64,000 bases of DNA from the NCBI GenBank assembly GCA_963969365.1, contig OZ017749.1:1550001-1614000 (forward strand). Direction: 5' to 3'. Position 1 is the first letter of the stretch; every line of letters starts with the position of its first letter. Below the pieces are notes generated by a model. The model saw only the letters and a program-made list of their open reading frames with translations. It was not told the DNA's origin and searched no databases. Position numbers and translations under genes: made by a program. Shown in pieces: positions 1 through 64,000 of this stretch. Source of the DNA: Asterochloris sp. CNOR1 (Eukaryota; Chlorophyta; Trebouxiophyceae; Trebouxiales; Trebouxiaceae).

Positions 1-329
1 AACCTCTGAGAGCCAGCCCTGCATCCTCGTCATGGGTCCGGCTCTAATGCACCCGCATCAGCACACTGCTGTTTTTCATTTAGGGCTTGGTGCAGTTCTG
101 GGCATCCTGCATGCGCACAACCCCCACCAGGCAGCATTGATTGCTCACATCCAGCACACCTGCTTGGGCAGTGGCAGGATGGCTGAGTTGCTGCATTCTG
201 CGTGTTGAGGGCTGATGCCAGCTTGGGCTACATGCATCCCTGCTGTATACTTTGCTGCCAATGTCACGGCCTGCTGCCACCAGTGCTGCTGCTGCTCTTG
301 TGTGCATGCTGCCCCTGCTGCCCCTGCAG

Positions 330-1967
330 ATGAGATCGACAGCATCTTATCTGAGCGCTCTGCTTGCGAACACGAAGCCAGCCGCCGTCTCAAGACAGAG
401 TTTCTGCTCCAATTTGACGGTGTGGCCACCAGCAGCAACAGCATTGTGGTCATTGGGGCCACCAACAGACCTCAAGAGCTGGACGATGCCATCAGGCAAG
501 CCCCTGTCTACAAGTGCAAATATTCATGGGGTTCTGCTGGGTTGCTGTATGGACTTTGGGGGGAGCCAGGGGCCGGGGGACAAGCAACTCACAGCAAGCC
601 CTAATCAGGTTGGGACCGCAGAGGTCGCTCGCTGAGTCTGTGTCTGGCAACTGCTCAAGCCAAAGCAGCGCTGCTGTGATATTGCTGAAGCCAAAGCATT
701 TCTGCTGATGATGACTGGCATGAGGTCCTCCTGATGGACCTAAGGGCTGCACAGCACTATTGAGCGGGTTTGGCTGATGTTAGCAGCTCCACCCAGGTGT
801 GAATCCCTGTGTCGCTGGATGTACTTAAATGCCTGTCAACCCACTTCTGATTGCCAGTTCAGCACTACAATATATGGTGAGGTGACTGCATCTTGTCAGA
901 CTGTCAGCTTTAATCGCCCTCTTGACCTGGCCTGCTTCAGTTCCTTCTGTTGGAAGCACTTTATGTTGGGGCCAGCAGCTGCCATAGTGCTCTTATTGCT
1001 GCTTGCAGGCTGTGCCTGCTGAAGCACATCTACCGGACCAGTTTGAGGCCAGACCTTGCTCTGCTGACACAACTGCTTGCAAGCGGCGCCTGCTGGCAGC
1101 ACGCTACATAGAGCTGCCTGACTTTGCTGCTCAGCAGGGCCTGCTTGGCGATGTTTGTTCACCAGAGCCTGCTCAGCACATGGCCCACAACTGCACTGGA
1201 GCAACTCAGATGGTGGCATTGCTGCCTGCAGATGTATGGTGAAGCGCATCTACTCCTCTGCTAAAAACAGCTGAGCCTGCCCAGCAGAGCCTGTTCAGTC
1301 CACTGCAACACATATAGGCCTCTGCACTCCAACCTGCCATCACTGTTGTCTGCAGGCGACGCCTAGTAAAACGCATCTACATTCCTCTGCCCGACAAGGC
1401 TGCCCGCCAGTGCCTGCTCGCAAACATACTGGAGGGGCAGGCCTGCTGCCTGACAGGCCAACAGCTGCAGCAGCTGGTTCAAATGACTGAGGGCTACTCT
1501 GGCAGTGACATCAGCGCACTCTGTCGGGAGGCGGCAATGATCCCCATCAGGTGTGCTGAGGGAGTCCAACTGCTCTGGTGTGGTAAATAGTAGTATGCTA
1601 GGTGTATGTGGACTCAGAGCTGCTGGCTGTCTCTGTAGAGGCTCCAAACCTGCAGGACACTACGGGGCTGTGCTGTCTGTCACACAGCTGGCTGCAGTAC
1701 AAGTGCTATGTAAGGCTCTTGCAGGCACTGAGCTGGATCTGGCTGATGCTTGACCAGCCTGCTTTTCTGTCCCGCGGCTCATGTGTGACATGGGTTTTGC
1801 ACTGCAGGGAGCTTGGTCCTGCAGTCGCCACAGTCTCAGCTGAAAGAATTCGCCCAATACAGGCAAGCGATTTCCAGGCTGCCCTGCTGGCCATCAAGCC
1901 CAGTGTGAACCAAAGCCAGCTGGCTTTGTTTGAGCAGTGGACAGAGGCTTTTGGGACCGCGTCGTGA
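330..1967 (+). CDS. FIGNL1: Fidgetin-like 1 (FIGNL1) AAA ATPase, C-terminal part (gene starts left of window)
   Basis: Three exons close in phase: 330-495, 1356-1550 and 1808-1967 (stop TGA). The first carries Walker B (DEID) and sensor 1 (VVIGATNRP). The second starts [18 protein letters not shown] and has [20 protein letters not shown] followed by ALCREA. The third ends with the AAA C-terminal helix ([10 protein letters not shown]). The CCL...YSG stretch and this tail are typical of FIGNL1 rather than spastin or katanin (family knowledge). FIGNL1 is a nuclear hexameric ATPase that removes recombinases and limits meiotic crossovers. The Walker A exon and everything before it lie outside the window or in sequence I could not resolve in 1-329. 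The first intron uses a GC donor (AG|GCAAGC). Both introns contain decayed copies of the exon that follows. Identity is strong; the 5' boundary is open. Confidence 0.85.
1078..1215 (+). pseudogene. Decayed copy of FIGNL1 exon 1356-1550 inside the preceding intron
   Basis: The + strand reads [19 protein letters not shown] then GLL, collinear with [18 protein letters not shown] then CLL of the true exon about 278 bp downstream. The match fades after about 25 residues. Shorter copies of the AARCGCATCTAC core occur near 1019 and 1241. It is preceded by TTGCAAG rather than a strong acceptor, so it is probably not used. Confidence 0.7.
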
Positions 1968-3154
1968 CGCAATGTCAGTGTTGTCACCACTGTGCTTGTG
2001 CTCACATGTCCATCATCATCACACTTGACTTGCATACCTAGTCCTCAGCCGTCTACATAAAAACGCAGTTGCTCACCTTGGGATGCAAACCTTGAAGCAA
2101 CAATTTCATGAGCTTTGTCTTAGGTGGAGGAGCTGAATGAGTTTGCACTGAACCTGCACATACCCTGCTAGCTGGCTGCCCCGGCAAATCTAGCTGGCTG
2201 GCCTCCAACTGGAGCTCAGGACTGTTATCAGGAGGGGCCAGGTCAGGTCAACTGCTGCCTAGGCTGGCGGGCTCTCTCTGGCGAGTACTCTCACTGCCAG
2301 CAGCACACCAGGGATCAGAGATTGGTGTGTTGCCTGCACTTTGAGGCACCAAAACACGCATTTTGTCTATGGCATTCCCCCATACCCCACGTAAGTGTTT
2401 CTGACAGGGTTGACAGCTTTGAGGAAGCCCAGCTCTGATGCTGGAGGATCAGCGGAGAGACCTTCAGTTGGATAAAGGCAACATGAGACATGATGGAGAG
2501 CCAAGCAAGGGGCAGACCACTTTGCAATGACGCTGGCATTCCCAGGAGCTCCGGGAAGTGCACGCAACATTACTGTTGCCACCAGCTATGCTTGGAGCAA
2601 CAGTGGCCACTACTGCCATGTGAAGGCAAGTATACTGCCAGCAGATGATGCATCTGGCGAGGGCCAGTGTCACAGGTGCTTCTATGCACATCTGGATGCC
2701 TTACCTTTCCCAAAGAGCATCACCGTTTGACATCCAGGCTCCCTGGGAGGACAGACAGTCAGTTGTGGCGCTGCACACATTGACTGGGGGAGCCCTCTCC
2801 ACATCCCCCACATGCGAGCAAGCTGTTGCAGATTCTGATGTTGAGAAGTCAACAACAAAGTTCTGGCATTTGGGCAAAGTGGTGCCTCAGAGAGCACATC
2901 CAGCAGTCTATCCCCTCTTGGCGCCCTATTTAATGTCCTTCGTCCCGTGTCTAAAGCTCAAGTCACCCTCACATCTGGGTCAACGGTGTTCTGTTCCCGT
3001 TGACCCAGACTGAACAACATCAGGCTATTCTTTATAACCAGACTCAATGACACGCTTTTGTGGAGATGCCGTAGGTACCAGGTCAGCCTCACCATTGCGC
3101 TTCGTCAGGTAGCTCACGCTTCATGGAACCCCAAACACATCTACCTCAGCAGGT
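1968..3154. other. Intergenic stretch, no gene resolved
   Basis: This follows the FIGNL1 stop and precedes the first recognisable cyclophilin exon. Open frames here are short and show no domain. It may hold the FIGNL1 3' UTR and the 5' exons of the cyclophilin gene, which I could not place. The only clear structure is the 12-bp inverted repeat at 2975-3008. Confidence 0.5.
2975..3008. repeat. Perfect 12-bp inverted repeat, 10-nt loop
   Basis: CTGGGTCAACGG (2975-2986) is followed by a 10-nt spacer and CCGTTGACCCAG (2997-3008), a perfect 12-bp stem. No T-run follows. Confidence 0.9.
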
Positions 3155-5691
3155 CTGGGCGCGCGAAGGGAACCAGCTTCAAGGACATCCAGAAGGAGAT
3201 GGAGCTCTTCAAGAAAACTGGCAGACACCCTGAGCTAGAGGCACAACAGCAGGCGGCAAGCACTGTGGTGCCTGCCCTCCCAGATGTGGACATGCACCGT
3301 CCTCATGTCTTCATGGACCTGCAGCAGAGCAGAAGATTGCTTGGTGCGCTGATTGCTACACGTTTGCCATGCAGGTCTCACATTGCTGCTGCAGCCATCA
3401 CCATAGCTTGCCAGATCTGATTCTCCTACTGCTGGCGCCCTTGTCTGCCACTCTAGCTACAGGAGCACCCTCCGCTCAGCACAGCGCTTTCTTGCAGGCA
3501 GGCTGGTCATTGAGGTCTTTGAGGAGCTGCTGCCTGTAGAGGCAAGGCACTTCATCACACGCTGCCAGCAAGGCAGCTCCGACTCCTTCCAGGGCACCCA
3601 GGTGCACCGGCTGGTGCAGGACCTGGCAGCCTTTGGCGGTCAGAGCAAGGAGTGAGCAGTGCAGTTGCCCAAGCTGGTGCCAGCTGAGTGGGCAGGCACA
3701 GAAGTGCCTTGACGAGCCATGCAGACACCGTGCAGGGTGGCATCACAGCACTTGCCACCATGTTGCATGATCTCGTGTTGGTTTCCAGCGCTATGCACCC
3801 TTGTTGTTGGCAAGCGCCTGGGCTTGGCTTGCCAGCAGTGCGCCTCATCAGCAGTGGAAAACCTAAAAGCGGCGAAGCAGCGGGCGGCCAGGTCACGCCT
3901 CATCATCCGCAGGCCCCAGAAGTGGGAGCTTCTGGCACTGCAGAGGGTCCAGCTGTTGGTGGCCCCTGCAGGTCTCAGAAGCGTCTGCAACTGAAGAAGA
4001 ACAAGTTCCTGCGCCATGCTGCCAGAGGGACTGTGTCCATCTCCCTCACTGGCAGCGAGTTTGCTCTGGCGCTGGACAGAGCCCTCACTTTGGATGACTC
4101 CTTCCAGGTGGGCGGCTCATGTGTGGAGCTGCAGGCAGTCACGTGCTGGGCTGGACAGAGCCTCCACACTACACGACTCCATTTGGGTGGGCGGCTGCTT
4201 TGTGAGCTGCAGGGCCATCACATGTCAAGCTGGACAGACCCCTCACTCCAGATGACTTCCTCAGGCGGGCAGGCTTGTGTGGGGAGCTCCAGGCTGCGCT
4301 GTGGCACCTTGCAATCCCCTGTGGTGCTCTCTGTAATGGCCCCGGCTGCTTGCTGTTGGGCAGACCTGGACAGGGGCAAGCAAGCCCATTGGAGCTTCGT
4401 GCTGGCCTTGAAAGCGGCATGAGAGCCATCAGGGACTACCTCCAGCACCCCTCGTGTAGCTGTGACGCAACCTGTGCGCATGTCGGCTGGCTGGCAAGGC
4501 TTGGCATGCTGAGGGTGAACAATGCTGCAGATGGTTGGGCTAGACAGCAGGATATCTCTTGAGCCATCACGCGCATTGTCCAGGCTGCGGAAGGTGCTTT
4601 ATCACTGAATGCCAGGTATTGACCGTGCCTCGCTGCAGGTGTATGGGCAGGTGGACCAGGGCAGCTGATGGACGAGGTCACTCGTTACCTGGCTGCATGC
4701 CAACCAATGACTCCTGCGGCTGCAGGTGGTGGGGCGCGTGAACAAAGGGGCAGAGGTGTTGGCAGAGCTCAACAGTCTGCCCGTGGACGCCAACGACTGC
4801 CCTCATCAACGGGTGACGGTGGCAGCCTGTGGGCCCACAAATTCACAGGGTAACCACGAAACCCTTGAGGAGGCCACTGCAAGGCTGGCCCGCCAGGAGG
4901 AGAGCCCTCAGCAGACGGCGGCCAGGCTGAAGGCAGAGGCTACCACCGCCAAGCAGGCTGTGCTGTGAGTGGCCAGCAAGCTCCTGCCAAGCCAAGTCAT
5001 GTCAAGAAAGGGTTCATGATGTAGGCAGAATGTGCATTGCACACATGCAGAAGGCGGGGCCTGCCACCACCTTGCAGGCTACCTTCAACTGCCTGCACTG
5101 CAGAACAGGGGAAGTCTTTGGGCAGGAGGTGCTCTGTTTTTGTGAAGACAAGGGGCCCTGTTGCGGCCCAGCTGGCCGTGCTGCACCATGCCTGTGTTGC
5201 AGGAGCAAATGCTGGCTATAGGTATGGTGGACGCAGACTGGGGCCCAGCAATGTCAAGCGGGCAGTGCTTTCATTACCCCCCACCGCTAGGCAGGGAGGT
5301 AGCCAGCACTCCCTCCCATGTTCTTGCAAGCTTTGCTGCGAAGATGCTTGGGTCGATGGATGAACTGTCAGGGAAGCATGCAGTGCATGTTGTGTATGGG
5401 AAGGCAGTGCAGGGCGCTCCGCGCCTGCATTTATGGGGCACGTGGTCTTGCGCACGAAGCCAGCTGCACGATCTCCACCCTGTTGCACATGTTGTTTACG
5501 TTGATGTTGCCAATAAGGTGTGACCTTGGTGGCACTCCTGCAGGGAAGCATTAGAGGTAGGCCTTCGGCACAAGCGCAAGGCCAATACACAGCCTGTGGG
5601 GCAGCCACACAGCAAACAGCGAGGTGTGTTTGATGACTTGTTAGAAGACAGCAGTGATGAGGATGGTGATGACGCTTGTGGTTCAGCTTGA
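3155..5691 (+). CDS. Divergent cyclophilin-type peptidyl-prolyl isomerase domain protein
   Basis: Exons that close in phase: ...-3343, 3498-3651, 3789-4107, 4726-4964 and 5544-5691 (stop TGA). The domain reads HVFMDLQQ, GRLVIEVFEELLPVEARHF, VHRLV, a Gly/Ala/Pro-rich insert, RGTVSISLTGSEFALALDRA, LDDSFQVVGRVNKGAEVL and VAACGPT. These match cyclophilin strands in order. The active site is poor: HR of the FHR motif is kept, but the QGG-type segment is altered and the usual Trp/His near the end are absent, so catalysis is doubtful (inference). Before the domain comes a charged helix (FKDIQKEMELFKKTG). After it come a coiled-coil-like Glu/Ala/Gln segment, a basic patch and an acidic end (DDLLEDSSDEDGDD), which suggests a nuclear or splicing-associated cyclophilin. 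The 5' start is unresolved; 3155 is only a possible acceptor. Confidence 0.7.
4072..4308 (+). repeat. Three tandem 79-nt copies of an exon 3' edge plus intron start
   Basis: Units 4072-4150, 4151-4229 and 4230-4308 all begin CTGGACAGA and share the later block GGGCGG...GAGCT(G/C)CAGG. The first unit is the true 3' end of the cyclophilin exon ending at 4107 plus its donor. The other two are decayed copies inside the intron. The period is exactly 79 in both steps. Confidence 0.85.
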
Positions 5692-7191
5692 CAAATGTGA
5701 CCTGCTGCATGCTCCTTCCCCATGGCCCTCTCATTTCCATTGTAAGCTTACACGCCATCAGACCATCAAGATGGACATTCATCCAATATGGTTTTGTCAA
5801 AGTGCCACAGATTAGGGTCAGGCATCATGATTTACAGGCAAGTTGACAGGCGATCGTCCCCACTTGGCGGCCCCAGCAGCTGCAGCAGCACAGAACATCC
5901 TGCTGTGACATCACACATCACTTGCATGAAGCTAATTCAAGGTCTATTGCCTTGTACTCATTGCAACATGTGCGCGCTTGGCTTGTCTGCCCGGAGGCAG
6001 GGTGACTCTGTACAGCAGGAACAGGAAAATATAATTGTCAGCCCTGAGCAGAGACCCTGTGCAAAAGCAGCTAGGTTTGCTGTGCTGGCACCCCGCCTCT
6101 CAGGTTCAGGCATGGTGCAAGGCTGTATGATTAGCTGGCTGCTGCCCTCTGCACAACCCCCTAAAGCAGAGCAGTGCTTGTGCACTGCAGGCCCCACTCT
6201 GTGTGACAGATGAAGGCATAGGCCTGACTGTGATGCTGTGCGAACAGAAACCTGTGCGTATGCACTGCAGGCCCCCACCTCGTCTGCCAGATCAAGGTAC
6301 AGGTCCTGGACAAGCGTTTTCTCTTACGAAAGTGCCAGGCTCTGGAAAGGGCATGGTCTCTACCTCCCAGAAAATGCCCTGCAGCCACAGGCAGAAACAC
6401 AGCTTGGATTGGGGCTGCCTCAGGAGCTAGCAGGCAGTGTGCACAAAGTAAAGCCCTGCGTGAGCATCCAGCACGCAACCTGAGATGACTTGGCTGCAGC
6501 AGCAGCCCTTGCAGCAGCAGCCCTTGCAGCAGCAACATGGCTGCCTCCCCACCTTGCACTCCTGCAGACTGACAATGGGGTCATTGTTGCTGGCTGTGCT
6601 GTGCCTGATGTATGGCAGTCCTGTCTTCGCGCCCACTCCCAGTCATCTGGCAGCAGCAACCAAGATGGGGTCACCAACAGCGCCTGCCTGGCTGCAGCAG
6701 GCAAGACAGGGTCACCAATTGCCTGCTGACACATCAGTCGTCTTATTATGTGCAGAAATGGCCCTGAATCCAAGCAAGCTGAGTCGGCCCCCTGGGTTCA
6801 GAAGAGCGGCCCATTGCCTGGGGATCCTTGCGCTGGCACATGGCTGCTCCTGCAACCAGGAGGGGTGACCAACAGCGCCCGCCCGGCAGCAGCAGTGCCG
6901 GCTGACAGGCATGCGCCTGCAGTGGAGCTGCCTGGGTGAGCAGGCTGCCGCAGAGCAGCTACACACATGTGCACTGCGCTGTCCCCTGACATTGCAGCCA
7001 GCCGCATATTGCAGCAAGGGCACACCTGCATGAAGGTCTTAGTGATGCTCTGCACTGAGCATTGAGACCCCTCACAGTGCCGGTCATCAGAGTTGCTGCG
7101 ATTTGACTCCAGCCAGTCTGAGGTGGGGGTCCCGCCGTGGCCTATCAAACACACAACATAGGCAGAAGGCTACCCTTCATCAGCCTTCTCT

Positions 7192-7550
7192 CAGACCTGC
7201 AGTCAAAGGCAGATCACGCTTGTCACAATCAATGAGCTAGTCCTGCACGGGATTGGCTGGCGCATGGGCAGCTGGTAGGCTGCTAGGAAGGGGCTGGCCC
7301 TCATCAACTTTCTCCATGATTAGTAGCATGGCCTGAGCATGCGCTCTGAGGGTGCAGCCTAGGTTGATCTGCTGCCACAAACCTGCCCACTGCTTCACTT
7401 GGTGAGCTGGTCCCCAGCAGGCGTGTCTGAGACCTGCAGTCAAAGCCACATCATGCCATCTTAATCAACCAATTGGCTGGAAACTGACGAAGGTTGGACG
7501 CATGGGCAGCCGAGGGGTTGTCCCTCATCAGCATTCCCTGTGACGATCGA
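7192..7550. repeat. Degenerate direct repeat, period about 238 bp
   Basis: AGACCTGCAGTCAAAG occurs at about 7193 and again at about 7430. Each copy is followed in the same order by an ATCA-rich part, a GATTGGCTGG/AATTGGCTGG block, GCATGGGCAGC and a CCCTCATCA block. Spacings differ, so both copies are old. Confidence 0.65.
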
Positions 7551-8241
7551 AGGCTCTTGTGGTGCCAGCCAGCATGCTGCAAAGGGTGTTTTGGAACCGG
7601 ACCTCGAGTGTGGCCATGGCAGCGTCTGCTGCCTCATCCACCCTGTGGTGTGGCCCTGGAGGTGGTGCACAACAGCAAGCTTGGTGGCAATTAAAGGCTG
7701 GAGTGCTACCTAGTGTTTGTGCGCCCTGCACCAAGCAGCATTCTACACAGCCCAGCTGGCTGACAGAGATCACTGCCCCTCCCCTTCTGCTCACAGGCTG
7801 CCCATCCGATGCTGCTGCATTCCGCATTGGGCTGACAGTCATCACAGGCAGCTCGCCTGAGCATAGCTGCAATCTCTGGGCCCGGCATGAGTGGGGGCGA
7901 CCCATTCATCCAGTACAGCTGCATCTTACGCTGCACGCCGTGCCTGCTGCCGCCCGGGCATCTTGCAGAAGTTGAGGCTGCCGCATTGGCGCAGAAGACA
8001 GCTGTCGACGCTGCTGCAGTAGGCCGCCAGCCTGTGCAACCCACAGACATGCAGCCGCCTCCTGGCGGGTTGCTGCTGCTGCCGCCCAGATGAGCACTTC
8101 AAGGGCGGCTTTGCACTTTTGCTGCGCCCTGCTCTGAGGCTGGCCGGTGCCGGTCTGTTTTGCTTTGGAGTCCTCGCAGCTCTTCGCGACCAGCTGCAGC
8201 TGTCAGACAAATGCCCGCAAGCTCGCAGATCACATTACTTC

Positions 8242-8271
8242 TTTTGTGTTTGTAACGTTACAAACACAAAA
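8242..8271. repeat. Perfect 30-bp palindrome without loop
   Basis: TTTTGTGTTTGTAAC is followed directly by its exact reverse complement GTTACAAACACAAAA. The flanks do not extend it. It is AT-rich in otherwise GC-rich DNA, so it could be a protein-binding dyad or the joined ends of a small inverted-repeat element. Confidence 0.95.
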
Positions 8272-9078
8272 CGGTTAACCACGTGTTCTCCCAAGGCAGG
8301 ACCAACCGTCCGGCAGCACGGCACCTCCGTACAACCTCTGTGGACGACCTTCGTTTGTGATGGAGCACCGAATCAGCTCTGGCTTTATCCTGACACGGGT
8401 TGATGCAGTGCTGTTAGGGTACCTGTCACCAGCTGCTGCAGATTACTCGCTCACATGTGCCAACATCATGCACAGCCTGCATTCTGCTCAGCGAGTGTTC
8501 TGGCGCAGGGGTCAGAAGGTCGTCTCCGCACACACAAGGTCAGCATCTACAGGCCTTTGAAATCCCGGAGGATCTGGCTGCTACAGGCCAAAAATCACGT
8601 GCAACTAGACCAGGTGGGCCAGCACAGAGGGCACCACAAAACAGCCCTGGCAGCTGCATGCCTGAAGTGTTTCAGGCAACAATTTATGACCCAGTTCAGG
8701 TTCATGCCCCTTGTGTTTGGGGGATTGCCAGGTGTTTCCAACCCGACCGCCACGAGGTGGCTAGCAACTGCGGCTGCAAAGCCCTGAAGGCTTCCCCTGC
8801 CCCAACACCTTCAGACCTCCTGGCATCAAAGCGGGCTCACAGTCCTGTGATTTCCTTGCTGGCCACCTGTTGGCATCTGGACTCACCAGCTTTGTGCTCT
8901 GCAGGGGTGCAAGCAAGCTCCTTACACGCATAGACAGAGGGCTGAAACACTGGCCAGGCCTCAGGTGTGTATATGGGCAGCTGAGTGTCACACAGTGTGC
9001 TGCAGCATTTGGGCAGCTGAGTAAGCTGCATCTGAGTCGGTCTGGTGACACTCATCTGCAAGTTTGGAAGTCCCAACG

Positions 9079-11288
9079 ATGCAGGGAGACAGGCCAGCCT
9101 CCATGAGCATGAGCTTCCTGGAACGAATGTGCACATGGCTTGCTGTGCTCAGCATCGTGGGTGCGGCCAGCCACAGGAGCTTCGACACTGTGAATTCAGT
9201 CTGGCGTCCTGTTGCAGCTGCCAAACTGCTGGCCCTTATAGCACCTGCAATCCTCCCCATCGCTGGAAGTGTGGAACTTGCGTCAAACACTGTTGATGAG
9301 GGCCCAGTCAGTTCAGCTCAAGCCCGTCTGTTTGATCAGATCGCTGAAGACCTCAAGCCATTTGCTTCTGGCATCAGCCTGCAGCAGGTGGAGCGCGCTT
9401 TCTGTGCTGGTGAAGGTGATGGTGGGTTCAGGTACAGAGCTGTCCTCTCTGTGCTCTCAGTGTGGCCCCGCAGCCAGAACTGACATCAGCACATGTTGGT
9501 CGGCCTGCTCCTTGCATCCAAGTTATGGGTGCCTGCAGATTGCAAGTCTTTGGTGGGCGCATGTATGTTGTAGGCGAACGGAAAGGCTACCAGTGGAGAA
9601 ACAGGCAGGCACCTCTGACGTAGGCCAGGCGTTCTGCTTGGCTGCTGCTGTCTCAACAGGTCACCACTTGGCAGCTTTGTCTGCAGGGACACCAAATTGC
9701 AGCTGTTACGTGTGGGTGCCAGTGTGAAATTGCCAGACCTTGACATTGGCTGGATCAATACTTGTAAGCTGCATGTTGCAACCACAGCTGCCAATGAATC
9801 AGGCTGCGCGGCATGCCTTTGTACGGCTGGCAGACCATGGCTTCCTGTCTCAGGGGATTGGCCACCTCCAGCCGACAAAGGGTTCTCACATGCATGTCCT
9901 CAGCCCGGCCCTACATTTGTCATGGCCAAGACGGAGGCACACAACAACACAATCATGTACCCTGACTTCACATTTCTTGACTGGGTGGTAAGCCAAGCTC
10001 AATCTGTTGCTGCTGCAAGTACTTTCACTGATCTTGTCTAGCCAGGCAGCCAAATGAGGCAACAGAGCTGCTCGTATCACAGGACGCCCATGCAGTGCCT
10101 TGGGCAGACATGCCAGTTGCCATGGCGCAAGCTGCAGCACGCCCGTGGGACAGCCGCAATTCGCAATTGTTTGCCAGGTGAGGCAGCAATGACTCAAATG
10201 TTGCCTTGTGCTGCCCATGGGAAGCAGCAGTGCAAAGCTGAGCAGACTACTTGCCCTGGTACATGTTTTATAGTTCTTGAAGGCCGCTCTAACGACTGGT
10301 CAGGAAGCAGTAGCGCTTGCTAGATATTGACCTTCATCCTTTGCCTTGCAGGGCTCACCCCCTTGGCCGAACCAGGGAAATTGTCTCAAGGCATGAGGAA
10401 ATTACAGCGGGCCATCAACTGCTGAATATCAGCATCATTGAGTGAGGCTCTGTGCATCCAGCACACAATCGCGCCCGGCATGCATGGTGCTCTCCTCTGG
10501 CAATTGATCATCATCCTGGATGCTATACATGTGACTACATATGGGAGCCTGACATCTGATGACTTTCTGCGCTGTGGTGCAGCTGGCGTGCCCATCCTGA
10601 GGCATTCGTAAGCCTCACAGATCACTGCAACTTCAAGTGGTTGCTGCACACCGCTGGTGGGCCTCTGCATAGCGTCTGACATCAAGGATGTCTTGATGTT
10701 GCATTTGCAATGCCCCTGTGAAGCAATGGAAGGGCTTGTCTTGCAGGCAACACGTACAGCGCAAGGCTCAAGTACCTACTGCTCTGTGGATCAGCTGTGG
10801 TGAGCTCAGTTGTGGATCTGTCAGCGATGTCCTGCAGTGGCACGTGACGGCTGATCTGTTCCACACTGTCAAGCGCAGCTGTGGCAAAGGACATGCTCAG
10901 GGTCTTGGTTTTCTTGTAGGTGCTGCCACGCAATGAGTGGAATGAGTTTTATAGTGGAGCCCTTGAAGATGGTGTTCATGTGTACAAGATCCCTTCCATT
11001 GCAGAGAGTGGCCATGTTGATCATGTTGTCCAGGCTGCAGAGGCTCTGTACAAGGATGATGCCACTGCCAAGGACATTGGACGCCAGGGCAGGTCCTTCG
11101 CCCTAGATGTACTCAATCCAACCGTGGTACAGTCGTACTGGGTGCGCCTGTTGGAAGAGTATGCTACTCTTCAGTCATTTTCATTGAAAGGCCCACATCC
11201 CCATGCAGTGCCTTTGGAGACCAGTCTGCTGCATGACACTTTTGAAGAGCTGTCGGGCGAGCATTGCAAGGTTTGTCTCCACCAGTGA
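9079..11288 (+). CDS. GT90 (CAP10/rumi-like) glycosyltransferase
   Basis: Exons: 9079-9431, 9539-9619, 9687-9763, 9788-9987, 10083-10177, 10352-10441, unresolved, 10621-10656, 10747-10799 and 10920-11288 (stop TGA). The N-terminus has one hydrophobic segment (CTWLAVLSIVGAA), a signal anchor for Golgi or ER. Then come a helix with ARLFDQIAEDLKPFASGIS, FGGRMYVVGERKGYQWRNR, VKLPDLDIGWIN, FVMAKTEAHNNTIMYPDFTF, RPWDSRNSQLFAR, DHCNFKWLLHTAG, NTYSARLKYLLLCGSAV, VLPRNEWNEFYSGALEDGVH and a tail with VVQAAEALYKDDATAKDIGR. The NTYSARLKYLLLCGS block and the order of motifs are diagnostic of CAP10/GT90, which transfers glucose or xylose from UDP-sugar to secreted protein or polysaccharide (family knowledge). 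Phases do not close between 10441 and 10621, so one exon is missing from my model. ATG 9103 is an alternative start. Confidence 0.82.
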
Positions 11289-11500
11289 CATCTGCTTCTC
11301 GTGAAATCTGCTTCTCAGAATGTGCTCAGCCCCTTCAACAAATCGGTTCATGCAATTGCGCATGCCTGCCCCTCATCACTGATGTAACAGCACAAAAGCT
11401 GTCTTTTTCCCTAGGTCCACCATCACCAGCAGACCAATCTGTACACTTTGTACACCCTTACAACAGCCAAATGTGTCCCTCTATTGTATGGGGAGGTTTT

Positions 11501-11590
11501 TGCAGGTTGTACCTATAAAGTGTGTCAGACCATGTGTGCGGGAAGTTTGTAGACTGGGTGTGCAGATTGTACCTATAAAGTGGGTCAGAC
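11501..11590 (+). repeat. Two 30-bp direct repeats, 60 bp apart
   Basis: TGCAGGTTGTACCTATAAAG plus TGTGTCAGAC (11501-11530) and TGCAGATTGTACCTATAAAG plus TGGGTCAGAC (11561-11590) differ at only two positions. Each includes a TATAAAG box-like string. Confidence 0.85.
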
Positions 11591-12594
11591 TGCATGGGAG
11601 CCAGCAGCATGCATAGCAGCTAGCAGGGCTGCACGCATCACAGGGAACACAAGAGACCGTCATTGGAGGCTGGCTAGCTGTGGACTGCTGATTGCTTGAT
11701 GCAGCAGCTGCTTGTGCATCTGAAGCGTCATCGTGACTGCCATCTGCCTACATTGAGTGTGCTTAGAGGGTGAGGCTGCCTGCAGTGCAGAGGCATCTTT
11801 GCAGGGTTGCCGTGTTGCTACATGTGTTCAGGCATTGCCTCGCCGCATGCAAGAGGTCCAGGGTTGCCTTGACCATGCACAACAGGTGTTGAGCTGCTAA
11901 CTCCCACATAGCGCAGCAAATGTAGCCCAAGCGTTAGCGCACAGTGCTGTAAAGGGCGGGACTCACCAATGAGCAGCACTGCAAGCTCTGTGTCGATGCC
12001 CGCAGTGAGCATCCCACCTTGCGACCATGCACCACGCCACCCTCGTCCCCACTTACAGTGAGGCTCTTTCCTGCATTGCTATACGTACAGTATACTGCAG
12101 GGCAGGCAAGTGTGCGTTAGACGGGATAAGAGCCAGCTGGCATGCATAGCGACTAGCAGGGCTGGCATCTGTACAGAACTTGAGAGACTGCATCAACTTG
12201 CAGGGCAGGCAGATGGCTGAATCTTAGCATTGCAGCAAGCACTCACATACCGCAGCACATGAAGCCCAAGCGCTTAGCAGGGAGCAGGGCTGGCATCTGT
12301 ACACAACATCAAAGACTACGTCAAAATGCAGGGCAGGCAGAGGGCTGAACCTTAGCGTTGTGGCGCTCAACAACACAGCATATGTCCAGAAGCCATACCG
12401 GGTCATCGCCACTGCCAGCGTACTGTCTCAGTTCTGCCAGCATTGTGGCGCCAGCCAGCAGGTCGGTGCGTACCTGGTCACCCTGCCACAGGCTGCTCAA
12501 GCTCAGGGGCCAAAGCAACCGGAAGCCACGGCTCTGACCTCTGTTCCAACTGCAGCCAGGAATTAGATTATCAGGACAAGGGAAGGATTGGGGA

Positions 12595-12750
12595 TGGATT
12601 GCCTCATGTTAGGGAAAGATTGCCTCAGGCTGGGACTGTTGCAATCGTGGTAGTCCCAGGCTGGGACTAGGACAAGCAAAATAGTCCCCGCTGGGATGGA
12701 CTACCTCAGGGCAGGGAGGATTTGAAGGGATTGCCTCAGGCTGGGAAGGA
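12595..12750. repeat. Degenerate GGATTGCCTCAGGCTGGGA array with an internal dyad
   Basis: Four or five imperfect copies of the unit occur (about 12595, 12617, 12690 and 12728). At 12651-12669 the sequence TAGTCCCAG-G-CTGGGACTA forms a 9-bp perfect inverted repeat around one base. Confidence 0.65.
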
Positions 12751-12822
12751 CATTCAACCTGTAACTGACCACGACGCAACCCACATGGGCATGACAAGCA
12801 ACTTGGGTGCATTGCCTTCAGG

Positions 12823-13010
12823 AGGTGCGACTGTCAGCTCACCAGAACTCCTTTCTGAAGACCGCAATTGGCCCTGAGGATGCTGAGAGAGAAAAACTTC
12901 TCACTATGAAGCAGCACCCACTTGGCAGGCTTTTTGGGCTGGCTCTGGCCGTCCTTGCTGCAGCTGGGCGATCTGCCTGCCAGCATGAGATGGTTGTTCT
13001 TTATATTGAT
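12823..13010 (+). CDS. Possible orphan exon, function unknown
   Basis: After a TTCAG acceptor-like site, the + frame encodes EVRLSAHQNSFLKTAIGPED, a Glu/Arg/Lys stretch and then a hydrophobic segment (GRLFGLALAVLAAAG). It reads like protein and could be the start of a membrane or secreted protein. No partner exon was found with confidence; a frame at about 13272-13350 is possible. No family is recognised. Confidence 0.25.
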
Positions 13011-13106
13011 GCAGGCAGAGACAGCAACAGTTGTCTTGTTTGCTTCATGCTAGATGTTTCTTCTGAGATGCCTTGCACCTTGTGTCGAGCCCCTGCTCAG
13101 AGTTGA

Positions 13107-15259
13107 AGGGCCGCAAGGGTCCAGCATCTAATCTTAGCTCACTGGAGCTGCTCAAGGCTTGAAGCCACACCACTTAGCAAAAGCAATCATATCGAACTTC
13201 ACCATATGCTGATTTGAAGAGCAGGGCTATGTATTTGCCTGGTGTTGCACAATCTTGGTGTTATGTTATAGGCTTGGGCCCTGGCCTTGAAGCTTCTATG
13301 GCTAGCTTGCAGTACGCAACAGCAGGAGACTCAGGGACAAGTTGCTGTCAGGTGACTGTATATGTACTGGCCTTCAAAGGGGAACTCTTCGACACTCTGC
13401 TCCCAGCATCGCCAGCCAGTCTTGCTGCACCGGTACTCTGCCTCCAACTGTGCGCCTGACTCCTTGTCTGCAGGCCCAGCAGGCTGCAACAGCGGCACCA
13501 GCTCTGCCAGAGGCAGCTCCTCTTCGTCTCTGTCTAAGTAGGCAATCCACAGCCTGCACCAGGCAGCAAGGGCTCAGGATGAACAAGTAGACCTGATGGG
13601 TGCCACGCTGTACGCAACACAGCCCAGCAGCGTTGACATGGCCCCTGCACGTGCTGCTACAGGCCTGAACGTGCCATCGCTGTCAACGTGGCAGCAGCAG
13701 CACACGCAGCGAGGTCATGTAGCACAAGCAGCCTAACAGGCGCTGCCAAGGGGGTCCAACATGGACAGTGGCTGGAGCCAGGGCAACAATACGTGGTCAG
13801 AGACCCTCACACAACTGCTGCAGCACACCTGTCCTGCCAGTTGGTCATAGCGTGCTGAGTAGCACCCCTCCTGAGATGCACTTGGGAGATGTGCAGTTGC
13901 CAGCCAATCCTCCTACCTGCCAAAGCACTGGGGCTGCAGATGCAGCAGCACACTCAGCCATCCTTCCACCCCTGGCCATTTGGGGCTGTGCAGCACATGA
14001 TGCCATGTGCGGAGGAGCAGCAGGGCCTGCAGCCTATGACCTGACATGCTAGCACTGCCCGCAGGCCATGCCATCAAGCACCCACCTGGTCTTGCCAGCA
14101 CACGCTGGCTTGTCCCTTCAGCACTGCAAGCTGTGATAGGCTGACAGTCATGGTGTGGCACCCACAAGGTCCTCTAGCATGCTTCCGGCCATGCACATGG
14201 CAGCACATCAAAGTGCCGGCAGTGAGAGCTCGCCAGTTCCTGCGCCTGCCCAGCACGTGGCCTGTGAACACCTCCTGCTGCCTGGCCTCGTTCAGGAAGG
14301 TGTTGTTCACAGTGTGGCCCAGCACCAGGCGAGCAGTCGGCACCTGCAGCCAGCACTTGCAGAAAGCAGTTTGGCGCAACACAGGGAATCAAGCATGGCC
14401 CTTGCGCCCCTGAACATGGTGAGCAGACACTTCGTTGGCATCAGCTATGCAAATCACGAGCCTTGTCAAAGCAAGCCGCTGCCAGGTATGCTACTGCAAA
14501 TAACAGGAAGGGGCTGGAGTTCTTGCAGTTGTGCTGGTAGGCATGCTGAGATGCTGGTGGCATTGCGCACAAGAGTGCATATGCCAGCCACAAGTGGGAA
14601 GCTTTGGCTGGGCTGCAGCCAATCTGATGCCTTTGCCAGACCTGTAGTTGCCAGTGGGCTCACTGTCAAGGCCTGCCAGAAGACATGCGCTGTTTCTGAT
14701 GGCTACTCCTGCCAGATGCAGGTGGCAGGAAGGCAGATGATGCGTCTCCAGCTCTGCCTGAAAGGCCTTAGCTTCCTCTGCATGGTAGGCAGAGAGCAGC
14801 ACCTCAGGCTGCTGCTTGGCTCAATGCTTTGCTCTTGGCTACAGCCCACAAGCAGGCACTCTGGCAGTTGCTGTGGATACCAGCACTGCACCCTCTGCCT
14901 CACCTGGCCATGTCAGCTGCCTCACCCTCCATGCACCAGCCCACCAGCATGCTAACTCTGAACAGATTGTGAGGGCAGGCATGCAACAGCATTGCACTCT
15001 CTGCCTAGGGCTGCCACAGCAAAGTCGTGTCACAGGACCGCCTCTGGCCTTGCAGTCAAATGCGCGTAGCGAGGGACAGTGTTGCACAATCTGCGTGGGC
15101 AGGCTGTGCCAGCCGCCTTTCTGCCACGCGCCAGCTCACATGCAAGCACGCTCTGAACAACATCTTACCAACAGACGCAACAGCACTACCCCCTGAGCCT
15201 GAGCCTGCCACCAACTTGGCGGCCACCCCTTCACATGCATCTTTTACATCCAGTGTCGT
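13107..15259. other. No gene resolved; minus-strand fragments look partly coding
   Basis: The long + open frame at 14155-14955 has no domain-like composition. Minus frames give more protein-like pieces, such as ARLVLGHTVNNTFLNEARQQ near 14290 and LLSAYHAEEAKAFQAELETH near 14780. These may be downstream exons of the unidentified minus gene at 15260-17181. Similar segments recur at about 14930 and 15125. Confidence 0.35.
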
Positions 15260-17181
15260 CGACATTGTGACAGATTGCACCATGAGCCTGAGCCTGCCAC
15301 ACTTGGCGCCCTGTGTCTGCCATCCTCTGGCAGCGCTCCTTGTTGTCCCTCTCGGCCGTCATGTACAGCTCCAGCGCAGAGTGGGCTGCCTCCACTTGTC
15401 GATGTGTGGGCCAGCGACTCCTGTAGGAGCAGTGCTGAAGTATGGGCTGTGATACCCCGCAGTGCTTATGGGCAACAAACAATGGAGTGGGTGTGTGACA
15501 TGGGCAGTGAGGCCTGCGGGGCGGAATGAGGCAGCAGGCACAAGCAGCGCAGGACTGGTACGATGGCGGATCTGCCGTACAAGGCAGCTGAACAGTGGTG
15601 CAAGAGCCCATGGCTGAGCTGAATCAGGAAAGGCCACGCTGGGAGTCCAGGTGGGCACCAATTGTGCCTTTCTTCCTGCTCAATCTGTTCCTTTGCCATG
15701 TAGCTTCCCCAGAAAACTTGCCCTGGATAGGTGGGCGTCTTCCCAGGCAGGCCATGCCCAAGATGTCTGCTTGGGCAGCTGACAATCTGTCATGCAGTGT
15801 GCTTACTTGGCCGCTGACCAACCCCTGCAGTGAGCGTATTGTCACCAACTACCGTGCAGTCAGACCTCAGTCTTGCTCTTGCGAACAGGCCACCTGCCTT
15901 CCTGGGCAACTCACATTCTCAACTTGCCTGTCTCCTTGCCTGCCCAGTTCCTAGCTACGTCACACACCCCACACTATGCAGAGAACACCCCACAAATCCG
16001 CCAAAGCTGACACTGCCCTGTCACCTGTCGATCACGGCTCATCTGCCTTCCTGGTCAGTCTCACAGCATGCCAAAAGGGGCTTATTTGTGCACCTCAGCA
16101 GTGCATCAGCCATTTGTGTGCCAGGCCCATCTGACCCTGCACTCTGAACTCAGAGAACAGCCTGCTGAGCAGCCTGAGGAAGCGACTGCAGCTGACAGCC
16201 ACAAGTGACCTGCACATGCACCCCAGCCACACCCTGATGTGGTGTGCTGAACTTCAAACCATCTCATGCTGCAAGCATCTATCTCCCAGACATTCAGAGG
16301 CTGTGCGTTTGTGCAGGTACCCTGCTGGTGCCTCTGTGGGCTCACTGCCATACAAATGCAAGTATACAGTAAGTGACCCAAAAAAGGCAGTGTGAGGCCC
16401 GTCCCAGTCTCACTATGATAGGGCATGTCCTCCCCTCTGTCTCAAATTCCAGACACTCAAACAGCAGCCCATGTAGCATACGAGACCCATGGGTGTCCCG
16501 TACCTCTACCTTGCTCTTGTAGTTCCAAGTCCTCTGCCTTGCTGGTGCCCAGCCTGGCCATGGCCGCCTAGAAGTCCCCCCCGCCCCCCCCCCCCCCCCC
16601 CCCCCGTGCCCCATCCCCCTGTTCCCCCGCACTGTGCTTGGCATCCAGATCAGCCCGGTAGCCAGGGTGGTCTGTCTCATAGGCTGCCACCTCTGCCTCC
16701 CAGCGCTCCAAATCCTCTGCACTGCAAGCACCCCCATCTAAGGTGAGGACTACTGGTTTCCATCCCCCAGTGCTCAGATTTAGAAGTCTCTCCTGCCTGT
16801 CAAACTCCAGCTGCAACTCAGGTAGTGCAAGACACTAAAATGTGGCACAGCCAGCCCTGAGCACAGCTCTCCATTGACGACTTCCAGTGGCTTGGACCCA
16901 CCCAGATGCAAAGTGCCTGCCGTGCCGTCAGTGCAAGTCAGGACTAGCAGCTGCCTCTGTCTGGAAGGTCTGTCCGGCCTCATTACCAAACAACACCCAG
17001 GCCTGTGGCACTGCCTGGCATGAGTGCTGCCCTAGGATGCAGAGCTTGCCCAGGCAGAGCTGCAGACAGACCCCCCACACTTGCATACCTGCAGATGCAG
17101 CTTCTCAGCGCTGAAGCCAGACTTATAAGCTGCTTTCTGCTGAAAAGGTGCAGCCTCAGCATGAGTGTGGTGCCCAGACAT
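15260..17181 (-). CDS. Unidentified minus-strand exon set
   Basis: I do not recognise this protein. In transcript order the coding-looking pieces are: 17089-17181 (MSGHHTHAEAAPFQQKAAYK, ending LHLQ before a GTATGC donor); about 16820-16965 (LLVLTCTDGTAGTLHLGG, then KPLEVVNGELCS); about 16605-16812 (LEFDRQERLLNLSTGGWKPV, then ACSAEDLERWEAEVAAYETD); about 15650-15824 after a CTGCAG acceptor (GQVSTLHDRLSAAQADIL, then RRPPIQGKFSGEATWQRN); and about 15270-15450 (RQVEAAHSALELYMTAERDN, then KERCQRMADTGRQVWQAQ). Helical, charged composition and plausible splice sites support coding, but phases were not closed for all junctions. A 22-C tract sits inside it. A transposon-derived gene is one possibility (inference). 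Confidence 0.35.
16584..16605. repeat. 22-nt homopolymer C tract
   Basis: An uninterrupted run of C, reading as poly-G on the strand of the surrounding exon candidates. It is likely length-variable and G-quadruplex-prone. Its true length may be uncertain in the assembly. Confidence 0.9.
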
Positions 17182-18258
17182 GCAGCTCCATCGGCTGTCC
17201 CCCAACTAGCTGGTGTCAGGCCTGGGCCCATCTGGCTCACCACCTTCGCAATGTGGTGGACTCAAAAGACAGCTTCACTACCTTCTCCGCGCTTCCTGCA
17301 GTATGGAGGGACCTGATTGCACCATCAACATGAGCAAGTGCCTACGCAGCACAGACAAGTGCGCTCCCAATGCGGCTTGCATCAACACAAACAGCAGCCA
17401 GCATGCAGCAACCTGCCTGATGCTTCTTGGTGGACACCCATCTGCGCTCATGCACTCCCCCAAGTATTCAGGTCGCGCCATCAGCTGTTCTGCCCCTCTT
17501 GTGAGGCATGTGACCAAGCCTGCCCTGCATTCTGTTTGGCAGCTGATGTACTTTCTATGAAGAGCAGGCAGCCGATGACTGCCTTCTTGACCTGACTGCT
17601 AACCCCCTCAGTGATGTTACCAGCGTCACCATCCCCTCCAACTTCATTTGTTGTGCAGGCCCTGCCTGAAAGCTACATCAGTGAGGCCACTCTGGGCCCT
17701 GCTGTGCAGTAACGCATATCCAATGGAGGCCCCTGGCCATGCACACGACCCAACTGTCTATCCTGCACATCGGACTTTGGCTGCTGCGCTTGAGCATCAA
17801 CAACCCCACCAGGCTGCGTCATTGCACTGCTGCCTCTGTGTGGCAGCTGCTTCTTGGCCTTGATGTGAACGATGGCTCAGCACTGCAAGTGGTAACATGG
17901 TTGCACTGATGGAGGTTCCCATCACAAATTTGGCAGCTCATTCAGACCATCGCATGGGCAGTAGTGGCTGCATCTGTGTCTCTGCCCTGACCCTATAATG
18001 AAGGGTCTCCTGCTGTGGTGGAAGAAGTGTCACCGGCTGATGAAGTCTGGCCAGAGCGTGTGCACAAGCGCTACACACGTGCTGACTTCAAGACTTGCAC
18101 CGGGGGGGCCAAAATCCTGCCGGAGAGTAGATCAGCCGGGTTGAAGACGGCCTGAGTGAGGGCCACCACAGCACGTGTGTGTTCAGCTGTCAGTGCCTAC
18201 TCTCTCAACCAGCAGTGTGGCTGCGCCAAAAGCCTAAAATGCCCTATAGTAGCTCCCG
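17182..18258. other. No gene resolved
   Basis: Short frames only. A minus frame at about 17470-17520 (TCLTRGAEQLMARPEYLGEC) looks weakly coding and could be an upstream exon of the unidentified minus gene. The rest shows no domain, repeat or RNA gene I can support. The right part must hold the promoter and 5' UTR of the GT61 gene. Confidence 0.4.
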
Positions 18259-20360
18259 ATGGTCGACGACGCCACAGGACTGCGCACATCCTGTACATCC
18301 GGGCACTCAATGCTGTGGCTGTGCTATCTGGCATTTCTGGTTTTGGTTGAACCAAATGACCGAGTGCAATTCGTACATCCCTCATTTTGTACAGCGCTGG
18401 CACCAGCCGAACTGGGCAATGGCGGTGCGCGAGGCCAGTTGGGGCTGGGTCAAGTCTGTGTGGTAGGGCATGAAGTATGTGCAGGAAGGCGCTCTGCAGC
18501 AAGCTGCGGGTGCACCAAACACCTAGTGGCTGCTTCTAAGTTAAGTGGCTCCCTTTGCAGGTCAAGAACTTCATTTTTCTGAACCACACCTTGGACGAAG
18601 ACACAGGCATTGTGACCCCCTCAGGGAAGATTCCTCGCTCCTCACTCTTTGGGGCCACCAATACGCAGTCCCCGCCTGGAGATGGAAGGGTGGCAGAATA
18701 TCAAGACAATTCTGCCACCAACTACCTTCACCTGACAGCGGCAACTGCAGATCAACAGGTGTGATGGCATCTCTGCCTGGGCTGTTGGAGACAACAACCA
18801 CTGCTTGGAGACAACAATCACTGCTTGTGTGATGTCTGATATAACCAGTTACTAATAAGACTAATCAGTCTCCCCAAGGGGCCTGTGGCACAGCTCAAAC
18901 CATTGTGCTCATGCAGGCGGCCTGTCATGATGCAAACATCTCAATGGTGCCCATTGTTTTTGTGGGGAACAGTGGTGCTCATCCCTACCACAGTCAAGTT
19001 GTGAGCACCATGAGTACTTGGCTCCGCCAGACCAGAATTTGCCTTGCTTTGCTCATATTGTGAAGCGCCTGACTGATGTGCAGGAAAGTATCATGCCAGC
19101 GTTTGCAGGTCTTCTTCAGGAGGAGGTGGCATGGGAACCATTCCAATTTGGTTTTCTGCGTGAGCCAGAGCAGAGTGCAAGCAGATTTGTGTACCATCAA
19201 AGCCAAGATCTTGCTGTGCTTGTTGTGCAGCACACTGACGCAACTGCCACCCGTTGCAGAGCATAGGTGGAAGCATGCAGCCAGACCCGTGTCTGTACTT
19301 CAGCACCTCTCTGGGACAATGCCTGTTATGGCGCAAGACATTGAGCCAGGGCGATGCTTCAGGAAGGCTATATTTGTCCCAGACAAGGACTTGTTCGAAG
19401 AGGTGCAGTAGATGTCATTGTTGGTGTCAGTGTTGAAGTAGCATGGCACTCTGCGCGTTGAAACCAGTCAAGTATGCTCAGACCGACTTACATTGCAGGG
19501 CCACCTGATTCAACATCCTGCTGGTCCTCTGTTCTGCAAGTAAGTGTTGCCTTGATGGGCCGCCAGGTTTGTGTGTAGCCCTCATGCCTCCAGTACGACT
19601 CATATTTTGGCTGGTCCCCTGCAGTGCCTACCGCTCATGGTTTCAACGATTGGCGCCAGAGTCATACAACTTTGATGAGCCAGAACACCTGGTGACTGTC
19701 GTGAACCGAGGTGGCAAACGAAACCTCACAGATGGTGCAAAGATTATGGAGATTGCCAAACAGAAGGGATGGCAAGCTCAGGAAGTGTTCTTTGAGGGCA
19801 AGACTTGGGTAGAACATGCAAACATTGTCAGGCAGTCTGCGGTGCTGATCACGCCCCATGGAGCTGCAATGTTCATGATGTTCCCATTCATGCGCAAAAG
19901 TTCTGTTCTGGTGGAGATTAGGGTGAGCGTCTCAGATGTTGCTGGTTTGATGTGCCGCTACATTTGCTGATGCACGATATACCTTGCACCATATCCACCG
20001 CTCTGCCATACAACTGGTGCGCTGCAGGCTTTCGGCTATAATCCCAACAGCCCAGGAACGGGCTACTGGCATACCCACCGGATGGCAACCTTATATGCAA
20101 GGACACTTCTCATATGGCATAATCAAGATCCCGCCAACAGCTGGACCAGTCCTCATGTTGATGCCAACAACCGGGATTCTCCCAAGGAGAAAGACACAGA
20201 GGTTGGCGAGTCAAATATCATACAAATTCTGGACACTGCTTTCAAAATGCAAAGCAGTCCTCCACCCGCACGGGGACATAATTTTGGAACACAACATCTG
20301 AATCAACCATGTAGCCATCTCCACACCCAACAATGTGTGGAGGAGAAGGTTGACCGATGA
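18259..20360 (+). CDS. GT61 family glycosyltransferase (DUF563)
   Basis: Eight exons close perfectly in phase and give 458 residues: 18259-18462, 18561-18758, 18917-19000, 19084-19159, 19260-19402, 19499-19539, 19625-19922 and 20028-20360 (stop TGA). An N-terminal hydrophobic segment (MLWLCYLAFLVLV) makes a type II Golgi anchor. Later motifs: QVCVVKNFIFLNHTLDEDTG, PGRCFRKAIFVPDKDLFEE, LVTVVNRGGKRNLTDGAKIM, WVEHANIVRQSAVLITPHGA and KSSVLVEIR. The combination of NRxxxRxL, a CF patch and (I/L)xxHGA is the GT61 signature. Plant members add xylose or arabinose to wall xylan and animal EOGT adds GlcNAc to secreted proteins, so the donor sugar cannot be told here. The tail after HNFGTQHLN is Cys/His-containing and not conserved as far as I know. 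An AATAAA-like AT-rich stretch follows at about 20390. Confidence 0.85.
18785..18824. repeat. 20-bp tandem duplication in GT61 intron 2
   Basis: TTGGAGACAACAACCACTGC is followed directly by the same 20 bp with one C-to-T change. Confidence 0.95.
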
Positions 20361-20416
20361 AATTCTGGGCTGGTGACACAATCTGTCGTTAAATAAAAAA
20401 TGACTGTCTGTGGTGT

Positions 20417-22760
20417 TTACAATGGTCCACAACACATCAAGACGCTGTATTGACCGCGCTGAAGAACAGCTGCTGGAGTCTCACATTTCTTGAGGACGCT
20501 GCCGCACAGTGGTGCATTGCTGAGGTGCAAGACCGCCACAAGTGCTGCTGCAGCAGATCTGCCTGTGCTGAGCCTCCTGACAAGCACATACAAAGACACA
20601 GGTGAAGCTCCGCCTGTGAGCCCCGAAGTTGCGAGCTGGTCGCCACAAATGTTGGCGACTGTGTAGAGGTAGCACATGATCCCGGCCGGGAGCTCATTTG
20701 GCAAGTCATCATGCGGCTGCAAGTACGCATTCACAAGCTCCAGCTGCTCAGTTGAGAGCTTGAGCGGCTTACCCATGTGCAACAGTGATCCATCCCCGGC
20801 GTCAGAGCCACCATTACAGCGCGGGCCTGCATCGGCCTGCTGCGGTAGTCTGGGCACAGCTCGTCAAATGTAGCCTCCTGCAGTGCTATGTAGCGTATAC
20901 GTCTGGTGTTGCCTCACGCTACATCAAAGGTCCGCAGATTCCCTGATGCAGCCAGCTTCCTGAGGGCTTGATCGTCCAGGAAGCCGCGGACTGCTGTGAC
21001 CTTTGGGATTCCTGTTATCAGCAGGTTGAGGATCTTGCTGAGAAGTGGCGTGTCATCTGCTGACGTGGTTGTGGTGGCTTTGCGTGCATCTGGTCGCATG
21101 GCGTCTCAACACGTTCAGCCTGGTACATAACAAGGGCAGCTTTCTTTTGCAAATTTATCATGCTGGGCTTGCAGCTGCAGCATTGTGGCTTGCAGCTTGT
21201 ACAAGCCCGCTTGTGGTGGCAGCTCACTTGCTGATCTTCTTGCAGCACGACTTTAGGTGGCGCACTAAAAGCTTGCCCCACCACTCCCCGTTCTTGGCAA
21301 AGGCGCCTCGCGCTACCTCCTGCCAACACATGCGGCAGACCAGCCAGTGCAAGTTGCCGGTGTAGGAAGTGCTGCAGACGTGAACCACGGTGTCAGCTCA
21401 TGGTGTGTAGTGCAGCGGTTGCGCGCCAATACCTCGACAATGCAATTGGCAGCTTCCTAAGATGTGATGATCATGGAAATCTGGTTGGTGAGTGGGCAGC
21501 AAGAGGCTGCATGTAGGCTCACCTCCAGTAGCAAATCCGAGAATGGCCTCCTCTGCCCGCTGGCAGACCTCCGCTGTGAAAGGGACGGTGTCATGTTCAA
21601 TATATAGTGCACTGAAGTAGTGCAACTCCATAATGCACAACGGCCGCCAGGCCTTGCAGACCCTGGAACTCAGCACCGCGCCACTAAACAGGTAGAGGCT
21701 GTGCGCCTCCACAGAGTGGTGATGATCATCCATCTGCCAGTAGCCCCTGCGCTCAATGACGCATCTGCATGACAGGCACTCACATGCCGAGTTAGTCAGG
21801 CTGCAGCGTTGGCAAGCTTGATATGGCAAGAGGCACTTCAGTGGGCTGCTGCACTGGACCTGAGGAGCTAGTCACCTGAATGGGCGCCCCAAGTCTGCAG
21901 TTATGTGGACCCCCTTAGAGCGCTGCTTCATCAGCTGTCAGTGGGCAGCAAAGACATGGTACGGCTGATAAAATGACGGCGCTGCCCTTGGCAGGATCAG
22001 ATTGAGGAAGGTCTTGACTGAGCCATACAACAGCGGATGGCAGATGGGCACCAAGAAGAGGTTGTTGTAGTCGGCATACAACGGAAGCTTGACAACTGGT
22101 GACTTCCCATGACAGCCTGCTCGTGCAGGCTGCATCTTGCCATTACACACTAGATGGCCCCTGTGCACATGGTCCCTACATGCAAATGAAGGTGACTCGG
22201 CAAAGTCTGCCTCGCTGGGCCTCGGCATGGCACGACAAGGTGCAAGACACTGCTCACACCAGGGACAGCAGATTCACCCATGCGTGAGCTGAAGTCTTGA
22301 GTCCCTAATGCGGCATGCCGGATGCCTCATGGTCCGGCCTGGTTTGCCTCCTCTACATAGCCAACAAAGCGCATGACACCATCAAGTTGCTGGCCAAGAA
22401 AACGCACCACAAACCAGCTGTGCTGAGTGCCCAAGCCACTGGGTCGGCTTAGCACGTGCTGGACTGTCTGCAAAGACACCATAAAGGAAGAGACTGTGCA
22501 CAAGCAGCTCTTCCTTGATGGTGCCATGTGGGTGAGGCATCTTGCACGAGAGGGCAAGCTTTGCCCCTGCAGCAAATTGTCTGTCAGCTCAAGGATTGCT
22601 GCATCATTCAGCTCTCAGGTCTGCACACGGCAACAGTGCTCACCTTGCGGGCCATGGCAACCTTGAAGACAGTGAGCACATGTCCAATGAAGGCGTGCAA
22701 CACTGCAGGCTCATTGGGGCCACAGAGGACTCCCACATTGCCATGTGATCGCACTTGCTG
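20417..22760 (-). mobile_element. Decayed CACTA/Tnp2-like transposase
   Basis: Minus-strand exons in order: about 22644-22760 (GVLCGPNEPAVLHAFIGHVL, then TVFKVAMARK before GTGAGC); 22408-22566 (HPHGTIKEELLVHSLFLYGV, then FADSPARAKPTQWLGHSAQL); about 21940-22228 (KLPLYADYNNLFLVPICHPL, then LYGSVKTFLNLIL); 21398-21829 (LYLFSGAVLSSRVCKAWRPL); about 21240-21360 (GAFAKNGEWWGKLLVRHLKS); and 20417-21099 (LSKILNLLITGIPKVTAVRG; KLSTEQLELVNAYLQPHDDL). The 'GPxEP ... LFLYG.xaDSPAR ... LGHxA' order and the 'LPLYxDxN ... HPLLYG..K' block resemble Tnp2-type transposases of CACTA elements (family resemblance, not proven). Frames are interrupted and no ends or target duplications were found, so it is probably a fossil. 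Confidence 0.5.
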
Positions 22761-22839
22761 CGCAGGTAACCTGGCAGATCAGAGCACTTGCATGGTGGCA
22801 TACTGCTGTTCATGTGGGCCACATCAAGGGTTGGCAGGA

Positions 22840-23170
22840 CGCCAATCGGTGCACAGCGCGGCGTATGCGCTGTGGCAGGTAATTACAGGTGCCGACAGGC
22901 TGGACTTTCACCTGACCGCGGCACCGGTCCCCATGAAACCTGGCCGCTACACATTAGAAGCCAGACATGAGAGGACCTGCCGCCTCTGCAACTCAGCAAA
23001 TGCCATAGAAGACGAGCAGTCGATCACATCTTGCTGCGATGCCCCGAGCTTGATGACCTGCGCAACGCCCATAGCCACCTGTTCTAGCACTCAGGAGAGA
23101 CTTTGACAGACATTTCTGATGTCCATCCCCCAATGTTGCTTGCAAAGTGTGCGTGCAGCGCTGCTTCTGC
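22840..23170 (+). mobile_element. C-terminal fragment of a LINE-type reverse transcriptase (zf-RVT), frameshifted
   Basis: The + frame reads QSVHSAAYALWQVITGADRL, RYTLEARHERTCRLCNSANA and IEDEQ. Then it continues only in another frame as HILLRCPELDDLRNAHSHLF, followed by a stop and more matching sequence (DVHPPMLLAK). R-x-C-x-x-C-(n)-EDExHhLLxCPxLxxLR is the zinc-knuckle signature at the end of LINE polyproteins. The shift at about 23025 and the stop at about 23086 make it a dead fragment. The upstream reverse transcriptase domain is absent. Confidence 0.75.
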
Positions 23171-23737
23171 ATCAATTAGTGTTGTCACCTTATACAATTT
23201 GTTAGTCCCATGCCCGCTCACTGTGGTGGGCCCCCGGACTTCGAATTTATTCTCTCTCATGTGCGTGTTCGAGAATTGTGATATATGTAGTGAGACAGTT
23301 AGCAGTTCAAGTGTTTTGGCAGAGCCCAGGCGTCACGACTTTTTCATCAAAAGTGTCATGACTGGCAGCTCTTAGTCATGTTAGAATCTACAAGAGGGGC
23401 CTCCTGAGGAGGCACATTCAAGGAGAGGGTCTAGGGCAGATGATGCGGAGCAGGCTACAGAGGCACAGGCGTATCATCATGGGGCTCACCTACAGCTGCG
23501 TCATGGGGTGCCATCCCATGACACTGCTGTCAACAGGGCAGCAAGCAGAATTAAGGCGGAACAGTGCAAGCGGCGGGGACGTGAAACCTGGAAGACCAAG
23601 AGGTCCAGAAGCTGGCCGTCTTAGGAACATGTTGCTCCTCACCGAAAAATGCTGTGGGTTGGCTCTGGCGTGCCAGAGGCGCAGAAGGTCACGACACAGA
23701 CGCGATGAGCAGCAGTGATCAAAGGTGGGCTGTTGCT
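23171..23737. other. No gene resolved
   Basis: A relatively AT-rich half (23170-23380) is followed by short frames without domains. It contains the UGDH 3' flank (UGDH stop at 23738-23740 on the minus strand). Confidence 0.5.
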
Positions 23738-26700
23738 CTAGATGTTGGCCTTCTGGAGAAAGGGGTCCAGAGGCTTGCCAAGGCCGAACTGCGCAAAAGA
23801 CAAGTCAATCAAGGAAGCACCAAGACCACAAGTCTGGAGTATGTGCAAATCGGTTGAGAGGCCCCAGTCGAGAGAGCAGCATGCATCCCAAGCAGGGGCA
23901 TGCAGCACAAGGTGTTCTTGAGGGTTTGAAGGGAGGACCATGCCAGGGAGGCCCATGCTGCCTCAAGCACATCACAAGGTGCCTCACCACGATGAAGCCC
24001 AGGTCACGCAGCATGTTATGGTCCAGGCAGTTCCTGCACAAAGGCACTTAAGATCAGCATCAGGCCACAGAGCCAGACTGCCCACATGCTTTTTGTGCCA
24101 GCTGCAGGACTGTCATGCACCCCTCTTCCTCTGCAGCAGCAGCCTTTGAAAGCTTACTGATGCTGTTGGACATGGCAGGGTTGGATCCTGACCTGCCATC
24201 AAACAGGAAGGCGGGTTTGACCATGGAGCTGTAGATTTTGCTCCAGTCGTATCCCTTGAATTCATCCCACTCAGTCATGACAGCAATGGCGTGGGAGCCC
24301 GCGCAGGCGGCGTGGGGGTCTGTGGTGACAGTCACATTCTTTGCGCTATGGTGAGGGGTTCTGAAGGGCTTGTCCCACTCCAGGGGGGCCGTGGCCAGGT
24401 CGGTGCAGATCTGTTGCTCAGACACCTGCAGCCACGTCCGCAGGCTCTCATGGGGACTGAGTGGCGTCAGCAGGCGCCCAACAGCATGTGCTGGGTCAAG
24501 ATTGGCGGCAAACGCTGACAGCATGTGCTGACACAACAGCAGCGCAAATGCCGCCAAACTTCAGTAGCAGAAGTGGTGTCAGGCCGTATGGGAGCTCTGT
24601 ACGCTCAAGAGCGCAAGGGGCAAGTATAGGCTGATGACTGGCCAGCCATTGAGCGATGCAAGAAGGTGAGCCGTCCAGACAGCTGGCCAGCATGCCTGGG
24701 CCACACGACAACCATATGCAGAAGCTCATCTGGCCTTGCAGTTGGCATCCCAAGGTGTCCCGCCAGCAGAACCTGGCGGAGGTCGACGGCTGATGTGCAA
24801 TGAGCATCCCCAGAAGGGCAATCTGCAGGCTGACCTGAGGGTCGTAGATGGTTACTTGGGCATTGTCCTCCAGTAGGCTCCTGCACACGTCGATGGCGGG
24901 GGTCTCGCGAGTGTCTCCGGTGTCCTTCTTAAAGGCAAAGCCCAACACAGCAATCTTCTTGCCCGAGATGGTGTTGAACATGGCGTCAATCATGCGCGCT
25001 ACAAAGCGCTGCTTCTGGAAGTCATTGATTTCCACAACTGAGTGCCAGTAGTCGGCTACCTGCTGCAGACCCTGCTGCTCGCAGATGTACACCTGCAGAA
25101 GTATGGGAGGCGGAGTGAACACTGCAGCAGCCCTAATTTCCCAAGGCTGAGCACAGCAGGGAAGTCTGGCACTGCAGCAACAGCCATGCTGCACTACAAG
25201 AGGCTCTGCACTTCTGCAGACGGGCGCAGTCCTGCTGCAAGCTGGTCATGCAAGGCAGCATGCGGGCCAGTGACATGCATGCAGGCCAGGCACTCCTGCC
25301 TGGAAAGAGCTGCAGCACTGATGCTTTGATCTGCTGCGTTGCAGTTGGCACACTCTCACATGCAGAAGATGTAATGGCCAGTCAGCTAAGCTTATGAGAA
25401 CCAAAGACAGCACTGCAGCAAGGGCTGACCCAAATATAGGCTGCTCACCAGATTGAGAATGTCCTTCTGAAAACAGCTGCCTCCAAAGCCCACGCTGGCG
25501 TTGAGGAACTTGGGCCCAATGCGGCTGTCCGTGCCGATGCAGCGGGCCACCTCTTGCACGTCTGCCCCTGTGGCCTCGCACAACGCTGAGATGGCATTCA
25601 TGGAGCTGATACGCTGAGCCAGCATGGCGTTGGCAGTCAGCTTGCTCAACTCGGCGCTCCAGAGGTTGGAGCACCTGCAGCAGGCAAGCAGTGGCAGCTG
25701 AGAGAATGAGGTGGCCATGTGGGCAAGCCTGACAGGCAGGGCATGCACACACTTGCGCTGCGCAGTTAACAGCTGAAGCGGGCCGAGCGATGCTGGCAAG
25801 TGCAGCACGTTTGGAGTGTCACACAGGCCCCCAGCGCCAAGCAGGCAGACAGCGGCAGCTGACAGGACGACAAGCAAATGTGGCAGGCATGTCTGAGCGA
25901 GCAAGGGCAGAGAATGTGCGTCTCGACTTGTGACAGGCAAGGAGCAGGGAGTGCCGCCGTCCCAAAGGACAGAAGAACGTCTTCAGTTTGGACTGCTGAA
26001 GGCCTTGAGTGAAACAGCATGCAGCTGAGTCTCAGCAGAGGCCATGTAACAAGCATGTAAGAGGCTGTCAGTCGAGTGCAGGCCGTACAATCAAGGGCTG
26101 GCCGTAAGCCACTCACAGGATCTTCTCTGAGGGCACCCAATGCTGGTAGACACTTTTAAGCACCTGGACGGCCCGCCTGCCAGACTCGGTCTCCTTGCCT
26201 CCAATCAGCACCTGCAGGCGACCAACCTGCTGAGCAGCAGGATGATGACAGCTGTGGGGCAGCGCAGATCTAGTTCAGCAGCAGGCTGGCAACCTTTGCT
26301 CCTGAGGGCAGACATCCACCCTGCTGCGAGGCTGTGCTGGGCCGCAGAGGTGGCCAATGCACAGCAAGTATGGCCGAGACGCAGCTGAGCATGCCTGCCA
26401 CCAGCAGCACGCGGGAAATCTGTAGGTGCGCCTCACCCTGTCAGGGTTGAGCAGGTTTGCCACGGCGGTGCCCTCTGCCAGAAATTCAGGGTTGCTCAGA
26501 ATCTCAAAATGAACATCGCGGTGGGCGCAGTTGCGGCGCAACACCTGCAACAAGTCAAGAGAAAGGACGTGTCAGCAAAAGTACAACATTTTGCTGTCCG
26601 GTTTGGGTCAAGTTGCTTCTGCAGGCAGCAGGCCTCTGGGGCAACAGTACACAAAAAGCTCTCGAGGCAGTCACAGCTATGTGGCAACTGCAAGGGGCAA

Positions 26701-27583
26701 CAGCTTGGTGCCAGTGCGGGGAGGGACATGCAGGTGCAGCGCAGACTGCCGTGTATATGCCTGCACCTATTTTTTTTAATCTGCTGCATACATGATTGAT
26801 GTCCCTGTGCGTGCAGCACTCCTCCAACAGCAGCCGCGGCCGCACTGGGCAGACAGACGTGGGGATCTTCAGCAGCAGGCAGGCGTTGCAGTAAGTACCA
26901 CTAGTACAGAAGCTTGTTGATGGCAGCAAGAACAGGGGCACTGCAGCACCAGGGAGCTTTGCATTGTGTGGCGTAGCAACAATGAGCCACTCACAATCTG
27001 TGCTCTAGGCAGTGATGCAGCAGTGATGGCGCATATGGCTTGCTGTACACTGTTGTACTTGACCAGGCAGCGTGACAGAAGTGTTAGCTAACATGCTTGC
27101 CTCTTCTCATTGATGTCCACCACCGTCACCTTGACAGAAGGGGATTTTAGAGCCATCATTGCCATGGTAGGGCCACCAACATACCTGCAGCGCAGCCAGA
27201 GAAAGGAATCGTTTGACCAGCAGGAGACGCTCTCTTTGCAGGGGGAAAGAAGGCACTTGCCAGTGATTTTGCCATCACACAAACCAGTGGACATTGGCTG
27301 GCATTTTTGGGATGACAGCATGCTGCAGGATGATGGTGGATCTGAACACAGATGGGTGTGCGGCCCCAGCAACATGAAGCAACACAAGGCATTCCCGCCC
27401 GCACAGCCATGATTGAGCATGCAGCAAACGGTGCAGCAGACACCACCTCAAGGGGTGCACAGAAGGTGTCCCTCAGCCATTCAGATTTGAGGGGAATTAC
27501 CAACATTACAGCTACAGCTTGAGGTCAACTCACCCAGCACCTATGCACGCGATTCTCAGTTTGTAGGGGCCCATGGCCGTCAT
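23738..27583 (-). CDS. UGD: UDP-glucose 6-dehydrogenase, with an internal coding gap
   Basis: Exons in transcript order: 27534-27583 (ATG), 27101-27184, [gap], 26437-26544, 26117-26211, 25449-25674, 24835-25092, 24193-24425, 23988-24033 and 23738-23788 (stop TAG). Motifs: NAD site [68 protein letters not shown] with the catalytic Cys, [35 protein letters not shown] and GLGKPLDPF. It oxidises UDP-glucose to UDP-glucuronate in the cytosol, the entry to UDP-xylose and UDP-arabinose. Between VVDINEKR and [10 protein letters not shown] about 90 residues normally present are missing, including the stretch ending in the conserved PTK motif and the STVPV segment. Joining the two exons directly would shift the frame. 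The second exon ends at a GC donor. Either this copy is broken or sequence was lost in assembly. The other junctions close in phase. Confidence 0.88.
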
Positions 27584-29562
27584 CTTGGCGTGTGATGAGG
27601 GGGTGGGGGGTGGGGGGTGGGGGGGGGGGGGGGGTGGGGGGGCGGCAGAGGCTTGGGATAGAGAAGAAACTTGACCGCAGCAGGTGAGTTGTTGTGAAAG
27701 CGGAGTGCCCGGCCTGTCAAGAGTTTGCAATTGTGTTCTTGCCGAACGTGACTTAGGTCGTATCAAACATATGCTACAACTAAAGTAGCCGTAAGCATGG
27801 AGCACCACCCACGCCTTGGCAGCCCAAGGGTGTCATACATGCACTCACAGCGAAAAGAGGTGAAACGAGTGTGACACCTTAGCGACATGTGTGTTTGTTT
27901 CGTGCTAGTGGTAACTGCAGATGCATGTGACTGGCAAGTTGCTTTGCTGGCGTTTCATAATGCATACATACTAGTAGCATGGAACAGGGTCAACAACGAC
28001 TGGCCAGACCATGTGACCAGCAGCTGCAGAGACTTGGGAATGGTCTTTTATCACTAGTCATTGCACAGAACTGATGTGGGCCATTGCTAATGTAGGAGAC
28101 CATAACAAAAGCAAAGAGTGGGGTTCAGCATTCAGTCATTCACATTCTGGAAGGACTGAGGAGGAGAGTTCTGGAGTCAGGTGACAGGCCAGAAGCCTCA
28201 GGGCCAAAAGGGCATCAAGCTCAGCTGCATAGGGATTCTGCTGTGCATTTGCCATTATGTTGCATACATTGCAGTCAGGGAGCCCTCAGACAACCCCTGA
28301 GACTCAATGCAGTCTGAATGTCTTGTCTAGAACATTTCTGGGTAGCCCAAGACAAATGCCTGCACGTCTGAGTGTGCAGCTGCACATCAGCCACTGGGCA
28401 CTCACACCCCACAGTACCATGCTGCCTGCGCTGGGCTGTGTTACGTGGCTTCTGTGCTGCATTTTCTGCATCATTCGTGATCACTTCAAGATCAGGCAGA
28501 AAAGGCTCACAGCACGCAGCTGCATTACCTGCCGTTCCAGGACCTTGAGACATGGCCATTTCATGCCTAATGCAGTTTGCGAACTCGAACTCGTTGCTGT
28601 TTTGGTCGAAACCCCTGGAGCTACCTAGCTGCGTAGCGGCTGGGTGCAACATGCTGAGGGAGCAGCCTGCTACAATGCCATGGTCAGACCCATCGCAGCC
28701 ACCACTCATCCGCCTGCAGAGGGCCAGCTGTAGCGTGTGCCATACAATCTCTGTCTGTCAAACAGCTTGTTTGGGCTGATTCAGAGGTTGTGTGCATGCA
28801 CTCTGTCTCAGCTGTTCGTCACCTTGCATATACAACCAAAGGATTAACGCTCCTCGCTAACTGCACTGACCACTCACTTGTCAGATTGTCTTTACCGCGT
28901 GCAGGCAATGAGCACATGTGGCTGGTAGATTTCTGCCAGAGACCTTTGGCGTGCTGCTCAGATCGGAGGGGCATCTGGGTTCCTTGGGCTGGGTATGAGC
29001 CACTAACGCGCAACCCAAAGCACCTAACTGCATGTCTGCAAAGCAATCCCATTGGAGATTGTCCTACAAATGCAGAAGTGCTGCTTCCTAACACTTGGAT
29101 TGCTACTTTGTAACATTAGTTGAGCTCCTGAATAATTCAAATGTCAACCCAGAATCATCGCAGTTATCAACCATAGCAACGAATGCGGTCCGTTGCTCCC
29201 TGCAGAAGTCACATCACATCAGTGATATGGTACACAGCATCACATACATCAATAACATAGTACACAGAAGCACTGCAGCCAGATCTGCAGCCTCAATCCC
29301 CAGCTGGAAGTTCAGACAACAGCACAGTGCATGCTGGATGGAGTCTCAAACATCACAGGCAGCTGACCTTGTCTGCATTCTGTCCCCCCTTCTCAAGATA
29401 ACTGCAGCAACTCCAAGGTGAGTGAGTGGCTACTGACAGGATACACGACAAGGAACAATCAGCTGGTGCAGGCAGCTGCCGTGATAGCCGTCAGTGCTGC
29501 AAAAGCAGCAGTGACAGCTGCAGCAAATCCCAGCAAGTGAAGATGCCCCGGCAGCCAGTGAC
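27584..29562. other. UGDH upstream region and intergenic DNA
   Basis: A G-rich tract (27599-27643) lies just upstream of the UGDH start. A minus open frame of 144 codons at 28275-28709 has no recognisable domain and I do not call it. At about 29220-29275 two imperfect copies of a GTACACAG-containing unit occur. The last part (29430-29562) is the MsrA 3' flank and holds a decayed echo of its last exon. Confidence 0.45.
27599..27643. repeat. G-rich tract with a run of 16 G
   Basis: Runs of 5, 6, 6, 16 and 7 G separated by single T, then GCGGC. It lies 16-60 bp upstream of the UGDH ATG and reads as C on the transcript strand. G-quadruplex-prone; it may affect transcription or be a sequencing trouble spot. 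Confidence 0.85.
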
Positions 29563-31325
29563 TTACTGCTGGTGGTAGTCTTCTGCCAGGTAGTAGTCCT
29601 GTGCAGGCTCAATGGTGGTGACCACTTTTGTGCCCAGCACTCTCCGGAATATGCTTTTGGAAAGAGCCTCATTCACTTTGGCGACCGCCTGCACCAGCAA
29701 ACATATGGGAAGTACGCCAGGTAAGATTTGGCGAACGCGAGCTGCAGCCAACTAGGCAAGCAGGGTCGAGGAGCTCAGACTGCTCACCTTCTCAGCTGCC
29801 TCTTTGTGCTGATTGTTATGGTAGTAGATGGACTGCAAAACAATTGCCTGCTTGAGGACAGACCGGCCAGCAGACTGGACAAAATGCTGTGTGCAGTTTG
29901 AGCTTTGCCTCAGGCTGTGCCCTGAGCCACAGATTTGGAGCACCCCGTGGGACAACATGAGCAGCTGGCTGCATGCTGAGTTTGGTCCCTACCTGACGCC
30001 TGAGGCAGCAGTTGCGATGAACACCAGCACAACACAAAGACAGTGGGCACAACAGAACACAGAGAGAGCTCAGCGCAGGCTGAGCTCTCTCTCTCTGCCC
30101 CAGTCTCGCAGCTCACCGAGCGGTACTGGGTGCCCATGTCATTGCCCTGCCTGTTCATGGTGGTGGGGTCCACCTTGGCAAAGAACTCGTCCAGCAAACG
30201 CTCGTATGTCACCTCCTCAGGCTTGAAGTACACCTGCATAGAGCAGAGTTGGGCCTTGGAAGTGCATTGACAATGCCTCTGCAGCTGCACATTGGCATGC
30301 CTGGCGGGAAGTTTTACGAGTAGCACACAGGCAGAACTGCACAAACCAGCATGATGAACATGGCCAGTTTGAGAACTGCGGTGAGACTATCAGCTGGCTC
30401 GCAAGCAGGAGCAGCTGGCAGTGTTGTCGTAAGTGCAAGGCAGCAGAGGCTGGCTGTGAGACCACCCCCGGACGATTGGCTATGCCCTTCAGACAGAAGG
30501 TGCACCGAGCTGACAAGGCGACAGTGTGGCTGGAGGACTGGCACAAACCTGGACTGCCTCGGCATGGCCGGTCCTGCCGGTGCAAACCTTCCTGTAGTCT
30601 GGCTGGGTGTCTTGGCCAGCAGTGTACCCCACGCTGGTGTGGGTGACCCCAGGGACTCGCTGGAATGCCAGCTCAAGACCCCAGAAGCAGCCTGCATAGA
30701 CACAACCAGCACTGAGCGCAGATGCGATGGATGCGTTCAACAGCTGCCATGCTGGAGCATCACCGCGTCGTGAGTTGCAGCAAGCTGAACACAGACACCA
30801 GTGGCTAGCGAATACCAGACACCCTGGATGACATGATGCGCATGACTGGCGCCTCAGTCGTAGGGTGCCATAGCAGGACCCTGTGCGTTCTTGCGGCAGC
30901 CCTGATGAAGCAGACAGTATGCCCACCTCAGGCCAGCCAACCACTGAGACCATCAAATTCTGATCAGCAGCTGTCACCTCATAGAAGCCTTCCGTGCAAC
31001 TCAGATGGTGCTCAGCAGCTGCCACATTGTCCTAAGGCATGTGCAAGCTGCTCACCTCCTGCAAAGGTGGCAATGTCCTGCCCTGCGGGGGCCTCCTTAG
31101 GAGCCAGCTCACACGAAGCCATGGTGGTCGCCTGCCGAGCCCAGGCAAACAGTTGAGAGGCTCTGCCCTGCAGGTACACACACAAATGTCGTCATAGCTC
31201 ACACGCAGTTGCTTGTGTCAGCCCAGCACACCAACCTGCAGCAGTGCAGCCCAGTTCTCGCCTGCCATCACTGCTGCACCAGCCACCAGCACTGCTATGA
31301 CAGACAGCGTGGCAACAGGGCGCAT
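29563..31325 (-). CDS. MSRA: Peptide methionine sulfoxide reductase A, C-terminus shortened
   Basis: Exons close in phase: 31236-31325, 31056-31167, 30549-30691, 30117-30233, 29788-29832 and 29567-29688. Motifs: the active-site GCFWG (catalytic Cys) with [20 protein letters not shown], then [48 protein letters not shown] and [14 protein letters not shown]. It reduces methionine-S-sulfoxide in oxidised proteins with thioredoxin. The first exon ([20 protein letters not shown]) is hydrophobic and would act as a signal or targeting leader; this exon is less certain. The alternative start is ATG 31122, giving a cytosolic form. Family members continue after YHQQ with a YL-x-KGG segment. Here the frame either stops at TAA (29563-29565) or uses the GTAAGT donor there, for which I found no matching acceptor exon. 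Confidence 0.85.
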
Positions 31326-32341
31326 GCTGCACTGATACTGAGCACCAGCAGCTGACCTTGCTTTGAGGCAGGGATCTGCTCTGGACCCAAGACAGCAATG
31401 GCCTGCCCTTGCAGACAGGGTGTGAGCTGCACTTGGGGAGGTTGCAAAGTGCTGAGTGCACAGCTCCTGCGAGAGGCAGATGGACAGCAAAGTGCGAGGC
31501 GGTCACTGAGCGTTGGAGCTGGAATGCCATCAATCAATGGGACTGCCGTAAGTTTGTCCACGACTAAGCCTGCAGCTGTGGGAATCCCAGATGTCTTGCA
31601 CATCAACCTGCCAGTGTGTGGTCAGCTTCCCAGCCTGTGTTGCACCCAGCAGGGTGTGGTTGGTGGAGACCCGCTACAGCTTCAGCTAATGTGTGCTCGC
31701 TGCTGCTGCTGCTGTCTGACATGATTAAAGTCAGGGGCTTCTTCCTTCTGCCGCCGCATATTGCAACTTTCTCAGTGTTGGCACACACAGCAGGCCATTT
31801 GATGCAGGCTCTGTGCATTTGGCAACCTGCCTGCCACAGGCAACTCAGCAGGGATGCTGTAAATCCTGGCTGCCTCACTCGCTGGCCGCAGTCATGCAAC
31901 ATCTGAGGCACATGGCGTTGTTTTGGGCGCGTTTGTATGCTGCAGCATAGCATGCTCGCAATGGATTGCCATCTCATCAGCTTTCCCACTGGCTTGGCCA
32001 GCAACCCATGTGCCCGCTCTGAAGAGGTGTGTTGAGCCGGCAGAGCCGGCAGAAGTGGCAAAGCGGTGTGACGCGCTGTAGCCCACATGGACATGGTGAG
32101 AGTCTCAGCGTGACATGCCAGGATGGATGCTAGGATGATTGATGAACAGGGATTCATTCAGGCCACTGATGATGATCTTGGTCAGCAGACAGTGGCCGCC
32201 AGAATTCTTAGTGCACCTTGGTAGCCATGACAGGCAGGTGGATGGAGATGAACCCCACACTGGGTGTGACAAATTGCAAGAGCCTTTGTTGCCAGCCACT
32301 GAGCTACTACCACTCAGACCCAGCTGTCACTCACTCTGCAG
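31326..32341. other. No gene resolved
   Basis: Short frames on both strands without domains. The last 130 bp should contain the 5' exons of the SLC35-like gene, but no membrane segment could be assigned. Confidence 0.45.
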
Positions 32342-33348
32342 GCATGATTCTGATGAACAGATGGGTGAAGATTGGCAAGCATTCTTGGCCTGACATACAA
32401 TTGTCGGCTTCAAGATGGACCCAGGTACAGGTGCTGGGCATACACGGCATCTGCTTTCCTCTACTGCAGACCAGCTGCCATATGAAGTTCAGCTTTGTCG
32501 TTCTCCTGCCCTTCATGCTGCACGAGCCCTATGTCAGCAGGCACATGCCCACCCTGGAGCAGCAGTGGAAGGGTCTGATTGCTGTTGGTGCAGGCAGGCC
32601 AGCAGTGCATGCGCTGCCCAGCTGCTGTGACGTGAGACTGTGCTGTGCCCTGCAGATATCTTTTCAGCTGCCAACTTATCTCTGCATAACCTCAGTCTTG
32701 TACTCATCACCCTTTCCTTGAACCAGGTCATCAGGCGAGCCCAGGTACTGCAGAGCATGCTGCTGGTCAGTGCTTGTGCCTGGAACCCACACTACTGCCC
32801 GACATTGCCCACTGAGAATGTCCAACTTGTGCATGGCGCTGCCCATGCTGTTGAGGCTCTGGTCGGTTCTTGCTCACTGGTGCAGCCCTGCCCTAGTGCG
32901 ACATCAATGCGCTTGCCGGTGTGGCCGAGCAGCCTTGCATCTACTCAGAAGCTGGACTATGAGACTCCCAATGCCATGTTATATGGAAAAGTGCAGCACC
33001 TGTAGCAGCGTGCTCTGTGCCTGGCACCATGAGATCGCCTGGGACACCCCAGCATGTTGTTGGGCCGTGGGGCCCCAGCTAACAATTCATGCCCCTTCTT
33101 ACTTTGTTCACTCTGCCGCAAGGAGTGACTGTGTTGCAGGTCCGCCATGCCTGCGGCAGTGGCCATGCTGGCGGCAGTGATTGAGCGCAGCATCCCCACA
33201 TTGCCTGAAGTGGCATCGCTGGCAGTCCTCAGCATTGGCGCGATGATCCCCGTCTGGGAGGGTTACAGTGACTGGCAGTGTCACTGGTCTCGTGCTGTGC
33301 ATTGCAGCGCTGTTCAGCAATGCCGCTATGATCTCCACCACTGGGAAA
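32342..33348 (+). pseudogene. SLC35/TPT-type nucleotide-sugar or triose-phosphate transporter, partial and frameshifted
   Basis: Exons 32342-32364, 32425-32587, 32656-32734 and 33140-33348 close in phase and give MILMNRW, LGIHGICFPLLQTSCHMKFS, REPY-like HEPYVSRHMPTLEQQWKGLI, DIFSAANLSLHNLSLVLITL, SLNQVIR, AVAMLAAVIERSIPTLPEVA and SLAVLSIGAMIPVWEG. This is the drug/metabolite transporter fold of the TPT/SLC35 group, which exchanges sugar nucleotides or phosphates across Golgi or plastid membranes. At about 33263 one extra T breaks the frame; without it the next residues are TVTGSVTGLVLCIAALFSNA and AMISTTGK. The following conserved exon (normally KLD...FYxAP) is absent, as is the N-terminus. 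The intron after 32734 uses a GC donor (AG|GCGAGC). Most likely a decaying copy. Confidence 0.65.
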
Positions 33349-34354
33349 GGGCGCAGGCGACGCCCAGCTGGGGATCAGGCAGTACTGTTGCTGCAGGAGT
33401 CTGAATTTGGCATGCTACTGTGGCTGGGCCATGGGCTGGTCTGCTGTGCCACACGTTGTCATGATCAAAACCACTGGCAAGTTGCGATGATGCAATGCAA
33501 GGAAATTTTGCAGCTGCTCTTTGGGACTTGCGCAGAAAGTGGTACAGCCTGTGTGCAGCAGTTCACCAACTTTTGGTGATGTATCGCACAGCTGCTCTCA
33601 GGAATGCCCCACTCTTGTCTAGGTGGTGTGGTGGTCCAAGACATTGTAAGCTTGGTTGTTATAAAGCCTTCGAGCGCTGCTGATGAATCCCCTGCAGGTT
33701 CTGGTTAGTGCTGCCTTTCACTTGCATTAACTGACAGCAAGCAATCCCGAGTGGCTGCTGCACATTTCTGAAGCTTGATCTAGTATGTGCTGCACAAGGA
33801 CCAATCTCCCCTCTCTGCTTGTGTTCTAGTCCCTGCCGCTGGCAATGGCCGGCATCACTTCTGCTTTCATGATGCTCGATCGAAGAACAGTCCCGAGTCT
33901 TGACATGGTCTGTCCTGTCAACCCGCTTCCCATGTCACATTGCAGGTTGTCAGCAAAGCAACTTGCATGTCTTCAGATGAAGCTGTGTTTCAGAAAGTTG
34001 CATTCAATGCAAACAGGTCTCACTCATCCTTAGAAAATCTCACAGGCTGAACGCCCCTGACCGAGGATTGCTTCCCTGCCTCGAGAACAACATTGAGCCT
34101 TATGTCCGCATTGGTCAAGGGTCTCAACTCTGGCATGTTTAAAACACAAGCTCCCGTTTTGTTGATGCTGCCGACGGGAACTCTGCGTCTGGCACAGAAG
34201 ATTCATGACATGCTGGCTCGTGGGTAAAAGCTCCTGAAACCAGATTTTGATTGAGACATTCAGGCCGCAACAGCAGCGGGACCACATCCATTGGAGCCGC
34301 AAGCGGCAGCAAAAGGCCAAGAGTGCCTACTTGCAGCTTTGCAGGACAGGCATC
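33349..34354. other. No gene resolved
   Basis: No domain on either strand. It lies between the broken transporter and the start of the large secreted-protein gene and must contain that gene's promoter and 5' UTR. The 5' end of 34240-34354 reads as an open frame (QQQRDHIHWSRKRQQKAK) upstream of the chosen ATG. Confidence 0.45.
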
Positions 34355-37300
34355 ATGGGCAGGTTGCCGCTCGCATGGCTCACAGCGGCTGTTGCAGCAT
34401 TGCTGCTTGTCGAGGTGAGATTCAAGTGCCGCCTCTGCAGGCCTGATCTGTGCTTCCGGGGCAGAGGACTCGTTTCCCTCCCACCCTGCCGGCCGAGAAT
34501 TCTTGATTGCTGCAGGGCTCGGAGGCTTCCAGCCATGCACTGCTGTTCACCACTGCAAATCTGACCAGCGGCAACCCTCAGGTCTCATATACCAGCTGTG
34601 CACAAAGCAAAGGCCTCATTGTGGGCGGCACCGCGCTCACAAATCTGCACAGCATTCAAAGTGAGGACAGCTGCACTGGATGCAGCATGCTTGGCAGCCT
34701 TTGCATATGATCATGGACACTGTGTGGCATGAAGACAGATCACATCGGCCCACTTGCCATGCAGTTGGTGCCCGATGGTTTGGGGCCCAGACAGCAACTC
34801 CTGCAGATTTTGAGGTGGTGGGGTGCCAGAATCTCACACTGAACATGGATGGCGGGCGAACTGTGCCAGTGTTCAACAGCACACAGAGCGAGGGCTGCAA
34901 GGTGAGGCCTGGCGCCTGTGCTGCTGCTGGCCTGGCAGGGACTTCAGGTGCTGAGTGCACGCCAGCAACGACCTGACTTGCTGGAACCTCCCATTTGCAG
35001 GTGTCCTGGTTCGCCGACAGCAACAACGTCTACCTGCAAGTCATGATGACAACTGAAAAGGACAGCTGGTATTTCAGCTTCCCACAAGACGCCAGGCAGC
35101 TGACCCAACACACCTGCACTCCTGTCAGCGACGGCAGCAGCTGTGCCATTGCCCCTATCACGCAGTGCAACAGTCTGCCTGTCAACTCAGAACCCGGCCA
35201 AGTCAGCACGCAGAGCGTTATCACCGCCCCCTCAGCCTGCTCTGCTGGGGGAGCTGCAGGCAACATCAGCAATGGGGCGGCCTTGTTTTATGGCCTGGAG
35301 GTGATTGCCTGATTTTGGATGCTGTGGCAATCAGTGCAGATAGCAGCCTCTGTTTAGGGAGCTGCCTGTGTCCATTGCAGCAAGCCAGCAATCACTGTGC
35401 ACTGCAGGCAACCTTCTACCCCGATGCCTTCCCAGACTGCAGCGATTCAAACAGCTCCAGCTTGGCACTGCCCAATTTCGACAGCCTCGTCCCTGACGCA
35501 GCCACGCCCCCTCGGTGCCAGGACGCTCTCAACTACCAGGTGGGCAGCTGCGTTACCGCAGCAGCTCATTGCGCCTGCAGGTTGTGCTTGAGACAAGTTC
35601 AAGTGGACTTGGTGCACACGCAGGTGTACAACGACACCCTGCCCAGCAGTCCTGCGCTGGAAGCCAGCAAGTTTTCAAGCTGCTATGCCTTCCAACTGAC
35701 AGGATACGTCTATGTGGCCAACAACACAGGTCTGCAGTTTTTGTCCCAGGACCCAGACCCCAGCTATTACAAGATGTACAGGTGAGCAGTTCAAGTCTCT
35801 GAGTCTGGGGTGGAAGCCCTGCCCTGGGAATGAAGCCACTTACCATTCCAATCCCAATGTTGCTGTTGCAGCCACAGCTCACTGTCACCGTTATCTGAGT
35901 GCCAGCTGCTCTGCAGGATCTGCGTGCGCTACAATGGCCTGATCAAAGTCAATCTGAATGGAGTCACCATTGTATCATCCGCAGCTTCTGTGGAGTACGA
36001 TGCCACCCTGGTGTGCCACGATGTCTCCAACATGCAGCAGGGGCTGCTGCCACTGACTGTGCAGTATGCTTCAGGCAAGTCTGTGCATTTCCTCACTGGT
36101 GCTGAGCACTCTGCCCCGACACAAGTTGTGCCCTCAGTAGGCTAGGGCTCACCATGTGCGCGCTGCTCTGCAGAGCCGCTGCAGCAGTCAGTCATTCTGC
36201 AGATGTTCATCATCCCTGTGTCCCAGGTGAGGCAGCCAGCAGGAGGGCGGCTGAGAGGCACTGCAATGCAGCATCTGTCCTGCCTGACCCCCACTGCTTC
36301 CTTTCACAGGTATGGCAGGTGGCCAATCCTGTCAGTCCTGCCAGCTCTACCACCTTCACATACGCCTGCTCCTGCTGTGGCCTCTTTGGCCCAGACAGTG
36401 GTGGCTGTGGGGCGGGATGCTGCTGCACCCCTCTGGACACTTGCAGCTTCTTCACTCCATCCTGCACAGCTGCTGGCGCAACCCCTGGTGAGAGAGAGAC
36501 GTGCTGCACTGCACCGCTCAGGAGCTGAGCTTTGCCCAAGATGACCTCTCAGCATCAGTGTCAGGCAAAGCTTCTTGTGCTCTTCATACTCAACCTGGGT
36601 GACAAGCTGAGCTTCCTCATGTCCATTGCTGCAGCACCAGCCATCACTGCTGGGTCTGCAGCCTTGCCCCTGGCCACCACAGCGGCACCTCTCCCTCCAC
36701 AGCTGAGCAGTGCTGCATCCACCGCGCCTGGCACACCTGCGCCCACCTCACGGGCCGCATCATTGGCCCCACTGCCACCAGCAACCACGGTGACTCCACT
36801 ACCATCAGCCACAACAGGCCTGCCAGCTGCTCCTCCAAGCCCAGCAGCCAGCACGCCTGCACCAACGACACCAGGAGCCAGCCTTGGAGCCAGCAGCCCT
36901 GTCACCAAATCCAGTCCATCAAACAGTGTGCAAGGGGTTGAAGAGTCACCGCCCGCACTGCCAAGCTTAGGCCAGACGGAGGCACCCCCCACAACTGGTC
37001 AGAGCCCTGTGCCATCTCCCACGCCAGGCACAGCAGCATCTGGTGCCATTCCCTCCCCAGGCACAGGAGCCCCTGCTGGGGTGCCTGCATCATCTCCATC
37101 CCCTCAGGCAGCAACCGCAAGCCCAGTCAGCTGCTCAGACGTGCCTCCCCCAGGTTCCAGTTACACCTGTGCTCAGCAGGTGAGGGCATACCTGCCCGGC
37201 CGTTTTAAGGCATATTGGGCTGGGCTGCATAGCCCCCATGTTTTTGACTACTGCATGTTAAGATGATCAAGATTGCATTGCAACCGCTTTGCTGGCTGCT

Positions 37301-40300
37301 GCAGGCCTCGTTTGGACAGTGTGGAGCACCATTCATGCTTCAGGATGGCGCCCCAGCTGGAGGCTACTGTGCTGCCACCTGCAACCGGTGCGCATCAGGA
37401 GCATCACCTGCCCCTGGCATCAGCCCATCACCAGCTGTGTCAGCTGCCTCGCCAGGTTCACCTGCGCTGGGGACTACAGCAGCACCACTGTCGCCAGGCT
37501 CCAGTCTGCCACCACCCACCTCAGCTAGCCCCATGCCATCTGCCACACCTGGGCCAGGTGCAGCCGGCAGTACCAGCCCTTCCACTGGCACAAGCTCCCC
37601 TGCTGGGTCACCTGCAGCCTCTCCCTCGCCACAAGCGGCACCTGCAAGCCCAGTCGGCTGCCCAGATGTGTTGCCGCCAGGCTCCAGCTATACCTGTGCT
37701 CAGCAGGTGAGCTGTTGCCCTGAGTTTGCCAAGCACAATGGGCTGGGTTGCATTTCTCCTGAAGTCCCTGGCAACTGAATATCATGCTTGCCTTGCATCT
37801 GATTAGCTGGCTGCTGCAGGCGTCGTTTGGACAGTGTGGAGCATCATTCATGTTCCAGAGCGGGGCCCCAGCTGGAGGCTATTGTGCTGCCACCTGCAAC
37901 CGGTGCCCTTCAGGAGCAACAGCTGCCCCCAGCACCAGCCCATCACCAGCAGTGCCAGCTGCCACGCTGCAACCACCTGCGCCGGGCATCACACCAGCAC
38001 CCCTGCCTCCAGGCTCCAGCCTGCCACTGCAGAATGCAGCTGGCCAGAGCCCTGGACCTCTCATGCCAGCAGCGGGCGCAGCTGGTGGTACCAGTCTTTC
38101 CCCAGGCACAGGCTCCCCTGCTGTGACAGGCTCACCTGCTGGGTCGCCTGCACTCTCGCCAGCCCCCCAGTCAACCACAGCAAGCCCAGCAAGCTGCACA
38201 GACCAGCCACCGCCAGGCTCCACATACAGCTGTGCACAGCAGGTTGGTGGAGCTCAACATTGAGAGTATGTGGCTACTTTTGGCCTTGCAACCATGCCCT
38301 GCTCTTGTAGAGCCACACTGAATTGGCATCTGCTCGAGCCATCTGCATTTTTGATCATTCTTGTTTGCGATATGAACAAGTCTGAACTGCAGGATGTGCC
38401 TGCTTGCAGGCTTCGTTTGGTCAGTGTGGGGCCGCCTTCATGACTCAGGCTGGAGCACCAGACGGGGGCTATTGCCAGACCTCATGCGGCCGCTGCCCAG
38501 GCGTTGCTGCAGCGCCCAGTGCTGGCAGCAGCCCAAGCCCAAGCCCAACCTCTGCCAACACTGCAACAGGGTCCAGCCCAGTGTTGGGGGCTAGCCCAAC
38601 GTCTGTGGCCGCCAGCAGCCCAACCTCTGCCACCCCAGCGCCTATTGCCAGCTCCACTCCTGCCGGAAGCTTGAGCCCTGGCACAACTTCAAATGCTTTG
38701 CCTGCAGCAGGCCAAGGGTGTACTGACCAGCCACCCCCGGGTTCCAGCTATAGCTGTGTACAACAGGTTAGTCCGAGAAAGGGGTCCCTGCTATGCTTGG
38801 GAAGCTGCTTCCTGGCTCACAGCATTGTCCATTCCTCACAGAGGCTCCCTGAGCAAACACTCTATCTTGAGTTATGCCTTTGCAGGCTTCATTTGGCCAG
38901 TGCAGCGCGGCCTTTATGACTCAGGCTGGAGCACCAGACGGGGGCTATTGCCAGACCTCATGCGGCCGCTGCCCAGGCGTTGCTGCAGCGCCCAGTGCTG
39001 GCAGCAGCCCAAGCCCAAGCCCAACCTCTGCCAACACTGCAACAGGGTCCAGCCCAGTGTTGGGGGCTAGCCCAACGTCTGTGGCCGCCAGCAGCCCAAC
39101 CTCTGCCACCCCAGCGCCTATTGCCAGCTCCACTCCTGCCGGAAGCTTGAGCCCTGGCACAACTTCAAATGCTTTGCCTGCAGCAGGCCAAGGGTGTACT
39201 GACCAGCCACCCCCGGGTTCCAGCTATAGCTGTGTACAACAGGTTAGTCCGAGAAAGGGGTCCCTGCTATGCTTGGGAAGCTGCTTCCTGGCTCACAGCA
39301 TTGTCCATTCCTCACAGAGGCTCCCTGAGCAAACACTCTATCTTGAGTTATGCCTTTGCAGGCTTCATTTGGCCAGTGCAGCGCGGCCTTTATGACTCAG
39401 GCTGGAGCACCAGACGGCGGCTATTGCCAGACCTCATGCGGCCGCTGCCCAGGCGTTGCTGCAGCACCCGATGGTGGCAGCAGCACAAGTCCATCGGGCA
39501 GCAGCCCAAGTCCATCTCTTTCCAGTCCAGCAATGGGGTCAAGCCCAGCGGCTGAAGTTGGATCAGCGCCTGGGGCTGTCAACAGCCCAACCACCGCCAG
39601 CCCCGCTCCTGGTGTCAATTCAAATCCTGCAATCAGCCCAAGCCCTGGCACACCACCCACTCCTATACTCTCCACACCCCAGGGGTGCACAGACCAGCCT
39701 CCCCCAGGCTCCAGCTACAGCTGTGCACAGCAGGTCGGCAGCATGTTTGTTGTGAGGCAATTTGTTGTCAGGTGCATTGCACGCCTGCTTTGCTGGACAA
39801 GCTGCTGAGCCCACAAGGTCTGAATGCTGTGCAGGCCTCATTTGGACAGTGCAATGCAACATTCATGGTTGGCCAGGGATCCCCCACTGGTGGCTACTGT
39901 CAGACAACATGTGGGCGCTGCCCAGGGGTGCCAGCAGCGCCTGTGGGCGGCCCATCTTCTATTGCACCTGGCACAAGCCCCTCACCTGCGCTTGGCTCAA
40001 GTCCCTCTCCTGCAGCTGGCATGAATCCCTCTCCCTCACCAACGTTGCTGCTGTCACCCAGTCCTGGCAGCACAGCTGCTCCTGGCAGCAGCCGTCTAGC
40101 CGTCTGCAGTGATCTGCCACCCCCAGGCTCCAATTACACCTGTGCACAGCAGGTGTGTCCATGTTCTTACTGGAGCAGCTGAAGCTTGCATCTGGTTGAC
40201 AGCTTCACTGCCTCATTTGCCTGTGGCTTGAGTCTGCAACTGAGAGCTTGAGGCTGCAGATGAGAGCACAAGGGTGCTGCTGGGAACACCAGGCCGCTGC

Positions 40301-43300
40301 CGAGGGCATGGGCGGGGAACGGAAGACTAACCACATGACTTGAAGCTGCAGGCATCTTTTGGACAGTGCAATGCTACATTCATGTTCAGCACGGGCTCCC
40401 CTGCTGGTGGCTACTGCCAGACAACATGCGGCCGCTGCCCGGGCGTGCCAGCAGCTTCAGGGATCAGCCCAACTGCAGGCACCAACCCAGCAGGAGTTGC
40501 AGGTGTCACTGCATCTCCCATGCTGAATGTGTCTTCACCAGCCGGCACCAGCCCATCACCTGGATCGGCAGCAGTTGGAGCCACCTCTGCCCCCACCACC
40601 ACACCAGCAGGTTGCACAGACCTGCCGCCTCCAGGCTCTAGCTACACCTGTGCCCAGCAGGTGAGATGTGGTTTTGTAATTGTGCAGACTTCTGCCACAT
40701 CAGATCTCCGAGCTGCCCATGCAAAGGCTGTGCCTGTGTACCGCAGTCGTTGCTTCTCTCTGCAGGCCTCGTTTGGACAGTGTGGCGCTGCATTCATGTT
40801 CAGCACGGGATCGCCTGCTAACGGCTACTGCCAGACAACATGTGGGCGCTGCCCAGGGGTGCCAGCTGCGCCTCTGGAAGGCCCAGGCTCTGCTGCAGCC
40901 AGCACAAGCCCCTCTCCTGGAACAAGCCTGTCTCCAGCAGCTGGTGAAAGCCAATCTCCAACAGCTGTTTCAAGCCCAGTCTCAGCAGCTGGTGCAAGCC
41001 CTGCACACCTTTCTCTGGCACCGGGCACAAGCCCCTCTCCAGCAGCCAGTGCAAGCCCCCCTTCAGCAGCCGGTGCAAGCCCCTTTCCAACACCTGGCAT
41101 CAGCCCCTTTCCCCCTGCTGTGCCGTCCTCATCACCTACTCCTGGCAGCACATCTGCTCCTGGCAGCAGCATCCCAGCTGGCTGCACAGACCTGCCACCA
41201 CCAGGCTCCAGCTACACTTGTGCTCAGCAGGTAAGACGCTGATGCTGGACACAAGGTGGTTGCTGTGGTAGTGACATGAGGGGCTGCATGTGTGCTGGCA
41301 TGATGTCTTTGCAGCATGACATCTCACATGCCCAAGCGAGGCAGCGCAAGCACAACTGTACCCATGTCAAAGCCTCCGACTTGAGTAAGCTTGCCCGCAG
41401 CAGCACCCTAAGTACAGCAGACAAGCTGAGAGCCTCCAACTTGAGAAAGCCTGTTTGCCACAGCAACATTGAGCTGCTCATTATGCAGGCATCTTTTGGG
41501 CAGTGCAATGCCACCTTCATGTTCAACGCGGGCTCCCCCGCTGGTGGCTACTGCCAGACAACCTGTGGCCGCTGCCCAGGGGCGCCAGCAGCACCAGGCA
41601 CCCCGTCATCACCAGCTACATCACCAGGCTCTCCGGAACTTTCACAAGTAGCCTCGCAGACCTCATTATCACCAGCAAGCACACCATCCACGCCAGCATC
41701 GCCATCGCCAAGTGCTGCCGCTGGGAACATGCCGTCACTAGGTACAAGCTCTTCACCTGCACAGAGTGTTTCGCCAGGGACAGCGGCTGCCACCAACAGC
41801 CCAGCAGCAGCAGGAGCACTCTCTCGTGGCATGTCTCCAGCTCCAGCCACAAGCACCCCGGCCAGCCCAAGCCTCCCAACAAATGGCTTGCAGAATGTTG
41901 CGGGGACGGAGCCACTCCCTCTGCTGACCACCAGCCCAAATTCCTCACCTTCATCAGCTGGTGAGGACCTTTGCCTGACATGAAGCTTAGCACCTGTCTG
42001 CAAACATACCTGGATGCACGTGCTCTGATGTCTGCCAGGTTGGGCGGAGGCAACTTGCTTCAAAGCAGGTGGCTAAGCACCTGCTTGCTCTCTGCAGGTG
42101 GTGCCAGCCCAACAGGTACAGCCTTGCCCACTGCGTCAGGGCTAGCGCCGCAGCAGAGCCCAAGCGCCACCGCACCAGGACCGGGAAGCACCACAGGCAT
42201 TGCGGGACCAGCAGGGCCTGTCTCGGCAGGCCAGCCAGCAACCAGTTCAACAGGCTGCACTGACTTGCCACCACCAGGCTCCAGCTACACTTGTGCTCAG
42301 CAGGTGTGTGCTGTCTGCGCTAGCAATGCTCCTTATCAAAGCAAGTGCTCTGGCACGTTGAAGCAGGTCTTTGTAGTTCCAATTCTGAGGAGGCTCAGCG
42401 TGAATGGCGACTCAACCTGGTCCAGCGCCCTCTCCCAGTTCGCAACATTCATTTTCCGTGCAGGCATCTTTTGGGCAATGCAATGCCGCCTTCATGGTCA
42501 GCACAGGATCCCCTGCTGGTGGCTACTGCCAGACGACATGTGGGCGCTGCCCAGGGGTGCCAGCAGCGCCTGTGGGCGGCCCAGCATCAAGCACAGCTGG
42601 CACAAGCCCCTCTCCCTCCGCTGTGCCATCCTCACCACCTAGTCTTGGCAGCACACCTGCTTCTGTCAGCAGCGCCACAGCAGGCTGCAGAGACCTGCCG
42701 CCGCCAGGCTCAAGCTACACATGTGCTCAGCAGGTGCGCCTGTCTGCAACATGGTGCTCAGGGCCTCTGTAAGCAGGTGCTCTGACCGTTTGCAGCAGTG
42801 TCTCCTCTCCCGCTCTATCTGGAAGCTCGATATTGGCCAGTTGTCCTAGCTGAGCAATCTTCTCAGCCAGCATCGCAGGTTGCAGCACCATATGATGGTC
42901 AGACTATGTGCATGCAGGCATCTTTTGGGCAGTGCAGTGCAACCTTCATGTTCAGCATGGGCTCCCCTGCTGGAGGGTACTGCCAGACCACTTGTGGACG
43001 CTGCCCAGGGGTGCCGGCAGCGCCAGGCGCCGTGTCCTCCTCACTATCTGCCTCACTACCAGCCCCAGCACAGCTGCCTGCAGCATCACAAACATCCCCA
43101 TCTCCAGCCATGAGCGAACCACCAGTAGCAACGTCCCCAGCAACATCTGTGGCTTCAGGACCCAGCACAGCTGCTGCCGTTTCACCTGGCCAGTTACCGC
43201 CTTCATCAGGCGTTGCTGCTGCTACTGGCAGTCCGACAGCCACAGCAGGAGCACCATTCAGCAGCAGCACTCCAGAGCCAGCTTCCCCCACTGCGGCCAC

Positions 43301-44533
43301 ATTGTCACCCACTTCCAGCCTCACACCTGGCCAGGGGTCTTTGCCAGGCTTGGCACCTGCCACTGCTCCCCCAGCGGCCTCAGCAGGGGCACCTGCCAGC
43401 GCTGGCACCATTGCCACCACTCCTACTGGCTCCACTCCTGCTCCTTCCAGCTCCACTGGGCCAAATGGCCTACAAGATGTTGGACAGACTGAGCCGCTCC
43501 CTCTGCTGACACCCAGTCCCAGCATTATCCCCACAGGTGAGGACGATGCCATGTCAGCTGTTTTGAGCTCTTGACTCAAAGTTATGGCTTGCCTCCCCTA
43601 AGGGGTTGGGCAACGTCGTATGGTGCTGAGCAGCCACCTGCAGCTTGCTGACATGGATCCATCTGTCTGCAGGTGCATCAGTCCCTCCACCAGCCCCACC
43701 TACCACTATGTCATCCGCACCAGCTGCTTCAGGGCCAGGAGCTGCACCACCCACTGCAGCACCCACCCTGAGCCCTGCTGCTGTGGCAATGGCAGTGCCC
43801 CAGACACCTCAACCCACTGTGCCATCTTCATTGGCTGCTCCAGGGCCAGGAGCTGCATCAGCAACAGCAGCACCCACCCTGAGCCCTGGCGTCGTGACAA
43901 CGGCTGTGCTCCAGACAACACAAGTGCCGGCCTTGGCTCCAGCCGCCAACACGTAAGTCCCAGGCTGACAAGCTCTGTGCAGTGCAGACTGCAAGGCAGC
44001 ATCAGGAAGCAGGCCAAACTGGTGACGTCTGGCTTTCACTCTGCAGGATTGATTGCTGCTTCTATGGCGTCAACATGGCCTACTTTGGCAGCGGGCCAGG
44101 CAATGTCAGTGTGGTGACCAGCAACTCTACTGTGCCATTGCTGCTGGTCTGCAACACCAACAATACCTTGATATGGCAACCCAGCAGCTTTGTAGTCACC
44201 ACACTGGGCAGCACAGCCTCTGTGGCCAACCTCTTTGATGTAACGCCATCTGAAGGCGGGCAGAGCGTGTACGTTCTGCAGGTTCAGACTGCCGCAAGCT
44301 ATGTGGTGAGTTCTGGCAGCCATTGCTGACTGCTACCTGGTTGGACAAAAACAGGCTGCAGGCTGAGGCTCAAGTGCGTGCTGCAGGGAACCGTGCAAGT
44401 GGGACTGGCCAGCCAGTCTGTGCAGACCTCCACAGACATGCAGCTCCCTGTGCAAGCCAGTCCGCTGGCGTACTTGCGGCAGCAAGCAGTCTCCCCAGTC
44501 CAGACGACAGCAACAGATTTTTGCCAACAATAG
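34355..44533 (+). CDS. Very large secreted Ser/Pro/Ala-rich protein with eleven ShK-like modules
   Basis: Twenty-four exons, first 34355-34414, last 44387-44533 (stop TAG), close in phase throughout and total 7,257 nt (2,418 residues). MGRLPLAWLTAAVAALLLVE is a signal peptide. An N-terminal globular region of about 480 residues with paired Cys (exons 2-8; VVGCQNLTLNMDGG, SWYFSFPQDARQ, FTYACSCCGLFGPDSGGCG) is followed by eleven repeats of CxDxPPPGSxYxCAQQ-ASFGQCxAxFM...GGYCQTTCGRCPG, the six-Cys ShKT-like pattern, joined by 40-130-residue linkers rich in SP, AP, TP and GS. The C-terminal part (exons 23-24) is again globular (DCCFYGVNMAYFGSGPGNVS). Such linkers are hydroxyproline-glycosylation sites in algal wall proteins, so a cell-wall or matrix protein is likely (inference). 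Each module is cut by a phase-0 intron exactly between CAQQ and ASFGQ. Modules 3-5 include a 476-bp tandem duplication. ShK folds also occur in toxins, but this motif is a common chlorophyte extracellular module. Confidence 0.85.
38440..39391 (+). repeat. Perfect 476-bp tandem duplication (one exon plus one intron)
   Basis: Bases 38440-38915 and 38916-39391 appear identical base for base. The unit holds most of exon 12, its intron and the first part of the next exon. A third partial copy continues past 39391 for about 70 bp with one change (39417), then diverges. The duplication keeps the reading frame and adds one ShK-like module. Confidence 0.93.
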
Positions 44534-44831
44534 CATTCGTTGTTGGTGACACCAGGCACCTCCAAGCCCTCCATCAGCATCTATGACTTGACCACCAGCA
44601 GTGAACGCATCAAAGTTCTTGCTTTTTTCCCTTTTGAGTGCTACAGGAGATCTATGCTGCAGCTGTGCAACACTGGTCTTCAAACATTACTGTACGCCCA
44701 ATCTCATAGAGATGCCATTCCTGTGCATGGGGTCATGTCAAATGGTTTCATTCACGTTTGAAAAGCATTGTAGAAAGGCAGAGCCAGAGCGTCTATAGTC
44801 ATCACACAAGCAGAGAGCAGTCTTGAGTTGT
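44534..44831. other. Convergent 3' flanks
   Basis: The stops of the ShK-like gene (+) and SDE2 (-) face each other across about 300 bp. No other feature is seen; a TGTAGAAAG string at 44769 is a weak poly(A)-signal candidate. Confidence 0.5.
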
Positions 44832-47524
44832 TTAGTTCTTCTTGGCAGGCTTGTGCTCAGCAGCGATTTTGGCCAGAGGGGTACCCTTCAGCAGGAAAAG
44901 GCGGGCAGCTCGCTGCTCCAGCCGACCACCACACTTCAGGCCCAGCCTCTGCAGCTCGGCCTTAAGCACATCTAGCCCCAGGGACTCCAGCTCCTGGGCG
45001 CTGCCAAAGGCATTTAGGTCCACATGTTTGTGCTCTGCTGCTGGGTCTTCTGGCGGCTGCGCCACAGCAGGCTGCTTGACAGCGGCGGCTGCAGCAGGCA
45101 GGCTGGCCACATTCGCTGCAGCTGCTGCGCTCAGACCTGTGGGGCTGGCTAATGCAGCTGCAGCAGAGCTGGCCCCAGCCCCGGGACCAGCGTCCTGTTC
45201 GGACCTGTCACTGCCAGTGCTGACTGCCGGAGCAGAGGGCGACCTGGCAGCTGGGGCTTTGGGAGCCTGGGATTCAGGGGCCTGCGCGTCAGGAGCCTCC
45301 CCGCCAGCATCCTCAAACTCAATCTCAGAATCTGAGCTGTCAGTGGAGCTGCCGTCGTCCATACCCATGAAGTGACCACGCTTAGCGGGTGCACCCCCAG
45401 CTGGTGCATCCTTGCGCTTGCGGTCTCCCAGGGGCAGCTGCTCGTGCAGGCTGCTCAGCGCGGCCTCCACGGCTGCCTCCACACGAGCAATGGCCTCCTG
45501 CTTCTCTGCTCTCACAGCCTCTGTGTCAACCTGCATCATCAAGAGATAGGTGGTGATGGAGGCAACAGTTGTAGCATTCGTGCTCCTGCCCTCCTTCCTC
45601 AGCTCGGCGTCCATGGTCGCTGCAAGAAAGGTTCTGATCACTTGAGCACTTCTGCCACCACAGTGCTTCAGCTTCGATGACTTTGGGACAGAGAGGCCGG
45701 CCAGTGAGCAAGTACTGCTGAGAACAAACAGAAGCACAGCTGTCAGACCCTGAGATTTCAGCACCAAGGGCAGGCCGTTGGCTGACCTACCAGGCTTGCA
45801 GAGGGCAGCAGCCCGATACCCTGACATTCTGTCATGATCACTGTGCATTCAGGCAGCAAAGGTTCCTGGCCCTAATGCAGCCTGCAGCATGACCTCTGCT
45901 TCACACTTGCATGCTGTTTTGGCAAAGCACTGCTTGGGGGCCTGTCTTACCCCTGGAGTTGGCATGCTGCAGCCAAGCCACGTCAGGGTGCACACCTGAG
46001 CATGCCTTTCGCTGGTTCAGGTGCCATCCCTGCAAGGGAAATGAACCCGCCAACACACAGCAAGTTGCACATCTGAGACCGATTCTTCAAAGCAGCAGCC
46101 CTCCTGCACTTCCTCCACACAGCTGAGCCGCCACACAAAGCACGTTTCAAGCGCAGTCATCAAAACGCAACCCACTCCTTGGACCCTGCAGCGAAGCCCA
46201 CGCACCAAAACCCCTACTCTGTCACTGCAGCTCAATTCTGCTCCTTGTGAGATCAATCATGCAAGCAGTTACTGCACCTTCCAAACTGCAGCTAGCCACC
46301 ACACTATTCACGCCATCATCAGAAAGCAGCCCACTCCTCTGAGCAGCTAAGCCTGCTGACCTCTTGACATCCTTCTCCGGTGCTGCAGCCATCTTTAGCT
46401 GGACCCTTCTGGCATTACCCAAGCAAGTGGATGCTGCAGCTGAGCTTACAACGCACACTTGATGCTTGTCCAGGGCTGAAGCCCTGCCCTTCACACTTCC
46501 AGCAGGCAGATGCTGCAGCTGAGCAGCAGCAAACATCACACCTGAGCGCATTTCTCCAAGGCTGCAGCCCTCTCTTGTTCCTTTTGATGCTTAAGGGCAA
46601 TCTTTTCAAGCTCCCGCTCCCCGGCCTCAGCGGCCCACTCCGCCAGCTTCTTCTCTGCACTGGAGTGCCGGACACGTCGCCCCAACAGGTCCTGCAGCAG
46701 GTTTTGATATACCGCTCAGACATGCCAACATCTTCTCTGCGATTGCATGGCACGCCCTGTGCCCCTGAGCAGTGTGCCGAGTCTAGCGCCACAGCAGGTC
46801 CTGCAGCAGGCACCCACTGCTGCACTGTGGCCCCTTTCTCAGGATGGCTTGGGCCCCAGGCACCAAGGCAAAGTCCTGCAGAGCAACTGGGGCTGTGTAA
46901 TTAGTGACACTTGGGCGGCTTGCCAATGCTATGGGTCCTTGGCTGAGACTCTTTGATAAGACAAAAGGTAGAGGGTCCACGCAGAGGCCTTTGAGCCCAG
47001 AGACAGCAAGGTCCCACAGCAGGGCCGGGCACAAAGTGCACTCCATCTTTTCGAGCTGCTGTGGTGTATCAGGGCTGATTTGTCCTGCCTGCTTGGTTGT
47101 GGGCAGCTCTGATGACCAGCTGGACTACTGCTGGTCAATTGGATGGGTCAGTGCTCACCCGGCAGGCATCAGTGTTGCCAGACTGGATAGCTCTGCCAGC
47201 GCCACGCAGCAAAGATCCGAAGCCTCCCTTGCCTCCGCACAGGCGCAGCGACAGCCTGATTGTGGCCTCTGAGGTGATCCCACAGCTGCTGAGCGGTCTG
47301 TGTCCATGCAGCAGCTTGCCAGCGTAAGTGAGAATCTGCTCATCAGCTGGGATGCTGGTCCTGGCCTGCAGATGCATGGGAGCATGTTACCTGGTGCACC
47401 TGGATGAGTGGCGTAGCCTGCAGAGGTCGAAAGTCACCTGAACAGCCTGCCTTAAGGTGTCCACGTGATCGTCATTTTGAAGTTCCAATGCCACCGGCCT
47501 CTGCCATTGCAAGAAGATTTGCAT
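44832..47524 (-). CDS. SDE2: SDE2-like splicing/genome-stability factor with N-terminal ubiquitin-like domain
   Basis: Exons 47438-47524 (ATG), 47159-47365, 46542-46691 and 44832-45530 (stop TAA) close in phase and give 380 residues. The ubiquitin-like domain starts [16 protein letters not shown] and ends LRLCGG, followed by [13 protein letters not shown]; the GG~KGG junction (residues 73-75) is the site where SDE2 precursors are cleaved to the active Lys-starting form (family knowledge). Next come [20 protein letters not shown] and a Glu/Lys coiled coil, an acidic and Ala/Pro-rich middle, and the C-terminal SDE2 SAP-like domain ([20 protein letters not shown], then [20 protein letters not shown]). 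SDE2 acts in the spliceosome on selected introns. The long last intron (45531-46541) and the second one hold decayed copies of exon 3. Its start lies 90 bp from the GrpE start on the other strand. Confidence 0.85.
46774..46806 (-). pseudogene. Decayed copy of the 5' edge of SDE2 exon 3
   Basis: The minus strand reads CTGCAG then codons for DLLWR-stop-TRH, matching CTGCAG plus DLLGRRVRH of the true exon at 46691. It lies about 109 bp upstream of that exon in the transcript. Confidence 0.65.
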
Positions 47525-47614
47525 GCTGAGCAGAAGCTGGCGTCGCAGTCCGCAGGAGGTCTCCCCAGAACCTTCTTTGTCACTTTGTCTTCTAGCTTGA
47601 CCACCAAAATACAA
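47525..47614. promoter_or_regulatory. Shared divergent promoter region of SDE2 and GrpE
   Basis: The two start codons point away from each other and are only 90 bp apart, so both 5' UTRs and the core promoter must lie in or across this stretch. No TATA box is evident. A TCTTCTTTGTCACTTTGTCT-type pyrimidine-rich stretch lies near the GrpE side. Confidence 0.65.
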
Positions 47615-50600
47615 ATGACCACCATGCATGTCCCTGCTGCAAGCAGTGCTCTGCAGCCAGTGTCACCATGCAGATGCGGTCGTCTGCCAGTTAGGCAATT
47701 CGCAGTCAGCAGATCCAGGACCAGCCATGGCTTCCACGCTAGGCCAAGAGTCGAGAGAGCAGCACACAGCAGGAGATTGTCTCCCTGCCTGGCTGCCCGC
47801 AACAATGAGAAGGTCTGTGACAATGCATGCCGGCCTCTCCCTGGTGATGAAAGCAACGCCGTGCTCTACAATGTCGGCTGGCAGCCCTTGAGGCATGCCT
47901 GGTGATCTGCAGCAGGCTTCTGGACGCAAGCAGGAGGATGACCCAGAAGAAGAGGTCCCTCCGGATGCAGCAGCCTCCCCCGGGTGTGTGCCACTTGTTT
48001 GGCTACTCTGTTGGCTGCAGCCGCTGTGCTCCCCTTTTCTGAATACAACGCTGCACCTTCTTCGAGCTGCATCAGGCCCTCAAACATGAACCAGACAGCA
48101 TGCAGACCACTTGGCTGACTCTTCTGCAGCAGAGTCTCCTTCAGGTTGTGCAGCCATCATGCATGCGCCCTTGTCTGTAGCAGAGCTGTCGCATCTTCGA
48201 TGTGATGCTGTGCAGCCTGCTGCAAGTCTTTGCCATCAGCAACAACATGGTCACCTTTGCAGGGCAGCAGCAGAGGCAGCTGCAGAGGCAGGGGGCAGCG
48301 GCCAGGATGCTGGCAGCATGCCAACTTTCTCACAGCTAGTGCAGCAAGCCAGGGACGCTGCCTCAGGGTCAGATGCAGAAGCATCACTGGTGAGCTGCTC
48401 CTTCGGATTGCTGCCTCAGGTTTGAGATGCTAGCAGAGACTTTGTAGGCATGTGATCCCCCACCTCCAGGTTAGATGCGGAGGTGCCACCTGCGTGCTTG
48501 TGTGGCCGGCTGGTCCCCACACGTAGTAGCCTCGATGTCACCTGCAGAGGGACCACTGACAATGTTGTGTGGGGTTGCTGCACTTCTGAGCCCTCATAGT
48601 TGCAACCTCAGGATTAGCTGCATACGCATTGTTGGTGAGCGGAGCTTGCTCAACCTGAGGACAATGCATGAGACTGTCACGGCTGTGGATTGAGGCTACT
48701 GCGTCTGCGCCCGCATGGGCCGCTGCAGCCGCTCTCTTCCTTGGTGTATGAGCAACTGCCCATGGCCATTCCAGGCGGTAAGAAGCATATCTGGCAGGCC
48801 CTTGAGAGCAAAGCTGGCCTCTGTCTGCCCTACCTAGATGTGCAGGCGGATCCACCATAACCAACTGCTTCCTGCCATGCAGGCTGGGGTGCTGTCTGAC
48901 ATTGAGAGCGAGTTTGCCGGCATGGCAGCGCAGCTGGCAGAGTCTGACACACAGGCAGTTGCCCGGGAGGCTGCCGTGCGGGTCTCCAAGGAGCAGTGGA
49001 TCCGCCTCAATGCGGACTTTGATAACTTCAGGAAGCGCACGGTGCGAGCTGCAGTCTTAGAGTGGCAAATGCCGGTCAAGGTTCCTGCCTGGGTTTCAAT
49101 GCGGCCTGCAGTATGCGTTTTTGAACCCATGAGGCCAGTCTGGTGCATGCTAGGAGTCAGTGCTGTTGCAGGCATGCCAGCCATAATGCAATCATTGTCC
49201 GGCTCCTGTGTGTTGCCATGGTGAAATGAAGGCATGCTCTCAAGACTCCAGCACATGCTGTCTTTCATGCCACAGGGCCCCTCTCGAGGGAGCAGTCCTG
49301 TGCTCCCCGTGGCTCAGCAATCTTCCTGGGCGCTTGCAGGCGAACGAAAAGCTGAGCTTGAAGGCAGCAGCTACCGGGGACGTGCTCAAGCAGCTCATAC
49401 CCCTTATCGACAACTTTGAGGCGGCCAAGAACTCTGTCAAGACAGAGAACGAAGGCGAGGAGCGGGTGGCTGGAGCATACCTTGTGAGTCTGAATTGCTT
49501 GTTGACAGGGACAACTGCTGCACATGTATGAGCTGCCCCTGGCAACCCTGTCAAGATAGAGAACAGGCAGAGACTGGCAGGAGGCTACCCTTATGAATAC
49601 AGTTTGGCTGCTCGTTGGCGGGGCAGGGGGCACCTGCACATGTGACCAGGAGCTGCTGTGAGTTTCAATCACAGGGCTGATGAACGCAAAGCTGTGCACC
49701 ACCTGCTACATGCCCCAGCAGCACAGTGCGCCCTTGTGGGCCAATGTTTCCATGGGCTGCTGCATGCCCCAGCAAGGCAGCAATCCACTCTCCCAAGGAC
49801 CAGCTCTGTATTGCAAGCTGAATTGGTGCATGGTGCATCTCGTGCTGGGGCAACTGGTGCGAAGTCCTGCCTGGCCGCTGCATCAGCCTACACATGAAGG
49901 CCCCAATCCGCTTGGCAATCCCGAGTGGCCCCATCTGCTTGCTGAGGATGCATGATACAGCCAGATGCTGGGCTTGGGGAGTGGCGTGTTTGGCAGACAC
50001 TGTTATGGCTCAGCAGGTGCTGCCCTGTGCCCCTGCTCCATGCACCTCTGGTAGTGACATCCACTCCCCTGCTGCCCATGCAGAGCAGGGAAGCAAATCT
50101 TAGACTGAGAGCACCCTCATGTTGCTGTGGACCTGCCTCCAGTGCTTCTGGGGCTTTTACCTCCTTGGCCCCCTGCAGTGCTCATGTTGCATTCCCAACA
50201 GGCACATTCCTATGCACTCACACAGTGAAGATCCCTGGGGATGCGGGCCATGGCCTTTCATATCTGCAAAAATGTTGCCTGTGGTCGGGGAAAATTTTTG
50301 ACTAACCAGGCATACATCTGTCCTCTACAGAGCCTTTACAAGCAGATGGTGGAGATCTTTAGGACTCTGGGCGTGGATGCGGTGCCAGGTGTGGGGCAGC
50401 CCTTTGACCCCAACTTTCACGACGCAGTGATGCGGGAGCAGAACGATGATGTCCCGGATGGCACGGTGCTCCAGGAGTTCAGGAAGGGGTTCAGGCACGG
50501 TGACAAGCTGCTGCGGCCAGCCATGGTGAAGGTGAGGGACTTCTCATGCTCTCAGCTTAAGCAGGCAGTGGGTCTGGCCTGGCAGGGTCTGTCAATGACT

Positions 50601-51001
50601 CTCTGGGACCATGACGACACAGCAGATCATGCTCAGGCTGTCAGGAAACACATAGGCAGTTTCCCTCACAGCCTGGCAGGGGTCCAGACTGCACAGTGGG
50701 CGCCGCGCCGTGACGCCCGCCTCAGGTGGTGTGGGCTGGCCTGGCAGGAGGTGTAGCTTTTACACAGCTGAGAAGGGTCGCTGTGTACTGCTGAGGCCTG
50801 CCAGCATCACTGTGTGGGGCTGTTGGGAGGAGATGGAGCCGCATTTAGAAGCTCTCCAGACGTTGCAGTCGTGCTGTGCTTGCTGCACTTTCGCCACTCT
50901 GGCTGCTGGGTGTGCAGGTGTCTTTCAGCGATGGGCCAGATGCTAGCAACGGCAGCGCAGGGGCAGAAGCCACTCAGAGTGTCGATGTAAATGTGGAGTG
51001 A
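47615..51001 (+). CDS. GRPE: GrpE-type co-chaperone, plastid-targeted
   Basis: Seven exons close in phase (327 residues): 47615-47812, 47913-47983, 48263-48389, 48883-49041, 49340-49483, 50331-50531 and 50918-51001 (stop TGA). The first exon is a typical transit peptide (MTTMHVPAASSALQPVSPCR, Arg/Ser-rich, no acidic residues for about 50 residues). Then an acidic linker (EDDPEEEVPPDAAASPG), the coiled coil and GrpE core: VRVSKEQWIRLNADFDNFRK, DVLKQLIPLIDNFEAAKNSV, VEIFRTLGVDAVPGVGQPFD, FHDAVMREQNDDVPDGTVLQ, FRKGFRHGDKLLRPAMVKV. These are the GrpE signature. It is the nucleotide exchange factor of plastid Hsp70 (mitochondrion not excluded). The short tail exon (SFSDGPDASNGSAG) is unstructured. 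Introns 3 and 5 contain decayed copies of the neighbouring exons. ATG 47624 is an alternative start. Confidence 0.9.
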
Positions 51002-51588
51002 TGTGCGGCCATATGCAACTAGAAGGCGGCTTCTTGTGGCAGGCCTTCTTGCAACAGTGCTGGTGTCCACTCTGCAAGTTGCTCGTTTAGCATCTTGAGT
51101 GATCGCACACTGCCTGAGCTTGTCCTCAACAGTGTGCCTGTTGCAACATGCATCACTTGCTGCATGAATTCTAAGGGCCTGCCATCTGAAAAGATTCCTA
51201 ACGCTGAAGAGCTGCATAGGCTGAGCAGGTCTGATGCTAGAGTGGATTACATTTGAAACTTTGGTCATCAGATGAAATCTGGCCCTCACATCTGCTGAAG
51301 CTCAGGAAATGCTCAAGCGTTCTTGGAGTCAATGCAAGGAAGAACAGCTAGATAACGTGTCACATTGAGGGGGTCCAGACAGCTTGCCTGCATGGCCTCA
51401 AGTACAGCTGAAGCAGGACTCTCAGGGGTCATTGTTGCTCTGCTGTGGCCTCAGAGGCACTATCCTGGCAGCATCAGTCACAGCGCACACCAGCACATCT
51501 GAGCAATAGCAAGAAGATGACTGAAATGGGACATGCACACGCATGTTGGACTGCAAGGCAGGCGGGGATGAGATGGGACAGATGCTGC
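51002..51588. other. Convergent 3' flanks of GrpE and the inositol transporter
   Basis: About 590 bp between the two stops. Minus and + frames are short and featureless. No repeat or RNA gene seen. Confidence 0.5.
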
Positions 51589-54500
51589 TCAGGCATCAGC
51601 CCCCGGTGGTCCGGTACCTCCAGCAGGTGCTTTGCTCCCCACCCTTGCCCGGAAGAGTTGTTGGACCTCCTCCAGGCTCAGCCCTGCAGGCGGCACCAGC
51701 TCAAAAGCCCATTCAGGATGCCAGGCCCTACCATACTGGCTGGCGTGCTGGCAGCTCACGCCTGCAAGCCAGATGGCCAGACCTTGCCATTTGTTGAGTT
51801 GACAGGCACCATCAGCTGCAGGGAATTCTGGCAGGAGCACAATAGACATCCCCAGCTTGCCTTTGATGCTGGAGCTAGACAGAGTTTGTCCGCCTTGCCC
51901 TGGAATGCCTTCAGATGTTGCTTGGTGCCTCAATGAGACTGCCATGGCAGCGTCACCCTGAGACATTGCCCATGAGAGATCTGCCTGCTGTCTGAATGGG
52001 CCATTTGTGTCAGGCATACCGCATAAGTGAAAATGCTGGGCCCACCGTTGGTCTCTGGCAGGCTGTGGAACACCCACAGCAGCGCACCCAGACTGACAGC
52101 TGTATACATCCAGAAGGTCCCAGAGCCGCCCAGGTGCTGGGTCAGCACCAGGAACGTCTGGCTCACAATGGCGTTGGCCAGCCAGTTGGCTGTTGCTGCT
52201 GCTCCGCTGGCGAGGCCTCGCACCTGCAGAGGTCTATGGTTTCGGGTTTGTTGCAACAACTGTGGAACAGGCAGCAGGTGGTGGCTGCAGCTGGCAACCC
52301 AACTTCTATTGACAGATCAGACCTGAGTTCTCTGGCAACCCACATGCAGAAGTCGTACAAGTGGTAGCTACAGCTGGCAGGATCGGCAGCAGATGCTGGC
52401 TGTGCTTTTTGCGCCGCTGAGCGCAGCTCAGGATTGCCACCTAGCTGCAACCTTAATAGGTGGATACATTGCAATGCGGCTGTCCGCCGCGCTTCACTGT
52501 TGAATCTTGATTTGCTGGTGCCAAGCATGCGGCACAGTGCAGGCTGCTGGCAGGTGATCCACCTGAGAGGGGTAGATCTCTGCATTCACTGCCCAGGGCA
52601 CTGGGCCCACCCCCGGCGAGAATGCTGCCAGGTACAGCAGCAGGCTGCCCAGAACCATGCCCACGTAGCCGCTGGGGCAGCCAACACTGTAGGCCTGCAG
52701 CGCTGGCTCAGCAGCTGGGCAGGCGTCTGTGGCCAGCATGCACACGCCCGCCCCCAAGTCGCCTGTGACTGGCCCACAGAAGGTGCAGCCCTGCATGCAG
52801 GCGCCAGGCAGCGTGTCCACGTGCCTCCACAACATGCAGCCCCGCAGGCAAGTAGCAGGCCAGCACATAGATGTCCGCTTCCGAATTGTTTGCGGTGGGC
52901 ACGCAGCAGGTGGAGGCCTGCAGGCAGTCACCTGGCAGTGGGCAAGGCTTGCTGCTGCCTCGTCTGCGGCTGGCCTGTGCAAGGTGCAGCAGAGAGGCAG
53001 GCAGCAGGCGTGGCAGCCCCTCAGATGGTGCAGCAAATCAGTGCCATGCAGCTGCAGTCGTGCATGCCGGTGAAGTCAACAATGTTGCATGCTATCAGGC
53101 AGAGGCAGTGACTACTGGAACTGCAATCTGGGTCATGCAGTGCTGCCATGGTTGTATGTAGACTGTGCAGCGCTTGCAGGCCTCCATTCAGGTCAGCACT
53201 TGAAACACAGGCGCTGCTCAGGTGGCAGCAGGCAAGCCCACACATGGTGAAATGCGTCTGCTTTGGACACATGGCACAGGCACGCCTCCTGAGCCTTGGG
53301 CAGAGCACCCACCCTGTGCAGGCATGCCATGCAGTCCAGCACATCCGTGGCAGGACAGGTTGCTGCGGGGGAGGCAGGCGCCACCTGCGGAGAATCCCCC
53401 TCTGCCAGGTGGAAGGCCAGACCCAGCACAGCCAGGGCACCAGACACACAGGCCAGGCTGGCCAGCAGGAGCTTCCTGCAGCAGCATGGCAGCACTGCTC
53501 AGCAGCCTGCTGGGGCAGCACACTGCAGGGGCAACACACACGTGCCGTCTGGAGGGGCGCAGGCTCCTGCTGGGTGGCTTGCGCAGTCATGCCTGCTGCA
53601 GTGGGACTAATTCTTGCAAGCCACGTCCAGCTCTGCACTGCAGCTTTGGGCAGGCGAACACAGGTAATGCAGGATGGTGCCCCAGCAAGGCCTGCACAGC
53701 AAAGGCGGGCAGGCTGACTGGCCGCAAATGTCGTTTCATCATTGGCTGATGCTTCACAAACGGCTGTGTCGGGACAGTGATGTTGTGGTGCCTCCCATCG
53801 CCCTATGCAGCATGTACAAAGCAAGGAGAGCACATGAAACAATACAGCGCATCATGCAATCATGCCAGAGGTCCCCAGTCCCTCAGTCCCCCCCCCACCC
53901 CCAGTCCCCCCACCTGCGCCCCATGCGGTCAATGCTCCACATGCCTGCCAGCGTGCCCACTGCATTGACCCCTGCCGGCAGCATGGCCACCAACAGGGCA
54001 GTGCGCTTGTCACGAAACCCTGCCAGCTCCAGAATGGCAGGGGTGAAGTACCTGCAGCCCCATGCAGTCCCTGTGAAGACGTATTGTATGCTTTCCAAGC
54101 TGCAATGCGCTTGTAGCCTCAGACAGACACCCTGACATCGCTGCCTGCAGGTGTGTGCTCAAGACGCATGGGACACCAAAGGCTTGTACCAAAAGAAGAG
54201 TGAAGGCAACATCCATGGGGACTGCCTTGCGCTGTGCCAGCCTCACTGCAGCCTCATGTGAGCTCACATGATTGTGTTGATTCCCACCAGCTGTTGCAGA
54301 ATTTGGAGGCCAATGCCTGCAGCAGCAAGTTACATGAAGGCTCAGGAATTGACGGACTTGTCATGAAGGCCTGCCAGCATTTGTGGTCGAGCACAGCCAT
54401 AAGCATGGCCTAAGTGGCTTGGCAGGCTGAGAGCCAGCTGTGCCTTCCCGCAGGCTGCGCCCCTCCCCAACCGCAGCCCTGCCCGGGCGTCGTTGCTGCC

Positions 54501-57500
54501 ACAGGCCCATCATACATTGACAAACCACTTGCCCACAGCTGCAGCTTGGTCTGGACCTCAGGCTGTCGCAGCTTCAGCGCAGATGCACCAGCCCCTCTCA
54601 CCCAGCCTCAGCTCTGCCTGCACCTCAGGCTCCTGCAGCAGGGCTGCCAGCGCCTGCCGAGGCTGGGCCTTCTCAGCGCGTGTCAGCTCGCCGAGGTCTG
54701 TCACATCTGCATCAGCCTCCTCCGGTCGCCGCAGAGAGCGCAGGACTGCCTGAGCCTGCTCCAGCTGCCCATGAGCCGCCAACCACCTGCAGGCAGGCAG
54801 GCAGGGCAGAAAAGTGTGAGAGGCATGCACCAATTCTCAGTCCACACAGCCGCCCAATCCTGCCAGACGACGAGCTGCCGCCATGCAGGGGTGAAGAACA
54901 TGGGTGTGGGCCCGCACAGCACAGCCTGCCCATGGCCTGTCAATATTGAAGGCAAGCAAGGAGTTGCACAGTGCAGGCCTGCCCTGCTCAAGTAGGGGTT
55001 CAGCCAGCCACCTCCTGAGCATGCCAGATGCAGCATATGCTGAAGAGGCCCCTCCACCAAAGCTTAGAGGCACACGGCCCTCCTGGTCATGCAGGCACTG
55101 ATGTCGCCATCTGCAGCAATCCCATGGGCTTCATGAAGACAAAGGAGGTTGTGCATTTGTTTGCGGAGCCAGGCTTGGCTGAAACAAGGCCTACCTTGGG
55201 GATTCTGGCAGGAACAGCAGGCCTGCGGCCTGAAGCACTGCTGGCACAGCCGCCACGCCCAGCATCCACCTGCAGCGGGCACACGCCGATGAGGCAGGCA
55301 GAGGAGAGTCTCAGCTGGCATTCAACACGAGTCTGCAGACCAATGCAGCGCTTTTGAGCAGCCTTGGCCCATGGTGTGGCATGCTTGCCGTTATCACTGG
55401 CTTGCATGCATCTGATGTGCACTAAAGGACTGGCAGAACAGTGTGACATGGCTGGAACGCGCTCACTGAAGAGGTTCTCAGATGAAGGCAGGTCCTATTT
55501 ATCGTGAGCTGCAGACCAGCAACGGCTGAGATTGCCCTGCAGCTGCGCCTGAGTTCCATCACAGTAAGGTCAGGCAGCCCGCAGGACTTCATTCCTCTGG
55601 TGCCAGCTGGGACCAGCACAAGACCAGGCTGTGTGGATGGCTCACAGCCATGTGTCCGGCAGGTGCATGCACGGTGCACATGTCCCTCCTGGGTCCACCA
55701 GCAGGGGGGTCGAGACCAGCTGGCATGTACATGCAGTCATGCAGGCTCTGCTAGGAAGGCCGCGCCCCGTAACAAGCACTGTGAGCATCCCTGCAAAGTG
55801 CAGGGGCACACACAGGCACAGAACTGCCGGCAGACAGGTGACAGGCCTCTCACCGCCAGTTGCCGGGTAGGAAGGTGCACAGCCAGTCCACCAGGTACGC
55901 AGAGAATTGCCCCATGGTGATCATCAGAACATTGAGGGTGACTAGCGTGGCACGCACACTTTTTCCAGCAGACTCAGCAATATAGACTGGCACCGTAACG
56001 CTGGCCAGGCCCACGCCCAGCCCGACCAGGGCTCGCCCTGCAGGCATTTAACGGGAAAGGGGTCACCTGCCTGGTGGATCGGTGCCAGGCTGCGGCAGAA
56101 AGGTCCAGCAAGGCACATGGTGGCCGCATTGCATGCAAACTTGGTTGCCGAGTGGCCTGCCCTCCAGCTGCAGGATAAGCAGGACTGGACAATTAAGGCA
56201 CAAGGAGTCCGCCCTGCAGGAGGGAGCAGCAACAGTCCAGAGCCTGTGTGAGCCATCCAAGGGGCGCCCAAGTTTGACTCAGTCGGGCTGTGGCACTGTG
56301 CAACGTTGATGCAGCTCCTTCTGGTCCAGCAAACAAGCAAGTTCATGTGATATAGTAAAGGTAGAAGCACCAGGGAGTGGCACACAAGTTGGGCTGATAG
56401 AGCGACAGCCTGAGCTGACAAGTGCTTGGTGCTTGTGGGCTGCTGCATTCATAGCATGGTGCATCTGCCTGCCGCAAGTTTGCTGAGCGTGCAGCTCGTG
56501 CAGGCACTGCCAGGTCGAATGTGGCATGCACACAAATGGTTGCAGAGCCGTGATGGCCTCAGGAGAGGCTGCACCTGCTATCAGCTGCCTTGGGGTTCTT
56601 GCAGCGGCCATCAGTCCTGCTCCCAGGGCAAAAAGCACGTCCCCCACCTACAGCCAGGTAGTTGGAGATAGTTGCTGAAGAGGAAACCAGCATTCTTTGC
56701 CCTACTGAAACGCTGTCGCACAAGCACCTGGAGACCTGACAGCTGCGCCAGAGCGGCTGAATGATGTGCAGTGCAGCACAGCCACACCAGGGAATGAGCA
56801 CTTGTATGTCAGGCGGGCCTGGCAGCTGCGCATAGGGCACTTGGGAAGGTCCACGCGACCCCTAAGAGCCCAAGCCACCCTATGAGGCTGTTTACAAGAG
56901 GGCAGTAGCGTGGCCACTAATGAGAGGCAGTTACACAGTCCAACCCGCAGCACATGGCAGGCGCCAGCCCCCAGAAGGAGCACTTGCCTGAGGCAAGCTG
57001 GCATGACACACAGACAAACCCCTCAAGACAGTCTGCAGTACACAGCAGGTGCGGGCTTACACCTCAAGTACCCACAACAGGACAGGCTAACAAGGCAGCC
57101 ACATATTGAAGCGCTCAAGTACCGCACCAGGAGAGCCGTTTTGCGGCCAATGAGGTCACTGATCCAGCCTCCACCCGCAGCCCCCACTGCTGCCCCCACC
57201 ACAGCTGCAGAGACAACGATGCCTTGCAGCCAGTTGAGCCTGCAGGCAGGCAAAGCTCTTGAGACGCTGATGAGGCTTTTGAGAAAGACCAAGCAGGGCG
57301 AGAGGATTGCGTCAGGCCAGCTGATGAGGAGAGAGTAAACTTGAGCATGTCTCAAGGCGCTGGCCAGCCCTTGCTTGCCCGGTACTAACGCAGGGGCCAG
57401 TCCAGGTCTCGCAGATGCTCAATGCAGCTGGTACCACTGCGTCACTTTTGTGAAGCTGGCCAGAGTGAGCATCACACCTTGATGCATCTGCCTTGTATGG

Positions 57501-57721
57501 GCTGAGCAGGTCATCTCGGAGGTAGGGCAGTGCACCTGAAATCACACCTGCATTCCAGCAGGCTACATGCTGCCGGGCTCCTCTTCATGAGCAGTACAGC
57601 AGATCAGGATGCATGATTAGATTGAGTCGTCCAAGTAGTACATTACACCTGTGTCATAGCCAAAGAGGAAGCCCCCAATGGCAGCTACCATGGCCAGCAT
57701 GACCATGCTTTTATGTGGCAT
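51589..57721 (-). CDS. INT: MFS inositol/sugar transporter (plant INT type)
   Basis: Thirteen exons close in phase and give 540 residues: 57649-57721 (ATG), 57478-57547, 57128-57239, 56575-56647, 55854-56037, 55195-55269, 54602-54786, 54268-54316, 53914-54051, 53313-53475, 52563-52790, 52046-52223 and 51589-51683 (stop TGA). Twelve-helix MFS motifs are present in order: [118 protein letters not shown] and [16 protein letters not shown]. The long outer loop before helix 10 carries several Cys ([20 protein letters not shown], then VCMLATDAC), as in plant INTs that carry myo-inositol with protons at the plasma membrane or tonoplast. A cyclitol or hexose substrate is equally possible. The N-terminal tail is short, so an upstream ATG may be used. 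Confidence 0.9.
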
Positions 57722-59773
57722 TGATGATCTGGATGGCAGCAAGGGTGAAGAGGACAATATTAGAGATGCCAGGCCTTGGTCCTGGACAAAATTGTAACTA
57801 GAAAGTACCTGGCAATGACAGCCGGCCTGCTGCCGCTTATGCTGTTGCCCAGAGATGATTGCCTGCTGCTGCGCAGCAGGCGGGAGAGCACTGGGGCGTC
57901 AGCTGCAGGGTCCAACATATCTGCAGAGCTTGAGATCTTCACCTGCCGCAAAATTGCCATGCGTGAAGCTTGTTAGGTCTTCCATCACCTGTGACTCGCA
58001 CTTGAATGCTATGGGTCCTTGCAATGGCCTGTCGTGAGGCCGTTACTGGAGACATGCTGCCAAAAGAAACCAGATTTTCCTGAGGAGATGAAGGTTGTGT
58101 TAGGTGAGCCTCTGACTGAGCCTACAGCATGGCTTTTGCATGAATGTCGCTAGGTCCCAAGAATTAGTCTTAGTGTGCGGCCGATTGGGCACTAGCTCAC
58201 CCTGTCAGATCGTTTACACAGCAAGTGGTGGCGTGTACACTCGGCAAACCAAACTGCAGAATTGCATCATGTTTCAAGACCATTGGTGGCCCTGCATCTC
58301 TACAAGAGGTGGCCAAGGAATCTGCCGAGCTGGATGGTGTGCTACGCATGCACTGCAGGCATAGCTGTCTGTGGCATCTTATGGCCTTGGGAATGGATAC
58401 AATGCCGCCGCAGAAATGCTCACATGGCTGAGGTGGAGGCTACGGGGAGGAAGCTCTGTAGAGAATGCTCACACACAGGATCAAAGCAAGACTGCATCCT
58501 ATTGAGACAGCCCACCTAGACATCCTGTGGCTTTGTCGTCTGCGCATAATGCTGAGGGTTCTGATGTGTACTGCAGCTCTTGCCTCCAGGTCAGCTGCAT
58601 GAATTGGTGGGTGCAGTTGAGTTGTCGCATATCTTGGCTGAGGCGCCTGCTTCATGCTCTTGTGTGCAGGGTTAGCAGCACAATACTTTACCAGTGGACA
58701 GCGTCTCCAGTTGCAGTGGGGTTTCTGCTGCAGCTGTGATCCCAAATAGCAGTGCGAGCCACTGTTAGCCCACATTTGGGTGGCTCCCAGGGCTGGCAGA
58801 CAGCCCTGCAGCGCAGCAGCATAGGGCGTGTGCATGGCCCATATGGGGCCTAGGCTGCCATATGCACACAGGCGCACAGTACAAATGCCGACGCCTGATT
58901 CAGAGTTGCCTCCAACCTGGTGTCCTGCAGATCAGAAAGCACCAATCTTCCACAATGTACCCAGCTTATCAGTTACATACACTTCAGTAGTGAAACAAGT
59001 ACCAGCAGGTGCTGCAGAGGTGTCAGCTGGAACGCACAGGAACAGCGACTAAAACGTTGTTCCTAATGTGAAACAAACAATTAAAGGTCCACATTGCAGC
59101 AGGAGACTGCTCAGCAAGCAGTGGAAATTTTCTTGTGGGGTCCTGTCAAGATGCACTTTTGTATGGACGTGTCACCAGGACATAAATATTCTTGTAAATG
59201 ACCAAGTTAAGAATCAGAAGTCGCAGAGTAATGCAGCTGGGCTGTGACCATCACAGGAGGGCAGCCAGTGCTGGGACATGATCACCAAAGCGATGGGCTG
59301 AGGGGCAGCAGCCCCGGAAGGCGACTTCAGTGTGGCGCAACACAGAAGATCAGACAGCTCTTAGAAGACATCATGGATGCAAGAATGCTGATGTGCCCAT
59401 CTGTTGGTACAGGACAGTGATACGATTACCAAAGCTGACGCTTTAGCTGTTGCGCATCTGCCTTGTCAGAACACTTGCTCTAGCACGCCTTGTGTTGGGT
59501 GTCGCTGCTTTATGCTGGGCGAGCTCTCCGGGTCACAGCAGGAGGATGGCGCTCCAGACCAGCAGAAGGGCGAGCACAGCGTCTTGCACTCAACCTGTCT
59601 AGGAGGGACGCCCTGTGCACTGGGGCACTGCACGGCGGACATACTTTTCGAGGCTTATTAGGCTCTCCATGGTCACACCTGATTTTATCTCGTTAGTAGT
59701 GCTAGAAGACGCTCTAGGTTGGGCAAAATTGGTTGGCTGGTACACCAGGTATTGCACTTGCTTTTGGGCGCGC
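57722..59773. other. No gene resolved
   Basis: It separates the inositol transporter start from the cyclin stop; both lie on the minus strand, so it holds a promoter and a 3' flank. A minus frame at 58440-58547 would give a 35-residue peptide with one hydrophobic segment (SIGCSLALILCVSILYR). A + frame at about 58280-58360 looks weakly coding (GPASLQEVAKESAELDGVLR). Neither has support. The middle (59040-59230) is AT-richer. Confidence 0.45.
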
Positions 59774-61810
59774 TCAGACTGTGTGGCGAAAAAAGGGTCC
59801 CAGTCGCCATTCCAAGGCGTCCAGGCATTCAAGCTCCAGCTCAGAAACCCATTCCTGCAGAACAGAGCCCAACCACTCAGGGCCACAGCCCAATATACAT
59901 CCTGGCCATATTTGTACAGCAGGTTGACCATCCACATGGCGCACTGTTGCCAAGCATAGAGCCCAGATGATGGTGTGCCATCTCCCAGGTTGCTGCCAGC
60001 AGCAATGACCCTCTATAAGGGCAGGACCCTGGGGAAGTGAGGTTGGCATGCTGGTGACAAAGCTAGAAGGCTGCAGATGCATAGGCATGGGGCCCGCATA
60101 CCTTGGGCACAGGTGAGGCGTATATGCGGCTCATCATGGTCTTGAGCAGGTTGCGGTACGGGACAAACTCCACATTTTTGGCTGCCAGATAGATGCAGGT
60201 CATGTGGAGCTGCAGGGGGACAGGTGAGGAGTCAGAGGCAGTGCTGGGCTGGTCGTGAAGCAGAGGCATGCTTTCCGCCCACCTGCTGAAAGAGGTTTGC
60301 GTGCAGGCTATTTGCTGCAGGAGGCACCCTGCTGTGCAGCAGCATGCACAACAGCAGGCAGCAGGAACATCCACCTGGGCAGGTGACTGGTGGCAGATTG
60401 CTTGTGCCCGGATCAGCAAGCAGTTGGGCCAGGCAGAACAGTGAGCAATACGAGCGGCAAAGACAAGTGCTTGATGACCTGCGCAGCCAGTGACTCACAA
60501 GGGTGAGCCAGCCATCATGCGTCAGTCTGAAGGTGTGGCCATAGCCCACGCTGCGCCACAAGCTGTCCCTGCCAGCATCGGCAGGCACGCCGGTCAAGTG
60601 CTGGCTGAACTCTGCGCTCTGCAGCGCGTAGTACCTCATTGCAGGGTCGCGGGCAGCCAGGCGCTGAAAGTAGGTGGTGCCCACTGCCACAGAGTAGTCT
60701 GAAAACTTGTAGGTGGCAGCCAGCTGGCTGATAAGGCTGGCCTTGCTAAGGAAACGGCAGACAAAGAGACCTGCAGAGGCAGGCAGCAGCATGCATGGGC
60801 AGCGTGACTGATGGGCCTGTGCAGGCTGGAAGGCCCTGCCCAGAAGGCTGCCTGCATGGGTATGCCAAGGCCGCAGCATTCAGCATCGGCGATGGCTGCT
60901 GCTGCAGCAGCCAGGCTACACTGCAGCATATTAAAGGTGTAGAGCTGCGAGCCCAGCGACAAGTGTGGATGCAGGGAAGAGGGCCTCCTAAATTTGACCC
61001 CCAGATCTAAGCACATTGATTGTGGTGAGCGTGCATGACCAAGATGCATGCGATTGCATCAGTTGTTCAGATGCTGTAAGACTGCTGTGTGACCGCCAAG
61101 GAGGCAGGCAGTGCTGACGCCCAGCTGGCGTAAGGCACACTGGAAGGCCCTTGCCCGACGTCTTGAAAACGTCAAACCTCATGCCCCTGGGAACCAGCTT
61201 ACACATTGCCACAAGAGCTCAGCTCATCACCTGGCTGAGTGGAGGGCGTAGACTGCGTGCATTCGCAGGGATCAATGCTGACGTCGGACAGACCAGATGT
61301 TTCGGACTCCAGGCCGGGGCAGGGGGAGCAGCTCAGCCCCATCTCTGATGCCTCCTCAGCCTGCAGCTTGCTGCCGCCTGAGAGCTCCTCAAAGGGGGAG
61401 CCCAACAGCATGGCAACATCCTCGTCCTCATGGCACAGCAGCACATCGAGGGGCAGGCACTGATCCCGCTGCCCTGGCGGCAGTGGCAGTGGCAGCACAG
61501 CTGAAGGCGAGGCGCACCAGCAGCGCACCGCAGCCACAGCAACTGCGCAGCTGTTGTTGCTGGAGGCTGAGTGTGGGCTGGCTCGTAGCTTCTTGAATGG
61601 GGTTGGCTCCAGCATAGCACGTGGCGCTGACTGGTGGCTGTTCGCCGGTGCCAGCTTTCGCTTGTGCTGCCTTGAGGAGCCTGTGCTGCAGAGTTCGAGG
61701 CCCAGCATGGCCTGGCGGGCTGCTTCCGCTGTGCACGGAGCAGGTGAAAGTAGCTCGCTGTTGGTTGCTGCCTCCTGCAGCCTGCAGAATGAAAAGGCTA
61801 GACAAGGCAT
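59774..61810 (-). CDS. Cyclin-fold protein
   Basis: Four exons close in phase and give 346 residues: 61231-61810, 60499-60770, 60102-60209 and 59774-59854 (stop TGA). The first exon is a low-complexity N-terminal region with a basic patch (KRKLAPANSHQS) and acidic stretches (LCHEDEDVAMLLG). The cyclin box follows: CRFLSKASLISQLAATYKFS, DYSVAVGTTYFQRLA, then an unusual insert of about 50 residues (YYALQSAEFSQHLTGVPADA), then LHMTCIYLAAKNVEFVPYRN and EWVSELELECLDALEWRLGP. 'AVxxxYFQR', 'CIYLAAKNVE' and 'ELECLDALEWRL' correspond to helices 2, 3 and 5 of a cyclin box. It would partner a cyclin-dependent kinase. Only one box is present and the protein ends soon after it. Cyclin subtype and start codon are uncertain. 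Intron 60771-61230 also holds a coding-looking minus frame (LVPRGMRFDVFKTSGKGLPV), possibly an extra exon. Confidence 0.6.
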
Positions 61811-62385
61811 TGTGACTGGATGCCAGGGACTGTATTGGGGAGGCCCTAGCTACACGGCAGGCCGAGCTGGAGCAGGCAAATCCCCCGAAATGCATTTTGA
61901 AAGCAGCCCGCATTGGCAGGCAAGCAGGGCATCATATACAGTGCAGGAGGCACAAGATCGGGATCGGTGCACACGCCTGTCACCCATGAGGGAGCACTTC
62001 TGCAGGCATCAGCCCGATCTCTGCTAGGCAGGAAGAGGGATGCACCTAACGGCACAGCCTGCGGTGTACCTGTGAGAAGGTGCTCAGCGCGGCTCCTTTA
62101 CCAAGTTCGACAGGCGATGGCGCTCAATGCAGCAGGCCCTTTGGAAAGGGTGCAGAGCAGTGAAAGCCTGCCCAAGAGGAGATGCGCTGCAATCCGCAAG
62201 ATGAGTGCCCAGATGTTGGCTAGTAGCTCTAATTTGAGGTATTAAATTAGGGCATCCTGCATGTGGTGCACTTCACTTTTGTTTGGCAAACAGGGGCCAA
62301 GGAGGTAGGGGCACGCATCAAATCAACTCATGAGCGCAGCAGCCAAAGCTGTAGTTGCATGAGCTCAGCATGCGGCTGTCATGGC
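61811..62385. other. No gene resolved
   Basis: Region between the F-box stop and the cyclin start, both minus, so it holds the cyclin promoter. A + open frame of 110 codons (61913-62245) has no domain. A minus frame at about 61790-61913 (MRAAFKMHFGGFACSSSACR) could be an upstream cyclin exon but is unsupported. Confidence 0.4.
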
Positions 62386-64000
62386 TCATTCGAAGTCATA
62401 CACTGCGCCCAGCGGGGCGAGCAGCCCAGGCAAGGGGACGCCTTCATCGTCTGAGCTACTGTCCTGGTCCCATTCAGGCACATGCTCCTGAAAAAAGTCA
62501 TTGTCGTCTGAATCTCCTATTACATCCTCGTCATCTGAATTGGCCTGATGGCCTACGGCATCAAGAACCAGCCTGCCCATCTCAGAGGCCAGCAGCAGGC
62601 CTCCCCTCTCCCTCAGCGGGTCGCGTGATACCACCAGGAGCTCAATCTGCTCCTGGCAATTGATGCGTTGAGCTATGGGGGCAGAGGTGGTGGCAAGCCC
62701 AGGCTTGCAGCTGCCTGTTGCAGGCTGCAGGGCCCTGGGCAGGTGATTGTAAAGGGGGACCCCATTGACTCTGACATGGGCCAGACAGATGTAAAACCGC
62801 TCATCTGCTGCTTGCCGTTGGACTTTGCCAATGAGCTCAACCTGCATGGGTTGAAAGGTGGGGCACTCGTCATGTCAAGCCTTTGGTGATTGATCATGCA
62901 GCACTGCAGCGGAGGCTTTCAGGCAGCTTGCATGCCCCGTAGAACATGCAGAAATCTGCCACGACCTGGGCACACAATCAGGGGTCCGGTGTGCAGGACG
63001 TGCAACTGTGCAGACCTGAAGGTGTCCGCCCACACACAGCACGCCGGGGTTAAGCTGGAAGGTCTGCAGCCCATCGTGGGGCCTCATCTCAAACTCCTGG
63101 GTGACCCAGCGGCGCGCCGGGCCCGCATCAGGGGACGGGCTCCTGCATGACCCCTGCCCCTCAGAGCAGGTGCCAAGGGCCGACCAGGCAGCCTGGCGCC
63201 ACCCCGCATCCACAGCAGCAGCCGCCTGCTCGCAAGCCACGATGCTGGCAGCCGGCAGCGGCTGTCCCTGGGACTCAAAGCATGGCACCCCACCAAAGGT
63301 GAAGCGTACTCGCTGGCTTGAGTACACGGGGTCCCCCTGCAGTGTGTGCATCAGTTGCTGAGAGGCTACCGATCCTTCCACAATCAGAGATGACTCAGCA
63401 AAGCGCAACTTGCACAATAGCACCTTTTTCACATCATGCCACCATGACACATGCACGCTGTTCACTCCAGCAGGGATCAAGAATTGGTGTTGCACTGCAG
63501 CGCACTGGTGATCTGATGGGACTGCAATGTCATCTAGGCAGCAGAGTTTCAGCCTGAGCTGCTGCTGACGCAGTGCAGAACCATCCAGGGGATCTGCCAA
63601 GCATGTTGCTGCGCAGTCAACGCCCTCCCTTTGCTTCACTTCTCATCACAGCCTGGTGGCGCTTGAATGTGCTGTGACGGGCACTCTGCCTGCAGCTTGT
63701 GACCGGTGCACTCTGCACAACCTTTCCTGTCACAGCTCAAAGCACCCTGCCAACACACGCAGCTGCTCACCAGCTGGAATTGGGCTCTCAAAGGGCAATG
63801 ATGGGCAGTCAAAGTACAGCCCGTCACACCTTTTGAGACCTCTGCTGTAGCATGGGACTGCAAGTGCATGCACTCACCATAGCATTGTGGGCTCAGAGGG
63901 CACAGACTCTGCCAGTCCTTGTCGCCGACACCAGCTGAGAGCCTCACTGTTTCGCTGAATCAGTGCAGGCTGAGCTGCCTGAAGGCCATGCTGCCACCTC
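62386..64000 (-). CDS. F-box protein of the At4g00755-like type (5' part beyond window)
   Basis: Exons: about 63887-63983 and 63771-63844 (closing in phase as CRGLKRCDGLYFDCPSLPFE), about 63016-63580, and 62386-62841 (stop TGA). Recognisable stretches: LRLKLCCLDDIAVPSD, VNSVHVSWWHDVKKVLLCKL, DPVYSSQRVRFTFGG, DGLQTFQLNPGVLCVGGHLQ, VELIGKVQRQAADERFYICL and AHVRVNGVPLYNHLP. The VLCxGGxLQ-VELxGxVQRQ...FYIC.xHVxV order matches plant F-box proteins like At4g00755, substrate adaptors of SCF ubiquitin ligases (family knowledge). The F-box itself should lie to the right of the window. The tail is acidic (NSDDEDVIGDSDDNDFF) and longer than in plants. The 63580 boundary is uncertain. Confidence 0.75.

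Follow-up and report, generated by a model that had tools for sequence, protein, structure and literature searches.

Short local duplications have been described in several systems. Among human insertions <100 bp, small tandem duplications are described as the most common kind; they are abundant across species and cancers and are ascribed to end joining with Pol alpha-primase fill-in (PMC8355091). Repair-mediated duplications by proximal DNA capture are non-tandem, with a mean of 162 bp in the proximal class, arise continuously over time, carry microhomology, filler or deletion at their proximal-class breakpoints and include a few partial exon/intron pieces (PMC2671141). In fly regulatory DNA, similarity between neighbouring sequences is in excess and decays with distance, which has been read as local duplication (PMC3188502). 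Intron gain by tandem duplication was put forward by Rogers, Hellsten, Gao and Lynch, as related in a citing paper, with a potato gene as a case.

The copies reported here from Asterochloris sp. CNOR1 are short and direct, like the small tandem duplications described in PMC8355091. Close direct orientation, which marks that class, was found here: pairs at a lag of 15-400 with a score of at least 18 numbered 168 direct and 13 inverted, and a far control of the same width (lag 3000-3385) gave 2 matches. Half of the tested noncoding pairs show no abutting remainder, which may set them apart from that class. Nearby copies, some of them apparently displaced, recall those of PMC2671141, as do their probably continuous origin and the inclusion of exon/intron pieces; however, that set had source-copy distances <50 bp removed and a proximal class reaching to 5 kb, whereas the lags here are at most ~350 bp and strongly direct. 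Excess local similarity, as in fly regulatory DNA, extends over ~350 bp here compared with ~50-70 bp in the fly study (PMC3188502), and here it involves introns, intergenic DNA and exons and runs across exon edges. Duplication crossing an exon-intron boundary is common to this genome and the potato gene as the citing paper presents it, but a new intron from such a duplication was not clearly detected here.

The sample comprised 244 kb, namely the window (the whole 64-kb stretch of DNA analysed) and 18 loci from 18 contigs of the same genome. Gene models were self-trained and imperfect: the FIGNL1 GC-AG intron and the SDE2 gene were missed, the cyclophilin intron was split, and a single 41-exon model spanning the ShK gene was not trusted. 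Each of the five bases of the TGCAG acceptor reached at least 91% in these models. The ShK gene (36000-44800) was excluded from the echo, equal-target, lag-spacing, density, intron-gain and tandem-remainder tests; genes scoring <15 and exon pieces <30 bp were also excluded. Introns <60 bp were dropped from the test at a lag equal to intron length and those with <40 usable bp from the exon-edge tests, while lags <20 were dropped from the pair-density count and lags <40 from the tandem-remainder test. A gap cost of 4 was used in alignment scoring, a cost of 2 having yielded long junk at 60% identity; in the blastn self-search, matches close to the diagonal may be lost.

Copies of exon edges within the adjoining intron, here called echoes, are real and affect about one intron in ten. 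Across the window and the 18 loci, an echo was present in 41/400 introns as compared with 9/400 in the control, and the echoes were spread over 24 of 53 genes and 16 of 19 loci. The acceptor-side edge matched its own intron at p<=0.005 in 19 of 393 tests (4 with the intron reverse-complemented) and the donor-side edge in 26 of 388 (5 with the intron reverse-complemented). The share of tests at p<=0.01 was 4.4% for adjacent introns (n=1445), 1.3% one intron further off within the gene (n=1228) and 1.5% for introns two or more away (n=1721, sampled). As the original prediction had expected, similarity of introns to their own exons stayed above that of unrelated introns after control for composition. 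Its wider proposal that introns are built from such copies was not confirmed, detectable copies covering only 6-8% of intron bp, and the peak in spacing that it placed near 80 bp is weak at best, the top 15-bp bin (75-90) holding 19 matches at a score of at least 18 and its neighbours 15, 9 and 9. Exon-echo lags fell within 70-130 bp in 26 of 47 cases, a clustering that is partly due to the 70-bp query and the 10-bp exclusion.

For the named genes of the window, exons were curated by hand and a threshold of p<=0.05 was applied. Echoes had been claimed for six of them; those in FIGNL1 (1 of 4 edge tests, p 0.001), cyclophilin (2 of 4; 0.001, 0.048), SDE2 (1 of 2; 0.001) and GrpE (1 of 4; 0.001) stood, while the remaining two are suggestive only: UGDH because one test in 14 was positive (0 of 8, then 1 of 6 further at 0.004, the same edge giving 0.015 in the exon-edge scan), and MsrA with 1 of 8 (0.028) and a further 1 of 2 (0.019). 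The further tests took in introns of these two genes that the first set had omitted. Outside the earlier list, a transporter gave 3 of 24 (0.003, 0.006, 0.018), and a gene that we take to be GT61-like gave 0 of 10 edge tests at p<=0.05. The features concerned are as follows.

330..495, forward strand: FIGNL1 exon ending ...ELDDAI (Pfam AAA; structure 3d8b; boundary from sequence)
496-1355, forward strand: FIGNL1 GC-AG intron (boundary read from sequence)
1009..1083, forward strand: candidate decayed copy 1 of the start of the FIGNL1 exon, preceded by CTTGCAG (score 10, p 0.086, alone not significant)
1084..1165, forward strand: copy 2 of the start of the FIGNL1 exon, decayed, at a lag of ~273 (71% over 42 bp, p 0.0003)
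1232..1300, forward strand: copy 3 of the start of the FIGNL1 exon, decayed, preceded by CCTGCAG, at a lag of ~122-124 (68% over 60 columns, p 0.0003)
1356..1550, forward strand: FIGNL1 exon, the preserved copy (Pfam AAA; contiguous with 330..495 against FIGNL1 structure 3d8b)
3972..4107, forward strand: cyclophilin-type exon ending ...DRALTLDDSFQ, donor GTGGGC (Pro_isomerase)
4146..4293, forward strand: two more tandem copies of the cyclophilin exon end and donor side, unit ~80 bp (p 0.001)
7178..7510, unstranded: direct local duplication lying in none of the named genes (lag 237, 72%)
12144..12384, unstranded: local direct duplication in a weak gene model, lag 128, 77%
38404..39493, forward strand: exon and intron duplicated together over 476 bp, present in 2.3 copies within the ShK-repeat gene
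46074..46103, reverse strand: end of the SDE2-like exon, recurring as a decayed copy at a lag of 469 (p 0.001)
46542..46691, reverse strand: SDE2-like exon behind CTGCTGCAG (read from sequence; named as in the original prediction)
46764..46810, reverse strand: copied acceptor and start of the SDE2-like exon at a lag of 109 (the part beyond 46787 and a stop codon by eye)
49340..49483, forward strand: GrpE exon ending ...EERVAGAYL (Pfam GrpE; structure 4ani)
49544..49589, forward strand: end of the GrpE exon, recurring as a decayed copy at a lag of 114 (p 0.001; tandem remainder at z 2.5)

Two of the three copies in the FIGNL1 intron were significant on their own, and the acceptor of copy 2 has decayed to TTGCAAG. 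The cyclophilin copies lie at lags of 80 and 158 with a tandem remainder of z 9.4, in a stretch that is intronic by the curated model and was split by the automatic one. In the GrpE copy the donor GT, by inspection of the sequence, now reads AT. The lag-109 copy of the SDE2-like gene pairs 46678-46701 with 46787-46810 at 92% over 24 bp, acceptor context included; its exon bases alone gave p 0.03, with the best match elsewhere. The ShK duplication had been presented as the youngest member of a decay series. All 7 of its mismatches lie within the first 36 bp, a placement that resembles unequal exchange between gene repeats, and we judge it to be a recent exchange of this kind and a different process.

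Local direct duplication is not confined to exon edges. Per million position pairs, matches had a density of 1.83 (51) for exon-intron, 1.79 (51) for intron-intron, 1.33 (19) for intergenic and 3.05 (34) for exon-exon pairs, and 12-mers at a lag of 20-100 in the 18 loci were repeated 298 times directly and 2 times inverted. The same scan of 100 kb of E. coli K-12 returned 5 matches, or 0.5 per 10 kb as against 7.1 here; this sole control genome is bacterial. The echoes are probably best read as one visible part of a genome-wide process of short-range direct duplication, of a kind familiar elsewhere from break repair. Stretches of some tens to ~150 bp would be duplicated without inversion to a site ~15-350 bp away, with exons, introns and intergenic DNA all receiving such copies steadily; some events would be plain tandem and others would leave unrelated sequence between the copies. 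The copies would then drift, mostly neutrally. Where an event spanned an exon edge, one copy would be kept exonic by selection and the other, with its splice context, would decay in the intron. Exon copies may be conspicuous because selection preserves one partner, and exon-intron pairs may stay recognisable for longer than intron-intron pairs because only one partner decays; such one-sided decay could account for the higher match rate at exon edges. The most likely molecular route would be error-prone repair at nicks or breaks lying close together, by fill-in and end joining, and same-strand template switching or slippage. Against this reading, the 13 inverted pairs also exceed the far control of 2, and the rate per unit divergence is uneven (4e-4 in the youngest class, 2.3e-3 at 75-80% identity). 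The lean of the equal-target tests to exon edges, the 23 of 47 copies that are unbroken and the imperfect gene models count against it as well.

A stronger form of the original prediction, in which duplication is directed to exon edges through splicing or transcription and both enlarges introns and seeds new ones, appears very unlikely. With targets of equal size, matches arose in 20/233 E5-I and 12/236 E3-I exon-edge tests, a rate 1.6-2.7 times that between introns (19/600), with intergenic tests at 24/540, so that the equal-target tests lean somewhat to exon edges; the copies also take in donor and acceptor context, and introns bearing echoes are longer. Against this, exon-intron density per position pair equals that of intron-intron pairs, with intergenic DNA close, and once pairs are restricted to identities of 82% or more it falls below it (0.29 per million from 8 pairs, against 0.53 from 15). 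A process specific to exon edges is not supported. In the intron-gain tests, no copy scoring at least 12 at a lag equal to intron length occurred on either side in 400 introns (expected 0.3 and 0.5), and exact repeats across splice sites were at expectation. At a score of at least 7 there was a marginal donor-side excess in its favour (49 against 35), a level attained by 1 permutation in 100, as compared with 21 in 100 for the acceptor side. Apart from this marginal low-score excess, the 400 introns give no clear sign that a copied AG|GT was ever recruited to form a new one. Copying purely in tandem, with no displaced copying at all, is a rather improbable account. Tandem remainders were found for the cyclophilin and RNA-polymerase (L019:4909) echoes, and 19 of 42 noncoding pairs were contiguous or bore a remainder, with 2 doubtful; yet 21 had none, as compared with 15-19% of detected simulated tandem duplications (155/1019, 152/814, 122/629). 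Among the echoes, a remainder was detected at z>2 for 10 of 44. Of the repeated local tandem duplication of boundaries originally proposed, local duplication followed by decay stands, and an exclusively tandem mode is improbable. A tandem unit split later could mimic a displaced copy.

The echoes might instead be decayed or live alternative exons, produced by tandem exon duplication and spliced in a mutually exclusive manner, which we consider highly improbable. At locus L023 (480-1060) whole exon-intron units recur, the first and last open and the middle ones seemingly broken by eye, a kinase copy at locus L010 has kept its frame and donor at 91%, and the aligned stretch is unbroken in 23 of 47 copies. 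The other 24 contain stops or frameshifts, and change is nearly even across codon positions (mismatch 0.230, 0.198 and 0.275 at positions 1, 2 and 3), although the greater change at third positions weighs against wholly neutral drift. Coding constraint as for mutually exclusive exons was not found for the copies as a class; single copies may differ. A composition artefact, with TGCAG-rich and CAG-rich DNA matching everywhere, is extremely unlikely: the acceptor motif is indeed strongly conserved, and the echoes picked by eye in UGDH and MsrA fade under control, but own-intron scores exceeded the other-intron, same-gene-intron, reverse-complement and dinucleotide-shuffled controls, and these together with the far-lag control rule it out for the bulk of the signal. 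Introner elements left no sign in the acceptor-side mean score against other introns (8.70, equal to 8.72 for own introns reverse-complemented and 8.74 for shuffled ones), a measure that a rare family would escape.

The copy pairs are of every age, with identities of 65-100%. The echoes among them are mostly dead copies at the DNA level whose decay is mostly neutral. GT survives in 9 of 17 and AG in 5 of 15, and identity over the 30 intron-side bases is 0.376 (n=32) against 0.258 at random, which bears out the claim that the copies carry splice-site context. An intact copy at locus L011 has GTGAG. The median length is 402 bp for introns with echoes and 231 bp for the others; growth through copies is suggested by this and not shown, because detection also rises with length.

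An eye-catching pattern has in this way become measurable, and the near-empty intron-gain test limits how often tandem duplication recently made introns. Since one partner is held by selection, exon-edge copies may be better suited than noncoding pairs to dating local duplications. That direct duplication at short range, seldom inverted and in about half of cases non-tandem, runs fast enough in this algal lineage to rank among the main sources of new DNA in introns and between genes is a tentative and doubtful proposition; if true, exon-edge copies would serve as a clock from which intron growth and, rarely, the origin of splice sites could be read. Should the rate prove unusual, such genomes would show introns growing from local DNA without transposons. 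Among the matches listed in the literature, with most subscription journals outside the coverage, no title dealt with copies of exon edges in the introns of algae. Other work in this field includes Messer and Arndt 2007, Thomas 2004, Vaughn and Bennetzen 2014 and Schiml 2016. The echo-bearing genes that were checked were ordinary conserved genes in six of six cases, namely RNA polymerase, P450, kinase, diphthamide synthase, dynein and cyclophilin.

In total, 244 kb of DNA was scanned, namely the window and eighteen 10-kb stretches, one each from contigs 1-18 of the source assembly (56.4 Mb, 21 contigs). Among the 120 listed relatives of a transporter encoded in the window, the best (83% identity) bears the JGI label Astpho2/Aster, which stands for Asterochloris, and the next named ones include Trebouxia, Myrmecia bisecta and Coccomyxa; this points to a lichen-type green alga near Asterochloris. 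Gene models were obtained with a self-trained gene finder (55 genes; 432 introns in the training genes) and have strong splice signals, with acceptor TGCAG and donor CAG/GTGAG (CAG exonic, GTGAG intronic). Known families were recovered among all five model proteins tested (MsrA, GrpE, the AAA parts of FIGNL1, UGDH) and in six of six further ones (RNA polymerase, P450, kinase, diphthamide synthase, dynein heavy chain, cyclophilin). Joined exons of GrpE and FIGNL1, compared with the solved structures 4ani and 3d8b respectively, are insert-free at the junctions beside the echoes, i.e. decayed copies of an exon edge inside the adjoining intron; for FIGNL1, this places the copies at window 496-1355 within an intron. 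That intron is of the GC-AG type (donor CAG/GCAAGC, in which GC is the intron start; acceptor TGCAG) and was missed by the gene model, which accepts GT only.

Local direct duplication is real and genome-wide. Across the 18 added loci, 12-mers recurring at a lag (the distance between the two copies) of 20-100 bp were direct in 298 cases and inverted in 2. Banded local alignment at a score of at least 18, with the ShK gene (the window gene with ShK-like repeats) masked, returned 168 direct and 13 inverted pairs at lags of 15-400, inverted pairs being scarce yet not absent. A far-lag control of equal width (lag 3000-3385) contained 2 direct pairs, and the same scan of 100 kb of E. coli K-12, a bacterial and not a eukaryotic comparison, gave 5. 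The share of bases lying in detectable local copies is 6-8% for introns, 6-9% for exons and 3-6% for intergenic DNA; the far-lag control gives 0-0.7%. Lags show a wide spread between 15 and about 350 bp; a peak near 80 bp would have supported the original prediction, but the highest bin (75-90 bp, 19 pairs) exceeds its neighbours (15, 9 and 9) by too little to count as one. All identity classes from 65 to 100% are represented, and the birth rate per bp and unit of divergence lies between 4e-4 (youngest class) and 2.3e-3 (75-80% identity), a series without a single burst, yet uneven. Overlapping local duplicates with lags of 60, 128, 353 and 532 cluster at window 11501-12384, inside or close to a weak gene model, and resemble a decayed minisatellite.

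For the echoes, the 70 bp at either end of each exon served as a query against the adjoining intron, omitting the 10 bases beside each splice site, and p values were computed against length-matched introns from other loci. At p ≤ 0.005, positive tests numbered 19 of 393 on the acceptor side and 26 of 388 on the donor side, compared with 4 and 5 for the reverse-complemented own introns. Exon edges matched at p ≤ 0.01 in 4.4% of comparisons with adjacent introns, 1.3% with introns one further and 1.5% with more distant introns of the same gene. Echo-bearing introns numbered 41 of 400 (control, 9 of 400); 24 of the 53 genes have them, as do 16 of the 19 loci. The refutation test set in the original prediction thus came out in favour of that prediction, for roughly one intron in ten rather than for introns generally. 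Among the six genes named in the original prediction, tested with hand-curated exons, FIGNL1, cyclophilin, SDE2 and GrpE passed, whereas the evidence for UGDH (p 0.004 in 1 of 14 tests) and MsrA (p 0.019 and 0.028 in 2 of 10 tests) is suggestive only; two genes outside these six gave 3 of 24 and 0 of 10 positive tests.

As a class, the echoes are DNA-level copies under mostly neutral drift. Mean identity across 47 selected echoes is 0.77, mismatch rates at codon positions 1, 2 and 3 are 0.230, 0.198 and 0.275, and substitutions comprise 243 transitions and 226 transversions. Stops or frameshifts are present in 24 copies and absent in 23; in-frame stops number 9 against 17.5 expected for random intron sequence, perhaps because the copies remain partly exon-like. 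Among usable cases, 9 of 17 copies still have GT and 5 of 15 still have AG, and the 30 intron-side bases show an identity of 0.376 (n=32) versus 0.258 in random pairs. Two examples lie in added stretches:

L023:480-1060, minus strand: about four exon-plus-intron units recurring roughly every 140 bp, of which the outermost two are open and the two between them broken; by eye, a decay series inside one gene.
L010:1900-2059, minus strand: the end of an exon for a kinase catalytic loop, duplicated at lag 94; the copy is young (91%), keeps its frame and has an intact donor, and could be a live alternative site.

The duplication has no specificity for exon edges. When all 162 pairs at lag 20-400 were sorted by overlapped feature, densities per million position pairs were 1.83 for exon-intron, 1.79 for intron-intron, 1.68 for exon-intergenic, 1.33 for intergenic and 3.05 for exon-exon pairs, with no intergenic-intron pair in 2.62 million position pairs; at 82% identity or more, exon-intron pairs (0.29) fall below intron-intron pairs (0.53). 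With equal-sized targets, exon edges did score more often (20/233 and 12/236) than introns (19/600), intergenic DNA (24/540) and exons (4/106), reverse-complement controls giving 3 and 3, 2, 1 and 0. One-sided decay, in which selection would hold the exon partner while the intron copy drifts, predicts such an excess, by argument rather than simulation.

If copying were purely tandem, the DNA between the copies should match that beyond them. Of the 44 exon echoes, in which the intron part should have decayed twice as fast, 10 show this remainder of the tandem unit at z>2. For noncoding pairs at lag 40-400 it was absent in 21 of 42, more often than in detected simulated tandem duplications at three indel rates (155/1019, 152/814 and 122/629), so that direct copying is probably partly tandem and partly displaced, with small numbers and later deletions leaving some doubt. 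The 476-bp ShK duplication had been placed at the young end of the echo series and is not counted as such here: its first two units differ at 7 bases, all within the first 36, and the next 440 bp are identical, a pattern resembling that expected after unequal exchange inside a repeat gene. The ShK gene (window 36290-44060) is long, with many ShK-like repeats (a label from the original prediction), many of them intron-split, and proline/serine-rich linkers with 24-bp repeats.

If an intron arose because an exonic AGGT was duplicated, its start should resemble the downstream exon start and its end the upstream exon end, with a lag that matches the length of the intron. In 400 introns, neither side gave any such match scoring 12 or more (expected: 0.3 and 0.5), and exact repeats spanning their splice sites showed no excess over expectation; recent gains by tandem duplication were not seen in these introns. 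At lower scores, the upstream side had a marginal excess (at least 7: 49 versus 35, reached by 1 of 100 permutations; at least 9: 10 versus 5, 3 of 100), and the other side had none at 7 or more (44 versus 39, 21 of 100), with a hint of one at 9 or more (9 versus 5, 6 of 100). Old gains could be hidden in this low-score excess.

Earlier papers describe small tandem duplications that arise when breaks are repaired (PMC8355091), repair-mediated duplications of proximal DNA, exon-intron pieces among them (PMC2671141), local duplication within the regulatory DNA of flies (PMC3188502) and a potato intron created by a boundary-crossing duplication (PMC4974935), and jointly these papers already cover the kind of process found here. 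What may be novel is the share of introns affected, as measured in this one eukaryotic genome. Elsewhere, long C and G tracts occur at window 16576-16605 and 27599-27642, and the added stretch L021 is of lower GC (52%, the lowest among the 18 loci) and has, by eye, helicase-like open frames.
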